Source of the DNA: Liolophura sinensis
Lineage: Eukaryota > Mollusca > Polyplacophora > Chitonida > Chitonidae
Direction: 5' to 3'
DNA: 64,000 bases
Assembly (NCBI RefSeq): GCF_032854445.1
Contig: NC_088295.1
Location: forward strand, 6,202,501 to 6,266,500
Part shown: positions 1-64,000 of the stretch, in pieces
How the letters are laid out: the number at the start of each line of letters is the position of its first letter
Numbering within the stretch: the first letter of the stretch is position 1
The notes under the pieces: generated by a model
The model's database searches: none
Seen by the model: the letters and a program-made list of their open reading frames with translations, nothing else
What the model was told of the DNA's origin: nothing
Translations under genes and position numbers: made by a program

Positions 1-601
1 TTGTTGCAGACCATCGCACGTATTATCGGAGAGAAAGCCAGCAAGGGAAATGCGACATGGAATACGGCGTTAGGCACAAATCAAATAACACGCAGATATT
101 TGATATCTGATAGGTTTTCGTATCTGTTTTATGTTATTATTATGACCGCTATACATGACTCAAGGTAGCTTTGACACACTTCTGATATTCACTATGCTAC
201 TGATATTTCTTGTGCATTTCTGAAGTTTACATCTCTTGATTAGGGTAGTCTTCAATTAATTCTTGTGCGTGTTTTCTGAAAACATTGCCGATGGTGTATT
301 TTACAATCCCAAGTTATGCTGAGCGACCAATATGGTGTGTTTAACCCTAAGTAAACGAACCCGAACATTGCATGCGTGGACGGGAACGATAATTCAAGAG
401 TAAGAACAAATGCGCTTTGTCTGTACACGCAATTATCTGTTTTACTGCAATCTTTACAGAAGCACACAATCAATAGTCTATGTGAAGATATCTCTTATCC
501 CTTAAACACGACTCGAAGAAGCATGAATCAGATAATACTCGGTCATACTTGGACAGACACTTTTTCGTGCTATACATTTGTCTCGCATGACCTTGACTTA
601 C
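1..601. other. Probable intron of gene A, no feature recognised
   Basis: The minus-strand exon ending at 602 has a good donor (CCAAG then GTAAGT) that points left, so this stretch should be intron of gene A. I found no further amino-terminal-domain exon and no array in it. Confidence 0.5.
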
Positions 602-760
602 CTTGGATGTGCAATGACCCAAGGTCATCAGTGTCCTTTTGATCCCACACAATCCGTATCTGAACGTCTACCTGGTTTGTATCTGATTGAAGCATTTCAT
701 TGACCACATGCTCCACTGTGTGCCGACGAAACTGGCTGACGTTGCCTGTGTATAGCACAC
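602..760 (-). CDS. Gene A, amino-terminal-domain exon (iGluR/IR family, partial gene)
   Basis: A 159-bp minus-strand exon. It starts after acceptor GATAG and ends at donor GTAAGT, with phase 1 at both ends. It encodes about 52 residues beginning GVLYTGNVSQF and ending LGSLHIQ. The first residues match the first beta strand of an ionotropic glutamate receptor amino-terminal domain; exon 2 of gene B starts GVIYDGG with the same entry and exit phases. The exon therefore looks like exon 2 of a fourth receptor gene reading leftwards out of the window. Its signal-peptide exon was not found and could be thousands of bases to the right; exon 3 must lie left of 602 or beyond the edge. An isolated exon relic is also possible. 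The family call rests on position, phase and the short motif only. Confidence 0.72.
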
Positions 761-1189
761 CTATCAGTAGAGTTAAATGGGGTAAACCATTAGCATTCAA
801 AAGGAACGGTGATAACCGGTGTACAACTTTTGTCACTGTGCAACATGAACTACATGCAACTACCTTATCGCCCTGATATATATATTAAGTGGAAACACAG
901 CCCAAATTTCCCGTCATATGCGCTGTCAAAAATGTGGTGCTAGTACCATAAAATACTGTTACTATACAAAATGAGATATAGGTCTTTATCTAGAAATTTC
1001 TGTTTACCTGTTTAATATTTAATTGATGTTTAAGGCTCAGAATTCAGAATTTTTTTCTTTGCAAGATGGTAGTCACTAGAAGTAACCGAAGTTCCTGGGA
1101 TAAACCACCCACATTGTGAGAGTTACTGACAAACTTCCCCGCGTGTAAGACACAGATTTGGACGCCACGCAGGTGTAAGACTTTCGTAT

Positions 1190-1955
1190 AAGAGTGCCAG
1201 TGCCTATAATCTGCGTTCCGCACAGGATCTTAGGGGGGGCGTATGAGCTTTGTGCTTCGTTTAAGATTTTCCAAGGCAGTGTCTGTGATTTGCGTTCCGC
1301 ATAGGATCTTAGGTGGGAGTATTAGAGCTTTGTGCTTCGTACAAGATCCTCAGTGGCTGTGATCTGCGCTCCGCATAGGATCCCAAGTAAGAGTATTTGT
1401 GATCTGCGCTCCGCATAGGACCCTAAGTGGGGGTATTTGTGATCTGCGCTCCGCATAAGATCCTAAGTGGGAGTATTTGTGATCTGCGCTCCGCATAGGA
1501 CCCTAAGTGGGAGTATTTGTGATCTGCGCTCCGCATAAGATCCTAAGAGGTAATATCAGAGCTTTGTGCTTCGTGCAGGATACTCAGAGGCAGTGTCTGT
1601 GATCTGTGTTCCGCATAGAATCCTAGGTGGGAGTATCAGAGCTTTGTGCTTCGTACAAGATCCTCAGTGGCTGTGATCTGCGCTCCGCATAGGATCCCAA
1701 GTACGAGTATTTGTGATCTGTGGAGGATCCTCAGTGGCACTGTCCGTGATATGCGTTCCTCATAGGATCCTAAGTGGGAGTATCAGAGATTTGTACTTCG
1801 TAAAAGATCCTCAGTGACAGTGTCTGTGATATGCGCTCCATATAGGCCCCTAAGTGGGAGTATCAGAGCTTTGTGCTTCGTACAAGATCCTCAGTGGCAG
1901 TATATGTGATCTGTGTTCCGCATAGGATCCTCTAAGTAGGAGTACGTGTGATGTG
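1190..1955. repeat. Minisatellite, ~40-bp unit in two alternating types
   Basis: About 19 imperfect units. One type carries ATCTGCGCTCCGCATAGGAT, the other GCTTTGTGCTTCGTACAAGA, and both are followed by CCTAAGTGGGAGTAT or CCTCAGTGGCAGTGT. The two types alternate in part of the array, giving about 80-bp higher-order units. No gene is seen inside. Confidence 0.9.
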
Positions 1956-2780
1956 TGCTCTGTATAGACTTCTCAGTGTGGGTAGTAGAGCTGTTTGCTC
2001 CATATAGACTTCTCAGTGTGGGCTGTAAAGCTGTGTGTTCCGCACAGACTTCTCAGTCTGTGTATTAGACCTGTTTGTTCCGTATAGACTTCTCCGTGTG
2101 GGTAGTAGAGTTTTTTTTTTTCGTATAGACTTCTCAGTGTGATTAGTAGAGCTGTACCGACTTCTCAGTGTGGGCATTAGGGCTATTTGCTCCGTACAGA
2201 CTTCTCAGTGTGAGTAATAGAGCTGTTTGTTCTATATAGACGTTTCAGTGTGGGTAGTAGAGCTGTTTGCTCCATATAGACTTCTCAGTGTGAGTAGTAG
2301 AGCTGTTTGCTCCGTATCGACTGCTCAGTGTGGGCATTAAATCTGTTTGTTCCGTATAGACTTCTCAGTGTGGGCATTAGAGCTGTTTGTTCCGTATAGA
2401 CTTCTCAGTGTAGGTAGTAGAGCTGTTTGTTCCGTATAGACTTCTCAGTGTGGACAGTAGAGCTGTTTGTTCCGTACAGACTTCTCAGTGTGGGTAATAG
2501 AGCTGTTTGTTCTTCATAGACTTCTCAGTGTAGGTAGTAGAGCTGTTTGTTCCGTATAGATTTCTCAGTGTGGGTAATAGAGCTGTTTGTTCCGCATACA
2601 CTTCTCAGTGTGGGCAGTAGAGCTGTTTGTTCCGTATATACTTCTCAGTGTGGGTAGTAGAGCTGCTTGTTCCTTATTCTGGGGGATGGACGCTGTATGT
2701 TCATATAATAACCTCAGTGTGGACACCGGTATTGTAGCGGTAGAGCTGAGTGTGGGTATTAGAGCTATTTGTTACATATA
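1956..2780. repeat. Minisatellite, ~38-bp unit
   Basis: About 21 units built around GAGCTGTTTGTTCCGTATAG and ACTTCTCAGTGTGGGTAGTA. It directly continues the 1.2-2.0 kb array and shares the TTCCGYATAG and CTCAGTG words, so the two are probably one array that diverged into two unit types. A 64-codon reading frame inside is a by-product of the repeat. Confidence 0.9.
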
Positions 2781-3606
2781 GGGATCCTAAGTGTTAGTGT
2801 TGGGGATTTCTGCTCCGTCAACACAAGTAGATGGGTAGCTGAGATCGTGCATAGATCGACTGTGTGAGCATTGGGGGTTTTGTGCTAAGTACGGGCAGTT
2901 CTGACTGTCCAGGGAGCCTCAACCCCGAGTCAGTGTGTATATTGCAGCTGTGCACATTACAGGGTACTACGGTAAAATATGCTCGTGGGCTTGTATTTTA
3001 TTTGTTTACTTGCCTATCGCCAAACTCAAGAAAACGCTTGTGACCACTAGGCCACGAACCGCTCCCCAGTGGGCTTAATAAGGATCGTAAATATATGAAC
3101 TGATGTGAACAGTTGCTCAAACCAACATTACTCATCTGACAAAATAGTTTGGTGATGACTATATTCTGTGACTAGGTTAAAATCAAATAATATTCTTTAT
3201 CTATAAGACAAAAAAATATTCTTAATCGAGTATGTCACCAAATGTGTATTATATATCCATAGATGTTCAGGCGTAGGTCTTTGGACTTGTCTCTTGGCAG
3301 GAGGCGGAGGATTTGGTCGTATTGTTAAGCCTGTAGCCAGCCCTTCAGAAACTGTAATTTTATACTTGCATGATTGACAGTTCTTATGTCCAAACCAACA
3401 CCAATAACAAAGAAGGTTTAAAGCAATCAAAATTTTGAACGATAAAATTTTAGAAAATTTTAGAAAAAAACAAAAGATCAAGAAAAAAATGATTAATGGT
3501 AGTTTTACCTCAAGAAATCTAAGCACTTCGATCTGTCTGAAAACACATGGAGGGGTATGTCACTGTGAATTAATGTGCATTTAGCCGACTTTGTACGGCT
3601 ACAAAA
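2781..3606. other. No gene or element recognised
   Basis: AT-rich non-coding DNA between an array and a SINE. The longest minus frame (109 codons) is low-complexity F/L/K sequence from A/T runs and has no family signature. Confidence 0.5.
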
Positions 3607-3900
3607 CCTGGTACTAAATTTATTTATTTATTTATATGATTGGTGTTTTACGCCGTACTCAAGAATATTTCTCTTATGGGGCGGAGGCCAGCATTATGGT
3701 GGGAGGAAACCGGGCACAGCCCGGGGGAAACTCACAAACATCCGCAGGTTGCCGATAGACCTTATCACGTACAGCGGGAGAGGAAGCCAGCATGAGCTGG
3801 GCTTTGACCCACAGCGATCGCATTGGTGAGAGACTCCTAAGTCATTACGCTGTGCTAGCGCGCTAACCAACTGAGCCGCGAAGACCCCCCTGGTACTAAA
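3607..3900 (-). mobile_element. tRNA-derived SINE, complete, with 12-bp target-site duplication
   Basis: The element body (about 3619-3888) reads on the minus strand. Its head carries tRNA-like internal promoter words, GGCTCAGTTGGTTAGCGCG (box A) and GGGTCAAAGCCC (box B). A conserved body follows, including TTCCTCCCACCATAATGCTG and GAAATATTCTTGAGTACGGC, and it ends in an ATAAATAAAT tail. It is flanked by the perfect direct repeat CCTGGTACTAAA at 3607-3618 and 3889-3900. The duplication and intact boxes suggest a fairly recent insertion. SINEs encode nothing and rely on a LINE partner. I recall similar elements from molluscs but cannot name the family. Confidence 0.9.
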
Positions 3901-5339
3901 GGTCTCAGTTTCAACAGAGTGAAGTTGGAGAAAAATTCTTTCCGTTTTCTGGAGGAGATTATAAAAATATAAATAGAAAATCTATCGACGGCTGCCCGGA
4001 GGCCTCGTCAGTGACCAGATGCTGATGTTGTTGTTGTTCGGATGTATTTGAAAGCATTTCTACATGAGCAAATAATTTTTAATCATTTGAGTAAAAGTTT
4101 TCACTCACCTAATGTGCTCACTTCTGCTTTGATGACTCCAAGGGATAAAATCATGAGACTGAAGATCAGGCGGGCAGAAGGTAACCTCTTTTTTCCCGAT
4201 GTTTCACAGGTGAGCATGTTTGATTACGTTTATGATTCAATCAGGTGTATTGCAGGCACAGTCTGGTGACCTGTTAGCGCGATTGGCTGGACAGGGACGC
4301 GTGCACCTTTCCGATGGGGCATTCACCGAGGACTTTTCTCACAGATCTGTAAGACATCTATAATTCATCCACATATTGATCTCCGAACAACTCATAGCCC
4401 ATGGTGCCTGCATCGGCATCTTTAGCTTCCCGATAACATGTAATATTTTTTTCTATAACCGACATTTGTTTTACAGATACACGGAAATATAAAATTTGTC
4501 TCATTAATTAGGCAATACGGTTTAGTGACATGTAACATTTCAACATTAACAATATCTGAATAAGAACGCTATATGATGGTGAACTTTAGTAATAGCATGG
4601 GAGTAGCGCGAGGTTCCTCGAATGATGTCACCTCACATGCGTGTGTCTTCAAACGCATTAAAGTGAAGAACACCTTAAATAAAGTCAACGTTAGTAGTAA
4701 GCATCAGTGAAAACTATATAAAAAGCTACCTGCTATTATATTTTTAGATTACTTTTTGGCTAAATAAAATGCTGCTAAATGTTTCAGTTGTGTTGTGGTT
4801 TTTCACCGTAGCTGTGGCGCCAGTAATGTGTGCGGCGCGTTTATTTCTGTTATTATTTTGTTCCAATCTCTACTCACGCAAAACAAAAACCAATTTCAGT
4901 TTTAAAAAGTTTGGTGTTTTTATCGAATTTTTGTGACCTAATTTGACCCAAACGGCCCACCGTAGAATTCACACATACGTGTAAGGTTTGAAATTACACA
5001 GGTCAAGGTTACAAGTTCTTTACATTACACCAGTCAAGGTCACAAGAACTCCAGCCAAATGCGAAAATAAAAGTTGAAAACACCTGTTAACACCAGTGGC
5101 ACCCAAGATTATTTATATGGGCCAAAACTCCACCATGGAATCCAAACGAAGAAAAAACCTTTTTTTTTTCTTTTGCTTTAAATATCTATTTCTAACTGAA
5201 ACTAAAGAAATGGAAGCATGAAACACATAAAATTTCATAACCTAAAATAAATAGCTCCACTGTAATTTTCACTACATGACATAAAAATAGCCTTATCGCT
5301 ATAACCTTATATATAACAAATTCATTCACATGACGCAAT
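3901..5339. other. No gene recognised
   Basis: Non-coding. A plus-strand start at 4769 opens about 55 codons with a hydrophobic, signal-like beginning (MLLNVSVVLWFFTVAVA), but no downstream exon or family match supports it. I leave it uncalled. Confidence 0.45.
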
Positions 5340-5560
5340 GACCCAGGAGCTTCCCACCAATGCGGTCGCTGTCAGTTCAAGTCCTGCCCACACTGGTTTC
5401 CTCTCAACCCGTGTGTAGAAAGGTCTGTCAGCAAACCTGCCGATGGTCGTGAGTTTCCATCGTTTCTGCCCGGTTATCTCTCACCATAATGCTGTGTACC
5501 GTCGTATAAGTGAAATATTCTTAGGAACGACGTAAAATACCAAAGAAATAAATTAATGAA
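5340..5560 (+). mobile_element. SINE copy, same family, plus orientation, 5' truncated
   Basis: Reads CACCATAATGCTGTGTACCG, then GTGAAATATTCTTAGGAACG, ending in AAATAAATTAATG. These are diverged versions of the SINE body and tail at 3.6 kb. Box A is missing or degraded; the CAGTTCAAGTCC segment resembles box B. Confidence 0.8.
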
Positions 5561-6695
5561 TCCATTTGTTCAAGGATAGAACTGCTTTTCACGTTAATTT
5601 ATGTTAGGTTTAAAAGAAAAACAGGAAAATTCGTTTCTGTAAAACGTAGTCGGTATCTGTAATCTTGCCATAGTTCTGTATAATGTAAGAATGAATGTAA
5701 GAACGATTATGGTTTAAGGCCACATCGGCTCTGTGTCAGCGAGTAGAATGTGAGAGTTTGGGGGAAAAGACTGGCCAATATGTATATAGCTGGTCTTTTT
5801 CATAAAGGCGGAGCCTTCGTCATGTTGGCAAGCCAAGAATGGAAGATAACAAAGTACACAGTGTTAACATTAACCAAATTATGCTGTAGATTACAACCAT
5901 TTTTGGATAATTAGGCCGTAGTGTTCCATAAAATTCTATTCTTACATTTTGCCAGTAGTCACGTGTTCGCATGAATTTATTTTTGACTTTGTTTTACAAC
6001 ATAGTCGTCATGTAATTGTTAATTTCCTAAAATACTGATTATAATTAGATCACGAGAAGATTTTTTGAGGTTTTGGTCTGAGGTGAGTCAATCGTTTGCA
6101 AGTCAAGGGTAATAACTCGTCATTGGCGAACATGCCACAATGTCATGTGACACGATGGTAGCGCATGCAGTTATTTTAACACTGGTACAATGCCGAATAA
6201 ACTTCCATCAGCCAATATTCATTTCTGCTACATAAAGGTTACATCTGATCAGGACGTACTTTGAGAGGCCAAAAACTGACGGGGGAGGTATAATGCCACA
6301 GAATTAATGCGATCCATATTGCCTTTAAACTATGGTCAATATACGGTATATCAAAGAGAAAACAGAAAATTACGACAGGTATTTTTTAATGACTGTATTT
6401 TCCATAAAACTGTGTAACCAGTTCCAGAAAGTATCATATCAGAAATGTAAAATAAATTCTAAGTATCCGATAAAATGTTTTTATGCATCAATTAGGCTAA
6501 CAATGGGAAATATAGGGAGACAACAGAAGCATGGACAATAACACTCTTAATGAACACTTTGTCCTAAACAAAACATCCATTAAACCTTTGTTTAATATAC
6601 CTGAGGCTATTCAACAGCTAGCGTAAATTGCTATTCTGCAACCACTACCAGTAATGTAAAAAAATAAATAAAGAGCGCATGTATCATGCTATGAA
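5561..6695. other. No gene recognised
   Basis: AT-rich unique sequence. The only frame (69 codons, plus, from 6332) has no recognisable domain. Confidence 0.45.
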
Positions 6696-7332
6696 TATGA
6701 AAAATACATGAAGACATAGTTTACAGCGGTCAGTCAGTGACAAAAATATATAAAGGCAAAGTTTATAGTGGTCAGTCATTGACAAAAATACATGAAGACA
6801 TAGTTTACAGCGGTCAGTCAGTGACAAAAATACATGAAGGCAAAGTTTACAGTGCTCAGTCACTGACAAAAATACACGAAGGCAAAGTTTACAGTGGTCA
6901 ATCACTGACAAAAAACATGAAGGCAAAGTTTACAATGGTCAGTCACTGACAAAAATACATAAAGGCAAAGTTTACAGTGGTCAGTCACTGACAAAAAACA
7001 TGAAGGCAAAGTTTACAATGGTCAGTCACTGACAAAAATACATAAAGGCAAAGTTTACAATGGTCAGTCACTGACAAAAATACATAAAGGCAAAGTTTAC
7101 AGTGCTCAGTCACTGACAAAGATACATGAAGGCATAGTTTACAGTGGTCAATCACTGACAAAAAACATGAAGGCAAAGTTTACAATGGTCAGTCACTGAC
7201 AAAAATACATAAAGGCAAAGTTTACAATGGTCAGTCACTGACAAAAACACATAAGGGCATAGTTGACAGTGGTCAGTCAGTGACAAAAATACATGAAGGC
7301 AAAGTTTACAGTGGTCAGTCACCGACACAATG
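6696..7332. repeat. Minisatellite, ~42-bp unit
   Basis: About 15 units of ATGAAGGCAAAGTTTACAGT followed by GGTCAGTCACTGACAAAAAT. The unit holds a near-palindrome, GTCAGTCACTGAC. Because 42 is a multiple of three, it stays open on both strands; these frames are not genes. Confidence 0.92.
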
Positions 7333-9429
7333 AAAGAGCGACAAGTCACTGAGACATTAAGTAAAGGAGGCCCTATTTCAAATCACCGTTAAGGTTGGCA
7401 ACGGGGAAAACAAAATCCTTAGTTGAAGTTTAATCTTTTAAGACTAATTTAATGAACAAAATTAGAATCACGATCTCTAAAAAATTATATATAATTTTAC
7501 CGGGTAGACATTTTCCAGCGATGTCGGAAAAACGAGTGTTTGTAATATCCGATGCATTAGAGGTCAAAACCAAGAACTTTTTACTTGATTTCAGTTGTTT
7601 CTAGATCCTCTTTCATAAATAATAATCGCATACTTGATCAGTCTTTGCACGTGGTGCATAGAGTCGGTACAATAGCAGCATGATACAGAGTCAGCATATA
7701 CACTGTGTGGCGACGGGCAGATGTGGTGCAGTGGCTTTATGCCTAGTATATATGTCTCCCTCACATCAAAGGCTCTGTCACAACACTTACGTACACCATG
7801 TGGTGTATATAGGTAGTTGATTACCGCTTATAAACCTGCATGGTAAGGTAACATCTTGCTCACGACTAACGCCATATACATACGTAGCCTAGGCCTTTCG
7901 CCTAACCTAGGCCCACATACATATATGCCTTCAATGTAGTTAAAGCACAGATGTTTTTACGTAATTCAACTGTAAATGCCAGAAGTCATCTGTATATATT
8001 GATGTATTTTAATAAACGTTATTTCAAGAGAATATGACCAACTTAGACAAATCACATGGTGTTTGACGGTCGTACGTACCTAACTTTGGTTAAATCGCAC
8101 CAAACCCATGTAACGTGTATTCAACGATGGTCAAGTCATTTGAAGTAAAATGATTTAAAAATGATCTAATAATTTAAATTAACTACACCCTAATATAACT
8201 TCCTATCACTAAAGTCATTTACTTCTAGATCTAGATGGTTTGTTCTAGAAATTTCACCAAGATGGCCCCTTGATTTTTAGTGATGGAAATAGGGCTCGTG
8301 GAATCCCATTGACTCACGAATATAAATTTATGATATATGCATGGATACAAACGAATGATGAATCTTCTTGTTCTGCTGTTACATTTACTCACCGCCCTTA
8401 CTGATTTCCCATTTGGTTTATTTTATTGGTATAGTGTGTCTTTATGTCTGTTGACAATATATTTGGCGTAAACTATTATTTGATTATCGCAGTAAAAATA
8501 TTTCGTCGCTGTTATTCCATAATATTTGGAAAATACAAATTTATAGAGGGCGGCTTGAGAACGTATTCGGCATCTACTTCTGTTCTTATAACCATGTATA
8601 GGTGAATGTATATTTGAAAAATATGATGTAATGTTTATTTGTCCCAATCAAGCAGCACCAAAACTCAGGCCTGTTTCTTCATTCGAATGTATGGGTCATA
8701 TTTGAAGGAATGTAGTGTATGTACAAATTTCAGGTACTCTTAAGAAAGAGTTTGTCACCTCGGTTTACAAATAAGATGATGAACAGTGGGGCGTTGATAC
8801 ATAAATTCATAGAAAAATTCAGATCAGTGCCACTCAATCAAGTCAGACTTGCTAGAATGTGGGCCTAATGAAATGAGGCCTCGCTGTGGTGTACACTATA
8901 AATGTAAACAGACAACAAGATAAAAGATGTCAGTCCAAGTATGTTCAACTTGAATGTCTGGTAAAACTCTGATGCCAAGGGTAATGATCGCTAGCTAAAA
9001 TATGGCAGTCAAAACACTACCAGTACACAGTGTACAGTCTAGGCTAGATTAGCTACGGAGTTCGTTGTGTCCGAGGAAGATGCGATTTGTGTCATTGTGT
9101 AGGTCTATAGACAACGATCAACTAGTCCACGTGACAGACTAAGTGTTGCTTAGATGTATTTGGTATGATTGATGTATATATTGTATATATATTTGGGCAT
9201 ATACCTACAGCACACCTCTGCTAATGCTAACTGCAGGTTTGTGTTGTTGTTGCACTGGTCACATGAACCACGTGCGTCACTTCTGTTTTAGAAATTAGTT
9301 CCATAATCTCTTAAATTAAAACTCATTTGTGTGTGCCCGGGTTTTGTCTTCATCAAAAATAAGATCTAGAAACAACTGATATCAAATCAAAAATCGTTGA
9401 TCTTGTCCTTTAATACGAGTACATAAATA
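7333..9429. other. No gene recognised; one short inverted repeat
   Basis: Unique AT-rich DNA. Around 7888-7915 a short inverted repeat built on GCCTAGGC and CCTAGGC words could fold as a hairpin. No exon with splice sites and a family motif was found. Confidence 0.45.
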
Positions 9430-9665
9430 AGACAAGAGTGGTAAATAGCTGACATAACATAAGAGCAGTTAATCACTAACAAAACATAAAAATTGCAAAT
9501 CACTGACACACCACAAAAATGAGCAATCAAAGGCATACCATAAAAATGGTTAATCACTAATATACCATTTAAATGTTCAATTGCTATTACATACTATAAG
9601 AATTACCAGTTACTAACATGCCATAAAAATATGGCATTTTCCATACCAAAAATGGTGAACCACTC
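9430..9665. repeat. Degenerate ~30-bp tandem repeat
   Basis: Seven to eight poorly kept units of the form AATCACTAACACACCATAAA then AATG. Unit lengths vary, so this looks like an old decayed array. Confidence 0.7.
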
Positions 9666-9955
9666 ACACAACATAAGGAAGTTGGTAGAAAATGTTGGCT
9701 ATACATTTATGTATTTCTATGAACATTTGCATAACGTTTTTGATACAAGCTAAACTGGTGTTAGAAGTAATGTTCCAGGACGTGGCTATCAAAACCGAGG
9801 CGTTTATACAAATTATTCCAGGTAGATTTACGTATAGTATATGTGTAAAACTGGACAACGTTCTCATTTAGTGTATTTGTTTTTAAACAACGGCGGTTTC
9901 CACAATTCCCTTGATGGAATAATCTGGCGTGAACCTTGTCGGTTTATACATGCAA
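9666..9955. other. No gene recognised
   Basis: Short unique spacer between two arrays. Confidence 0.4.
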
Positions 9956-10730
9956 AATAGTCATGGGTGAATGTTAGCAGATTTAGTAGGTAACATCAGA
10001 ATAGTTGGTGTGAACGTTGGTCCTTTTTACAGGTAACGCCAGGGTAAAGATGGAAGCTGGCAGCTTTACAGATAATGTTAGAATAGAGATGGGCGTTGGC
10101 CCCCTTTGCAGACAGGCCTAATGTCATCGTATAGATAGACGTTGGCAGGTTTTACATGTAACGTCAAATAGAGATGGGCGTTGGAAGCTTTTACAGATAA
10201 CGTACTGCCAGAGTAGAGATGGACGTTGGCAGTGTTGAAGGTAATGTCAAAATAGAGATGGGGGTTGACGGCTTTTACTCGTAATGTCAGAGTGGAAATG
10301 GACGTTGGCAGCTTTGAAAACAATGTCAGAATAGAAAAGGAGGTTGACAGCTTTTACACGTAATGTTAGAGTAGAGATGGACCTTGGCAGGTTTGAAAAC
10401 AATGTCAGAATAGAGAAGGAGGTTGACAGCTTTTACACGTAATGTTAGAGTAGAGATGGACGTTGGCAGGTTTGAAAACAATGTCAGAATAGAGAAGGAG
10501 GTTGACAGCTTTTACACGTAATGTTAGAGTAGAGATGGACGTTGGCAGGTTTTACACGTAATGTAAGAGTAGAGATGGACGTTGGCAGGTTTTACACATA
10601 ATGTTAGAGTAGAGATGGACGTTGGCGGATTTTAACCTAATGTTAGAGTAGAGATGGACGTTGGCAGTTCAACACCTAATGTTAGAGTAGAGATGGACTT
10701 TGGCAGGTTTTACACCAAATGTTAGAATGG
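9956..10730. repeat. Minisatellite, ~40-bp unit
   Basis: About 18 units of GTTGGCAGGTTTTACACGTA then ATGTTAGAGTAGAGATGGAC. The left third is more diverged than the middle, where adjacent units are nearly identical and form an 80-bp dimer with a TTTGAAAACAATGTCAGAAT variant. Confidence 0.92.
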
Positions 10731-11022
10731 GTTCGGGGTAGCAATGGCAACGTTCACATCAGAATAATTAGTATAGATCCACTTTAGGTCAACAGCAATC
10801 AAGGAAATGCCCCAAATCCTTGAACCATGAACATTTTAATAATAAGTATTTTTTGCAACAACAGGCCACAAAACTTCTGATCCCCTATTCTACAAATCGA
10901 CCACAGGCAAGGTTGACTGTAACTATCAGGCTACCACATGTCTATTTATTGCACATGCGCAATTCGTGTTATTAGGTCCAAGACTTGCCTCCTGGTGAAA
11001 GGGAACTGATTGTACACTTCCA
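10731..11022. other. No gene recognised
   Basis: Unique spacer between the 40-bp array and the fold-back element. Confidence 0.4.
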
Positions 11023-11434
11023 TACGGTGGCCCATATACGACATTTTCCTTTTTTCTTAACTTTTGTAACTTTTTCTTATGTTTTCACCTGGTTGGAAAC
11101 TCGCGTGATGCAAGAAGCCTCGTTCTCGTTTCCATGGACAGAATGATGATGAAGTACAACATGTAAGAACTTCAGCATGACGGAGAAAGGCGTGGAGGAG
11201 ATAAGCCACTCGGACCTCAGCACGACCTCCCTATAAAATGTCCCGAAAACTTTATCTGTAGTCAAAATGATTTCATCTTCCATTTTCCGCCGTTTTTTGA
11301 CCAGAACGAGGCATTTGGTATGACGTGAGTTTTCACTTGGGTGAAAACTTTCTCACCTTTTCACCCAAGTGTAAACCTAAGAAAAAGTTGTAGAAGTTAA
11401 GAAAAAATAAAAATGTCGTATATGGGCCACCGTA
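11023..11434. mobile_element. Fold-back MITE with ~115-bp terminal inverted repeats
   Basis: The left end begins TACGGTGGCCCATATACGAC and the right end is its reverse complement, ending GTCGTATATGGGCCACCGTA. The inverted match continues inward through TTTTCTTAACTT and a CCTCGTTCT word for roughly 115 bases per side. The flanks share CTTCCA on both sides (11017-11022 and 11435-11440), possibly one or two bases longer, as a target-site duplication. The interior has no transposase frame, so this is a non-autonomous DNA transposon. The superfamily is uncertain; a 6-8-bp duplication could fit a hAT- or P-like source. Confidence 0.87.
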
Positions 11435-13250
11435 CTTCCACACAGACATTATAGGCTGTTGGTACACCATAAATTTCTGCTCTGCTATTTTGCACCTAGT
11501 TAAAACGAAACAAAATTTTTGCCTTCTTTTTTTAAACTGATGACTTGTTGCCCAGTGTTACTGACAAACACCGCCACACACCCACCCTACCACCACCCGC
11601 CTCTGGAGGCGGGCGTTGGGTGGGATTTCACTTCCAGCAACAACAGTTTAAAATGGTGCTCATGCTAGATGGATTTTTGTATACGTCGTAGAACGGATTT
11701 AGTGATAATATATAACCCATTGGGCCAGTCATAGGCTTGTCCAGTGGGAGCAAGCTGCATATCGTGGTATCCTATATCCGGGTAAAACTTGTGGGGTTAA
11801 AGTTCACAGATTTACTATATAAATAATGAAGAAAATCAATACGCTCATATGACCTTTAAGATGTATACTCATAGCAGTTAGAAATATGAAATGGCAAACG
11901 TCCACGTTGGTGACTATGTTGCTGATCGTTTGCGAAGAAATGCCATCTGGTGTTGAAGTAATCACTATGTACCAGCCATTCATCATTGGCATTATGCACG
12001 CAAGCCGATATACGGCTACGCTTTTTCTTTTATATTTGCCACAAAACTAGAACAGCGATATTGGATCGACAGAGCGAGATTTAGAGGAGACCAAATATCG
12101 CAATGAACACTGAATCTCGACTGAATCTCGCTTTGTCTCCCAAATGGCACTCGAGTCTTGTCTAAATCTCGCATTGTCGTTCGAATACATGTATCGCAGT
12201 TCTGGCTTCGGGGCAAATATATAAGAGAGAGGATGGCCGCATCCAGCATCCATAAGACAAGCACCTACCTGCGTGGCTTTATCAAACTGAAAATTGTCTA
12301 TATGTTAGGGTGCCTTATATTTGAACATCCCTAGGACAGTGCCTCTCGCAAACATTTCAAGAAATAAATCACTTCTCAAAAACACCAAAAAACACGTCAA
12401 GTTTGAATACACCTGCTATTTTTTTACACTTGTCACATATGGTTTCTCAGCTGGACGTGATTTGATTGGTTTATTAACACAATACAACGAAAAGCTGTTA
12501 ACAAGTGCACTGGACTTTGCATAATCTAGATTTTACCCCGTAAAACGTCTTTTCTATAAATATTGCGCATTCTCCTGCCTCTTTCATTATGATTCTATCT
12601 GGTCAGGTGTTTTGTAGTCGTCAGAGAGCAAACATTTGACGACCATCCCGTAATATCGATGTTTCGGGGGCTAATTATCAATAGCTCTCACACAGGTGTT
12701 CTATGTAGTTGGTTTTCACAGAGTTGTGTCGTGCACATCTCACCGTCATCGAACTCAGAGACTCTTCGCTCTCTTTTACTCTTGTTTAACTTTAGTCGCA
12801 TAATTTAAACGTAACAAGATTCTGTGTGCCGGAAAATTGATTTGGGTCTGAAAATGCGGTTATTAGCTGTTATACGGACGTAAATATGCGGTAATTCCTG
12901 TCTTTGATGATCCATTCGTCTATTGACTGGCGCTTATTGCTGTTAGCTCAGCTGTAGAGTAGGCAATATTCCCACGGGCACAACTCCATCTTACATATTT
13001 CTCTGAACGCTTTCTGTTCCAAGTATATATTGATCTATCAATATGTAAACCTGACAGATTTTAAAGGAAGAGATCATTATTGCGTAGTAAGTCTGATGTC
13101 GTCCACCATAATCTTGACTCGTTGTTGATATGTATAAAACATAACTGACACTCAAATCATAACCTTTCCACCATACGCTGCCAGTAACCATTGGCCTGAA
13201 AAGTTAAACGGGTATTTAATGGGTGAATGAACAGCTGCACAGACAAAATG
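11435..13250. other. No gene recognised
   Basis: Unique sequence. Around 12060-12190 the words GAATCTCG, AAATCTCGC and their complements recur in both orientations, probably a decayed inverted repeat. Open frames here have no family signature. Confidence 0.45.
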
Positions 13251-13254
13251 AAAA

Positions 13255-13600
13255 AAAGCACTTGTTGAAATCTAACACAAACCTTGTGTTGCTTTAATTC
13301 AACACATAAATGTGTTATCCCACCTTAACCATGTGTTAAATAAATGTGAAGTATACGTGTTTGTACCACAAATAACAAAATACAAACTTGTGTGAGCCAG
13401 GATGAGGTAATTTATGCAATGCAACAAAAACATGGGTATTCTACAACAAGTATTGTGTATAACATCCAACACATCTTGTGTTCAATTCTTTCAACACAAG
13501 ATAGAGTGGTTCAAATATGACACAATTTTTTTGTTGAAAAGAACACAGGTTTCTGTTCATGCAACACAAGTCCTTTTGTGTCTAGTCCGCACCTAATCCA
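13255..13600. repeat. Degenerate repeat of TTGTGTT / AACACAA words
   Basis: AACACAAG, CTTGTGTT, TGTGTTG and CAACACA recur in both orientations every 25-40 bases through AT-rich sequence. There is no clean period, so this may be a collapsed set of short palindromes. Confidence 0.55.
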
Positions 13601-14059
13601 AATACCAGACAACAGTTTCTAAATAAACCATTCTATGCGAGTTTATGATAAACATCATTTCAAGATAGCCTGTGTGATGAACACCTACTAATAACTCTGT
13701 TACTGACACATCATTTTATTGTAACAGCACGTTTCCAAGATTTATCTTCCTAATGCGATTGCAGCTATTCCACGATTAATACCAGACAATACAAAACATA
13801 CTCTGTAAAGGTGAGGTTTTCACCTACAGTAATATCCTACAATTAATCAAACAAATCAGATTGATTACAACATTTTCAGTTAAGTGGAAATTCTTGTTGA
13901 CTTGACGTGAGCGTCTGTGTTCACCATTCATGAACGACACATGACAGTAAAGCTTTGGTACGATGATGATTGTCATTCATCTTGTAACTGTCACCTGTGG
14001 CGGGGCGTCAGACGTGACGGCGTACATCAGTTCGGTAAGACCACCGGTGTATGCGTCCA

Positions 14060-15870
14060 TCATGACTGCGGGAATTCCAGTCAGTGTATCCAGGAGGTCA
14101 GCAGGCGTAACAGTCAGTGTGTCTGTTAGTAAGGCTGGCATGACAGTCACGCGTTTGTTACATGTAGTTCCGCTGGTATTACAGTCAGTACGTCTGTTAG
14201 TGGTTCTGGTATAACAGTCAATACGTCTGTTAATACCGCTAGTATAACAGTCAGTATGTCTGTTAGTAGGTCTGGTATAACAGTAAGTGGGCCTGTTAAT
14301 ACCGCTAGTATAACCGTCAGTACGTCTGTTACATGTAGAGCCGCTAGTATGACAGTCAGTGCGTCTCCTTGTGCCGTTAGTATAACAGTCAGTGCGTCTT
14401 TTTGTGCCGCTAGTATAACAGTTAGTACGTCTGTTACATGTAGTGCCGCTGGCATAACAGTCAGTACGTCTGCTGGTATCTATGGTATAACAGTCAGTAC
14501 GTGTGTTAATACCGCTGATAATACAGCCATTGCACCTGTTGGTAACTCTGGCATACCAGTCAGTGAGAATGTTAGAAGCTTTGGTATAACAGTCTGTTTG
14601 TCTGTCAGTAGCTTTGGTATAACCGGCAGTACGTCCGTTAGTAGCACTGGTATAACAGTCAGTGCGAATGTTAGTAGCTCTGGTGTAACAGTCAGTAAAT
14701 CTGTTAATAGCTCTGATATTACAGTCAATACATCTGTTAATACCGTTGGTAATACAGTCAGTGCACCTGTTAGTAGCTCTAGTATAGAAGTCAGTACGTC
14801 TTTTAGTAGCTTTGGTATAACAGTCAGTACATCTGTCAGTAGCTCTGGTGTAACAGTCAGTATGCCTGTTAGTAGCTCTGGTATAGCAGTCAATACGCCT
14901 GTAAGTAGCTCTGGTATAACAGTCAGTACGTCAGTGCGTAGCTCTGGCATAGTCGTCAATACATCTGTTAGTAGCTCTTGTATAACAGTCAGTGCCCCTA
15001 TTAGTAGCTCTGCTTAAACAATCAATGCGCCTATTAGGACCGCTTGTATAACAGTCAGTGCGTCTGTTACATGTAGTGCCACTGGTAGTCAGTACGTCTG
15101 TTAGTAGGTCTGGTATAACAGTAAGCGCGCCTGTTAATACTGCTAGTATAACCGTCAGTATGTCTGTTACATGTAGAGCCGCTAGTATAACAGTCAGTGC
15201 ATCTTTTTGTGCCGCTAGTATAACAGTTAGTACGTCTGTTACATGTAGTGCCGCTGGCATAACAGTCAGTACGTCTGCTGGTATCTATGGTATAACAGTC
15301 AGTACGTGTGTTAATACCGCTGATAATACAGTCATTGCACCTGTTGGTAACTCTGGCATACCAGTCAGTGCGAATGTTAGAAGCTTTGGTATAACAGTCG
15401 TTACGTCTGTTAGTAGCTGTGGTGTAACAGTCAGAGTGAATGTTGTTAGCTGTGGTATAACAGTCAGTGCGCCTGTTAGTAGCTTAGGTATAACAGTCGT
15501 TACGTCTGTTAGTAGCTGTGGTGTAACAGTCAGAGCGAATGTTATTAGCTGTGGTGTAACAGTCAGTGCGCCTGTTAGTAGCTTAGGTATAAGAGTCAGT
15601 ACGTCTGTTAAAACCACTGGTAATACATTCAGTGCACCTGTTAGTAGCTCTGGTGTAACAGTCAGTACGTCTGTTAGTACCGCTGGTAAAACAATTACTG
15701 CACCTGTTAGTAGCTCTGGTATAGAAGTCAGTACGTCTCTTAGTAGCTTTGGTATAACAGTCAGTACGTCTGTTAGTAGCTCTGGTATAACAGTCGGTGC
15801 GCCTGTGGTACATGTGACAGTTTGTGCGTCTAATGTCTACTGGAACGACAGCCAATGCGTCGACCGCTAG
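14060..15870. repeat. Large 33-bp minisatellite, ~54 units, with ~0.8-kb internal duplication
   Basis: The unit is AGTAGCTCTGGTATAACAGT followed by CAGTACGTCTGTT. The block holding TACATGTAGAGCCGCTAGTA and TCTGCTGGTATCTATGG occurs twice, about 0.8 kb apart, so a multi-unit segment was duplicated. Since 33 is a multiple of three, frames of 253 and 270 codons on plus (T/S/V-rich 11-residue repeats) and 110-159 codons on minus stay open. I see no start context, signal peptide or splice structure supporting any of them. Confidence 0.93.
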
Positions 15871-16151
15871 TGTCACAATCTTTGTGTTCAATAAGACTGT
15901 TTGAATACTCGTCAGTTTGTCCAATTAGGCCATTGGTGTGACTGACTGTGAGACAAGTAATACCACTGTTTCATGCGTAACAGTCAGAGCTCTCAACAGA
16001 ATCTAGTGTCTTGAGTTCAGTGTCTTGAGTCCAAAATCGTCTGAACTGTCATCTCATTGACTTATATAAATCTTCATCTCCATTGGTGAGATTACAGTAT
16101 TGACCACCTGCAAAGGGAAAGTGCGCTGACAAACATAATTGGCATTCCACT
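15871..16151 (-). other. Region just downstream of gene B stop (probable 3' UTR)
   Basis: Lies immediately 3' of the gene B stop codon on the minus strand. No obvious AATAAA on the minus strand was noted before the 33-bp array begins, so the poly(A) site is not located. Confidence 0.4.
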
Positions 16152-16446
16152 TTAAATGTGCTTCCCATTCTGATGAAAACTGTTGGTTTTAGCGGTGACA
16201 GATTGTTGGAATCTACAGCGCAATTTCCTCACAACGCCGGATGTTTTGCCTATTATCTCCAGTCCGAGACAGACGATAGAGATGCCAGCGACGATAATGT
16301 AGACAAGGAAAGCTCCTCCCAGGTGACTTAGGCTGAGGCTCGTGGCCGAACCCGTGCGCTCCTCCGAGCCACAGCTCTCCGCCTCCGATGTCCACCACTT
16401 CTGGCGCCATTTCTCTATCAGGCCTGCCTCCTGCATCTTCATTATA
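16152..16446 (-). CDS. Gene B exon 13: end of S2, M4, C-terminal tail, stop
   Basis: Follows acceptor CATCTTCAG in phase 2. It encodes [18 protein letters not shown], the typical end of S2, then a linker with two Cys or nearby acidic residues, the M4 helix (GGAFLVYIIVAGISIVCLG) and about 30 cytoplasmic residues before TAA at 16152-16154. Gene D ends in a clearly homologous exon. Confidence 0.95.
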
Positions 16447-19400
16447 CTGAAGATGAAAAACAAGATAGTTGTGGAGGTGAGAAACAAGATAATTATGAGG
16501 TGAAAAACAAGATAATTGTGGAGGTAAAAACAAAATAATTATGGAGGTGAAAAACAAGATAATCATGAAGGCGAAAAACAAGATATTTATGAAGGTACAA
16601 AACAAGATAATTATGGAGGTGAAAAACAAGATAATTATGGAGGTGAAAAACAAGATATTTATGGAGGTGAAAAACAACAGTCCACTGGAGTGGAAAACGT
16701 CAGTGTACTTCAGGTGGAAAACAAGATAATTATGGAGGTGGAGTAAAGTATGCTACACAAAATGTGATTCATGACAAGGAAGCTAGACAAATTTGAATCA
16801 GTGATAAGGAGGTTACACAAAATGGGATCAATAATAAGGAAGCAACATAATATGGTTTCAACAAAATGTGCGCTCAACATAATAGGGTCCAGGAAAAACA
16901 CGTTAAATACAAAGCGTTTACATAAAAATACGCCACACATGATGGGGAAATCACAAGGGCGGTATACACGTGGCAAATTCACCGAAAACATTCGATAAAC
17001 AAAATGGTGTCAAAAGACACTCATAACGATCTACACCGTGAGTGCGCTATGCACGGTGAAATAAACTTGACGAAAAGTGGGCTAAATAAAATGAGATTCA
17101 GGAAAAGTATGCAGAAACGTACTTTAAATACAATGGGTTCAAAGAAATGAAAGCTAACCATTATGATATGAAGGGGATAGTGCCGTGTGCATATTGAGAT
17201 TGACGATAGGCGATAACCAATAAGCATCACAACAATATTGAAAATTATGGACAATAATACGTGAGATTAAACAGTACTATATCTCAAAATGAACAGCAGC
17301 TTAACTTAATCTGACGAGGTAGTATAATCCTTCCTTTGTAATAAACAACATGAAACAAAGCTGTTCCTGCCTGTTAGAATACTGAGTCGAGATGTAATAC
17401 CCACTGTTGTTTATCGAGTAACACTACATGGGTCAAATGTACCGCATGGTGTCAAAGCCCGTATTCGGGAGAAACATTAGAATATGTTTGAGAGTCTGGA
17501 GCGCAGATGGATGCTTGTTCGGCTTCCATTGAGACATGGTGATCTGCAGGGCACCTTTACTTTTACAACACAACACCGGAGCTACATTGTTTGTTAGTAT
17601 ATAGGTTTGGATCGCGCTAAAAGTTTGCGCGTGACTAATACGGAATTGTTGTGAGCTTCACAACAGGGTGCGTAGTCATTGGTGCAAATTGTAAGCGTAA
17701 TGACTCTCACTTGGGAACGGTTTGGTTGAAAGCGCTATTTTGTATGTGTTTTAAAGCTATTGCCTTGGTGGCTGGTATCGATTGTTTCAGTGGAAAGTGC
17801 GCTGTTATAACTGAACGAAGCACTCTACAATCTGCTATGAGCGCGTCATCTATAAAGGTGGAGGCTTTAAATAGATAATGTTGTTTTATTGTACGATGGT
17901 CCAGCGCACTGTTGCACCTGGCGGTAAACACCTGACAAGTGTACATGGCTCATTGGAGACGATATTATATCTGGTCTTACTTGTAATTAACAGCGGTTTC
18001 AAAAGGAGCATTTTCAGGCATGACGAATCCATATCCGGCCGTATTGAACACCTCGTTGGCCACGGCAAACTTACAGCCGCTGAGGGCGATGTATTTGAGC
18101 AGGGCAGTGTCGGACATGTATGCGTACCGGCCCGTCTCCACTAACTTCAGGGCGTCCTCCGTCACTGTTGCACGTGGTGAATTTTGAAGCCTCTCCCAAA
18201 CATCCACGTAAATGCCTTTTTTAGAGGTCTGTAATAAACAGACAGGTATTAGGCAACATTTACATGCGTGACACAGCGACATTGTTGTCTTTCTCAAGAT
18301 ATTCCTATAAATGAATACTTAATCCCATAAATAGTACAACATTTATCGTTCTTCAGAAAACGCGATTGTGCAGTATATAATTTGTCCTTCCCGTAATAGG
18401 GAAATGGCTTTTATATGTGTAGGAATTCCATATGGCTTACCTGTCCTGGCCTGTGAGGATTTACCGTGGGGATTTCCGCTGCGTTGAAGATACCATTGCA
18501 CTCAATTATAACTGAGATGTTATCGTTATTGTGACATATAATTATGTGTGATGAAGGAAAAATCATTATTATTCTACTAAACCACGGATTTCTAAATGAC
18601 GCATAGCAATTAATACACAGTTATTACAATTATGGCGTGTCGTCATCCAAGAAAAATTGCTGCACTACATCATTTCATTAATGTGTCCGAGGCCTTTCAA
18701 TAGTGGTGCATCGGATTGGTAAGGTTATTTGCCGCATATACATGTAGTCATCCGGAATAAACATATTTTTCGCCTACTTCCAAACTGAGCTAAAATTGTT
18801 GAAAGCAGGTTGTTAATAATTTGTAGGCATTCCGACAATTCTTCCACGTGGCCAGACAAGAGCAAAACATGTGTTGTTAGTCATGATTTTACACTGGTGT
18901 AGCTGGTCGTTAGATCCACAAGCCTGTTCAGTGCTCCATAACTCAAAGATCGGTCGATACTAGCTTAATAAATTTTCAGCATGGCTTTTAAACAATCTAG
19001 TTTATTCATTTGCATGTTTGTCCTCATAGTTTACACAAAAATCAGTCCTGCTCTCTACATGCAATGAAGTTTGTATGTTTGGGGTTTGGCGTAACTTCCT
19101 GTCACCTAAATTTCTGTCCTCTCCAAGTAGGAATTAAATGCAAAACACTGCCGAGTGTTGCATCGGTGAAACACAATGTCAAAAAAAGAACAGGTTTGTG
19201 CCCTTTTCCAAGTCGTACTCACCGAGAAGATACCTTACAAGTCCGTGCTGTTTTTCACGGCGATACCTAGAAAATATCGGATGCGATCGTGCTGTTTTTA
19301 CAGTGATACTCACCGAGAACGTAACCCACAGGTTCGTGCCGTTTTCACAGTGATACTCACCGAGAACATAACCTACAGGTTCATGTCGATTTACAGTGAT

Positions 19401-22400
19401 ACTCACCGAGAACATAGCCCAATGGTTCGGGCGGTTTTTTACCGTGATACTCACCGAGAACATAGCCCAATGGTTCGGGCCATTTTTACAGTGATACTCA
19501 CCGAGAACATAGCCCACAGGTTCTTGCCGTTTTTACAGTGATACTCACCGAGAACATAGCCCAATGGTTCGGGCCATTTTTACAGTGATACTCACCGAGA
19601 ACATAGCCCACAGGTTCGTGCCGTTTTTACAGTGATACTCACCGAGAACATAGCCCAATGGTTCGTGCCGTTTTTACAGTGATACTCACCGAGAACATAG
19701 CCCACAGGTTCGTGCCGTTTTTACAGTGACACTCACCGAGAACATAGCCCAATGGTTCGGGCCGTTTTTACAGTGATACTCACCGAGAACATAGCCCACA
19801 GGTTCGTGCTGTTTTTACAGTGACCAGTGACACTCACCGAGAACATAGCCCAATGGTTCGGGCCGTTTTTACAGTGATACTCACCGAGAACATAGCCCAC
19901 AGGTTAGTGCCGTTTTTCACGACAGGCTGAACCTCTTTCTGGGCCAGCAGTTCTCCTAGACTGTTGATCGGGGTATAGGGCATGGAGACTGTGAGGAAGG
20001 CAGCTAGGTTCGCCGTGTAAGTCGCCACCACCACGATGGTGAAGATCCAGAAGAAACCAAGAACAACTCGGCCTGACGTGGCGTTGGGATGATAGGTAGC
20101 CCCTAAAATTAAATCACGCAGGTACTTATTGTACACCTTAACAGTTTATACCCCCCCCCCCCAGTGGTCTCAGCCACTTTTCAGCACTAGAATCTGTGCT
20201 ATATTCAGAAAGTGTAATCCCTATTAACGATAATACTGTAGATGACCAACAGTAACGATAATACTCTAGATAATACTGACCTTGTTCCATGGCCGAGCTG
20301 TAGATGAGCCAGAGGTTTTCGCTGAAGCTGATTTCATCCGTGGTGGAGTCAGCCATACCCTGTCGGATACCGCTGTAGGGTGTGTGGTAATTCACCAGGA
20401 AGGAAATAACACCCACTAGGAATGTAGCCCCTGCTATCGCTCCCCACACCTCCCCAGAATACGGCTTAAACATCTGGAAGAGCTGCGAATCTTCGTCCTG
20501 GGGTTTTCTGGTAAGAATACCTGTGCTGTCCTCTAGGTAGGGTTTGGTGAAATCTATGACACTCTCTCGGATGGAGGTGATGGTGAAAGGGCCGACGGCA
20601 AGGTCTACTTCCTGAAAAACAACGTGACGATATCCTCTACATGTATACGACAATAACAACAGTAATTAACAGCCGCGGTGGAAACACGGCTACCATACCT
20701 TAGCTTCAAAGGCTACCTTTAACAAAAAGCAAAATTACAAAAAAAAAAAAAAAATTTTTAGGTATACATACTCCACGTTTCACCATGCCCACCATGCCAT
20801 TCCAAGAACCATCCGGGTTGGGGGCCCCATACAAGCGGTCTGGAGGCTCCACTATGACGTACCTGGCACATAAAACAGACAATGCATTTACATTATCATA
20901 CATGTAATGGCAAACTTATACGTTCCGGGCAAAGACTGGGCACATTGTCAGGTTCAGCCCCCTAACTTTCTTTACCGATTTGCCTGATATCCAGGACCAG
21001 AATTCTCCAAAGCAGTTGCAAAGTTTATTGTGTCCTCTTGAAGATTTTAATTTCATCCCTTTTTTGTAATTTTTTTTTACCAAATAACCTGAAATATACA
21101 GCAGTTTAGTTGACGCCCACATTATTGTGGTGTAAATCAGTCACATCCAGGGACTAATTTCGCAAACAACAACCACTGAGTTAAATACCAATATAACAAA
21201 TAACCCGTAGTCGACTTAGAGCTTGAAGATCATTAGATAATCTTTTATTATTATTCTTGTAGAGTGTTTTGTCACACTTTTGAGAGATTACCTGAATTTT
21301 AACCTAGAAGCCAGCTCGTTGAGAATGTCAAAAGCGAATCCCGTAAATACCGTTTTGTTATTCTTCTTCACCGGCAGACAGAATGGCTTGGACTGTAAAT
21401 CAAAACATGAAGTCACTGAAATCCCGGGTTGTCTGTTGTATGCTCTAATGTTCACTTAGTGTACACTCACGTACGTCTTTAACACACAAAGCCCGACATT
21501 CAAGGCGGCGTCTATTATTTTGTTTACATAGTTTCACCTAGGAAATGAATCGTATAGATAAAAACGCAAAAGCTTCTCTTTAATATGTTACAAAACATTC
21601 CGTTAGGCATTCACTACTCCAGCCTGTAACAACCAGTACAGTAGTGTATCACATTCAGAAAAAGTAGTGTGAATACGACAGGATTTCAGTTTCACCTCCA
21701 GAGTTGCAATTGTCAAAACACGGCCACCAAAGTCGTAAAACTTGTTCAGGAAGAGCTTTTCATCATCAGATGTGGACAGACCGTTCTGAGAATCCCACGA
21801 GGCTACAAGCTGGTACGGGGATTTGCTGGAATTGTACAAGCTGAATAGTTCATAGTTGATCTTGATGAGAAATCCCTGCGGTGTGAAACCGTGGCACGTA
21901 GTAAACCCCGGACTGTTTTCCTGTGAGAATGATACCAACATCTGTGATATCACGGATGGCAAAGAGATTGTGAACGGCTTACTTATAAGTTATTATATAA
22001 CTAACTGGTTTTACTCCCCGGCGGTAGGCTACGTGGAAAGCCTGGAAGCAACTGTGCGGATGGTCGTGGCTTTCCTCCAGGCTGTGCCCTGTTTACTCCC
22101 ACTATAATGCTGGCCGCCGTCGTGTAAGTGAAATATTCTTGGATGTGAGGTAAAACAGCAATCAAATAAATAAATAAATAATTTTTTATTTCTGACCTGT
22201 ACGATTTCTTTCTGCTGTCGCGTTTTTTCTCAGTTTAGCAAAAGTTATGAATTATAATCCACTGAATGATAACAAGAAAAACGTCTGGAAGTCCATGTGT
22301 GGAAAAAAGTCATGCGATTCAGCAAGAGCTTACTTTAAAGATAGCCTCCATGACTAAGTCAGCTCCAGGAATGGTGTGATTGGTCGTCATCAGACAACTG

Positions 22401-25400
22401 GTGCCGGTCGGTTTGTTTGGTTCAGGTCCACGCACTCCCAGTGAGGCTTGAAATAATAAGGAAATAGCGTCTACTAGGGTGGCCTGAAATAACTGGAATA
22501 TGAGAGGGAAACTTTTATTTATTTGTTTACTTATTTGGTGTTCGTCGTTCTCAAGAACATTTAACTTAAACGACGGAGGCCATCATTATAAAGACATGTT
22601 TACTCTTACGACCAGACTTACTGGCAACCTTTATATGAAGCAGTGGCAAAATGCATCTGGCATAACTTCCATGACCACATGCAATGAAAAGAAAGGCCAG
22701 CATGGTAAATGTGTTGTGTAGAATGGGCCCGTGGTGTTTAACATCCACACCGAAATGTTTCCATCCTAAACATATACATGTATACGGATATGTGTGAACA
22801 GACTTACAGTTATGCACTCAGACAAAATTACTACCAAACTGAACATACCTCCGTTTATAGTCCGATCTATACTGATAATCTAAATTGACATCCTCACATG
22901 AACTTACAGAATTATTAACAGGGTAAACAAACATACTGACATGGACTGACACAACTAATTACAAAATGAACAGACATACTGGCATGGACTGACAGAACTA
23001 ATTACAAAGTGAAAGGACATACTGACATGGATTGACAGAACTAATTACAAAGTGAACAGACATACTGACATGGACTGACAGAACCACTTACAGGGTAAAC
23101 AGACATACTGACATGGGCTGACAGAAATATCTACAGGGTAAACAGACATACTGACATGGGCTGACAGAAATACTTAGAAGGTAAACAGACATACTGGCAT
23201 GGACTGACATAACTAATTACAGGGTAAACAGACGTAGTGACATGGACTGACAGAACTACTTACAAAGTGAACAGATATACTGACATGGGCTGACTGAACT
23301 AATTACAAAGTAAACAGACATACTAACATGGACTGACAGAACTAATTACAAGCTAATCACACAGACTGACATGAACTGAGAAATTTATTCACAAAGTGAA
23401 CAGACATACTGACATGGACTGACAGAATTACTTACAAAGTGAACAGACAGAATCACTGACAATCTGAGCGGATATACAGAAATATCAACAGACAAAACTC
23501 CTGACAGACCTACCGACATGTAGGGACAGAACTGGGTACAGGAGGTTTCCTGCAGACAGTGAAGCAGCTGACAATGACCATCTGTACTTCGTCGACTTCC
23601 GCTCCAGGCTGGCCGAACCAGCATCACGTTGCTGTCCACGTACGGACGTAAGATCGAGGCGGCGTCCTCCGGTATCAGGTCGTCTATCAGGAGGATCCAG
23701 AAGTACGAGGGGGCAAGCAAACCTAAGCGGTGACTCTGCAATTATCAATGATCATTCACTTCATACATACCGTGGGTGTAAAATCGCTCCCTATATCGCG
23801 CCTAACTGACCCAATTTCTCTCACTAGGTTCGACATTTTCTTACTACATCTGTTATAGTTTTCACACTTGCCAGTATGTACAAGTCAACCTGTGTAAAAT
23901 GTTGTCATCGTGTGTATGTTCACCTGTAACAAGTCAGACATCGTGTGAATGTTTACCTGTAACAAGTCAGATATCGTTTGAATGTTTACCTGTAACAAGT
24001 CAGATATAGTGTGAATGTTTACCTGTAACAAGTCAGATATCGTGTGAATGTTTACCTAAAATAAATCTACCACCGTGTGTATGCTTACCTGTGACAGTAC
24101 TTCCCTCAAGTTACTGGACTTGACTCTCACGATGATGGCCTCATGGTCTACCCCGACGAGCCGAGATAAGCCCGTCATTTGCGTCTCCGAGGCAGTGGTC
24201 TCCAAAAGAACGATGGACGACTCGACCATACTAGCGGATAGCGATAGCACCAGGGTTTTACGTTGAACAGAATCTAAGACAAGGGAAACCCAGAACGGAC
24301 TTTGTAGAGGCCCCAGATGTGCTAAGTCATGTTGGTATTTATTCTTTAATTGTATATATATGCAAAAGAATAATTAATATATCCAGTTCTTGGTAAGATA
24401 TGTTTATACATGAATATTTATTATACAAATTCCAATACATATGTGCAATTTTTGAAGGCATCTTGAATTTTGTATTTTGTATATATGCGTAAATGTAAAT
24501 TCACCTCAAAAATGCACAAAATATTAGCACATATCTATGTTATCCAAGAGGTAAGATACATGAAAAACAATTGTCATTTAATGTAATTTTGCTTGATTGA
24601 CTGATTACGAAAAAAGTTTGTAGGTGTTTAATTTGGTAAACCTGATATTCTGATTTAGAAGGAAGTTCGAATTTTGTACATTCGAAGGGACATTTACCGA
24701 CGGAATCGTCGAGGATAAGACCTGCACTGTGCCAGCTCATGCTGCTCATCACGTCTGTCACGAGGCTGGCCAGTACCGAGCTGTTGACGCCTGCCTGGAG
24801 GGAGTACTGACCGGATGTCCGGGTGTCACATGACTCTGTGTTGATGCTGACATGTGGTAAGCGGAAGACGTCTGCCTGGGACAAAATGTATTGACGTGGT
24901 CTGCACGGGAGAGCGGTGACTAGTCCCTGTATCCCACTGTCTATCAAATCACACACTGTGGACAAGAAATGTGTATTTATTTATTTGGGCTTAACGCCGT
25001 ACTTAAGATTCTTTATCCTACGACTGTAATCGGGTTGTTGAATAAGGACACACGAGTGCCTAGTGTAAATCACCGTCTCCGCCTCTAACCTTAGACACCC
25101 CCTGACTTAAAGCCGCGATCGATCATGCTCGATTCAAGCTTATAACTGCGATAATCCGGGGATGATCGGCTGTGAGATGAATAAGAATTTTGCCTTTTGA
25201 TATACCGAAGGCTGCTGCACAAATAATTGTCAAGCCTTTAATCCACACACATACACGTGATGTTCAACGCCTATATCAAATCGATGTCCAATTGAAAAAA
25301 GAAAAGAGTGACGTTTCATCTTCAAAGGAACTCTTTAAAAGACAGGAAATGCGTCAGAGACAACGTAATTGGCTTACATCGTCATCAGAATGAGTGTACA

Positions 25401-27911
25401 CAACTGACACAAAGGAGTCTGCCAGCTATGAATATCCAATTAGGGCGGCACTTGGGTCAATATTCGCCCAGTCATATAACCGTTATGGATTATCTCAGGT
25501 TTATGTGTTATTTGATGATTCTGTTGATTGCATCTGAGGTGGGAAGGCTTTTGCTAGACAGTTTATATTTACACGCACAAAACCCTTTTCTTAAGAAACT
25601 GACCAACCTTCTTCCAAAGCAAACATTGTGTTGCTGCTATTCAGTGGTCGCCATAGTAACTGTAAATCTTGGTTGGCTTCCCCCTCGCCACTGGTGAGGA
25701 AATCTGGGGGATGACTAAGTACGGCTCTTTTGATGGTCCATTCGTCTATTTGATCCGCGATTCCCCCATCGTATATGACACCTGCATAGTCAACAAACAG
25801 CACGGACTTCAGCTCGACAGTCTTCCCTTATAAGGCTTACCTCGAGAACTAACTGGACTACCTCCCTGACGGCTTTAATTTCATTTGGGGGAAATCGAAC
25901 CACGTGTAAAGAATTCATAAGGGAACAGAACAAAGGTGTTAACGGTACGTGACGTGGATTTATTCTTTCCCGGTTATCAGGATCCTCCTTATCGCACAAC
26001 TCTCCTTACTTTCGTTTCATGCCGATCTCAAAAACCACATGATTAAACTCTCTTTGAATGAATCTATATCAAGGATATGACTAAAAAACCAAAACGTCTA
26101 CGAATATTTAGAGCTTTAGCCATGTTTGAGAGAGATGCCGATGCTTGTGACTGTGAGACTTTTGGAAGGATGGAGGAAAGATATGAGGATGGACCCGCTT
26201 GCTTAATACGTCAGGCGTGCCTCAGGGAGTGCATTTTGTCAATAATACGGGAAATTAAATATTAAAGATATATCACAAAAACTTAATCATATTAAATTAT
26301 TAATAACTGGGAAGCATTTGCCAGTGAGTAACCTTTAGTTCGTTCCCTATGTAACAGTTAGACTTGAGGAATATCTTCATCGAACATGTGTTCAGTTTGT
26401 TTTAATAATTCGGCGAAGTCTATTTATTTATTTTTTTTTTGATTGGTGTTCTACGCCCTACTCAAGAATATTTCACTTATACGAAGGTGGCCAGCATTAT
26501 GGTTGGAGGAAACCAGGCAGAGCTCGGGGGAAACCCCTCTCTATTTGGTGACATAAACACTTTGTGGTAACAACACGAATTTGTGCGATTTCTGGAGTTG
26601 TGAGATATCGCTGAAGCAGAATAACGGACAATGGAATCATGAATTCTACCCCCCCCCCCTTCCACACGCGCGCACTACCCCCATCTAGTAGTGACTAGTC
26701 TCGTTTCGTCTTTCGTTCAGTATCTTCATTGTGTAACGTGATATGGAAACAATAACGTATTAGGTTTTGATCGAATAAGAAACAACATACATAGTATCTT
26801 TTAGGACGAAACAAGTGTCATCAGAACCCTCCGCCAGGCAATACGACAGTAACTGACAGTCACATTCATACATTACAGCTGCTATGCCATTTTGTGTGTG
26901 TGTGTGCTTTTTTAACAATAAATATGAATGCCTTAACCCAGGAAGATATTTATTTTGACAACCGAACTAAAAGGCTGCTGATTTCAAAAATACTTGAAAT
27001 AATAAATTTTATCAAGTTTTGTATTTGTGAAAATAAAAAAAAAACACAATAACTGATATTCAAATGATATTTTTTGCCTAATTTTTAACACTTTAATTTC
27101 TTTTTCTTGGTCCAAGTGCATACTTTATTGGTTATAGTTATTGGTTATAGATTTTTCTGAGTGATCAATGAATCTTAAAACGTTAAAAAAAATTCAAAGC
27201 TTTGGAAGCTCCGATATTTTTTTTACTTTATTTGCAAATTATTGTAATCAACAATTGTCCCGCGTCCAGTCAAATTGAGGGTAGGCCAACTTATTTACAC
27301 AAAATTGTAATGCTTCATGAAAGCTTAAAATTGTATTTTATCTTGACAGTCCCCAACAAAACTTACTAAATTAAATCGATAAAACCATCCTCAGGTGGCA
27401 CTCGGTGTTGTTTTTGTTGATGTGTATATAAGGTCAACAAGGCCCGTATGGGCAGGCAATTGCCCATCATTGAGTTAGTCACAATAATCATTGAAAATCA
27501 AGAAAACACTGCCGTAGTTCACAAGTTATAGGTTTTGTGTAATTTGTATTTGGTCTTCATCTTAAAAATCAAACTGTGAAATAAAAAAATGTTAAAATTG
27601 CACCGGTTTATAGGTATCCACGTGTCCACGGATCCTCATACAGGAGAAATAACCATTTACCCTAAAATCTTCCATGTACCATAAAAACCTTGTAAGACTG
27701 GTGAACATTCATCGTGATCAGGAGTAATCCTAGTTTGTAAAAACGCCATTTGCTTATAATTCTACCCATAACAAGGTATTGAGTTCAATGGCCTACTCAG
27801 CGCTGAATCCACAACTTACCGATTTTGATAGCTTGTCCCGAGACGAGGTACACACAAAGACACGTGATGATGGTGAATCCCATTGGCCCAGAATCTGCTA
27901 TCACAACAGGC
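16152..27911 (-). CDS. Gene B: complete non-NMDA ionotropic glutamate receptor (13 coding exons)
   Basis: Ligand-gated cation channel subunit of the plasma membrane. Coding exons are 27820-27883, 25608-25781, 24698-24955, 24089-24273, 23514-23735, 22334-22483, 21696-21920, 21292-21392, 20772-20862, 20281-20611, 19885-20102, 17981-18228 and 16152-16446. Every junction is GT-AG, phases agree throughout, and the sum is 2562 nt, giving 853 residues, normal for the family. Order: signal peptide (1-18), amino-terminal domain (about 20-410), S1 (about 425-540) with PFTITSIRESVIDF, whose Arg binds the ligand carboxylate in known receptors, M1, pore loop AMEQG, M3 with [12 protein letters not shown]2 with AYMSDTALL, and M4 before a short tail. 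An AMPA/kainate/delta-like (AKDF) placement is likely, but the subfamily is unresolved. Oddities are Glu at the Q/R site and junction-derived arrays in introns 4, 5, 11 and 12. Confidence 0.95.
16447..16740 (-). repeat. 24-bp minisatellite abutting the exon 13 acceptor (gene B intron 12)
   Basis: About 11 units; on the coding strand the unit is CTTGTTTTTCACCTCCATAA then TTAT. The true acceptor reads CTTGTTTTTCATCTTCAG followed by TATAATGA, so the unit looks like a copy of the pyrimidine tract and splice site in which the AG has been lost. The array touches the splice site with no spacer. Confidence 0.88.
16741..17980 (-). other. Remainder of gene B intron 12
   Basis: Unique AT-rich intron. 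Its beginning (16760-17150) has loosely repeated ACAAAATG and AAATACA words that may be decayed array. No exon was recognised; frames at 17.65-17.95 kb match no family I know. Confidence 0.5.
17981..18228 (-). CDS. Gene B exon 12: S2 ligand-binding half
   Basis: Acceptor TTATTACAG, donor AA then GTAAGA, phase 0 to 2. It encodes 82 residues from TSKKGIYVDVWERL through GRYAYMSDTALLKYIALSGC to NTAGYGFVMPENAPFETAV. The Asp of YMSDTALL sits where AMPA receptors have the ligand-contacting Glu; NMDA and delta subunits also have Asp there. Confidence 0.95.
18229..19195 (-). other. Downstream part of gene B intron 11, unique
   Basis: Intronic sequence between the splice-donor array and exon 12. I see no exon or mobile element in it. 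Confidence 0.5.
19200..19884 (-). repeat. 47-bp array of exon 11 end plus splice donor (gene B intron 11)
   Basis: About 14 tandem units directly downstream of the real exon 11 donor, spaced about 47-48 bases. On the coding strand each unit carries GGCACGAACCTGTGGGCTAT, then GTTCTCG and GTGAGTATCACTG, that is about 32 nt of exon end and 15 nt of intron including the GTGAGT donor. Two unit types alternate over most of the array: one like the exon (ACCTGTGGG), one with ACCATTGGG. The leftmost copies are decayed. Confidence 0.95.
19885..20102 (-). CDS. Gene B exon 11: M3 gate and start of S2
   Basis: Acceptor AATTTTAG, phase 1 in, phase 0 out at TTCTCG then GTGAGT. It encodes ATYHPNATSGRVVLGFFW, the M3 helix with the gating motif [12 protein letters not shown] (Ala-Thr in place of the usual Ser-Ser before Tyr), then TPINSLGELLAQ and PVVKNGTNLWAMFS. 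The last 11 codons or so are the seed of the intron 11 array. Confidence 0.95.
20281..20611 (-). CDS. Gene B exon 10: end of S1, M1, pore loop
   Basis: 331 nt, acceptor TTTTTCAG, donor CAAG then GTCAGT, phase 0 to 1. It encodes EVDLAVGPFTITSIRESV, FTKPYLEDSTGILTRKP, the M1 helix (VWGAIAGATFLVGVISFLV) and the pore helix ending LWLIYSSAMEQ. The carboxylate-binding Arg is present. By alignment with the usual MQQG, the Q/R site is Glu. Gene C exon 11 is the homologue and would have exactly this length if intact. Confidence 0.95.
20772..20862 (-). CDS. Gene B exon 9: S1 middle
   Basis: 91 nt, acceptor ATGTGCCAG, donor GGA then GTATGT, phase 2 to 0. It encodes YVIVEPPDRLYGAPNPDGSW then NGMVGMVKRG, the S1 segment before the ligand-binding helix. 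A C-run at 20152-20162 and an A-run at 20739 lie in the flanking introns. Confidence 0.93.
21292..21392 (-). CDS. Gene B exon 8: S1 start
   Basis: 101 nt, acceptor GATTTACAG, donor TTCAG then GTAATC, phase 0 to 2. It encodes SKPFCLPVKKNN and VFTGFAFDILNELASRLKFR, the classic GFAFDILNELA element of the S1 ligand-binding lobe. Too short to appear as an open frame of its own. Confidence 0.95.
21696..21920 (-). CDS. Gene B exon 7: end of amino-terminal domain into S1
   Basis: 225 nt, acceptor TTCTCACAG, donor GAG then GTGAAA, phase 0 both sides. It encodes the last strands of the amino-terminal domain (TPQGFLIKINYELFSLYN) and the linker ending RVLTIATLE, the first strand of S1. Confidence 0.93.
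21985..22185 (+). mobile_element. SINE copy in gene B intron 6
   Basis: Contains CTGTGCCCTGTTTACTCCCA, CTATAATGCTGGCCGCCGTC, GTGAAATATTCTTGG and a run of AAATAAATAAAT. Plus orientation, so antisense to gene B. The tRNA head is missing. Confidence 0.88.
22334..22483 (-). CDS. Gene B exon 6: amino-terminal domain
   Basis: 150 nt, acceptor TTATTTCAG, donor AAA then GTAAGC, phase 0 both sides. It encodes ATLVDAISLLFQASLGVR and SCLMTTNHTIPGADLVMEAI. This matches the helix that in other receptors reads 'yDAV..la' before the membrane-proximal end of the domain. Confidence 0.92.
22510..22590 (-). mobile_element. SINE 3'-end fragment in gene B intron 5
   Basis: TTTATTTATTTGTTTACTTA followed by TCTCAAGAACATTTAACTTA and GACGGAGGCCATCATTAT on plus. 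This is the body and tail of the window's SINE family in minus orientation. Confidence 0.7.
22870..23460 (-). repeat. 43-bp array derived from the exon 5 donor region (gene B intron 5)
   Basis: About 13 units of CAGACATACTGACATGGACT then GACAGAACTAATTACAAAGT on plus. On the coding strand the unit includes CATGTCAGTATGTCTGTTCA, which aligns with the exon 5 end plus donor, CATGTCGGTAGGTCTGTCAG. Many units also read TTTGTAAGTAA, a consensus-like donor. The array begins about 55 bases inside the intron. Confidence 0.85.
23514..23735 (-). CDS. Gene B exon 5: amino-terminal domain
   Basis: 222 nt, acceptor AATTGCAG, donor ATGTCG then GTAGGT, phase 0 both sides. It encodes SHRLGLLAPSYFWILLIDDL, then VDSNVMLVRPAWSG and a Cys-containing end. 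The YFWILLIDDL strand fits the 'hyhyiitdld' strand of the domain's second lobe. Confidence 0.92.
23890..24088 (-). repeat. 33-bp array of GT...AG units at the exon 4 donor (gene B intron 4)
   Basis: Intron 4 opens directly with about six units. The first is GTAAGCATACACACGGTGGT ending TTTTAG; later ones are GTAAACATTCACACGATATC ending TTACAG. Unit boundaries fall at 24088, 24055, 24022, 23989, 23956, 23923 and about 23889. Each boundary except the first repeat boundary (TTTTAG) reads ACAG then GTAAAC or GTGAAC, so it scores as both acceptor and donor. Confidence 0.95.
24089..24273 (-). CDS. Gene B exon 4: amino-terminal domain
   Basis: 185 nt, acceptor TTGTCTTAG, donor ACAG then GTAAGC, phase 1 to 0. 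It encodes SVQRKTLVLSLSASM, then GVDHEAIIVRVKSSNLREVL, the 'ivv.c' strand and following helix of the second lobe. Confidence 0.93.
24698..24955 (-). CDS. Gene B exon 3: amino-terminal domain
   Basis: 258 nt, acceptor TTGTCCACAG, donor GTCG then GTAAAT, phase 1 both sides. It encodes CDLIDSGIQGLVTALPCRPR, VFRLPHVSINTESCDTR, then MSWHSAGLILDD. The C-D-L-I-x-x-G-I opening and the YSLQ...WHSAGLILDD strand are typical of iGluR amino-terminal domains. Gene C breaks at the same LILDD point with the same phase. Confidence 0.95.
24965..25020 (-). mobile_element. SINE 3'-end fragment in gene B intron 2
   Basis: TATTTATTTATTTGGGCTTA then ACGCCGTACTTAAGATTCTT: the tail and last body segment of the SINE family in minus orientation, immediately upstream of exon 3's acceptor tract. 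Confidence 0.75.
25608..25781 (-). CDS. Gene B exon 2: start of amino-terminal domain
   Basis: 174 nt, acceptor GACTATGCAG, donor GAAG then GTTGGT (a weak donor), phase 1 both sides. It completes IKIGVIYDGGIADQIDEW across the junction with exon 1, the first strand of the domain, and ends NSSNTMFALEE, with an N-glycosylation sequon NSS. Confidence 0.92.
25782..26414 (-). other. Part of gene B intron 1, unique
   Basis: No exon recognised. Frames here (60-70 codons on both strands) have no splice support. Confidence 0.45.
26415..26535 (-). mobile_element. SINE fragment in gene B intron 1
   Basis: On plus: TTTGATTGGTGTTCTACGCC, CTACTCAAGAATATTTCACT, GCCAGCATTATGGTTGGAGG, GCTCGGGGGAAACCC. Body and tail of the SINE family in minus orientation, with the tRNA head cut off. 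Confidence 0.88.
26536..27819 (-). other. Rest of gene B intron 1
   Basis: AT-rich, with a C-run at 26650-26660 and a short GT microsatellite near 26893. No exon recognised. Confidence 0.5.
27820..27911 (-). CDS. Gene B exon 1: 5' UTR end, start codon and signal peptide
   Basis: ATG at 27881-27883 opens MGFTIITCLCVYLVSGQA, a good cleavable signal peptide, then IKI, with donor ATCG then GTAAGT in phase 1. I chose this ATG over an upstream in-frame one because the signal peptide begins here and an acceptor (GTTGCTAG) at 27912 would leave 28 nt of leader in this exon. That implies at least one untranslated upstream exon. Coding part is 27820-27883. Confidence 0.9.
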
Positions 27912-29879
27912 CTAGCAACGAGGAAAAGTAAAAGGTGCAACTTATTATAGCTGATTCGAAAAAAAGATTTTCGATATATTTCAAGAACACGGAAATAATT
28001 AGGTCTATTCAAGGACGCCTTCAATGATCAGTCCCCAGCGTTTACACCTGGCCTGTTGTCAATGAATATGTCTTCTATCTGGAGTCTTCGCATCGCACTG
28101 GGCTAGCTGTCAGATGTATCAGAGATTTGCTTACAAAAAAAAACCTAATAGACAGAAATCAGTCCTTACAGACCTACGTCTAGACTGCCAGACGAATTCG
28201 CTACCAATTAGCCTCACGAAAAAAGGGAACTCTTAAGCAAACGAGTATTACATAAATATAAATACATGTTGGCTCACAGTGACATACCAAATGACTTGAG
28301 TACAATGTGGTATAATAAAAAAAGGAAAGAAGTATCATATGTCCTATGACATTAGGTCGCAAAAATAAACGTTTTCGAACTTTACAATGGTACAAGAACT
28401 CATGACACCTCCATGGTTTCCAAATGAAAGCATTGGTGGTTCAAGTATTATTGTGTCTATCGAAAAGTCAAATTTCTTTGATTTCAAGCGTTTTCTCTTG
28501 TCGTCAGTTTCAGCCGTTTTGTTGTCTATCGTAACATCATTTGTCCTTCTGACCGTTTGAGTATGCCATCTGGCAAGGACGCTTCCAAGCATTTGCTAAG
28601 CGTGTACCATTCACAAGCGTATTACTAGTATATCGATTGCCTACCAGAGCTGCCGCGCGTGCAATAGCTTTATTAAATCTATAACTGACTCGCTATTTTC
28701 CACAAGCATGTTTACAATGGCCGTCTTAAACATAACAAACAGGTGACATGGACTAATTGTGAATGAAAACCCGAAATCTCTCCTCGCCAGTAGAGGACAT
28801 GAGACAAACTTAACTAGACATGTCACACAATTTGTTTACAATTTGACAATAACTACTAAAACATCGCTTTTAGACGTATAGGTACATTCAAATTGGAACA
28901 TAAACTTACCTGGTCATGGGTATTTATCTACAACAACGGCAGGGTTGTTAAAGCTTTGGCATCACGCCACCACCCTTCTTTACTTCCGGTAGCCCAACTT
29001 TATGTCCAGCGGAAGTAGTAGTTTCCAAGTTGCCGTACACAGGGTCATGCCTCAGGCTCTTCATGACAACCAACGTTCCGTACAGTTGATTTCTACTGTG
29101 AAGTAGTTTACGAATGTCACGAAAATTGCATCAAACTGAATTGTAGATGGGATAAGTGGCAGCTTAGCGTGTCACTGCTCCAATGTCATTCTGCCAGTTC
29201 TAAGGCGTCTCTTTGCCATTTGATTTTACGTCGACTAGACCACAAGCAGAATAGTAATGACTTCTCAGCGCTCTAACCGAACTCTCTGGTTCGATTGACA
29301 GCCCCACCTGACTGTACCTTAATACAGTTGTGGTGCGGACACTACTGGCTCTACTGTCCCATCTCTTCTGCTCTTTCAAGACCGCCTAACACACAGCGGT
29401 CCTCTAACCCCCTGGCAGACTTACCGTCCATGGCTCGCTTAAACTCTGTCACTATCGTGCACATCAGCATCGTGACGTAATTATGAGAAATTAGACACTA
29501 GAGGAATAAACGTAGTTGAGAATTTACATATTCAAATAATCTTCTTCCCCCATTGTCCACGCATGCTTCATAATATCAAAATAATAATCAATGTCAAGAC
29601 ATGTCACTCTGTTTGAAGCCGTAAATACATGATTTACTTAATTCCTTGATAATGATAATAATTGATATTGTGAATCACTATACTACCCCAGAACTAATTC
29701 ACCGAAGCAGAACACACCTCAAAAAGCTGTTACATATGATGGCCTCTATACAAGCAGCTCACGGATGAAAGTTCATTTCTCCCAGACGCATGGAAAGTAA
29801 GATTTTGCTCCCATAACATCTGAGCGCACTGCCTCGATTCCCATCATTGCCACAGACCTGGTAAATACCATTGCCATAA
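27912..29879. other. Upstream of gene B; promoter and 5' leader not located
   Basis: Probably holds a 5' UTR intron. No convincing leader exon, TATA box or other gene was recognised. Confidence 0.4.
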
Positions 29880-30560
29880 AACAGGCACATGTCATTGCCA
29901 AAAAACTGGTACACACCATTACCACAAAACTGGTACATACCATTGCTACAAAACTGGTACATACCTTTACCACAAAACTGGTACATACCATTGCCACAAA
30001 ACTGGTACATACCATTGCTACAAAACTGGTTAATACCATTGCTACAAACCTGGTACATACCATTACCACAAAACTGGTACATACCATTGCTACAAAACTG
30101 GTACATACCATTGCTACAAAACTGGTACATACCGTTGCCACAAAACTGGTACATACTGTTGCCACAAAACTGGTACATACCATTACCACAAAACTGGTTA
30201 ATACCATTACCACAAACCTGGTACATACCATTACCACAGAACTGGTACATACCATTGCTACAAAACTGGTACATACTGTTGCCACTAAACTGGTATATAC
30301 CATTACCACAAAACTGGTTAATACCATTGCCACAAACCTGGTACATACCATTGCCACAAAACTGGTACATACTGTTGCCACTAAACTGGTACATACCATT
30401 ACCACAAAACTGGTTAATACCATTGCCACAAACCTGGTACATACCATTGCCACAAAACTGGTACATACTGTTGCCACTAAACTGTACATACCATTGCCAC
30501 AAACCTGGTACATACTGTTGCCACTAAACTGGTACATACCATTGCCACAAAACTGGTACA
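29880..30560. repeat. 24-bp minisatellite, ~28 units
   Basis: The unit is CATTGCCACAAAACTGGTAC then ATAC. It contains the near-palindrome GGTACATACC. Variants alternate GCC/GCT/ACC and TACATACC/TAATACC. On minus each unit reads AATGGTATGTACC, which includes a GTATGT donor-like word. Frames of 212-279 codons on both strands follow from a period divisible by three and are not genes. Confidence 0.93.
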
Positions 30561-31449
30561 CACATCCTAAATGTTTTTTGTGTAAATTGCATGTCTTAAC
30601 GCTACAGAACAATGCATCATTAGCCTACTAGCATCCGAGGCTAACTATCACCTGTAAATCCTTTCCGCAGTATTTTCTCGCCCTTAGTTTATCGGGGTGG
30701 GGGAGAAATAAAAACGACAATAAAGTTAAACATTATTGCATTTGTACAAAAGACTTCATACGTACGTGTAATACTTCATACGTACAACTAGACATTTCAC
30801 ACCTTTCAGGAAAGTTCATATATAAAATGTTAATCAGCCGCCATTAACATCGCTTGTACTTTTTAGCAGAGCCATAAATGGGTACATCGATATCAACGAG
30901 CTAAATATAAACCAAAAGAAATCTCAGGTTGTATGAATTTATAAGCAAACAAACGCACACAAAGCGGTGTTAGGACTTTTCATGCACAATGGGATCATTT
31001 GCTTACCGCTTTCATATTGCTTGGGTATTTTTTCTATAAAATTCAATCTCAGACAATAAACATGCAATGGTTGTAATGAAATTCCATTCATGCAAAGGTT
31101 TACTAACAATGTTTGTCACTTTCAAAATGCTCATTTCTGAAAAGGTGTCAATTTCCTATCCCGCGTGGAAACATATAACAAAGAACTAGAACTTAAGTAA
31201 CAGAAATGTTTACTTTTACTCAACTACACAAATATGACTAACAATGCTTTAGCCGAAAGATCTCTCTAGCCCTTCCCAAGCACCCCACCTCAACCCTTCC
31301 AACACAAACTTATGGACTTATGAAATCAAAGCACGAGACACTAAATCACAGGGATCACACTGGATTCAACAGTTAATGGACTATGGTAGGCCAGACAACC
31401 ATCAAATAACAGGTAAAAGTCAAAAAGAGAAATCAAGGAATGCATGTAA
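30561..31449. other. No gene recognised
   Basis: Unique AT-rich intergenic sequence. Confidence 0.45.
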
Positions 31450-31680
31450 TTAGGTTTGATAGGTTTTTAGGCCGTCCTCAAGAATATTTCGCTTACACAA
31501 CGGCAACCACCATTTTGGCTGGAGGAAACTGGACAGAGCCTTGAGGAAATGGCAAACTTTCCCACGAGAGGAAGCCTACATGAGCTGAACTTGAACTTAC
31601 AGCGACTGCATTGGTGAGAAGTTCCTGGGTCATTGTGCGCTTTAAGCCCATCGGCCACGGATGGCCCCTATTAATTATGA
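31450..31680 (-). mobile_element. SINE copy, diverged, nearly full length
   Basis: On plus: TTTTTAGGCCGTCCTCAAGA, ATATTTCGCTTACACAACGG, GCTGGAGGAAACTGGACAGA, then ACTGCATTGGTGAGAAGTTC and CATCGGCCACGGATGGCCCC. Same layout as the 3.6-kb copy, older by divergence. A box B-like CAAGTTCAAGTTC word survives on minus. Confidence 0.85.
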
Positions 31681-34600
31681 AAAAAAACAAATCGCGACAC
31701 TAAGGAACTTAGATGCACATAACATCAGCCAACCAAGAACACTAAGGTGCCAAAATGTTATTGATGGTCACCACTGCTTCCTTATACAACTTCCCAGTGT
31801 ATCGTCTTATTTATAGCTCTTCGCATTACAAGTCAAAAGCTATGAATAGTCAAAATTCATTTTGCATTCATCACGCACAAAAACAGTTAATCGAAAATAG
31901 TTTTGGTGACAGATGATTGCTGTTTTTACGATATTGTTTACTTCTTTTCTGGTAATCTATGTTTGCTATATGTGTAACTTTGGATGATTTAAGCGTGTTC
32001 CAAATGCTCCGAAACCGGTGTATAAGCATGTATTTATTGTGAGAAAGCGTTTTTGAACTTCTCCATGCTAAATTATAGTTCAGAAAACTTTCACTAGTGA
32101 TCGATAAATTGCTGTGTACAACCAATGCTGGCGATCCCAGACATCCCATAAGGGTAAATTCACAGCACAATATCGTGCAGCCGGTATTTTCAGAGCGTGT
32201 GCAATGGTCCTGCGACTGACATCAAAGTGACCCGACGGCCATTTGCATAGCAGTAACCTAGAGTATACACAACCTCAGACAATAGGGATCTGTAATACGA
32301 GATGCAGTACCAATACCTTTGTTTGTTTACCTTTTTGTGAAAAACCGTAAACTTTGTCAACAACGACAAAACAGTAACATCGTTCTTAATGATGGACACA
32401 TCTCCTTTAGTGTCAGCAGAGTGAACTAAATAATGAATAATTAACAAGATGCAGTGACACTGGACTATCCATTACTAAAAATCAATGCCTCTGTGTGTTT
32501 TGTGTGAAAATGATAACAAGGGATGTCGACAATCTGGCACACGCAACCCAAGTGTGTAAAATTATAAATAATATGAATTCAGTGGAAGTGACCCACTTAA
32601 CTACGCTTATCTGGACGAGTAGATCAGTAAGATATTATCTGTTTGCTACCAGTATCAACAGGATAGGTCGATCCTGACTCTAGCTGACCGACTCTTCCCT
32701 GCAGCCATGGCGGACATCACCACCCTACAGTGACCACCATGAAACCGCACATCGCGCACTCTAACCGTGGTATTTACCTCCAATATCAAACTGACTGCAG
32801 GTAGTAGGCAGGTAAATTTCATTCTGATTCAAACAAATAAAACAAAGGACTGTGATACTGCTGTAACTAGGGGAAGTACTTTCCGTCCAGGATATAGTTT
32901 GTTTCCAAGGCTGGACAGTTTTTTTATTTACGACATCAGGTTATTGAATGAACAGGACAGTCGCAGTCTGGTGTGTAAAACTAATTGTAATGGGTTAATG
33001 TGTTTACCATAAATTCTACTGTTTCGCATTTATAGATTTTAGTGTACACTTGCAGGCCCGTTTTTCGGTGATGCTTGCCGTAATTTGGCATTGATGTATG
33101 CGGTAGTTCGTCCACCGCCCTGCTTGTACTTGTGCGGTGAACAAAAAAAGTATACGTGTCATCTGTGCATATTAACAAACACTTGTTTCGTATGATCCAG
33201 TTTATATTCATAATGCACACTATACACAATACATCTTTCTCTGAAAATCTTTTTACAACGTTTCCGCGTGAAGCTTGACCTAACCAAGATGTCGCTGATA
33301 TATTCCCAGTGTGATTTCAAACCACAGTCACGACTATCATCCATTCATTCATGTAGTTTCTTTTGTTGTGACTTACCTTTATTTTAAAATTCCGTGCTTT
33401 CGTCAACTTAATTGTTTATCTATTTTGAGAACTAGTGTTGCAGTGAAATGTGTTATATTATCTTATTTGCTAATATGTTATTTATTGTCATAATGATGAC
33501 AGTACCATTGTATAGACCGTAATAACTGGAAAAGAGTGGACTATTAACGATATATAACGGGATCCAGTCAGATTCGTTAGCCCAAGTGAGAATTCTCATT
33601 ATCTTCAGAATTAGGCAGGATTATTCTCATTTGTATCACAGGCACACAAACTAGACATTAGTCAATCAGATGCCAAACATTCTGGAGAATGCTCTTGTTT
33701 TAGTTTCATAAACAATGATCAGAAAAGCAGACGAATCTAGGTTTGCTTCTAAAAGGACAAATACGCTGATGCATTTTCGTTATTAGATATTTCAGTCTTC
33801 ATAAAATGATGGACACTTTGTCAAGTGACTCCAGTAAATAGACGCGGAATGAATGGTGGCCAGTGATGCTGAATACAATAATACAACTGCTCTACAGGCA
33901 GATTTGCGGACCGTCAGCTTCCAATCCTACAACACCTGGAAACTTTCTATCGTGCCGATGTGATCGAATGTCAACTTTGTGAAAGACAAAGAGCCAGTAG
34001 TAATCTGCACATATCGCTGCGCAGAAACACACGCTGACAGAACTGGCCGCAAAGGGACGTACAGCCTAATCTGTCCACCCGGGCCCTACCCCGTGAAGAA
34101 GACTTATTAATCTGCTTAATGAGGCCTGGTACTGAGGAGTAATTGTTTCGTTCTGTCCGTCATACAGGCAGACCTGACGCAGAGAAGTTGCTTCGAACTG
34201 ATGATAGTTCATTGGCAATTAATCTGTTCAGTCATCAAGGAAGACCAGAAATGGCCACCTACAGCCCTATTGTTATCCCAGTACATATTTAATGTGTCCG
34301 GAGACATGTTTAGATCTGACCAGAATATGACCCTCTCTTGAAATTAGCACCTCGAGCGCAGATTAAAAAATGACTACTGCAGACTAAAGTGCACTAAGTG
34401 AAAAGCCAGAGAAATCGTGCATGGCCGACCTGCCACTGTGTGATCCGCTCCAAATGTCCCCAACAAAAAAACATATGCAGCGATGGGAAACGGCAGAGTG
34501 CAACCGTGCTGTTGCCGTTTTGATACATCTTGATCGTCATAGATATAGCTTTGTGTTTTCAGCACAAAACTAATTATTGTCAGTAAGCCAAACCATTCTG

Positions 34601-34799
34601 GTAAAAGACACCCACAGTTAATGCATCAAATAACTTTTTGTTTTCAACAAACACTATATTTCTATTACTGATTTCTTCACAATATTATGTTGGTATCAGT
34701 TCAAAACAGAAACAGATGTCTTGACGCTTAGAATGAAGAAAATTGTGTGTAAAATTACACCATAATTCCTGACCACTACTGACGAACCATTTCAATACA
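31681..34799. other. No gene recognised
   Basis: About 3 kb of unique sequence with only short frames (60-99 codons) lacking domain signatures or splice support. Confidence 0.45.
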
Positions 34800-35100
34800 T
34801 ATATATCTTTATTTATTTGTTGGATTGTTGTTTAACGCCACACTGACTTATACAACAGCCAGCAGTTAATATACCACCGACAAGGTACTGACGTGCTTCT
34901 CCACATACTTGTATGATTTAGTGCAGTTTTGGTGGAAAACAAGTGGTCTTCAACGAACGTAACATTGCGCAAACTGACACACGAGAGCTTTGGATAGCTC
35001 AATGTCGCCAAGGCCCCAATAAGGAAAGCAGGAGAACTTATAAAATCCCTGCCCGAGGGCCGGAGTTAAACTCGCATATCTTGAGGACTAAAACGCAAGT
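34800..35100 (-). mobile_element. SINE-like element, second subtype
   Basis: On plus it begins TTTATTTATTTGTTGGATTG then TTGTTTAACGCCACACTGAC, which resembles the tail and 3' body of the main SINE, but the interior (ACCGACAAGGTACTGACGTG, GAAAGCAGGAGAACTTATAA) differs. Probably a related family sharing the 3' end; limits are approximate. Confidence 0.6.
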
Positions 35101-37429
35101 GTATTCTAAAATGAGTTAAACATTTGAAATATTTCTTTTGATTTTCTTGCGTCTCTGTGGTATTGGTGCTGGCAAGTACGTAAATGCTACGGGTGCCATT
35201 TCTCCGCTATTTGCTACCAAACTAAAGCGCCGGTTTGTCTGTAATTGGGATTAATCCCAGTCGCGGACCTAACTTATTGCTGGCCTGCATAAGAATGAAA
35301 AGACCATCACAGAATACTACAGGTTTGAAAAAATTGTATTTTTTTTCTGAACCAAAAAAACAAAAGAAGTGAACATTTCTACTCCAGAAATCGAATCTAA
35401 TTATCATTCTTAAAATCTATTAGTAAATGTCAGAAAAATGGAGTAACAAGATCAAACTGTGCAGTGATCTTCACAGTCCATCATTTGCTAGAGGTTGTTG
35501 CTTGAACCACAAGAATCACAAACTCAATAAGTTCACCGGTCCCCATCGTCTCCATGACGACCCCTGCACTTTTCGGCACCTTGAAGGTTTCCCAATCTCT
35601 AAAAGTGCTTCTGTATCGCTGTAGTGTGCTAAGGGTACAAACTGGGATATCTGCTCATTAATGATGGGCTAATTACCGCCGAAGCTGGTTAGTACAAACA
35701 TGGTTAAAAACACGTGAATAGAAATGATTCTCTACTTGTTAATGACAACACGAGTTCTTGACATGGGAGGACCAGCAAAACACACGCAAGCGTTGGTCAC
35801 CAGATGTATGCTATTGCCGTTCTCTTGATACAAGATTGTATCTTAATACCGTTATTTATGAAAAAAAAACAAGCAAAAAAACAAAAAAAACAAAACAAAA
35901 AAAAGAACACATTCATAAAAATCACCATAATTTCGGTCGATTTGATATATTAATATATGTATTAGAGACAAAACTGTGATTAGCCAAGAAAAGCTTCCAT
36001 TAGCCCAAGCAAACTGCTTGCAAAATTTTCAAAGCATTTTGAGCACAAGCAAAAACAATCTGCTCTAAAATGACTTTTCTCTACATTATCAAATTATTGA
36101 AATATTCAAACTTAAAAAATAAGATAGGTACGTTGAGCTCATGTAGCTCTCAAAAAACTTATATGTTAAATTTAACAAATTCTGTTGTCTGAATGAAGCC
36201 AGACTGTATTCTGTTAATAACTGCCACTGCAGCAAATTATTCTGTTATATACAGCACACACATTGTATTACTTCAACATAAAGACTGCATTAGACTAACA
36301 GTATATTACGTTGAATATGACACTAGATTATGCTATAATATCAGAAAACATTTTATTATCACCCAGGCTTAGATTGTCTGTTACAATTAACAGATTATTT
36401 TATTATGAGTGGCTTGAAAAGATTGTGGTTTTGAGGCCGTAACTTTTAATCAATAGAGTTCCTCTAAAATCGTCTAACCCTCAAAAGTGTTCAAAAGGTT
36501 ACACAAAAGAAGAAAAGTTGCAATGGCTTATACCGACACGAGTCAGTCATATATGTGTCAAGGCCATATACATTATACATGTTACGACCCAATCTTTAAA
36601 AGCAATATATTTCAATCAGCAGACTACTTAGATCTGGGCATCGCTAAATGCATCACATATAGTGTCGTCAAACCCGACTATCCCCCCCCCCACCAAAATC
36701 TATTCCATTAGAGACTAAAAGGAATGACAATTATTACATTTTTGTTCCTCTATGGTCAGCTAATTACCTGATAATCTCTTTACACACTACATTAATGCTA
36801 CTTTAATACAGCATAATATGCTACAAATATCACTGTACACATTTAACCTTGAAAGACTGGATATAATCATGGGTCGACACCAACATACGGGGCTGAATCA
36901 CACAGATGTGCTAACACCATATTCTGACAGTAAACAATGCTGACATTGTTTTATATATGCACATAAATATTTAAACACAAATTATGTATAAATCACCAGA
37001 TTGTCAACAACTTTCATGTCTAATTTCTGTTTAACGCCGATCCTTTGTATAGTGTATGGTGCACATGTTCTGTCTCCGACTGCCTCATACCAGGGCTTCC
37101 TTCTGTGCAATGACCCCAGGTCTGACGTCCTCGCGGCAGGTTGGGGTGATGTTAACCGCAAAGGTCACGCGTCAGAGGCGAGAGGATAACGTACTGCTGG
37201 ATCCTTCACACTTGCTTAAGTGCTCTGGGAATGAGTCTTGCCTCTTCACGTCTTTCACTGAGTCATTCTGTTACATGTATAAAATAAGCCTTATGGTTTC
37301 TCATTTAAATGAAACGTGTTTTAAAAAAATATTCCCACGAATAACTCAGATTAAATATTTGTCGTTGCTAAGTTTGTCTTGCTGAAACATTAAGCGCCGT
37401 ATGGTAATGACTTATGGATTAAATGATTG
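35101..37429. other. No gene recognised
   Basis: Intergenic DNA with an A-rich low-complexity stretch at 35862-35910 and a C-run at 36682-36690. The 109-codon plus frame at 37056 has no recognisable domain. Confidence 0.45.
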
Positions 37430-37475
37430 GAGTGTAACAACATACTTAAGAATATTTCACTAAGACCATGATGGT
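37430..37475 (-). mobile_element. SINE 3' fragment
   Basis: TGTAACAACATACTTAAGAA then TATTTCACTAAGACCATGAT on plus, a decayed remnant of the SINE body just downstream of the gene C stop codon. Confidence 0.5.
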
Positions 37476-37491
37476 CAGATTTAAGAGTGGA

Positions 37492-37771
37492 TCACGCCGG
37501 AGTACCCGGAGTGGACCGCCGACCTTTGGCCATTGTCAAACATGAGAATTTACAAACCTTTCTTCGTTGCGCGAATCTATTGACGGAGAGTTCCACTATC
37601 AGCACAAGGATGGAGAATACAGTGCCAGCCGCCATGACAATGAAGATGCCTGCCACAGTTTGGAACGTCAGTCCATCATTTTCGTCGTTTGTTGGACAGT
37701 TTCGATTGGTAGTGTTCCACCAACGTTCCTTTAAGTCGTCCAATTTTCTCTCTTGCTGCAGCTCCAAAATC
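37492..37771 (-). CDS. IR25a: Gene C exon 13: end of S2, M4, tail, stop
   Basis: Acceptor CATCTACAG, phase 2, as in genes B and D. It encodes ILELQQERKLDDLKERWW, a Cys-containing loop, the M4 helix (VAGIFIVMAAGTVFSILVL) with the GIFIV start typical of IR25a, and a short basic tail. Frame intact. Confidence 0.93.
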
Positions 37772-40700
37772 CTGTAGATGACAGCAGGGGATTTCATTGC
37801 ATTTTAGAGGTAAAAATCTTGCCGGTGTAAATATGAGATTATTCATGCTGTCATTTTATTTCATTCTAATGTAAAAGTAGTAGTTTTGTTACTTTCAGGG
37901 CTCATTAGAGAACATGTAACTAATGCTAGATAGCACAGCCATGAGTGCATGTTTGTACATGCAACTGGGTTGTCTGACAATGAAAATGGCGAGGATTGAA
38001 GCCGAGAAATAGAAAATCCGTCAGCAGGTATGATTTTTTCCGTGTTTTCATAATTGTTTGCCCAAGTCACAGGTAACTATGAATATAACAACAGACATAT
38101 AGACAGCCTTATAAATGCAACTGACCTACTAGATATCTTCTTTGTGTGGGCTGAGTTTTCCCTGAGAGCAAAGGCATAAGGTTTTGTACTAAACTGTCCA
38201 CCAATCACCTCTAGGTTACAAGTGCTAGACATCTCGAATTTTATCATCGGCGAGTCATGAAAGAAGGCGAATTTTTCCGTCTTCACTTTCTCCATGCCCT
38301 GTCTGGAGCTATTTAAAAAGCCATTGTTCTCCATCTGTTTCCATATATTCTGGTACTTGTCACCCAAGGGATAGTCCCAGACGGCGAAATTCTTTTCCTT
38401 TCAGAGAAGAACTCGGTATATCTCCGTAGCTCATGTCCTTCCACAAAGAGTAGAAATTCTTCTCTATCTCGGCCATCCTGCGGAAGTATGTCTGTACAGT
38501 GGAGCCCTCCATGGCCGAGTATTTGATTTCGGACTGGGCCGCCAGGTCATCCAGGGACTCCACCGGGTCAGTCAACCTGGACAGGGTGAGATGGGCCGCC
38601 AGGTTCGCTGTGTACGTGGACATCATGATGCTACAGAAGAACCAGAAGCCGGCGACCAGCACCCGCGTCGAGATGGGCCTTGGGGTTCCTTCTGAACTGA
38701 AATAACACAAGGGTAATTATATAATTGTTGGCTGTTTCGACTAAGCCAGGATGTTACTTGTTCTCTATCAAATGTCGTGTTGGCATACAAGTAAGGGGTA
38801 GTGCATATTCGATTGGACTAGGACGTGCACAGCGAACACCAGGCGTTTGACAAATTAACACTGAAAATTAAATGTATTATTCATGTAGTACATTGTCTTT
38901 GGTAAGTGTCTTTGGAACTTCAGAAAGAGTTAATGTACCTTTTTATAAATGGTTTTTGTCCTCGTCAAATTCCAAAATGTTGGATTTAACATGATTAAAA
39001 TTATGCATAACCGTTCAGTTCTAACAGTATATCGTTTGGTTAAATTCGATTCGTATGGGAAGTGAACTGACGCGGGCCAACTTTGATCTGCGACAGGGTA
39101 ATTATACCAACACGTAAACGTCTGCTCAGACCCTAAACTATGGTTGTTGTCTTCGTGAGGCTTGGGACCAAGTCTAGTTTTGCCGCGTAAAAAGTCACGG
39201 GCTTAAAAGAAGAGGAGACAGAACAAGTAGGACAATGTGGGATGAAGCCCGGAGAGGAAATGGTAACTGTACCTGACATGGTAAATGATGTAATGACAAA
39301 CCACCAGCACTCCTTGAAGTTGTACACCGTGCCGTGCACAGAGTCGGTCGCGGAGTTGCGAGTGCTGAACGGACTGTAACGTTCAAAGATGAAGATGAGG
39401 ATAGCTGTAGTGCACAGAACTACGGCCCAGCAAATCCACACATCCTTATCAAACACATCCGAGAAGGCAAACATGTTTGGGGTGTTGGTAGTTTTCTCTC
39501 ATAACAATTTGTATCCCGGCAAGTCGTAGTATGGTGTCGTGAAATCCACACTGATTCTCGCTCTGCCGTGACCGAGATCGGGCTATAGCAATGTCTGCCG
39601 TCTGAAAATTAGAATTAAGATAAAACGAAAACCTGAAAGCATAAATATGGGCTTCACAAACACAACTGTCGAGATAGTCCATCTCTGAAGAGGCTAATAT
39701 GCTCTTGAAACCCGTGAATCGGATCCCGACAAGACCATTACAACCCCTTATCCCATTATACGCAATACTCTTTTTCCTTTCAAACACCCAATTCACCTGA
39801 TCACAACCTTTTTCGTCGAATTAGTGTTAAAAAGGTAGTGGATCGAAATTTTTTGATCCACTACCCAATGCACCAAACCCTTTCCAATACCTTACACATT
39901 ATTCTAAATTGTACTTAAACGCAGAACTGTGTTTACTTTCTTTACAAGCTTATCAATCATTTATTACGTTTACTTTATCGCAATTTTATAAACATTCTCT
40001 TCTATTGCATAAAGTCTACCAGATGTCAGTTAAACCATTTTATACTTGTGCCCGTGTACAAACTCCACCATTAAACCATCCCAGTACCCCGTGTATACCT
40101 GGCCCATTTCTACATTCTTTTATTCTAATCATACATGTGTGCGATAGACACAGCCTGACCACAATAGGCGACGTGTACCTGACGCCTTCTTTTTTCACTT
40201 TGCTTAATTATCAACTGGAAACAAAAATATTAGTTCTGCAGCGTTAACTGTTTTTACACAGCCACATATATAATTACTTGCAGGAAAGCTGTGTCTATTG
40301 GGCCCTCCATGGTTAGACATGCATATTCTTTTATATGTTTGCCTCTTTCCCTTTTTCTCTAAATTCGCTTTAAGTATACTAATATGAAAACGTTACACAT
40401 GTACCATATGATGTTTGGTACATGTTTCCTTTGGTACACAGTTTCTCCAGTATATATGTATCAAATAAGGGGATGCCTCACTTGGCCATGATGTTTAAAA
40501 AGCGTGTTGATATCATTTAGTACCGGCACACTACCCTACAGTGTGATAACGGAGTATTCAATGTTGTGACGTCAGTTCTCTCTTAGAATCGATAAGATTC
40601 CATAAACTAACCTTGTTTTACCATATCCGTGAACAGATCATTTTATAACTTAATCTTGTTTGCTACATCCTTGATCGGACCATTCTATACCTTGACCTTG

Positions 40701-43700
40701 TTTAGCAGCTCCCTGAACAGATCATTCAATACCCAGGTCTTGTTTACCAGTTCCCTAAGAGACAATTCCATACCTTGACTTTGTTTACCAGCTCCGTGAA
40801 CAGATCATTCCAAACCAAAGCCTGTTTATCAGCTCCTCTAACAGATCATTCCATACCTAAACCTTCTTTACCAGCTCCATAAGAGGCCATTCCATACCCA
40901 CACCTTGTTTACCAGCTCCCTGAGCAGATCATTCCATACCCACATCTTGTTTACCAGCTTCGTGAGCAGATCATTCCATACCCATACCTTGTTTACCAGC
41001 TCCCTGAGCAGATCATTCCATACCCACACCTTGTTTACCAGCTCCCTGAGCAGATCATTCCATACCCACACCTTGTTTACCAGCTCCCTGAGCAGATCAT
41101 TCCATACCAACACCTTGTTTACCAGCTTCGTGAACAGAGGATTCCATACCCACATCTTGTTCACCAGCTCCGTGAGCAGATCATTCCATACCCACACCTT
41201 GTTTACCAGCTCCCTGAGCAGATCATTCCATACCCACACCTTGTTTACCAGCTTCGTGAACAGAGGATTCCATACCCACATCTTGTTCACCAGCTCCCTG
41301 AGCAGATCATTCCATACCCACATCTTGTTTACCAGCTCCCTGAGCAGATCATTCCATACCCACACCTTGTTTACCAGCTTCGTGAACAGAGGATTCCATA
41401 CCCACATCTTGTTCACCAGCTCCCTGAGCAGATCATTCCATACCCACATCTTGTTTACCAGCTCCCTGAGCAGATCATTCCATACCCACATCTTGTTTAC
41501 CAGCTTCGTAAAAGAGGATTCCATACCCACATCTTGTTCACCAGCTCCCTGAGCAGATCATTCCATACCCACATCTTGTTTACCAGCTCCCTGAGCAGAT
41601 CATTCCATACCCACACCTTGTTTACCATCCTCCGTGAAGAGTGGATTCCACACGATAACCTGTTTTACCAGTTCCGTAAACAGATCATTCCCATACCCTA
41701 ACTTTGTTTACCATCTCCGTGACCAGAGGATTTCATACCCTAACCTTGTTTACCAGCTCCCTTAACAGATAATTCCATACCCTAACCTTCTTTACCAGCT
41801 CTGTGAACAGAGGACTCCCTACCCACCCCTTGTTTTTCCCTTAACAGATCATTCCATACCCACAACTTGTTTACCAGCTTCGTGAACAGAGGACTCCATA
41901 TCCACACCTTGTTGACCAGCTTCGTGAACAGAGGACTCCATACCCACACCTTGTTCACCAGCTCTTATAATAGATCATTCCATATCCACACCTTGTTCAC
42001 CAGCTCCCTTAACAGATAATTCCATACCCACACCTTGTTCACCAGCTCCCTTAACAGATAATTCCATACCCACACCTTGTTGACCAGCTTCGTGAACAGA
42101 GGACTCCATACCCACACCTTGTTCACCAGCTCTTATAACAGATCATTCCATATCCACACCTTGTTCACCAGCTCCCATAACAGATCATTCCATATCCACA
42201 CCTTGTTCACCAGCTCCCTTAACAGATAATTCCATACCCACAACTTGTTTACCAGCTTCGTGAACAGAGGACTCCATACCCACACCTTGTTCACCAGCTC
42301 CCATAACAGATCATTCCATATCCACACCTTGTTAACCAGCTCCCTTAACAGATCATTCCATATCCACACTTTGTTCACCAGCTCCCTTAACAGATCATTC
42401 CATATCCACACCTTGTTCACCAGCTCCCTTAACAGATCATTCCATACCCACAACTTGTTTACTAGCTTCGAGAACAGATCATTCCATACCCACAACTTGT
42501 TTACTAGCTTCGAGAACAGATCATTCCATACCCACCCCTTGTTTAACAGCTCCTTGAATAGATGATTCCATACCTTAATCTTGTTAACCAGCTCCCTTAA
42601 CAGCTAATTCCAAACAAAAACCTTTTTTCACTACCCCTATGAAGAAACCATCTCCGCACCATAACCTTGTTTTCCAGCTCCCTGAAGAGACCATTCCATA
42701 TTCATGTCACCTGGAACACCAAAGCTTGATCTTACAGCTTTAAATACAGATCACATCAGCCTATTAAACAGAATATAACTGTCACGTATAACTGGCACCA
42801 GATTAATAAAGAGATCCTACCTTCTCCCACACCTTTTGCACCAGACTTAGGAGTAAATCATACCTTACTCTAACTTCCACATCCATGGATACATTATACC
42901 CTCCTAATACCTGATTTATGAGTAGACCATACCTTACCCTAAGCCGTCAACCAGATCCATGGATATATTATACCGTCCCCATACCGTGTGCACCAGGCTT
43001 ATGAGTAGACCATACCTTACCCTAAACCGTGAACCAGATCCATGGATACATTATACTGTCCTCATACCGTGTGCACAAGATTTATGAGTAGATCATACCT
43101 TACCCTAAACCGTGAACCAGATCTTTGGATATATTATACCGTCCTCAAACCGTGTGCACCAGATTTATGAGTAGAACATACTATGTCTATGAAGATAAGG
43201 CGTCATCCTGATCCATGAATACATTATACCGTCCTCATACCGTGTGCACCAGGCTTATGAGTAGACCATACCTTACCCTAAACCGTGAACCAGATCTATG
43301 GATACATTATACTGTCCTCATACCGTGTGCACCAGGCTTATGAGTAGACCATACCTTACCAGTATATACATTATACTGTCCCCATACCGTGTGCACCAGA
43401 TTTATCAGTAGATCATACCGTACCCTAAGCCGTGAACCAGTTCCATTATACAATTACATTATACTGTCTTCATTCCGTGTGCACCAGACTTAATGGTAGA
43501 TCCTACCTTACCCTAAGCCGTTAACCCGATCCCTGGATACATGATACTGTCACCATACCGTTTGCACAAGATTTATGAGTAGATTATACCTTACCCTAAG
43601 CCGTGAACCCGATCCATGTATATGTATTACCGTTCCTCTGCCGTGTGCACCAGATTTATGAATAAACCCCCACCTTCCCTCAAACCATGAGGTGCGGCTA

Positions 43701-46700
43701 CAGGCAACTGTAGGGTCGGATATATACTTGGAGAGTGGGTATGTTTTACGGATATTTTATATATACATACACTATGTTTGTTATTTCCTCAAGCGCAGCG
43801 AACTGTGAGTGTGAAATCTTGGATCAGGCTTGTTTATTCTTACCCCGTGCACGAGTTCCCCAATCAAACCATTCCATTCACCGTTGGGTAAAAGCGTCCC
43901 GTAAGTTTTGTCCTCCGCCTCGTATATGTCATATTCTTCTCCGGATAACTTCATTATCTCTCTTAATACATCTATGGCGTATCCTTCATATGTCATACTT
44001 CCATTTGGCGCTTCATTCTTTATAACAAAAGGTGGCTCCTGCAGAGTAAAAGTTAGGGAATTTACAATATGTTTAAATCTGAATATTTATTTGAGTGGTA
44101 TGCTATTCAGGATGTTTCCCTTATGGCAGAAGCCAAAAAAGCCATCTAAACTCGCCAGGTACGTGACAAAACTCCAAACTTAAAGCATATGCCAAGTCTG
44201 ACCAGAGGTGAATTCATAGCCTACAATCTAACGAGCGAATGTTTAACGATGGTGATAATCGCAACTACCAAAGCCATGTGTTCTGCGTTTACCTGAAATT
44301 CATAAAAAGCAGAAGTTCAGTTGTCTGCTCGGTAGTAATTAGGGACATTATGTTTCAGTATCTACTCAGACCTTACGTGAAATGTGGCCACCCGCAATCT
44401 GTAGGGTTTGGTTTCTCCCATGTGACTGTCGCTGTACCAGTCCAAATTCCCGTCTAACCATTTACCAATCTGAAGAAGAGCAAAAATACAGTATATGTAT
44501 ACATGCCTATATGAATACGTCATTTACCAATCTGAAGAAGAGTGAAAATACAGCATATGTATACATGCCTATATGAATACGTCATTTACCAATCTGAAGA
44601 AGAGTGAAAATACAGTATATGTATACATGCCTATATGAATACGTCATTTACCAATCTGAAGAAGAGTGAAAATACAGTATATGTATACATGCCTATATGA
44701 ATACGTCATTTACCAATCTGAAGAAGAGTGAAAATACAGAACTATTTATTCAACCATAAATGTACAGATCAAAACGAATTCAACCCTATCCGACATCACG
44801 CGATGCACTGTATCGGATAATACCTTCTGGCGATGTGAATTAGGCTCCCTGTCTAACTTACCAGGGAGCTGTTAGTTTCATTTCTGTTACAGGAAACCTC
44901 CAAAACATCCAGCTGAACTTTGTGTGAAATGTTTACCCCATCGTAAACCACTTGACCTGACGCCGTTTTCGTCTGTGAACAGAAAAATAGGAGCTGATGT
45001 AAAACAATATTAAAGTCGCTTGCTGACTGGACGAAGCATATCGGAGAAAGCGGTTCATGAAGTTTGCGAAGCGTTATTTAATCGGCGTTGTCTTTATGAT
45101 GGTAACAAATACTCTAACGTTTAATCTGGGGAAGGATATGGGGAAAGTGGAGTTGTCTCTACTCGTCTTTGACTTCGTCGTTCGTCTTTTCTATCTGTGC
45201 CCATGAGTTATCATAAACATAAAATTCTCCTTATTTCTGTACGATTACACTGATATTCGTAACCAACAGCCAATGGCAAACTATTATCATGCGTTCAAAA
45301 GAGCGGACAACGCTAGAGGAAATGTATATATGTATTGCTAAACTTTCTCATATAAAGTTTAAAAAGCATATCTTTTTATTTCTGCGACGTTACATGGCCA
45401 AAATATCACAGTTAAAAGTAATACAGGTAATATCACCCACATCAAGAGAATCGAAAGCGGCGCAATATTAATAATTTTAACCAATCACGCACGAATTATT
45501 TACATAACCCGGAACGCCTCTATTACTGCTGAAGTCACCCGAACTCTGCTTTTAGTCACACTTTCGTAGGGCAGCATGACATCATGCTTTCAGATTCTCT
45601 AATATGGAGTATTGTGACCATATTGTCACCTACAACATCGTTATTTCCTTAACAAAACTCTCTCAAATGCCAAGATTCCCCTTCACAAAGTCACAACATG
45701 GTCACAGTATCCCATGAAACCATGAGAATTCCAGACTAAAAGTTTCTTTATTGAGCTACCAGGAAAAATGTCGGAAGAAATAAATGTTTTTCTCTTGATT
45801 ATTGTTGTCTTTTCTCGAAACGTATAGAACATCCATTAATTTCTACTCACGTATGTCTGGCTTGCTTTTCAGAATTAATGGTCAGAGACAATTTATTATC
45901 GAGATGCTTATGTTTAGAGCAGACCTGGATCTGGCCGTGGAGTATCGAGCCATTTTGTGTCGCCTTCCATACGTCTATCACCGTACTCAGACTGTCCCAC
46001 AACTCATATACCTGTCTCTGTAAAAACATCATGACATGCATAATATTAGGACAGAGTATCTTTATAGATAACAATTTACATGGTGCAATATCGATTTTCT
46101 GCTACCAAAGCCAGGATATGTCACAGTATATTATGTATACTTGTATATAGCGTGATATTCTGCTCTGTATCACAAAAACATGCCCCGGGTAAACGAATAC
46201 AGACAAGCGCTGTAAGATAAGGGCAGTTCATAACTACCAACGTAGCAGCAGTATATGGAAGGGACAGGGATTATTGGATTTATTATTGCTAACAAGTGAC
46301 CCATTGTCTTACCTGCTGACTAACAGGGGCTTACCTTTGTGAGGTTATCCCGTACCTCTCGGGGAAGAGTGTCATATAAGCTGGTATTGAGCCAGACCCA
46401 TGGTAACCTGATGTAAACGATAGAATCCAGTTGACAGGGAGGACAGGTTGGCTGGACCCAGTCTGTTGTTATTACTACCCAGTAGACAGACGCCATTAAG
46501 GTTTTCAAACTGCACGCCTATGTAAACAACAGCAGCATGAAATCAATTATGAAACAGGAGGACTGGTAACACTGTATTAGAACCTCATCAAAGTGTAAAC
46601 CTAGTACTTTTTTAAGTATAGCTGTGGTGATATTAACGCAGGGGGAAAAATTTAAGTAAATTTAAAGAGAGTATACCGCGGAGATTTGTGCAAACATCCA

Positions 46701-49700
46701 GTCGAATTTTTGCTGTTATTTTCGTAAAGCGCAAACAGTTACCTTTCACAATATATCAGTCTCATCTTTGCACGTTTCACCGTTCAACATCTGTAATTCG
46801 TTCAAATATTTAATATTGGTTACATTATAACTTGTTTAAACGGTAGAATCACATTAAAATTACAAATAGTTCAGGACTGAGTCTGATACCAACTGAAACC
46901 CGATGGTTTGTGCTATTCATGGTAAATACAAAACAGGTGGCGAGGGAATATGAACTTTTGGCAAGAATCTTTGGCATAGCCTATTTAATATAAATGATCT
47001 TCAAGGTGGTGATTGTGAAACTCACAAGCTGTGCAGGTTATCAATTACAACTCATAAGTTAATCAGAAGAATATTGATCCCACACAACAGTATTATCTGA
47101 TCTGGACATGAATAACTAAACGAAGGGTGAATGTGTCCCACGGTGGTGTGGAACATTTCCATCTTCTGGTAATGGGATGGATTGATGATATAACTACTGA
47201 ATAAACCACATCATTGCATGGGCTCTTAACTTAAGTAGACTACAAATCAACTCTTATATTACCTCATAAAATACACCAAATCAACAGCGTTGTGACAATC
47301 AGGACAATAGGTTTTTGGATGGATTTTCAACAATATCTCATTTGGCTTAGATTCACCATTGAGTGATATATGTAGGCACATCAAAATATTTGTGAAAATT
47401 TCCAGATTTATTACAATCTAAATGACACTACAATCTAATGTCAACTGACTCCACCATCTCTACTATCACTTTATGGAAAATACCGTGTCGGTTTACGATA
47501 TTAGGAGAGAAAGGTTTAACACGGGGAGTTAATTATCTTCCTGTATGACTTGTCACGTCCATCGCATAGCTGAAGATCTGGCCATCTTCTATTACACGCA
47601 TAGCTGAGGATTTGGCCACCTTGTATTTTAAACTTCAACATCACCCGCGCTATTCATTCAAAGACGGTGTTTAGAATGTACTAGAAAGATTATAACGGGC
47701 CTATGCGTTTTCAGAGATATCCTCTCTATACTGTGTAGTTTTGTAGTTTCGTGAAACGTGTCATTTGTTCAGCATTTTCGGTGTTTACCAACCTATAACA
47801 TAATTTCCTTCTTTACTCGTATGTTAATCCTACTTTCTTGAATTGCATAGAACACATTAATTTCATTCACTAGAACATTCAATGTACATTGTGTCTTCGT
47901 ATCTTGCATAGAACACACCTTCATTGACATATTGATTGCACAAGGATGGCTACTCACCGTGTGCAGAACATACTTGTTTTGCTCACTCGTGCCTATAACA
48001 ATGGTAGCCAGACTGGCACTCTCTTTGACTAATCTCCTTAGCACCATATCTATCAGAGAATCATTATGTATGGGTATCATAGTCAAAGCCGACCCGTTTA
48101 GAATAGATGCTGTCTCTTCTTGTATAATCTCTGCAATGAAAATATGAGAGCGGCTGAGTAAGTGACCAATGAGTTGCATGATGTCATCTCAAACGTATTC
48201 TATTTAGCTCCGTTTACTTTGTCAATATATGTATCACTGTCATTTTACCAATTCAGGCCAAAGCAATGTGGTATGGAAGAAGAAATTTGGTTTGGAGCTC
48301 TCTTTAGTTCTACAAGTATATAAGTTCAACATTTAGGTTTTGCAGTCCAAGCATGATAACCCAGTGTAATAGACCTATCACCTTGGTTGTCGTCCAGAAT
48401 CAGCGCTAGATGATCCAGGTTAATCTTCTGTGACTGCAAGATGTCGATGGCGGCCTGAAGAAAGTGGAGTGTTGACGGAGAGATGGAAGGTATGTCCGTG
48501 GAGCAGAAGGCCAGGGCGATGTAGAGTGGGGTGGAAGAACCGGGTTCTTCCCACAGGTAACAGTCTGAGGTCAGGTCTAGAATCGCTGTCCAGTTACCGT
48601 CCAGTGAAAAGTGCTCTACAATGCAAGATTGAAACGACAAATTTAATAAATTAATAAATTAAGGTAATTCCAAAAGCAAACATATTTATTTGGTGAGAAA
48701 CCACATCATCGTTGAAATAAACCCGTTGACCGTAACACTATGGTTCAAACTCTGTAATTCCATTGCCTCTTGCAGATATATGAAAACATACACACCAAGA
48801 AGAGCCAGTTTCATGCACAAACTTGTCCATGTTCCATGTACAAAATCCCAAACTAAATCCTAATTTTCCTAGCCTAATACAATGCATATTTCCCTCGTTG
48901 CAATTTCGCTGTAATTATAACCGTTCCAGAAAGTAATAAAACGTGATTACCAAATTTGTAAACGCTAATAGAAACAGATCAGGTGATTACAAAATTTATA
49001 TCCGCTAATATAAACGTATAAAGTGATTACAAAATTTGAAATCGCTTATATAAACATATAAGGTAGTTATAACATTTGTGATCGTTACTACAAGCCCCAG
49101 GTAGTTATAAAACTGATAATCGTGGCCATTAGCATTTGAGCCCCAGGTAGTTATAAAACTGATAACCGTGGCCATTAGCATATGAGCCCCAGGTAGTTAT
49201 AAAACTGATAACTGTGGCCATTAGCATATAAGTCCCACGTAGTTATAAAACTGATAACCGCTGCCGTACGCATATGAGCTCCAGGTAGTTATAAAACTGA
49301 TAACCGTTGCTATAAGCAGATAAGCCGAAAATAGTTTTAAACTGATAACCGTTGACATAAGCAGGTAAGCCCCAGGTAGTTATAAAACTGTTAACCTTTG
49401 CTAGTAGCATATAAGCTCCAGGTAGTTATAAAACTGATAACCGTTGGTATGAACATATCAGCCCGAGGTAGTTATAAAACTGATAACCGTTGCTATAAGC
49501 ATACAAGCCCGAGGTAGTTATAAAACTTATAACTGTTGCTATGAACATATCAGCCCCAGGTAGTTATTAAACTGATAACCGTAGCTATAAGCGTATAAGC
49601 CCGAGGTAGTTATAAAACTGATAACCGTTGCTATAAGCATACAAGCCCGAGGTAGTTATAAAACTTATAACTGTTGCTATGAACATATCAGCCCCAGGTA

Positions 49701-52480
49701 GTTATTAAACTGATAACCGTAGCTATAAGCGTATAAGCCCGAGGTAGTTATAAAACTGATAACCGTTGCTATAAACATATCAGCCCCAGGTAGTTATTAA
49801 ACTGATAACCGTTGCTATAAGAATGTAAGCCCTAGGTAGTTATAAAACCGATAACCGTTGCTATAAGCACTAGGTAACTGTCAAATCAGTAACCTCTCTG
49901 GTAAGCACCAAATCCATATATCTATACCCATACGTTTTTACTGCTTTACAAAAAAGTTTTTTTAATTAAAAACTTTAAAAAATAATTAGCATGATTTTTT
50001 TCTGTGTAGAAAACTTTTTTCTGGGAGAATATCGGTTTGCACACATCACTTGTTGACCACCATCATGTAGAATGCCTCATCTGTGAGATTCCCTTCGCTA
50101 GTTATTCAAAGGCTATTCGAAGTTGGAGGGAAAATCAGATGGTGGATACTTACGAAGGGCCAGCATGAAGACATTAGTCTGGTTGATCCACATTGTGCTG
50201 TACTCCAGAGGTGTGTCCGTCCCGGCATCTCGGTACGTGTCAAGGGTGGCTTCCAGCCAAGTCTCGCTCCAGGCTGCATCATACGGGACTACTGTAATGT
50301 GTTAAGTGGTATTTTATACATGTAGTATACACAATGTCAGTAATGGTTACGCTCGTTATACATCACAACATATGGTGAAATGTGCCAAGGGGTATTTTAT
50401 ATTATGCAGAATGCCTATATATTAGTTAGATGTGTTAAGTATTATCTTATAGTATTCAGAAAATCCGCAACAGTTAGACTCCACATGTAGTGCGGCACCA
50501 TAACTTAATGTGTTAGCTCGGACGAAACCCACAACCATTCGCAAGAGTTGGCAGACCTTTACACAGCTGTACATGAAGGCTGCAGGTCAACAATCGCTTT
50601 ACTCACTGAAACATACTAGCCCTCAAAGAACCGAGAACACACTGTTAAAATTAAGATTGATGCAAAATGGTATCAGCGATGAAAAGACATATTTGACGTT
50701 CCAGACGTACACTTTGTATGTCGTTTAGAAAAGCATATGATACTATTTAATCACCATTTTAACGAAATCTTGCACCACCCATTTTGTTCGTCACCTGTTC
50801 ATATAACAACCCTGAATATATTAACACCTATACCCAGTTAAGACTATAGCAGTACAGAAGACGAGACAACTTAGTGTAGAGGTTCTAGAAGCGGGAGGTT
50901 TGAATCATATCACACAGCAAACAAGGTGTAAAACACTCTACGGCACATGATTAAAACACACAAAAATGCAAATCACATTGAATATTGTGCTAATCACAGC
51001 AAGATAATATTCACACGCTCAGAATTTACATATGTGCATGTACTGGATACCCTTTTGCATACACTCTGGAATCGTTAAATGAAGGTGGACAAACTTCTTT
51101 TGCTGTAAATGGTTTAAACTCTTACATTTCCTCGCTTAATAGGATCGCATGAGTCATGTCATCTCGTTGCAGTTTTTTATCAATAAAGATGAGGTGTTAC
51201 ATTCTACCTCCTGTTAATTCTTTAGTATTATTTGTGTACGTCAAGTGCCTATGAGGAACCCACGAAGGATTTGTATTGTTACAGTGCGTGTATAAAAGTG
51301 CTGTAAAGGATCTGAATCTAGCTCCTGCTAGTTCTTGATCAAAGACTTCGCATATTTGACTCCAGCTCTTGCCAGCTCTTGATCAAAGATTTGGCATATT
51401 TGTATCCAGCTCCTGCCACCACTTAATCAAAGACTTGGCATATTTGAATCCGGCACCTGCTAGTTCTTGATCAAAGATTTCGCAAATTTGAATCCGGTTC
51501 CTGCTAGTTCTTGATTACAGACTTTGCATATTTGAATCGGACCCCTGCTAGATCTTGATCAAAGACTTCGCATATTTGAATCCGGCTTCTGCTAGTTCTT
51601 GATCAAAGACTTTGGATATTTGTATCCAGCTCCTGCTTCTTACACAAGCAATAACACTGTGTGTTTAAATCCAGTTCCAGTTAGTCCTTAATAATAAATA
51701 AGATTGAGTATTCGAATACAGCTTCAACTTGTCATGAGTAAAGTCGAAATTAGTTTCAACTATGTAGGTTATAGCCAGGGAGTTTTATGTGTTCATATAT
51801 TTGGAGCGGCCGTGAAGGAGTCAAATGCCAATTTATCAAAGAGTTATAATTCCAACTTTACTGTTAGTGTATATCATATCAGTGCCTTATGAGTAAACAT
51901 TAGTGAAACAAACAAATCATAAAACAAATAAATAATTAACCAAATAAATAAACAATGTAATACATGTCGATGTAATAAATGGTGGTGTTGGGTTGGCATT
52001 GTTCTTTGGTATGATTGGCCTAGAACTAGGTTCAGATTTACGTTCACGAGCACCTGTGGTGTACAATGTAGTCAGTCCCCATTCACGGCTAGGGATTCGG
52101 ACGCCATAAATAATGTATGTAACAACTTTCACCGCAGTCATCACTGATCACGTCTTCAGGCAAATATTCTTTACTCTTTAAGTAGTTTGGCCAATTTACG
52201 TCAATGCACTTTAATATAGTCCTACCATTTGGGCTTAAGTCAGCTCGACATGGAGGCTGCAAATCCACAGCAATGTACACATAAATAAAGTGAAGTATAT
52301 ATACTCACCGCACTGTGCTTTTTTGTGAAGAGGTGTTTTATATCAATGAAAGAAACTCCATTAGAGTATTTTACTTACGTATATTTAGCTTGTCCAGGGC
52401 TTTGGTGAACCCCATGTAGTGAGTCAACAAGACTATTGAACAAATGGTCGATACCTTCGCCATGGTGCTTCATAGTTAAC
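37492..52480 (-). CDS. IR25a: Gene C: IR25a-type ionotropic receptor, 13 coding exons, with frame breaks
   Basis: IR25a is a co-receptor subunit that assembles with tuning IRs in chemosensory and other sensory cilia (arthropod knowledge). Coding exons: 52379-52463, 52133-52243 (or -52256), 50154-50291, 48382-48615, 47958-48130, 46335-46517, 45925-46017, 44898-44972, 44377-44469, 43844-44038, 39273-39601, 38126-38691 and 37492-37771. About 851 residues if intact. The IR25a call rests on SRLTDPVESLDDLAAQ after M3, STVQTYFRRMAEIEKNFYSL, WKDMS, AVWDYPLGDKY, FSTKPYAFAL and LELQQERKLDDLKERWW. The amino-terminal domain is much more diverged. Exon 11 carries about four frame breaks and exon 12 one, so the copy may be a pseudogene or locally mis-sequenced. 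A lineage-specific IR25a paralogue is equally possible. Confidence 0.85.
38126..38691 (-). CDS. IR25a: Gene C exon 12: M3 and S2, one frameshift
   Basis: Acceptor TTATTTCAGTTCAG, donor AGTAG then GTCAGT, phase 1 to 2. It encodes EGTPRPISTRVLVAGFWF, the M3 helix with TYTANLAAHLTLSRL, the IR25a-like linker and S2 through FAFFHDSPMIKF and TCNLEVIGGQFSTKPYAFAL. The frame jumps at about 38387-38391 (between KGKEF and AVWDYPLG): one extra base in a T-run on the coding strand. The length of 566 instead of an in-phase 565 agrees. Gene B splits this region into two exons. Confidence 0.9.
38692..39272 (-). other. Gene C intron 11
   Basis: Unique intron of about 580 bases, no array or SINE recognised. 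Confidence 0.6.
39273..39601 (-). pseudogene. IR25a: Gene C exon 11: end of S1, M1, pore; multiple frame breaks
   Basis: Acceptor AATTTTCAG and donor TCAG then GTACAG are intact. Read piecewise it gives TADIAIA, ISVTAERESV, VDFTTPYYD, LAGIQIVM, then KTTNTPNMFAFSDVFDKDVW, M1 (VVLCTTAILIFIFERYSPFS) and FKECWWFVITSFTMS. The pieces lie in different frames. Breaks are near 39579-39583, 39546-39551, 39521-39526 and 39491-39502. Length is 329; the homologous gene B exon is 331, so the net loss is two bases. Everything after the fourth break is open. Either a decayed exon or clustered sequencing indels. Confidence 0.85.
39834..39865. other. Perfect 11-bp inverted repeat (hairpin) in gene C intron 10
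   Basis: GGTAGTGGATC is followed after 10 bases by GATCCACTACC, and the inner GAAA/TTTT can extend the stem. It lies about 230 bases upstream of the exon 11 acceptor in the transcript direction. Confidence 0.7.
40620..42720 (-). repeat. 42-bp array derived from exon 10 end plus donor (gene C intron 10)
   Basis: About 45-50 units. On the coding strand the unit is GTATGGAATGATCTGCTCAG, then GGAGCTGGTAAACAAG and GTGTG, translating as VWNDLLRELVNK. Exon 10 ends EWNGLIGELVHG and is followed by GTAAGA, so unit and junction align codon for codon, with a GTGTGG or GTATGG word at the donor position. Subtypes (RELVNKVW, TKLVNKMW) interleave as higher-order repeats. Frames of 215-220 codons open on both strands are by-products. 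Confidence 0.92.
42721..43690 (-). repeat. 86-bp dimeric array, diverged relative of the 42-bp array (gene C intron 10)
   Basis: About 11 units. Each holds two related halves on the coding strand: CTGGTGCACACGGTATGAGG and CTGGTTCACGGTTTAGGGTA. Both resemble the exon 10 junction CTCGTGCACGGGGTAAGAAT, with GTATGA and GTAAGG at the donor position. It is the part nearest exon 10, so the whole 40.6-43.7 kb domain looks like one expansion from that junction. Confidence 0.85.
43844..44038 (-). CDS. IR25a: Gene C exon 10: S1
   Basis: 195 nt, acceptor TACTCTGCAG, donor CACGGG then GTAAGA, phase 0 both sides. It encodes EPPFVIKNEAPNGSMTYEGY, AIDVLREIMKLSGEEYDIYE and NGEWNGLIGELVHG, the complete S1 core with the EPPFV opening and G-Y-x-I-D-V-L element. 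Confidence 0.95.
44377..44469 (-). CDS. IR25a: Gene C exon 9: linker into S1
   Basis: 93 nt, acceptor CTTCTTCAG, donor TTTCAC then GTAAGG, phase 0 both sides. It encodes IGKWLDGNLDWYSDSHMGET then YRLRVATFH, the 'iG.W....' end of the amino-terminal domain and the first strand of S1. Its acceptor and first 11 bases are copied in the array immediately upstream. Confidence 0.93.
44459..44745 (-). repeat. 62-bp array copying the exon 9 acceptor (gene C intron 8)
   Basis: Starts at 44459, 44521, 44583, 44645 and 44707, an exact 62-base step; the first start lies inside exon 9. On the coding strand each copy has CACTCTTCTTCAG, the acceptor, followed by the exon's first 11 bases ATTGGTAAATG. Copies differ by only a few bases, so the expansion is recent. 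Confidence 0.96.
44898..44972 (-). CDS. IR25a: Gene C exon 8: end of amino-terminal domain
   Basis: 75 nt, acceptor GTTCACAG, phase 0 both sides. It encodes TKTASGQVVYDGVNISHKVQ then LDVLE, the typical final strands (phenylalanine-like 'G.v.fd..g.r....l.v'). The donor GAG then GTTTCC is weak, so the 3' limit is less sure. Confidence 0.8.
45925..46017 (-). CDS. IR25a: Gene C exon 7: amino-terminal domain helix
   Basis: 93 nt, acceptor TTTTTACAG, donor ATCCAG then GTCTGC (weak), phase 0 both sides. It encodes RQVYELWDSLSTVIDVWKAT then GSILHGQIQ, the helix before the domain's last strands. Confidence 0.78.
46335..46517 (-). CDS. IR25a: Gene C exon 6: amino-terminal domain
   Basis: 183 nt, acceptor TTTACATAG, donor ACAAAG then GTAAGC, phase 0 both sides. 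It encodes ACSLKTLMASVYWVVITTDW, a Cys pair (TCPPC), and SIVYIRLPWVWLNTSLYDTL. SVYWVVITTDW fits the second-lobe 'y.wiltd.d' strand. Diverged, but phases on both sides fit. Confidence 0.82.
46518..47957 (-). other. Gene C intron 5
   Basis: About 1.4 kb of unique AT-rich intron, no array recognised. Confidence 0.55.
47958..48130 (-). CDS. IR25a: Gene C exon 5: amino-terminal domain
   Basis: 173 nt, acceptor TTTTCATTGCAG, donor CACACG then GTGAGT, phase 1 to 0. It encodes EIIQEETASILNGSALTMIP, VLRRLVKESASLATIVIGTS and NKYVLHT. This is the counterpart of gene B exon 4, with the same entry and exit phases. Confidence 0.9.
48382..48615 (-). CDS. IR25a: Gene C exon 4: amino-terminal domain
   Basis: 234 nt, acceptor TGCATTGTAG, donor CCAAG then GTGATA, phase 1 both sides. 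It encodes FSLDGNWTAILDLTSDC, YIALAFCSTDIPSISPST, and DHLALILDDNQ. The LILDD strand ending in a phase-1 intron matches gene B exon 3. Confidence 0.92.
49070..49900. repeat. ~44-bp minisatellite in gene C intron 3
   Basis: About 18 units of CCCAGGTAGTTATAAAACTG then ATAACCGTTGCTATAAGCAT. An internal block near 49490-49580 recurs near 49610-49700, so multi-unit duplication occurred. I found no similarity to the flanking exon 3 or exon 4 junctions. Confidence 0.92.
50154..50291 (-). CDS. IR25a: Gene C exon 3: amino-terminal domain
   Basis: 138 nt, acceptor CACATTACAG, donor CCTTC then GTAAGT, phase 1 both sides. It encodes VPYDAAWSETWLEATLDTYR and EYSTMWINQTNVFMLAL, with a sequon NQT. No strong family motif; supported by splice sites and matching phases. 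Confidence 0.8.
50292..51289 (-). other. Downstream part of gene C intron 2
   Basis: Unique intron sequence, no feature recognised. Confidence 0.5.
51290..51670. repeat. ~43-bp minisatellite in gene C intron 2
   Basis: About eight units of CTGCTAGTTCTTGATCAAAG then ACTTCGCATATTTGAATCCG. No similarity to the neighbouring splice junctions was seen. Confidence 0.9.
52133..52256 (-). CDS. IR25a: Gene C exon 2: start of amino-terminal domain (start uncertain)
   Basis: Donor TGCG then GTGAAA, phase 1. It encodes DLSPNGRTILKCIDVNWPNY and SKEYLPEDVISDDC. The clear acceptor GATTTGCAG (exon from 52256) is phase 0 and does not fit exon 1's phase-1 donor; acceptor ATGTCGAG (exon from 52243) does. One of these, or a missed small exon, is right. 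Confidence 0.65.
52379..52480 (-). CDS. IR25a: Gene C exon 1: leader end, start codon, signal peptide
   Basis: ATG at 52461-52463 opens MAKVSTICSIVLLTHYMGFT then KALDKLNI, a plausible signal peptide, with donor ATAC then GTAAGT in phase 1 as in gene B. An acceptor CTTTACTTACAG just upstream puts 17 nt of leader in this exon and implies an untranslated first exon further right. Confidence 0.85.
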
Positions 52481-52639
52481 CTGTAAGTAAAGAAATGCTT
52501 TAGTTAATTTACAAGTATCAAGCTAAAATTGGCGTAACGTGCGAAAGGCAACATTAACGAGTTCGGAATATGCCCTCAGTTCTATTCGCATCCAGTGTGG
52601 AAACAACTGTATTTGTACAGTAATAATCATCTGTTTTCC

Positions 52640-52815
52640 CCCATCTCAAGCTGGCTTCCACTAAGGCAGTACGTGAGAAGGTCTGTGAGTAACCTGCGGA
52701 TGGTCGTGGGTTTACCCCAGGCTGCACCCGGTTTCCTTTTCACCATAATGCTTGCCGCCATCATGTAAGTGAAATATTCTTAAATCACCAATGATATAAA
52801 TCAATAAATAAACCT
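52640..52815 (+). mobile_element. SINE copy upstream of gene C
   Basis: GGATGGTCGTGGGTTTACCC, CAGGCTGCACCCGGTTTCCT, CACCATAATGCTTGCCGCCA, GTGAAATATTCTTAAATCAC and a short AAATAAAT tail. The head is missing. It lies just upstream of the gene C leader exon and so may sit in a 5' UTR intron. Confidence 0.88.
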
Positions 52816-54654
52816 CTCTTTTTGATCCTTGGCTGATTAACATAACAATCGGTGTTTACCAAAAAACAGTGTAATGCAAAAGTGGAATCAGATGCTAATG
52901 GAAGATATAAGGACAAGTTTGACTTTATTACAAGTCACGGATCATCGATTTTAGAATCATTCCATTCGTGCATGACAATCATCGTCTAAGTTAAAACAAA
53001 CATTTACAAAGTGTTGAAAAAATAAGGAAACATCTTAATCTGCGCATGTGCAACCATTTGTCTCCAAAGTACATTTGGATAGATGCGTGGTGTTTCCATG
53101 GCAACTAAATTTGTGCGTCATCCCACACGAAATTCTCTTTTGTTTCGGTACTGTTATTTACCTGCACTGGCCATGTCGCAACATACAGCTGCCAAAGCTG
53201 ACTATATTCGAAATGCTATCAATGTTTTCGATTTCCCAGCGAGATGTATTATACCATATTTAGCAATATAGCCAATCCCTTCGCTATGTTTGTCGTCAAG
53301 CTCAACTACTACACGGAGCCATAGTTCCTGTACAATTTGTCATCGCCTGACAAAATACATTCGTACAACGGGAATAAACTATATGTTTCGCACCTTTGTA
53401 TAAGCGGTGAATTATTTTTTTTTCTCCGCCTGGATTCCCTGACAGAGACAGAGGAATGCGTAACGTGCAGGCTATGCCTTACCTGTATAGTCGTCACTGT
53501 GTTAGTCTGTCCTCCTCCATCAGGCACTCAACAGGACCCACAAATGTAGTTATCGTTCATTCCTCAACCCCTGATTTCTTCTTGCAGCGTGTCGCCAAAC
53601 CATCAAATGACGAAAACGACGTTTGGGCAGTAGAGTGACGCGTGTATGAACCAGCGTTCCAATAAGACACCACATAAACACTATGTCCCCTGGTAACTCA
53701 ACAGGATTGAAATCGATCAGGCTGTATTTTGTCAGGTGCCGTGCCGTGGCCACGTCAGCCCAGTAGGAACGATGGTGGATATGCTACGGGACGGTCAGAG
53801 GGATAAAGACGATAGTGTCCTTCTGTCTGTTGTTGACGGTAAACCCTGCTCGGAAATCTCGGGTACATTGATGAATTTGCCGCCTGGGCTATACACTACA
53901 CAGAGTCTACGTCATAGCTCCAAGGCCGATCTGCTGAATTAATGTAAGCAGCTAAAAGTTAGATTTTATCAGCAATATTATGTAATGTTTTTTTCCCTCT
54001 TTCTGTGTGAGATATTTACTCAGACGAATGTTCTCCAAGCAAACCCGCTCTGGATTCACAACCACATTCGCTACGTCGATTAAATAAATCAAAGACACAT
54101 TAACGAGCCAAAAAATCAATAATTTACCCGATAACCTTTTATTTGGTAGGTGCTACGCAAATATATACAGTACTATGTCACATATGTAAATGACGCGTCC
54201 GCTGCTTGTTGGCATTAGTTGCCGGTGTGAAAAGCCGATGAATGGAGCCATCAGACGTACTCACTACTTGACGCTCAAATCAAAGACGTTCGTCACAGTT
54301 AACTGTCTGTCGATCTTCGTACTAGCTCTTTGGCTTCTTGATGGTATCTCTGCAACTTAGAATGTGATTGTATGGTGGCCGATATGTGCCATTTCGTATT
54401 TTCTTACTTTCACTTACTTGTTTTAGTTATGGTGAAATTACGAGAAAGGAACGCATGAAGACAAAAAACGCAAAACTATTACAATGTAAAAAGGCAAAAA
54501 TAACAAACCAGGTAAAAATGTGAAAATAAAGTATTAAGAAATTACGAAGATATTGACATGAAAGTATTTTTTGCAACTTGCTTGTGGACAGCATAATAGA
54601 ATCAGAAGGAGAAAAAGTGCGAAAACGAGAATGCAAGATCTGGAGAAAGCTAAA
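52816..54654. other. No gene recognised
   Basis: Several overlapping frames of 60-72 codons on both strands between 53.0 and 53.95 kb, none with a domain I can name. A fossil exon cannot be excluded. Confidence 0.4.
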
Positions 54655-54920
54655 AAGACACAAAATTATTTATTTATTCATTTTTTTGTTCATTTATTTA
54701 TTCATTTATTTATTCATTTATTTATTTATTTATTTATTTTGTGCTTTTGGCCGTACTAATATTCATACGACGGCGGCAAAAAGACCGGGGCGGAGTCCGA
54801 ACGGTGGGACCTCTTTACGTACGGAGAGGGCATGCATGGTCTCGCAGCATTCACAAACACAAGATGTTCCGAAATACTGTACCGACATTTGCTATAGCCA
54901 GTCGCGCGAATAGGTATAAA
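54655..54920 (-). mobile_element. SINE-like element with long (TTTATTCA)n tail
   Basis: On plus, a long TTTATTTATTCATTTATTTA tract is followed by GCTTTTGGCCGTACTAATAT, ACGACGGCGGCAAAAAGACC and GGGCGGAGTCCGAACGGTGG. The order (TTTA tail, CCGTACT, ACGACGGCGG) is that of the main SINE family in minus orientation, but the interior is diverged. Confidence 0.65.
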
Positions 54921-55680
54921 TGACATTTGTGAGCTCTTAATGAAACAAGCGAGATACCGATTGATTCCACTTTGAAGTTCAAATATCGCATTTACTCATT
55001 TTTTGTATTCATTTTTATCTTTTGTTCTTTTTCTTACTCTCGCAATTTCGGAATGACTTAACGCTTGAAATGAAGTAAACACGAACTAGCATAATTCATC
55101 CACCATGGGATGGTGCTCAGTCAGGAAGCTTAAAATTAGACTGCAGTACAGCTAAGTTTTCATTACATTGTCCCTGGCGAATCAAAAACAGCTGTTTGTA
55201 GGTTAAAGGGCTTAGAATTTATATTACAAAGACAGTTGAAAGTTCTATCAAGATGTCCAGCAGAACAGGACAAACCAAAGTACACCCTTTTATAGACACG
55301 GTAGTCTGAAATAAATGGTCGGAATAAATAAACTACTACCAGATTTCCGGAAAACCATTAAAACTATGGGAAACCCCCAAACACTATGGATGCCACTAGG
55401 CTTCTACCGGAGTTATCGGAATATCATCTAATTAATAGGAATGCCACCAAGCTAGTTGGGAAACCACCAAAGGAAGGAGAATGTTACGGAAAGGGTGGGG
55501 AAACCGCGTGCATTTTGGGAATACGACCGCAAAATAATAAAACCGCAACACTAAATGGAGTACATGTACTACCAGAAGTATGGAAGAACCATCAAAATTA
55601 TGGAAAACCGATCAGGATTATACCCGATTAATTTGCTTGAAGGCGACAACTTTCGCTCAGAGTGACTACACGAAATTTAA
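54921..55680. other. Loose repeat of GGAAAACC/ACCACCAA words
   Basis: From about 55330 to 55620 short words such as GGAAAACCATTAAAACTATG and GGAATGCCACCAAGCTAGTT recur at 25-30-base steps, a decayed short-period array. The 81-codon plus frame across it is a by-product. Confidence 0.55.
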
Positions 55681-56630
55681 TGGAGCTCCTTTGAGACCAT
55701 TTGCCTGTCATCAATATGACGTAAGCACTGAGCTAGCTTGTAAAGTCTGTGCTAACATACTGATGTACTGTGACCATGACAACCATACCAACAATATGAT
55801 GTAAGCACTGAGCTTGCTTGTGAAGTCTGTGCTACTATACTGATGTACTGTGACCATGACAACCATACCAACAATATGATGTAAGCACTGAGCTTGCTTG
55901 TGAAGTCTGTGCTACTATACTGATGTACTGTGACCATGACAACCATACCAACAATATGATGTAAGCACTGAGCTAGCTTGTGAAGTCTGTGCTACTATAC
56001 TGATGTACTGTGACCATGAGAACCATACCAACAATATGACGTAAGCACTGAGCTTGCTTGTGAAGTCTGTGCTAACATACTGATGTACTGTGACCATGAC
56101 AACCATACCAACAATATGATGTAAGCACTGAGCTAACTTGTGAAGTCTGTGCTACTATACTGATGTACTGTGACCATGACAACCATACCAACAATATGAT
56201 GTAAGCACTGAGCTAGCTTGTGAAGTCTGTGCTACTATACTGATGTACTGTGACCATGACAACCATACCAACAATATGATGTAAGCACTGAGCTTGCTTG
56301 TGAAGTCTGTGCTACTATACTGATGTACTGTGACCATGACAACCATACCAACAATATGATGTAAGCACTGAGCTAGCTTGTGAAGTCTGTGCTACTATAC
56401 TGATGTACTGTGACCATGACAACCATACCAACAATATGATGTAAGCACTGAGCTAACTTGTGAAGTCTGTGCTAACATACTGATGTACTGTGACCATGAC
56501 AACCATACCAACAGTATGATGTAAGCACTGAGCTTGCTTGTGAAGTCTGTGCTAATGTACTAATGTACTGTGACCATGACAATCATACCAACAATATGAC
56601 GTAAGCACTGAGGTCAAATCCGACCTTATG
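55681..56630. repeat. 80-bp satellite, 12 units in exact register
   Basis: GTAAGCACTGAG recurs at 55721 and then every 80 bases to 56601. The unit continues CTTGCTTGTGAAGTCTGTGC, TACTATACTGATGTACTGTG and ACCATGACAACCATACCAAC. Units differ by single substitutions with no indels, so the array is young or homogenised. Confidence 0.97.
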
Positions 56631-59159
56631 TTATACCAATTGTTATTTTAGAGACGTGCAGAATCTTCATGATCCCAACGTATGCGTCTTGGGTTCACTG
56701 ATCAGACAGGTGCTGAAAAAAGGATGGACCTAGAGACCATGGACAAGGGAAAAGAGAAGGGCTCATTTTAGTTATGTTTCAAGTATGTTAAATGCACTCT
56801 AAGCACTAAGCAAGAAAATCCCCGGGACAAGCAGTGGGGAAACGTGTAAATCTCATTGACGATACAACACATAATATATTGACAAATGGTCATACTGGAG
56901 CGGATCACGTCAAATATGTTTCATTATAATCAGAGTGGCCGCGTTCTCAGGAATACATAAATGTTTACATTCAACATGTTCAATGATACAAACAACTTTC
57001 AGCCACAATTTGCATCTGGAAGGTATGATAAATCTCATAATCATCTGAATCAGTTCATTGGACACACCTCTACAAAACTACTTACAATCACTTATAATAT
57101 AAGCGCCTCTTAACAATCTATTCAACAAATACATGCCCAAAGTCATTCCCAAGAGAGGTTCTCCTGATAACATAATCCCGCTGAAGACAAACAAGGATTC
57201 TATGAAGACAAACAAGGATTCTATCTTTTAATCTAACCCTGCAGGTAGCTAACCTGTATACGAGAGCTGCACAGTATTACTAGTATGTTACGGTCAATTT
57301 AAGAAGTCTAAATAAACCATATGGCTGCGATAGACATCTACTTGGATAATACGGACAGACTGGCATGTTTCGGCCCTGGCGTAGATGTCCGTCAAATGTA
57401 AATCCTTGCATTTTAGATCTGTTAAATGTAGTCCACACTGTGGAAAACAGCTGCGGTTATTTGACTTGAGCAGTGTTCTTTGGTGGAATTTATCCAAATT
57501 TATCCCATTTTCGAGCCGAATGACACAAAACGGGATGACAACAAAACGCTGTCATCGTTAACACAATATTTAAAAAAAACTCTCTGGGTGAGACCTGGCG
57601 GTGTTTTGGAGATGTTTAGCTTTCAATCGCGTGGGCAAACGAGCTGTTCATTCCAGACAAGGTTTGGGCAAAAAACTGTCGAAATTTCCCCGCTTTCACT
57701 CAGTGTTATCTTGGACTTACAAATTCCCATTCTGCTGTGGGAAATGTGCGTGTTGTATTTTGACTTGCTTCCACCATCTGTGGTCGTAAACTTATTAAAC
57801 GTAGTCCAAAAAAGACATGACGTTGAAGAACTTTCAGCTTACACCATATCTACCAATTATATGCGTGTATTATAAAAAAAAAATTTTGTCGATGGTGACT
57901 CAGTCAATTTACAATAAAACTGTTCATCCTCAAGTTTGTGAAGGAAAGCGAACTGACCGGTGGTGGAATCCTAAACTTACCTATCCATGGCCGGGTTTGA
58001 ACTCGCACTTCTTGTCGCGAATAATAAGCAAACTATTCAGCAATGGCGTTAGATTAGACAAATCTTTGGGGAAAGCATCCTTGTGCTGCTTGTGATATGT
58101 CACAATAAGTATTATATAGCTTTGAATACAGATTGGCCATTCCAGGCACAAACAACTATATTAATATAACCTACAGAGAATTTACGTGGCTGTGAAGTCA
58201 TGGCAGTTGGTATAAAACAGTGCTCTTTCTCTCTCTAAAGCAATCTGCTAAAACATTATACAATTATACATGATATGTGGCGTACATACATCGTACAGAT
58301 AAACGAACAGTTACTGTACAAAGCGCAACTGAGAGAGGCCATATATGTTATGATTAACGGTATGTCGTTTAGCTATTTTCATTTTTTTTCTTAATTTTTT
58401 TGATAGAAAATAAAGCCTATAACATTCTTTGTACATGGATGTTTACAATATGAATTAAAACTGCTTCTCATAGCATATATCTCTCTAATTTAACTCTTTA
58501 TATCTCTTCTTAGCTGTTTGACGGTTTGTGTTGAAAACACTTCCTGTGATTGTTTTTCCGAAACGTCTATTGTGGTTGGCGATTAGTAAGCAGATGTTTG
58601 ATTGAACACATAACCTCATAACCCTGCAGTTGTACCAATGCTTTGAGAGGAAGACAATCTAGATATATCGTAAGTACTTGGTGTTTATCATCGCAGCTGT
58701 TTATTTAGATGTGTTTGAGTGAGATACACACCGTCATACTCTACAAACAGCTTGCCTGGACGGATCATGAGACAAGACGGTTGCCCGGCACGCCCCTCGC
58801 ACCTGCTCGACACATTGACCCTGCCTGGCCGTGTGGTCGGTCGTGCTCGCATTCAAGTCGATGCTGTCATAACTACAGCCGATCAATTCTTCCGGGAAAA
58901 AGCTGGAACCAAAACACAGTTTGTTCTAGTTTATTTACCTTGCATATTTGTTCGGAATTCAAAGTACTGATATCAAATCAATACACATGTACTGCGAATC
59001 AATAGTTTTTAATATCATAAATCGGCGCCTAACAAATACACGCTGGAATAATACCTGATTTGACCACCCAAAAACCATATCGATCTGCGCACTTTGATGT
59101 TATAGTTTTAATTGATTTGATGTACACAACACTGGAGAAAGGTGCACAGAGTAAGGAAT
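56631..59159. other. No gene recognised
   Basis: Two plus-strand frames (131 codons at 57480 and 83 codons at 58719) stand out by length. I recognise no domain in either and see no convincing splice sites, so they are not called. Confidence 0.4.
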
Positions 59160-60190
59160 GTACCGTTACTAGGTGTGAGTGAGTGTAACCAGCATAGACT
59201 GTATGAGTGAAACGCCGGTGAACACTGTGTTAAAGGCATCTAGACCTCTCTGTGTGTGCGATCAACTGGTGGACACTGTATAACCAGAACTGTGTGTGTG
59301 AGTGAGGCGTTGGTGGACACTGTATTCAGTGCAACCAGAATTGTGTGTGTGTGAGTGAGACGTTGGTGGACACGGTATTCAACGTAACCAGAATTCTGTG
59401 TGTGTGAGTAAGACGTTGGTGGACAACGAATTCAATGTAACTAGAACTGTGAGTGTGTGAGTGAGACGCTAGTGATTATTGCATGGGATTTAACCATACC
59501 TGTGTGCGTGTGTGTGAGACGCTGGTGGTCATTGTATGACATGTAACCAGGGATGTGGCGTGTGTGTGAGACGCTGGTGGTCCTTGTATGAAATGTAACC
59601 AGAACTGTGTGGTTGTCTGTGAGACGTTAGTGATCATTGCATAGGATGTAACCAGGGATGTGGCGTGTGTGTGAGACGCTGGTGGTCATTGTATGACATG
59701 TAACCAGGGATGTGGCGTGTGTGTGAGACGCTGGTGGTCATTGTATGAGATGTGACCAGAACTGTGTGGTTGTCTGGGAGACGTTAGTGATCATTGCATG
59801 GGATGTAACCAGAACTGTGTGTGTGTCCGTGAGACGCTAGTGATCATTGCATAGGATGTAACCAGGGATGTGGCCTGTGTGTGAGACGCTAGTGATCATT
59901 GTGTGACATGTAACCAGAACTGTTTGTGTGTCCGTGAGACGCTAGTGATCATTGCATAGGATGTAACCAGGGATGTGGCGTGTGTGTGAGACGCTAGTGG
60001 TCATTGTGTGACATGTAACCAGAACCGTGTAGTTGTCAGTGAGACGCTAGTAATGATTGTGTGGGATATAACCAGGGATGTGGTGTGTGTGTGTAAGTGT
60101 GTGAGACGCTGGTGGTCACTGTATGGGATACAACCAGAGCTGTATGGGTGAGACGTTTGTTGTCTCTGTGGGGGATGTATCAAGAACTCT
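59160..60190. repeat. GT-rich minisatellite, ~50-55-bp unit
   Basis: About 20 units of GTGTGTGAGACGCTGGTGGT then CATTGTATGACATGTAACCA and GGGATGTGGC. Unit length varies through the GTGTGT tract. Confidence 0.92.
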
Positions 60191-60444
60191 GGGTTGTAGA
60201 CTTTGTCAACTACTGGTAAAACTACTCGAATTGACGTCAGTTTAAACTACGTTATGCACTGAGAATATAAGACAACCCTTGCCAGCGAGTCTGCAATACA
60301 TAGGAAGTTAGATATGGATAAGAGTTTTATGTTGTCCTACAGTGTGCATACAGGAAAAAGCAATATAGGTTGAATATAAATTCAAACCAAATGGTACTCA
60401 GAATATGTGTAGAAAGTAGAAAATGATATTGATATATTTTGATT

Positions 60445-60545
60445 GTTGTTTATCCCTGGGGTCTGCTCGGTTTCTCCCTCCATGATGCTGACCGAAGTCG
60501 AACAAATGAAATAATCTTGTGCTTGGCTTAAAACCCCAATAAAGT
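60445..60545 (+). mobile_element. SINE 3' fragment
   Basis: GGGGTCTGCTCGGTTTCTCC, CTCCATGATGCTGACCGAAG and AAATAATCTTGTGCTTGGCT then CCAATAAAG. A diverged body of the main SINE family in plus orientation. Confidence 0.65.
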
Positions 60546-60984
60546 TACAAAAAAATTTGTCTCAAGACTATTGAGGTATACGATAGCGGTCAGTTTTATG
60601 AGAGGGGGGGGGGGGGGAACCCGGGGTAAGCAACGGCAAAACATTGACGAACGTCAGTATATGTCATATACAGATTTCAACGCCATCTTGGTGGAAAAGA
60701 ATTTTTCAACTGACGCTAGACTGCAAAAGCCGACATGCAAGCGTCGGAGACCGATTATTGTCGGCAAGGTCCAGTAAATCCTGAGAACAGGCAAATCCAC
60801 GAACTCTTCTTCCCGTGTGATAAGCTATTGACAGACAAAGTCGATTGCAATCTGCTTCGGATATTTTTGTGAGAATCATAGAACTTTAGTTTACCCCAGT
60901 TTCCATTCAACGTACATACATGCGTTCATCAATCAACCCTCATAGTCATCTAAAACGTTTTTGCAACACAACGTCTTATTACTT
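60546..60984. other. No gene recognised; G-run
   Basis: Unique spacer with a G homopolymer at about 60604-60617. Confidence 0.45.
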
Positions 60985-61115
60985 TAATTTATTTCTTTAT
61001 TCTTTATTTATTTATTTGATTATGGTTTTCCGCCCTACTCGAGAATATTTTTACTTGTACGACGGCGGCCAACATGGTAGGAGGAAAACCGGACAGAACC
61101 TGGGGGAAACCCAGG
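60985..61115 (-). mobile_element. SINE fragment
   Basis: On plus: TTTATTTATTTATTTGATTA, TGGTTTTCCGCCCTACTCGA, GACGGCGGCCAACATGGTAG and CCTGGGGGAAACCCAGG. Tail and body of the SINE family without the tRNA head. Confidence 0.88.
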
Positions 61116-62863
61116 CAAGGTCTAAAGATGACTTCGAATGTACAACGATGTCCAGATTTATGGTTGGCAAAACCCTGCTCACAAACCAGAACACAAAGCC
61201 TGCAAAACTGCTGGACTAGTTGCATTTTTAAATGTGAAATCTAAAATGTCATGTCCTCCACCTTATCTGTATAAAATACTCAAAATAGAACCAGATGTAT
61301 ACTTCGTTAGTATTTGTTGCCCCCGGCTAGCCCGAGTGTAACATCATGGCCATAGAATACATTAATCAGGTTGTCACAAAGCCTGCACATATAGGATGTG
61401 ACTCCACTGCTAGAGGCAAGTCAGCTGTGGTAACAGACTACATCTTGTAGCTTATCATGTCCACACATGTATGATGCGACACCACTCTCAGACACAGGCC
61501 AGCCGTGGTATCACAATGTCCGTGCAGGTGGGGTGTAACTTCACATTCCGTGACAGTGGTAAAGGAACAGCATCTCCTATAGAATATCACCAAATAAGCA
61601 AAGTAACTCCGAAGAAACTCATTTTGACGATCTCAGTATGTCGATGTTATTTACGTCATCCTCAAAACTGTGCCACGTAAGGCCTATTTTAGTTGTATAT
61701 ACACGTATATAATCGGCTCCCAGAAAAGGATCATTAACAAAAATGTGTAACAAGATAAGCCTGGTGAAAACTTTTATAGTGTTGTTATAGTGTTAGTGTA
61801 AATAAAGTCGAAAAATTCAATATCGTAGAGAGCGTGAATATGCAATTCTTCAGAGTTACTTTGCTTATTTTTAGTGCCAAGTCAGTGGTTCCACTGGATA
61901 TCTACCATATTCTCTGTTGGGCCCAGTTTATGGTAGCGTTGAACCAAGAGAAAGCCGTACAAATACAATGTTTTTAAATAATTTTATTATCCTGACGTGT
62001 GAATTTGCATATATGTGTAAAAAAAATACTAAGAGTGTAAGACCTTAATGACATTTGTTTTTATCTAGTCAAATAAGCAGATATAATCCGACGATTATAT
62101 CGGTGTATGGGTGTTACTCTTAGTAGTACGTAATGTAATATCTCATTTGTGAACTTGTTACGCTAAATACTGTACTTATAATACGTGTATCTGTGAAATA
62201 AAAGCAAAAACTGGTCGTAATTTGTACACCTTATCAGAGTTTTACGCCTACATGTCAACTTACCACAGTCGCCTTCTGTGCTTGATTACCATTAATTTTA
62301 CACCTCCGGTGACCAACCGTCGGCTTACATCAACTTGCCATATCGTCTCCTGTACACGCTAACCATTAATTTTACACTTACTTCGCCTTACCACTTTATT
62401 GTGAATTGATAATGAGCTCTACTCCTTAGTCAACTTGTTACTCATTTCTCTACGCAAGACGATAGAGATTTTACACCTATACGTCTATTATTCCTATGGT
62501 TATCTACACACGATAACAGAGCAGTTTACACTTCTGTTAATCTTTCAAGTTGTTCTGACGCCGTCCTAATGTTTACATTTAGACACACAACGCTAGCATC
62601 ACTCACAATGGGAGAGTCGCCACTAACAGCCCAGCTCTATTTGATAATCTCATTAAGGAGATTTGAAATGATACTGTTCATAGAACTTTATTGTAGAAAT
62701 TGTATAATTCATGATATAAAATACACGCAAATTTCAAATGTGGCGGAACCGACATTATTATAACAGCATATAAATGGCAGGGAGGAAGAATTTATATATT
62801 CTGTCCCTTCCGCTTGTATCATTTTAAAGACAATTGGTGCACAATTATAACTTGTTTGTGGAT
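61116..62863. other. No gene recognised (downstream of gene D)
   Basis: Unique AT-rich DNA. Between about 62230 and 62560 the phrase ATTTTACACCT or TTTACACTTAC recurs at roughly 60-75-base steps with CAACTT words, a decayed repeat. It includes the probable 3' UTR of gene D at its right end. Confidence 0.45.
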
Positions 62864-63101
62864 TTATTGTTGGAAGGAAATTTGTTCTGATAGACTGCTC
62901 TGTGGCAGTATCACCTCCACAAGCAAACAGATACACGCCAACGAAGCCGCTATAGCAAAAATAATGAATGGTCCCCCGGTACTGTCCAGACCGAGGCGCT
63001 TGGCCTGACTAGCTGGACCGGAAGTGTCGCAGGTGTCACTGGTGGGCCACCACTTTTGTCTCCAACGCTCGATCAGGCCAGCTTCCTGCATCCGAATAAT
63101 C
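62864..63101 (-). CDS. Gene D exon: end of S2, M4, stop
   Basis: Acceptor TTTGGGCAG, phase 2. It encodes [18 protein letters not shown], a linker with a Cys, the M4 helix ([20 protein letters not shown]) and a short tail ending at a stop at 62864-62866. Confidence 0.95.
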
Positions 63102-64000
63102 CTGCCCAAACCAAGTAAAACCAGAAACGATTAATGTAAACAAACCTTACAGTCTAACAAGGTTTACTTTATCATGTCCATCAATACTTCAATAACCGAC
63201 CGGTCCTGTCATATTTGACCAAACAAAGAGTGTTTACCGATGGGATAAAAATCAGAACTCACTGGAATGACACGTCGTCAACCATGGGAGAATCCTCCGG
63301 GAAAACAAACCCGACACCGGCGTTGTTGAAAGATTCCTCTGCTAACATGAACGTTTGACAATTCCTTTTGACAAGGTACTCCAGTTGAGCTTTGTCCACC
63401 ATAAAGGCGTATTCTCCAGATCGAACATATTCATACGCCTCGACATTATCCGTCAGTCTCGGCCCGTCCTGAATCTTCCGCCAGATCTCACGATAGACAT
63501 CTGTCGTACCGGCCTGGCAACATGAATCCCGGACAATGACTACAGGGATTGAAAAATCACTGCTATTTCTGTACTTTTATTATGAGTATTGGCTGAACAG
63601 GCAAACGGAACTGAACACGCATGTCCTCTGACCACTCTTATGAAACCCAATGCAGTTCAAACATCTGTACAGGTGATGGTCGTGCCTTTTTTAATTCGGA
63701 CCTCTACTTACATTTATCTGAATGCCCCTTGTCCGATTTTATCCAGGTCCTTAGATTGGGCCGCGATCAACACAGAACAATTTAAACCTACACCATAATT
63801 ATCCTGCTATTGAGATGAAAAATACATACCCTGAACAATGAGTATATGTTAGTGCCTGTCTTCACGAGGGGAGTGATCTCGTCGTTGTTAGCCAGGTCCT
63901 CCAGCGTGTTTATGGGTTTGTCCAAGATAGTGACGGTGAGGAAGGCGGCCAGGTTGGCTGTGTAGGAGGACACGATGAGGATGGTGAAGAGCCACCAGAA
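62864..64000 (-). CDS. Gene D: non-NMDA ionotropic glutamate receptor, last three exons (partial)
   Basis: Ligand-gated channel subunit; the gene continues right of the window. Exons: 63830 to beyond 64000 (M3), 63263-63513 (S2) and 62864-63101 (M4 and stop). Junction phases (0 then 2) are the same as gene B exons 11-13, and the protein is clearly closer to gene B than to gene [43 protein letters not shown] and [15 protein letters not shown]. Asp replaces the AMPA-type ligand Glu in S2, as in gene B. The two visible introns are only 161 and 316 bases and hold no arrays. The frame is intact throughout. Confidence 0.95.
63263..63513 (-). CDS. Gene D exon: S2
   Basis: 251 nt, acceptor CATGTTGCCAG, donor TTCCA then GTGAGT, phase 0 to 2. 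It encodes [38 protein letters not shown] and [19 protein letters not shown]. Three codons longer in effect than gene B exon 12 (251 against 248 nt means one extra codon). Confidence 0.95.
63830..64000 (-). CDS. Gene D exon: M3 and S2 start (cut by window edge)
   Basis: Begins off the window and ends at donor TTCAGG then GTATGT, phase 0. It encodes [20 protein letters not shown], the canonical M3 gate, then [17 protein letters not shown] and [15 protein letters not shown]. Confidence 0.96.

Follow-up and report, generated by a model that had tools for sequence, protein, structure and literature searches.

Minisatellite-like tandem duplications of exon/intron borders, known as mirages, have been described in amphioxus. 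The first of these was reported for Adh3 (Canestro et al. 2002 NAR 30:2871), and later cases include the globins BflGb6/BflGb9 (PMC3087553), TnC (troponin C), and PGBD5 (PMC3902484). Duplication can affect 5' as well as 3' borders, the units measure 10-72 and about 150 bp, and many copies retain AG/GT. Each mirage was described at its own gene. Regular splicing is kept, as reported from RT-PCR, and somatic or haplotype instability of array length is known. Tandem duplication inside a gene of DNA that bears a splice site also underlies the Rogers model of intron gain, in which AGGT proto-splice sites are duplicated (potato RdRp, PMC4974935; Drosophila, PMC2891723).

The window analyzed herein, a stretch of 64,000 nucleotides, is part of scaffold_1 of the chiton Liolophura sinensis, whose genome was first published under the name Liolophura japonica, later corrected to L. 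sinensis. The 609-Mb assembly consists of 632 contigs, and the contig containing the window has 96,433,062 bases. The window lies in a tandem cluster comprising about 13 genes for ionotropic glutamate receptors (iGluRs); Lig_chan exons follow one another there at intervals of about 20 kb between 6.07 and 6.31 Mb of the same contig. Exon-by-exon tblastn demonstrated that the exon structure of these paralogues is conserved. Exons 3-13 of gene B form a single open frame over all 10 introns, and thus the junctions of this gene are securely placed. Within the 244-kb cluster, about 19% of the DNA is minisatellite; in the loci encoding myosin that were sampled elsewhere, the share is 12%. All arrays proposed in the earlier note were recovered by TRF at the positions it gave. 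The arrays and exons concerned are listed below in window coordinates.

24089..24273, minus strand: gene B exon 4 (iGluR amino-terminal domain), donor CTGTCACAG/GTAAGC at 24089/24088, in the continuous frame of exons 3-13
23906..24096, minus strand: B4 33-bp minisatellite in 5.8 copies, extending across the exon 4 donor with an overlap of 8 nt; its unit, TGTTACAGGTAAACATTCACACGAT..., copies the junction (TRF, unit-junction alignment)
22887..23449, minus strand: B5 43-bp minisatellite in 13 copies, lying downstream of the exon 5 donor (23514/23513) at a distance of 64 bp
19885..20102, minus strand: gene B exon 11 (pore/TM3 region), donor at 19885/19884, in the continuous frame of exons 3-13
19287..19917, minus strand: B11 47-bp minisatellite, about 13 copies (TRF, alignment, copy count)
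16152..16446, minus strand: gene B exon 13 (TM4 and C-terminus), acceptor CATCTTCAG/TATAATG, in the continuous frame of exons 3-13
16454..16677, minus strand: B13 (intron 12) 24-bp minisatellite in 9.4 copies, immediately preceding the exon 13 acceptor
44377..44469, minus strand: gene C exon 8, acceptor GCTCTTCTTCAG/ATTGGTAAATGG
44459..44739, minus strand: C8 62-bp minisatellite, 4.5 copies at 98% (TRF, alignment)
42916..43661, minus strand: gene C long intron (intron 10), 83/86-bp minisatellite, 182 bp from the donor, junction origin unsupported (P=0.11)
40610..42700, minus strand: gene C intron 10, 42-bp minisatellite in about 50 copies, starting 1143 bp from the donor; derivation from the junction unsupported (P=0.08)

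The relation of the arrays to the exon edge varies: B4, B11, and C8 enter the exon, B13 ends 7 bp short of it, and B5 begins 64 bp off. The B11 unit combines the last 30 nt of exon 11 with the first 17 nt of intron 11, and the C8 unit combines about 51 nt of the intron 3' end with the first 11 nt of exon 8. The B5 unit holds CATGTCAGTATGTCTGT, which resembles the exon 5 junction CATGTCG/GTAGGTCTGT. The B13 unit resembles the polypyrimidine/acceptor sequence.

Extra splice sites inside these introns, as anticipated in the earlier note, were found for most arrays. Donor-like copies number 5 in B4, 12 in B5, and 12 in B11. The donor at the exon edge is the strongest one in B4 and B5; in B11 all copies are equal, so that the array contains 12 extra GTGAGT donors matching the working site in strength. 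C8 contributes four extra exact acceptor copies, each followed by IGK-stop. The expected pyrimidine-AG sites of gene B intron 12 are absent: the array copies carry no AG, reading CCA where the acceptor reads CAG, and 238 nt ahead of the true exon 13 acceptor are AG-free. This tract was rejected as strong evidence of selection, since the opposite strand holds seven AG-free stretches longer than 200 nt and a unit of 24 bp may be devoid of AG by chance. Among the donor copies examined in B4, B5, and B11, 27 of 29 would bring a premature stop if used, and therefore the open frame requires the edge copy. As judged from the sequence, an open frame running through the edge copies is consistent with undisturbed regular splicing.

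Several other features of the window were recorded. The later exons of gene C (38126-39601) carry several single-base frameshifts, of which about four fall within 120 bp near 39500-39600 and another lies near 38370; the surrounding protein is well conserved, and the frameshifts reflect either a pseudogene or low-coverage assembly errors. The 3' end of gene C exon 9 recurs as a lone diverged copy (about 70% over 43 nt, minus strand, approximately 40049-40100) deep in the following intron, distant from the arrays. Gene B intron 6 contains a SINE-like element on the minus strand (22000-22200, CGACGGCGGCCAGCATTATAGTGGGAG...), which we take to be of a kind found in molluscs. On the 3' side of gene B, a 33-bp array of about 49 copies (14173-15806) keeps several frames open over 100-300 codons, probably only because its period is a multiple of 3. 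An 80-bp array at 55712-56612 (11 copies, 96% matches) is among the most homogeneous long arrays of the window.

Each repeat unit was aligned to a 60-nt junction window. Controls were random non-array windows of genes B and C, shuffled units, and the remaining same-type junctions of the cluster (85 donors or 100 acceptors). The earlier note had considered six arrays alignable to their own junction and had proposed alignment against shuffled controls; five of the six beat the controls, the own junction scoring above random windows, other cluster junctions, and shuffles. The scores were 32 for the B4 donor with the 33-bp unit (random maximum 25, P<0.001), 35 for the B5 donor with the 43-bp unit (P=0.002), 104 for the B11 donor with the 47-bp unit (random maximum 50), 38 for the B13 acceptor with the 24-bp unit (P=0.001), and 72 for the C8 acceptor with the 62-bp unit (random maximum 28). 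Against its donor junction, gene C intron 10 did no better than random windows with either the 83/86-bp units (P=0.11) or the 42-bp units (P=0.08), and it was rejected as a junction-seeded array.

Comparison with the described systems places these arrays next to the amphioxus mirages. The chiton units likewise span the exon/intron border of the host gene (B4, B11, C8, and the exon-9/10/11 donors of paralogues), and both borders are duplicated, with eight donor arrays and two acceptor arrays. The units are also locus-unique, as seen for the 47-bp unit genome-wide and for the five cases against other junctions. The chiton set differs in belonging to a mollusc and to a tandem receptor cluster, in being quantified over 187 junctions, and in showing an excess of donors. 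By their sequence, the chiton arrays are mirages in anatomy, occurring at a measurable frequency and fairly commonly in this genome. The amphioxus mirages match the pattern exactly, which overturns the view that it was undescribed; the novelty lies in the phylum, the frequency, and the numerical test. No earlier report of mirages in molluscs was found in a literature search that had most subscription papers outside its reach. Ordinary intronic minisatellites (VNTRs) share the period of 24-106 bp and the diverged copies, and most arrays of the cluster are of this kind; the junction units differ in including coding sequence and the sequence of a working splice site. Unlike in the Rogers model, duplication here occurs at the edge of an existing intron and lengthens it, with no new intron. 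Intron gain was rejected, as the paralogues without an array share the same intron positions.

In total, about 11 of the 187 annotated junctions are duplicated into their own intron. A close copy in the own intron was found for about 6% of 40-nt windows centred on these junctions, for 0.4% of windows placed 45-80 nt inside exons, and for 19-26% of windows deep in introns. Junctions are thus not simple hot spots, being repeated less per base than mid-intron DNA. For a test per array, a seed of length u was taken to land on one or the other junction with probability 2(u-1)/(R+2u), R being the part of the intron outside the array. The test covered 26 arrays in 75 complete introns, with arrays assigned to junctions by the author from alignments. 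Ten of the 26 arrays are derived from junctions versus 3.47 expected under uniform seeding (P ~5e-4). The excess that the earlier note had supposed is therefore present per array, but it is limited to donors (8 versus 1.73 expected) and does not extend to acceptors (2 versus 1.7). With two of three exon-9 donor arrays of possible common ancestry removed, 8 arrays remain versus 2.8 expected (P=0.002). Outside the window, apart from the genes that prompted the hypothesis, the counts are 5 versus 2.2 (P=0.05).

Junction arrays recur in paralogues outside the window. At the exon-9 donor, one paralogue carries 18 near-identical copies of a 64-bp unit that includes about 14 nt of exon (...TTTACAGAGGG/gtaagg), two others have an 82-bp unit in 5 copies and a 56-bp unit, and a fourth paralogue has degenerate copies. 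Another paralogue has a 52-bp unit at the exon-11 donor. The exon-9/10/11 donor arrays of the paralogues enter the exon, and most paralogues have no array at the equivalent junction. The origin of the arrays as independent events agrees with the differences between units of different introns, but several paralogues have exon-9 donor arrays with sequence in common. Three of these arrays share intronic sequence and may, on this ground, descend from one ancestral array.

A sample unrelated to the receptors, 30 myosin-exon loci from elsewhere in the genome, contained donor mirages at two loci: L025 on contig C12 (donor junction TGTGTGATCATCAG/GTATGTG) and L033 on contig C11 (donor junction GGCAACAT/GTGAGTAT). 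Additionally, genome-wide triples of splice-site words, i.e., three occurrences at 20-49 bp spacing, were compared with those of the reversed word. The donor word AGGTRAGT forms 1697 triples versus 906 for its reverse (singles, 51157 versus 48053), a 1.76-fold excess once corrected for word frequency. The acceptor word TTTYCAGR forms 1505 versus 460 triples (singles, 164,395 versus 84,950), with a corrected ratio of 1.69. Per 1000 sites, triples number 33 for the donor word and 19 for its reverse, and 9 for the acceptor word and 5 for its reverse. These counts are clumped and dominated by large arrays, as visible in the strand counts of donor triples (709 versus 988), and both ratios of about 1.7 are suggestive only. 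The acceptor excess was judged weak, given strand counts of 917 versus 588, and of 308 versus 152 in the control. In the first 7 Mb of the scaffold of the window, which represents about 1% of the genome, 100 of the 1697 donor-word triples were found; this density suggests that minisatellites are enriched toward the chromosome end.

Chance alone could place some arrays at exon edges in a region full of minisatellites and short introns, with no preference for junctions. The share of the cluster taken by arrays, the repeat density climbing from junctions into introns, and the lack of an acceptor excess all agree with such an origin. So does simple proximity: nine arrays of the cluster lie within 60 bp of a junction versus 5.4 expected, a count that was rejected as proof of seeding. 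Against chance stand the junction-derived arrays, above all the donor ones, the donor mirages in unrelated myosin genes, and the frequency-corrected excess of donor-word triples. Chance is a possible explanation, though not a favored one. The donor excess could also mean that donors are real birth sites of minisatellites, seeded at about four times the uniform rate, with transcription, splicing, or the donor sequence itself promoting tandem duplication, which is doubtful. That donors are true mutational hot spots, through R-loops, U1-bound nascent RNA, or GT-rich slippage, is unlikely: the excess is confined to donors, and no other word tested was as prone to form arrays as the donor-like ones, but the acceptor word has a similar ratio to its own reverse, the word counts are clumped, and the same picture would arise if donor copies were tolerated by selection.

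A function of the copies, either as a series of alternative splice sites or as a repeat that regulates splicing and so tunes the receptors, is very improbable. The B11 copies do match the working donor in strength, and the gene B intron 12 array does form an AG-free tract ahead of the acceptor; but nearly all donor copies of B4, B5, and B11 lead to a premature stop, those of C8 to IGK-stop, unit lengths are mostly not multiples of 3, and the array is absent from the same junction in most paralogues. The number of junctions affected might likewise recall a mobile or introner-like repeat inserting at splice junctions, an origin that is scarcely credible. Every unit carries the junction sequence of its own gene, distinct from the other units, and in the five confirmed cases other junctions of the cluster score below the own one. 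The 47-bp unit of B11, the sole unit searched genome-wide, has no other match at E<=0.001, in line with the assertion of the earlier note that the arrays are not one spreading repeat. On this search and the junction alignments, an introner or transposable element, with the same unit at many unrelated loci, was rejected.

The arrays are, with good probability, mirage-type minisatellites, in which a border-spanning duplication expanded on the intron side and the edge copy was kept under selection. The likeliest account is slippage or unequal exchange of the ordinary sort, acting in a region rich in minisatellites, with the duplications retained because the exon-proximal copy still works. A short tandem duplication, arising by replication slippage or unequal exchange, would span the exon/intron border and then expand on the intron side. 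The exon-edge copy would be under selection and stay the working splice site, and the inner copies would leave with the intron on splicing and drift, leaving the coding sequence unharmed. The anatomy, the per-array excess over uniform seeding, the recurrence in paralogues and unrelated genes, and the high minisatellite density were observed directly; the duplication mechanism and the use of the exon-proximal site are inferred. With 19% of the cluster and 12% of the myosin loci in minisatellites, seeds are plentiful. The donor excess would reflect tolerance or a mild slippage propensity of GT-rich donors. Under tolerance, additional donors farther downstream could be ignored, and an additional AG ahead of an acceptor would be encountered before it. 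The acceptor copies that bear AG belong to gene C, with its frameshifted later exons, and those of gene B intron 12 carry none; these two cases are consistent with harm from an upstream AG.

Mirages have so far been known from a handful of amphioxus genes and were thought to be perhaps a cephalochordate trait. Their presence at about 6% of the junctions of the chiton cluster and in unrelated myosin genes suggests that they are a general by-product of minisatellite-rich genomes. Mirages offer a natural series of identical competing donors in one intron, and hence a test bed for site choice by the spliceosome, as well as for a possible contribution of these duplications to intron gain.
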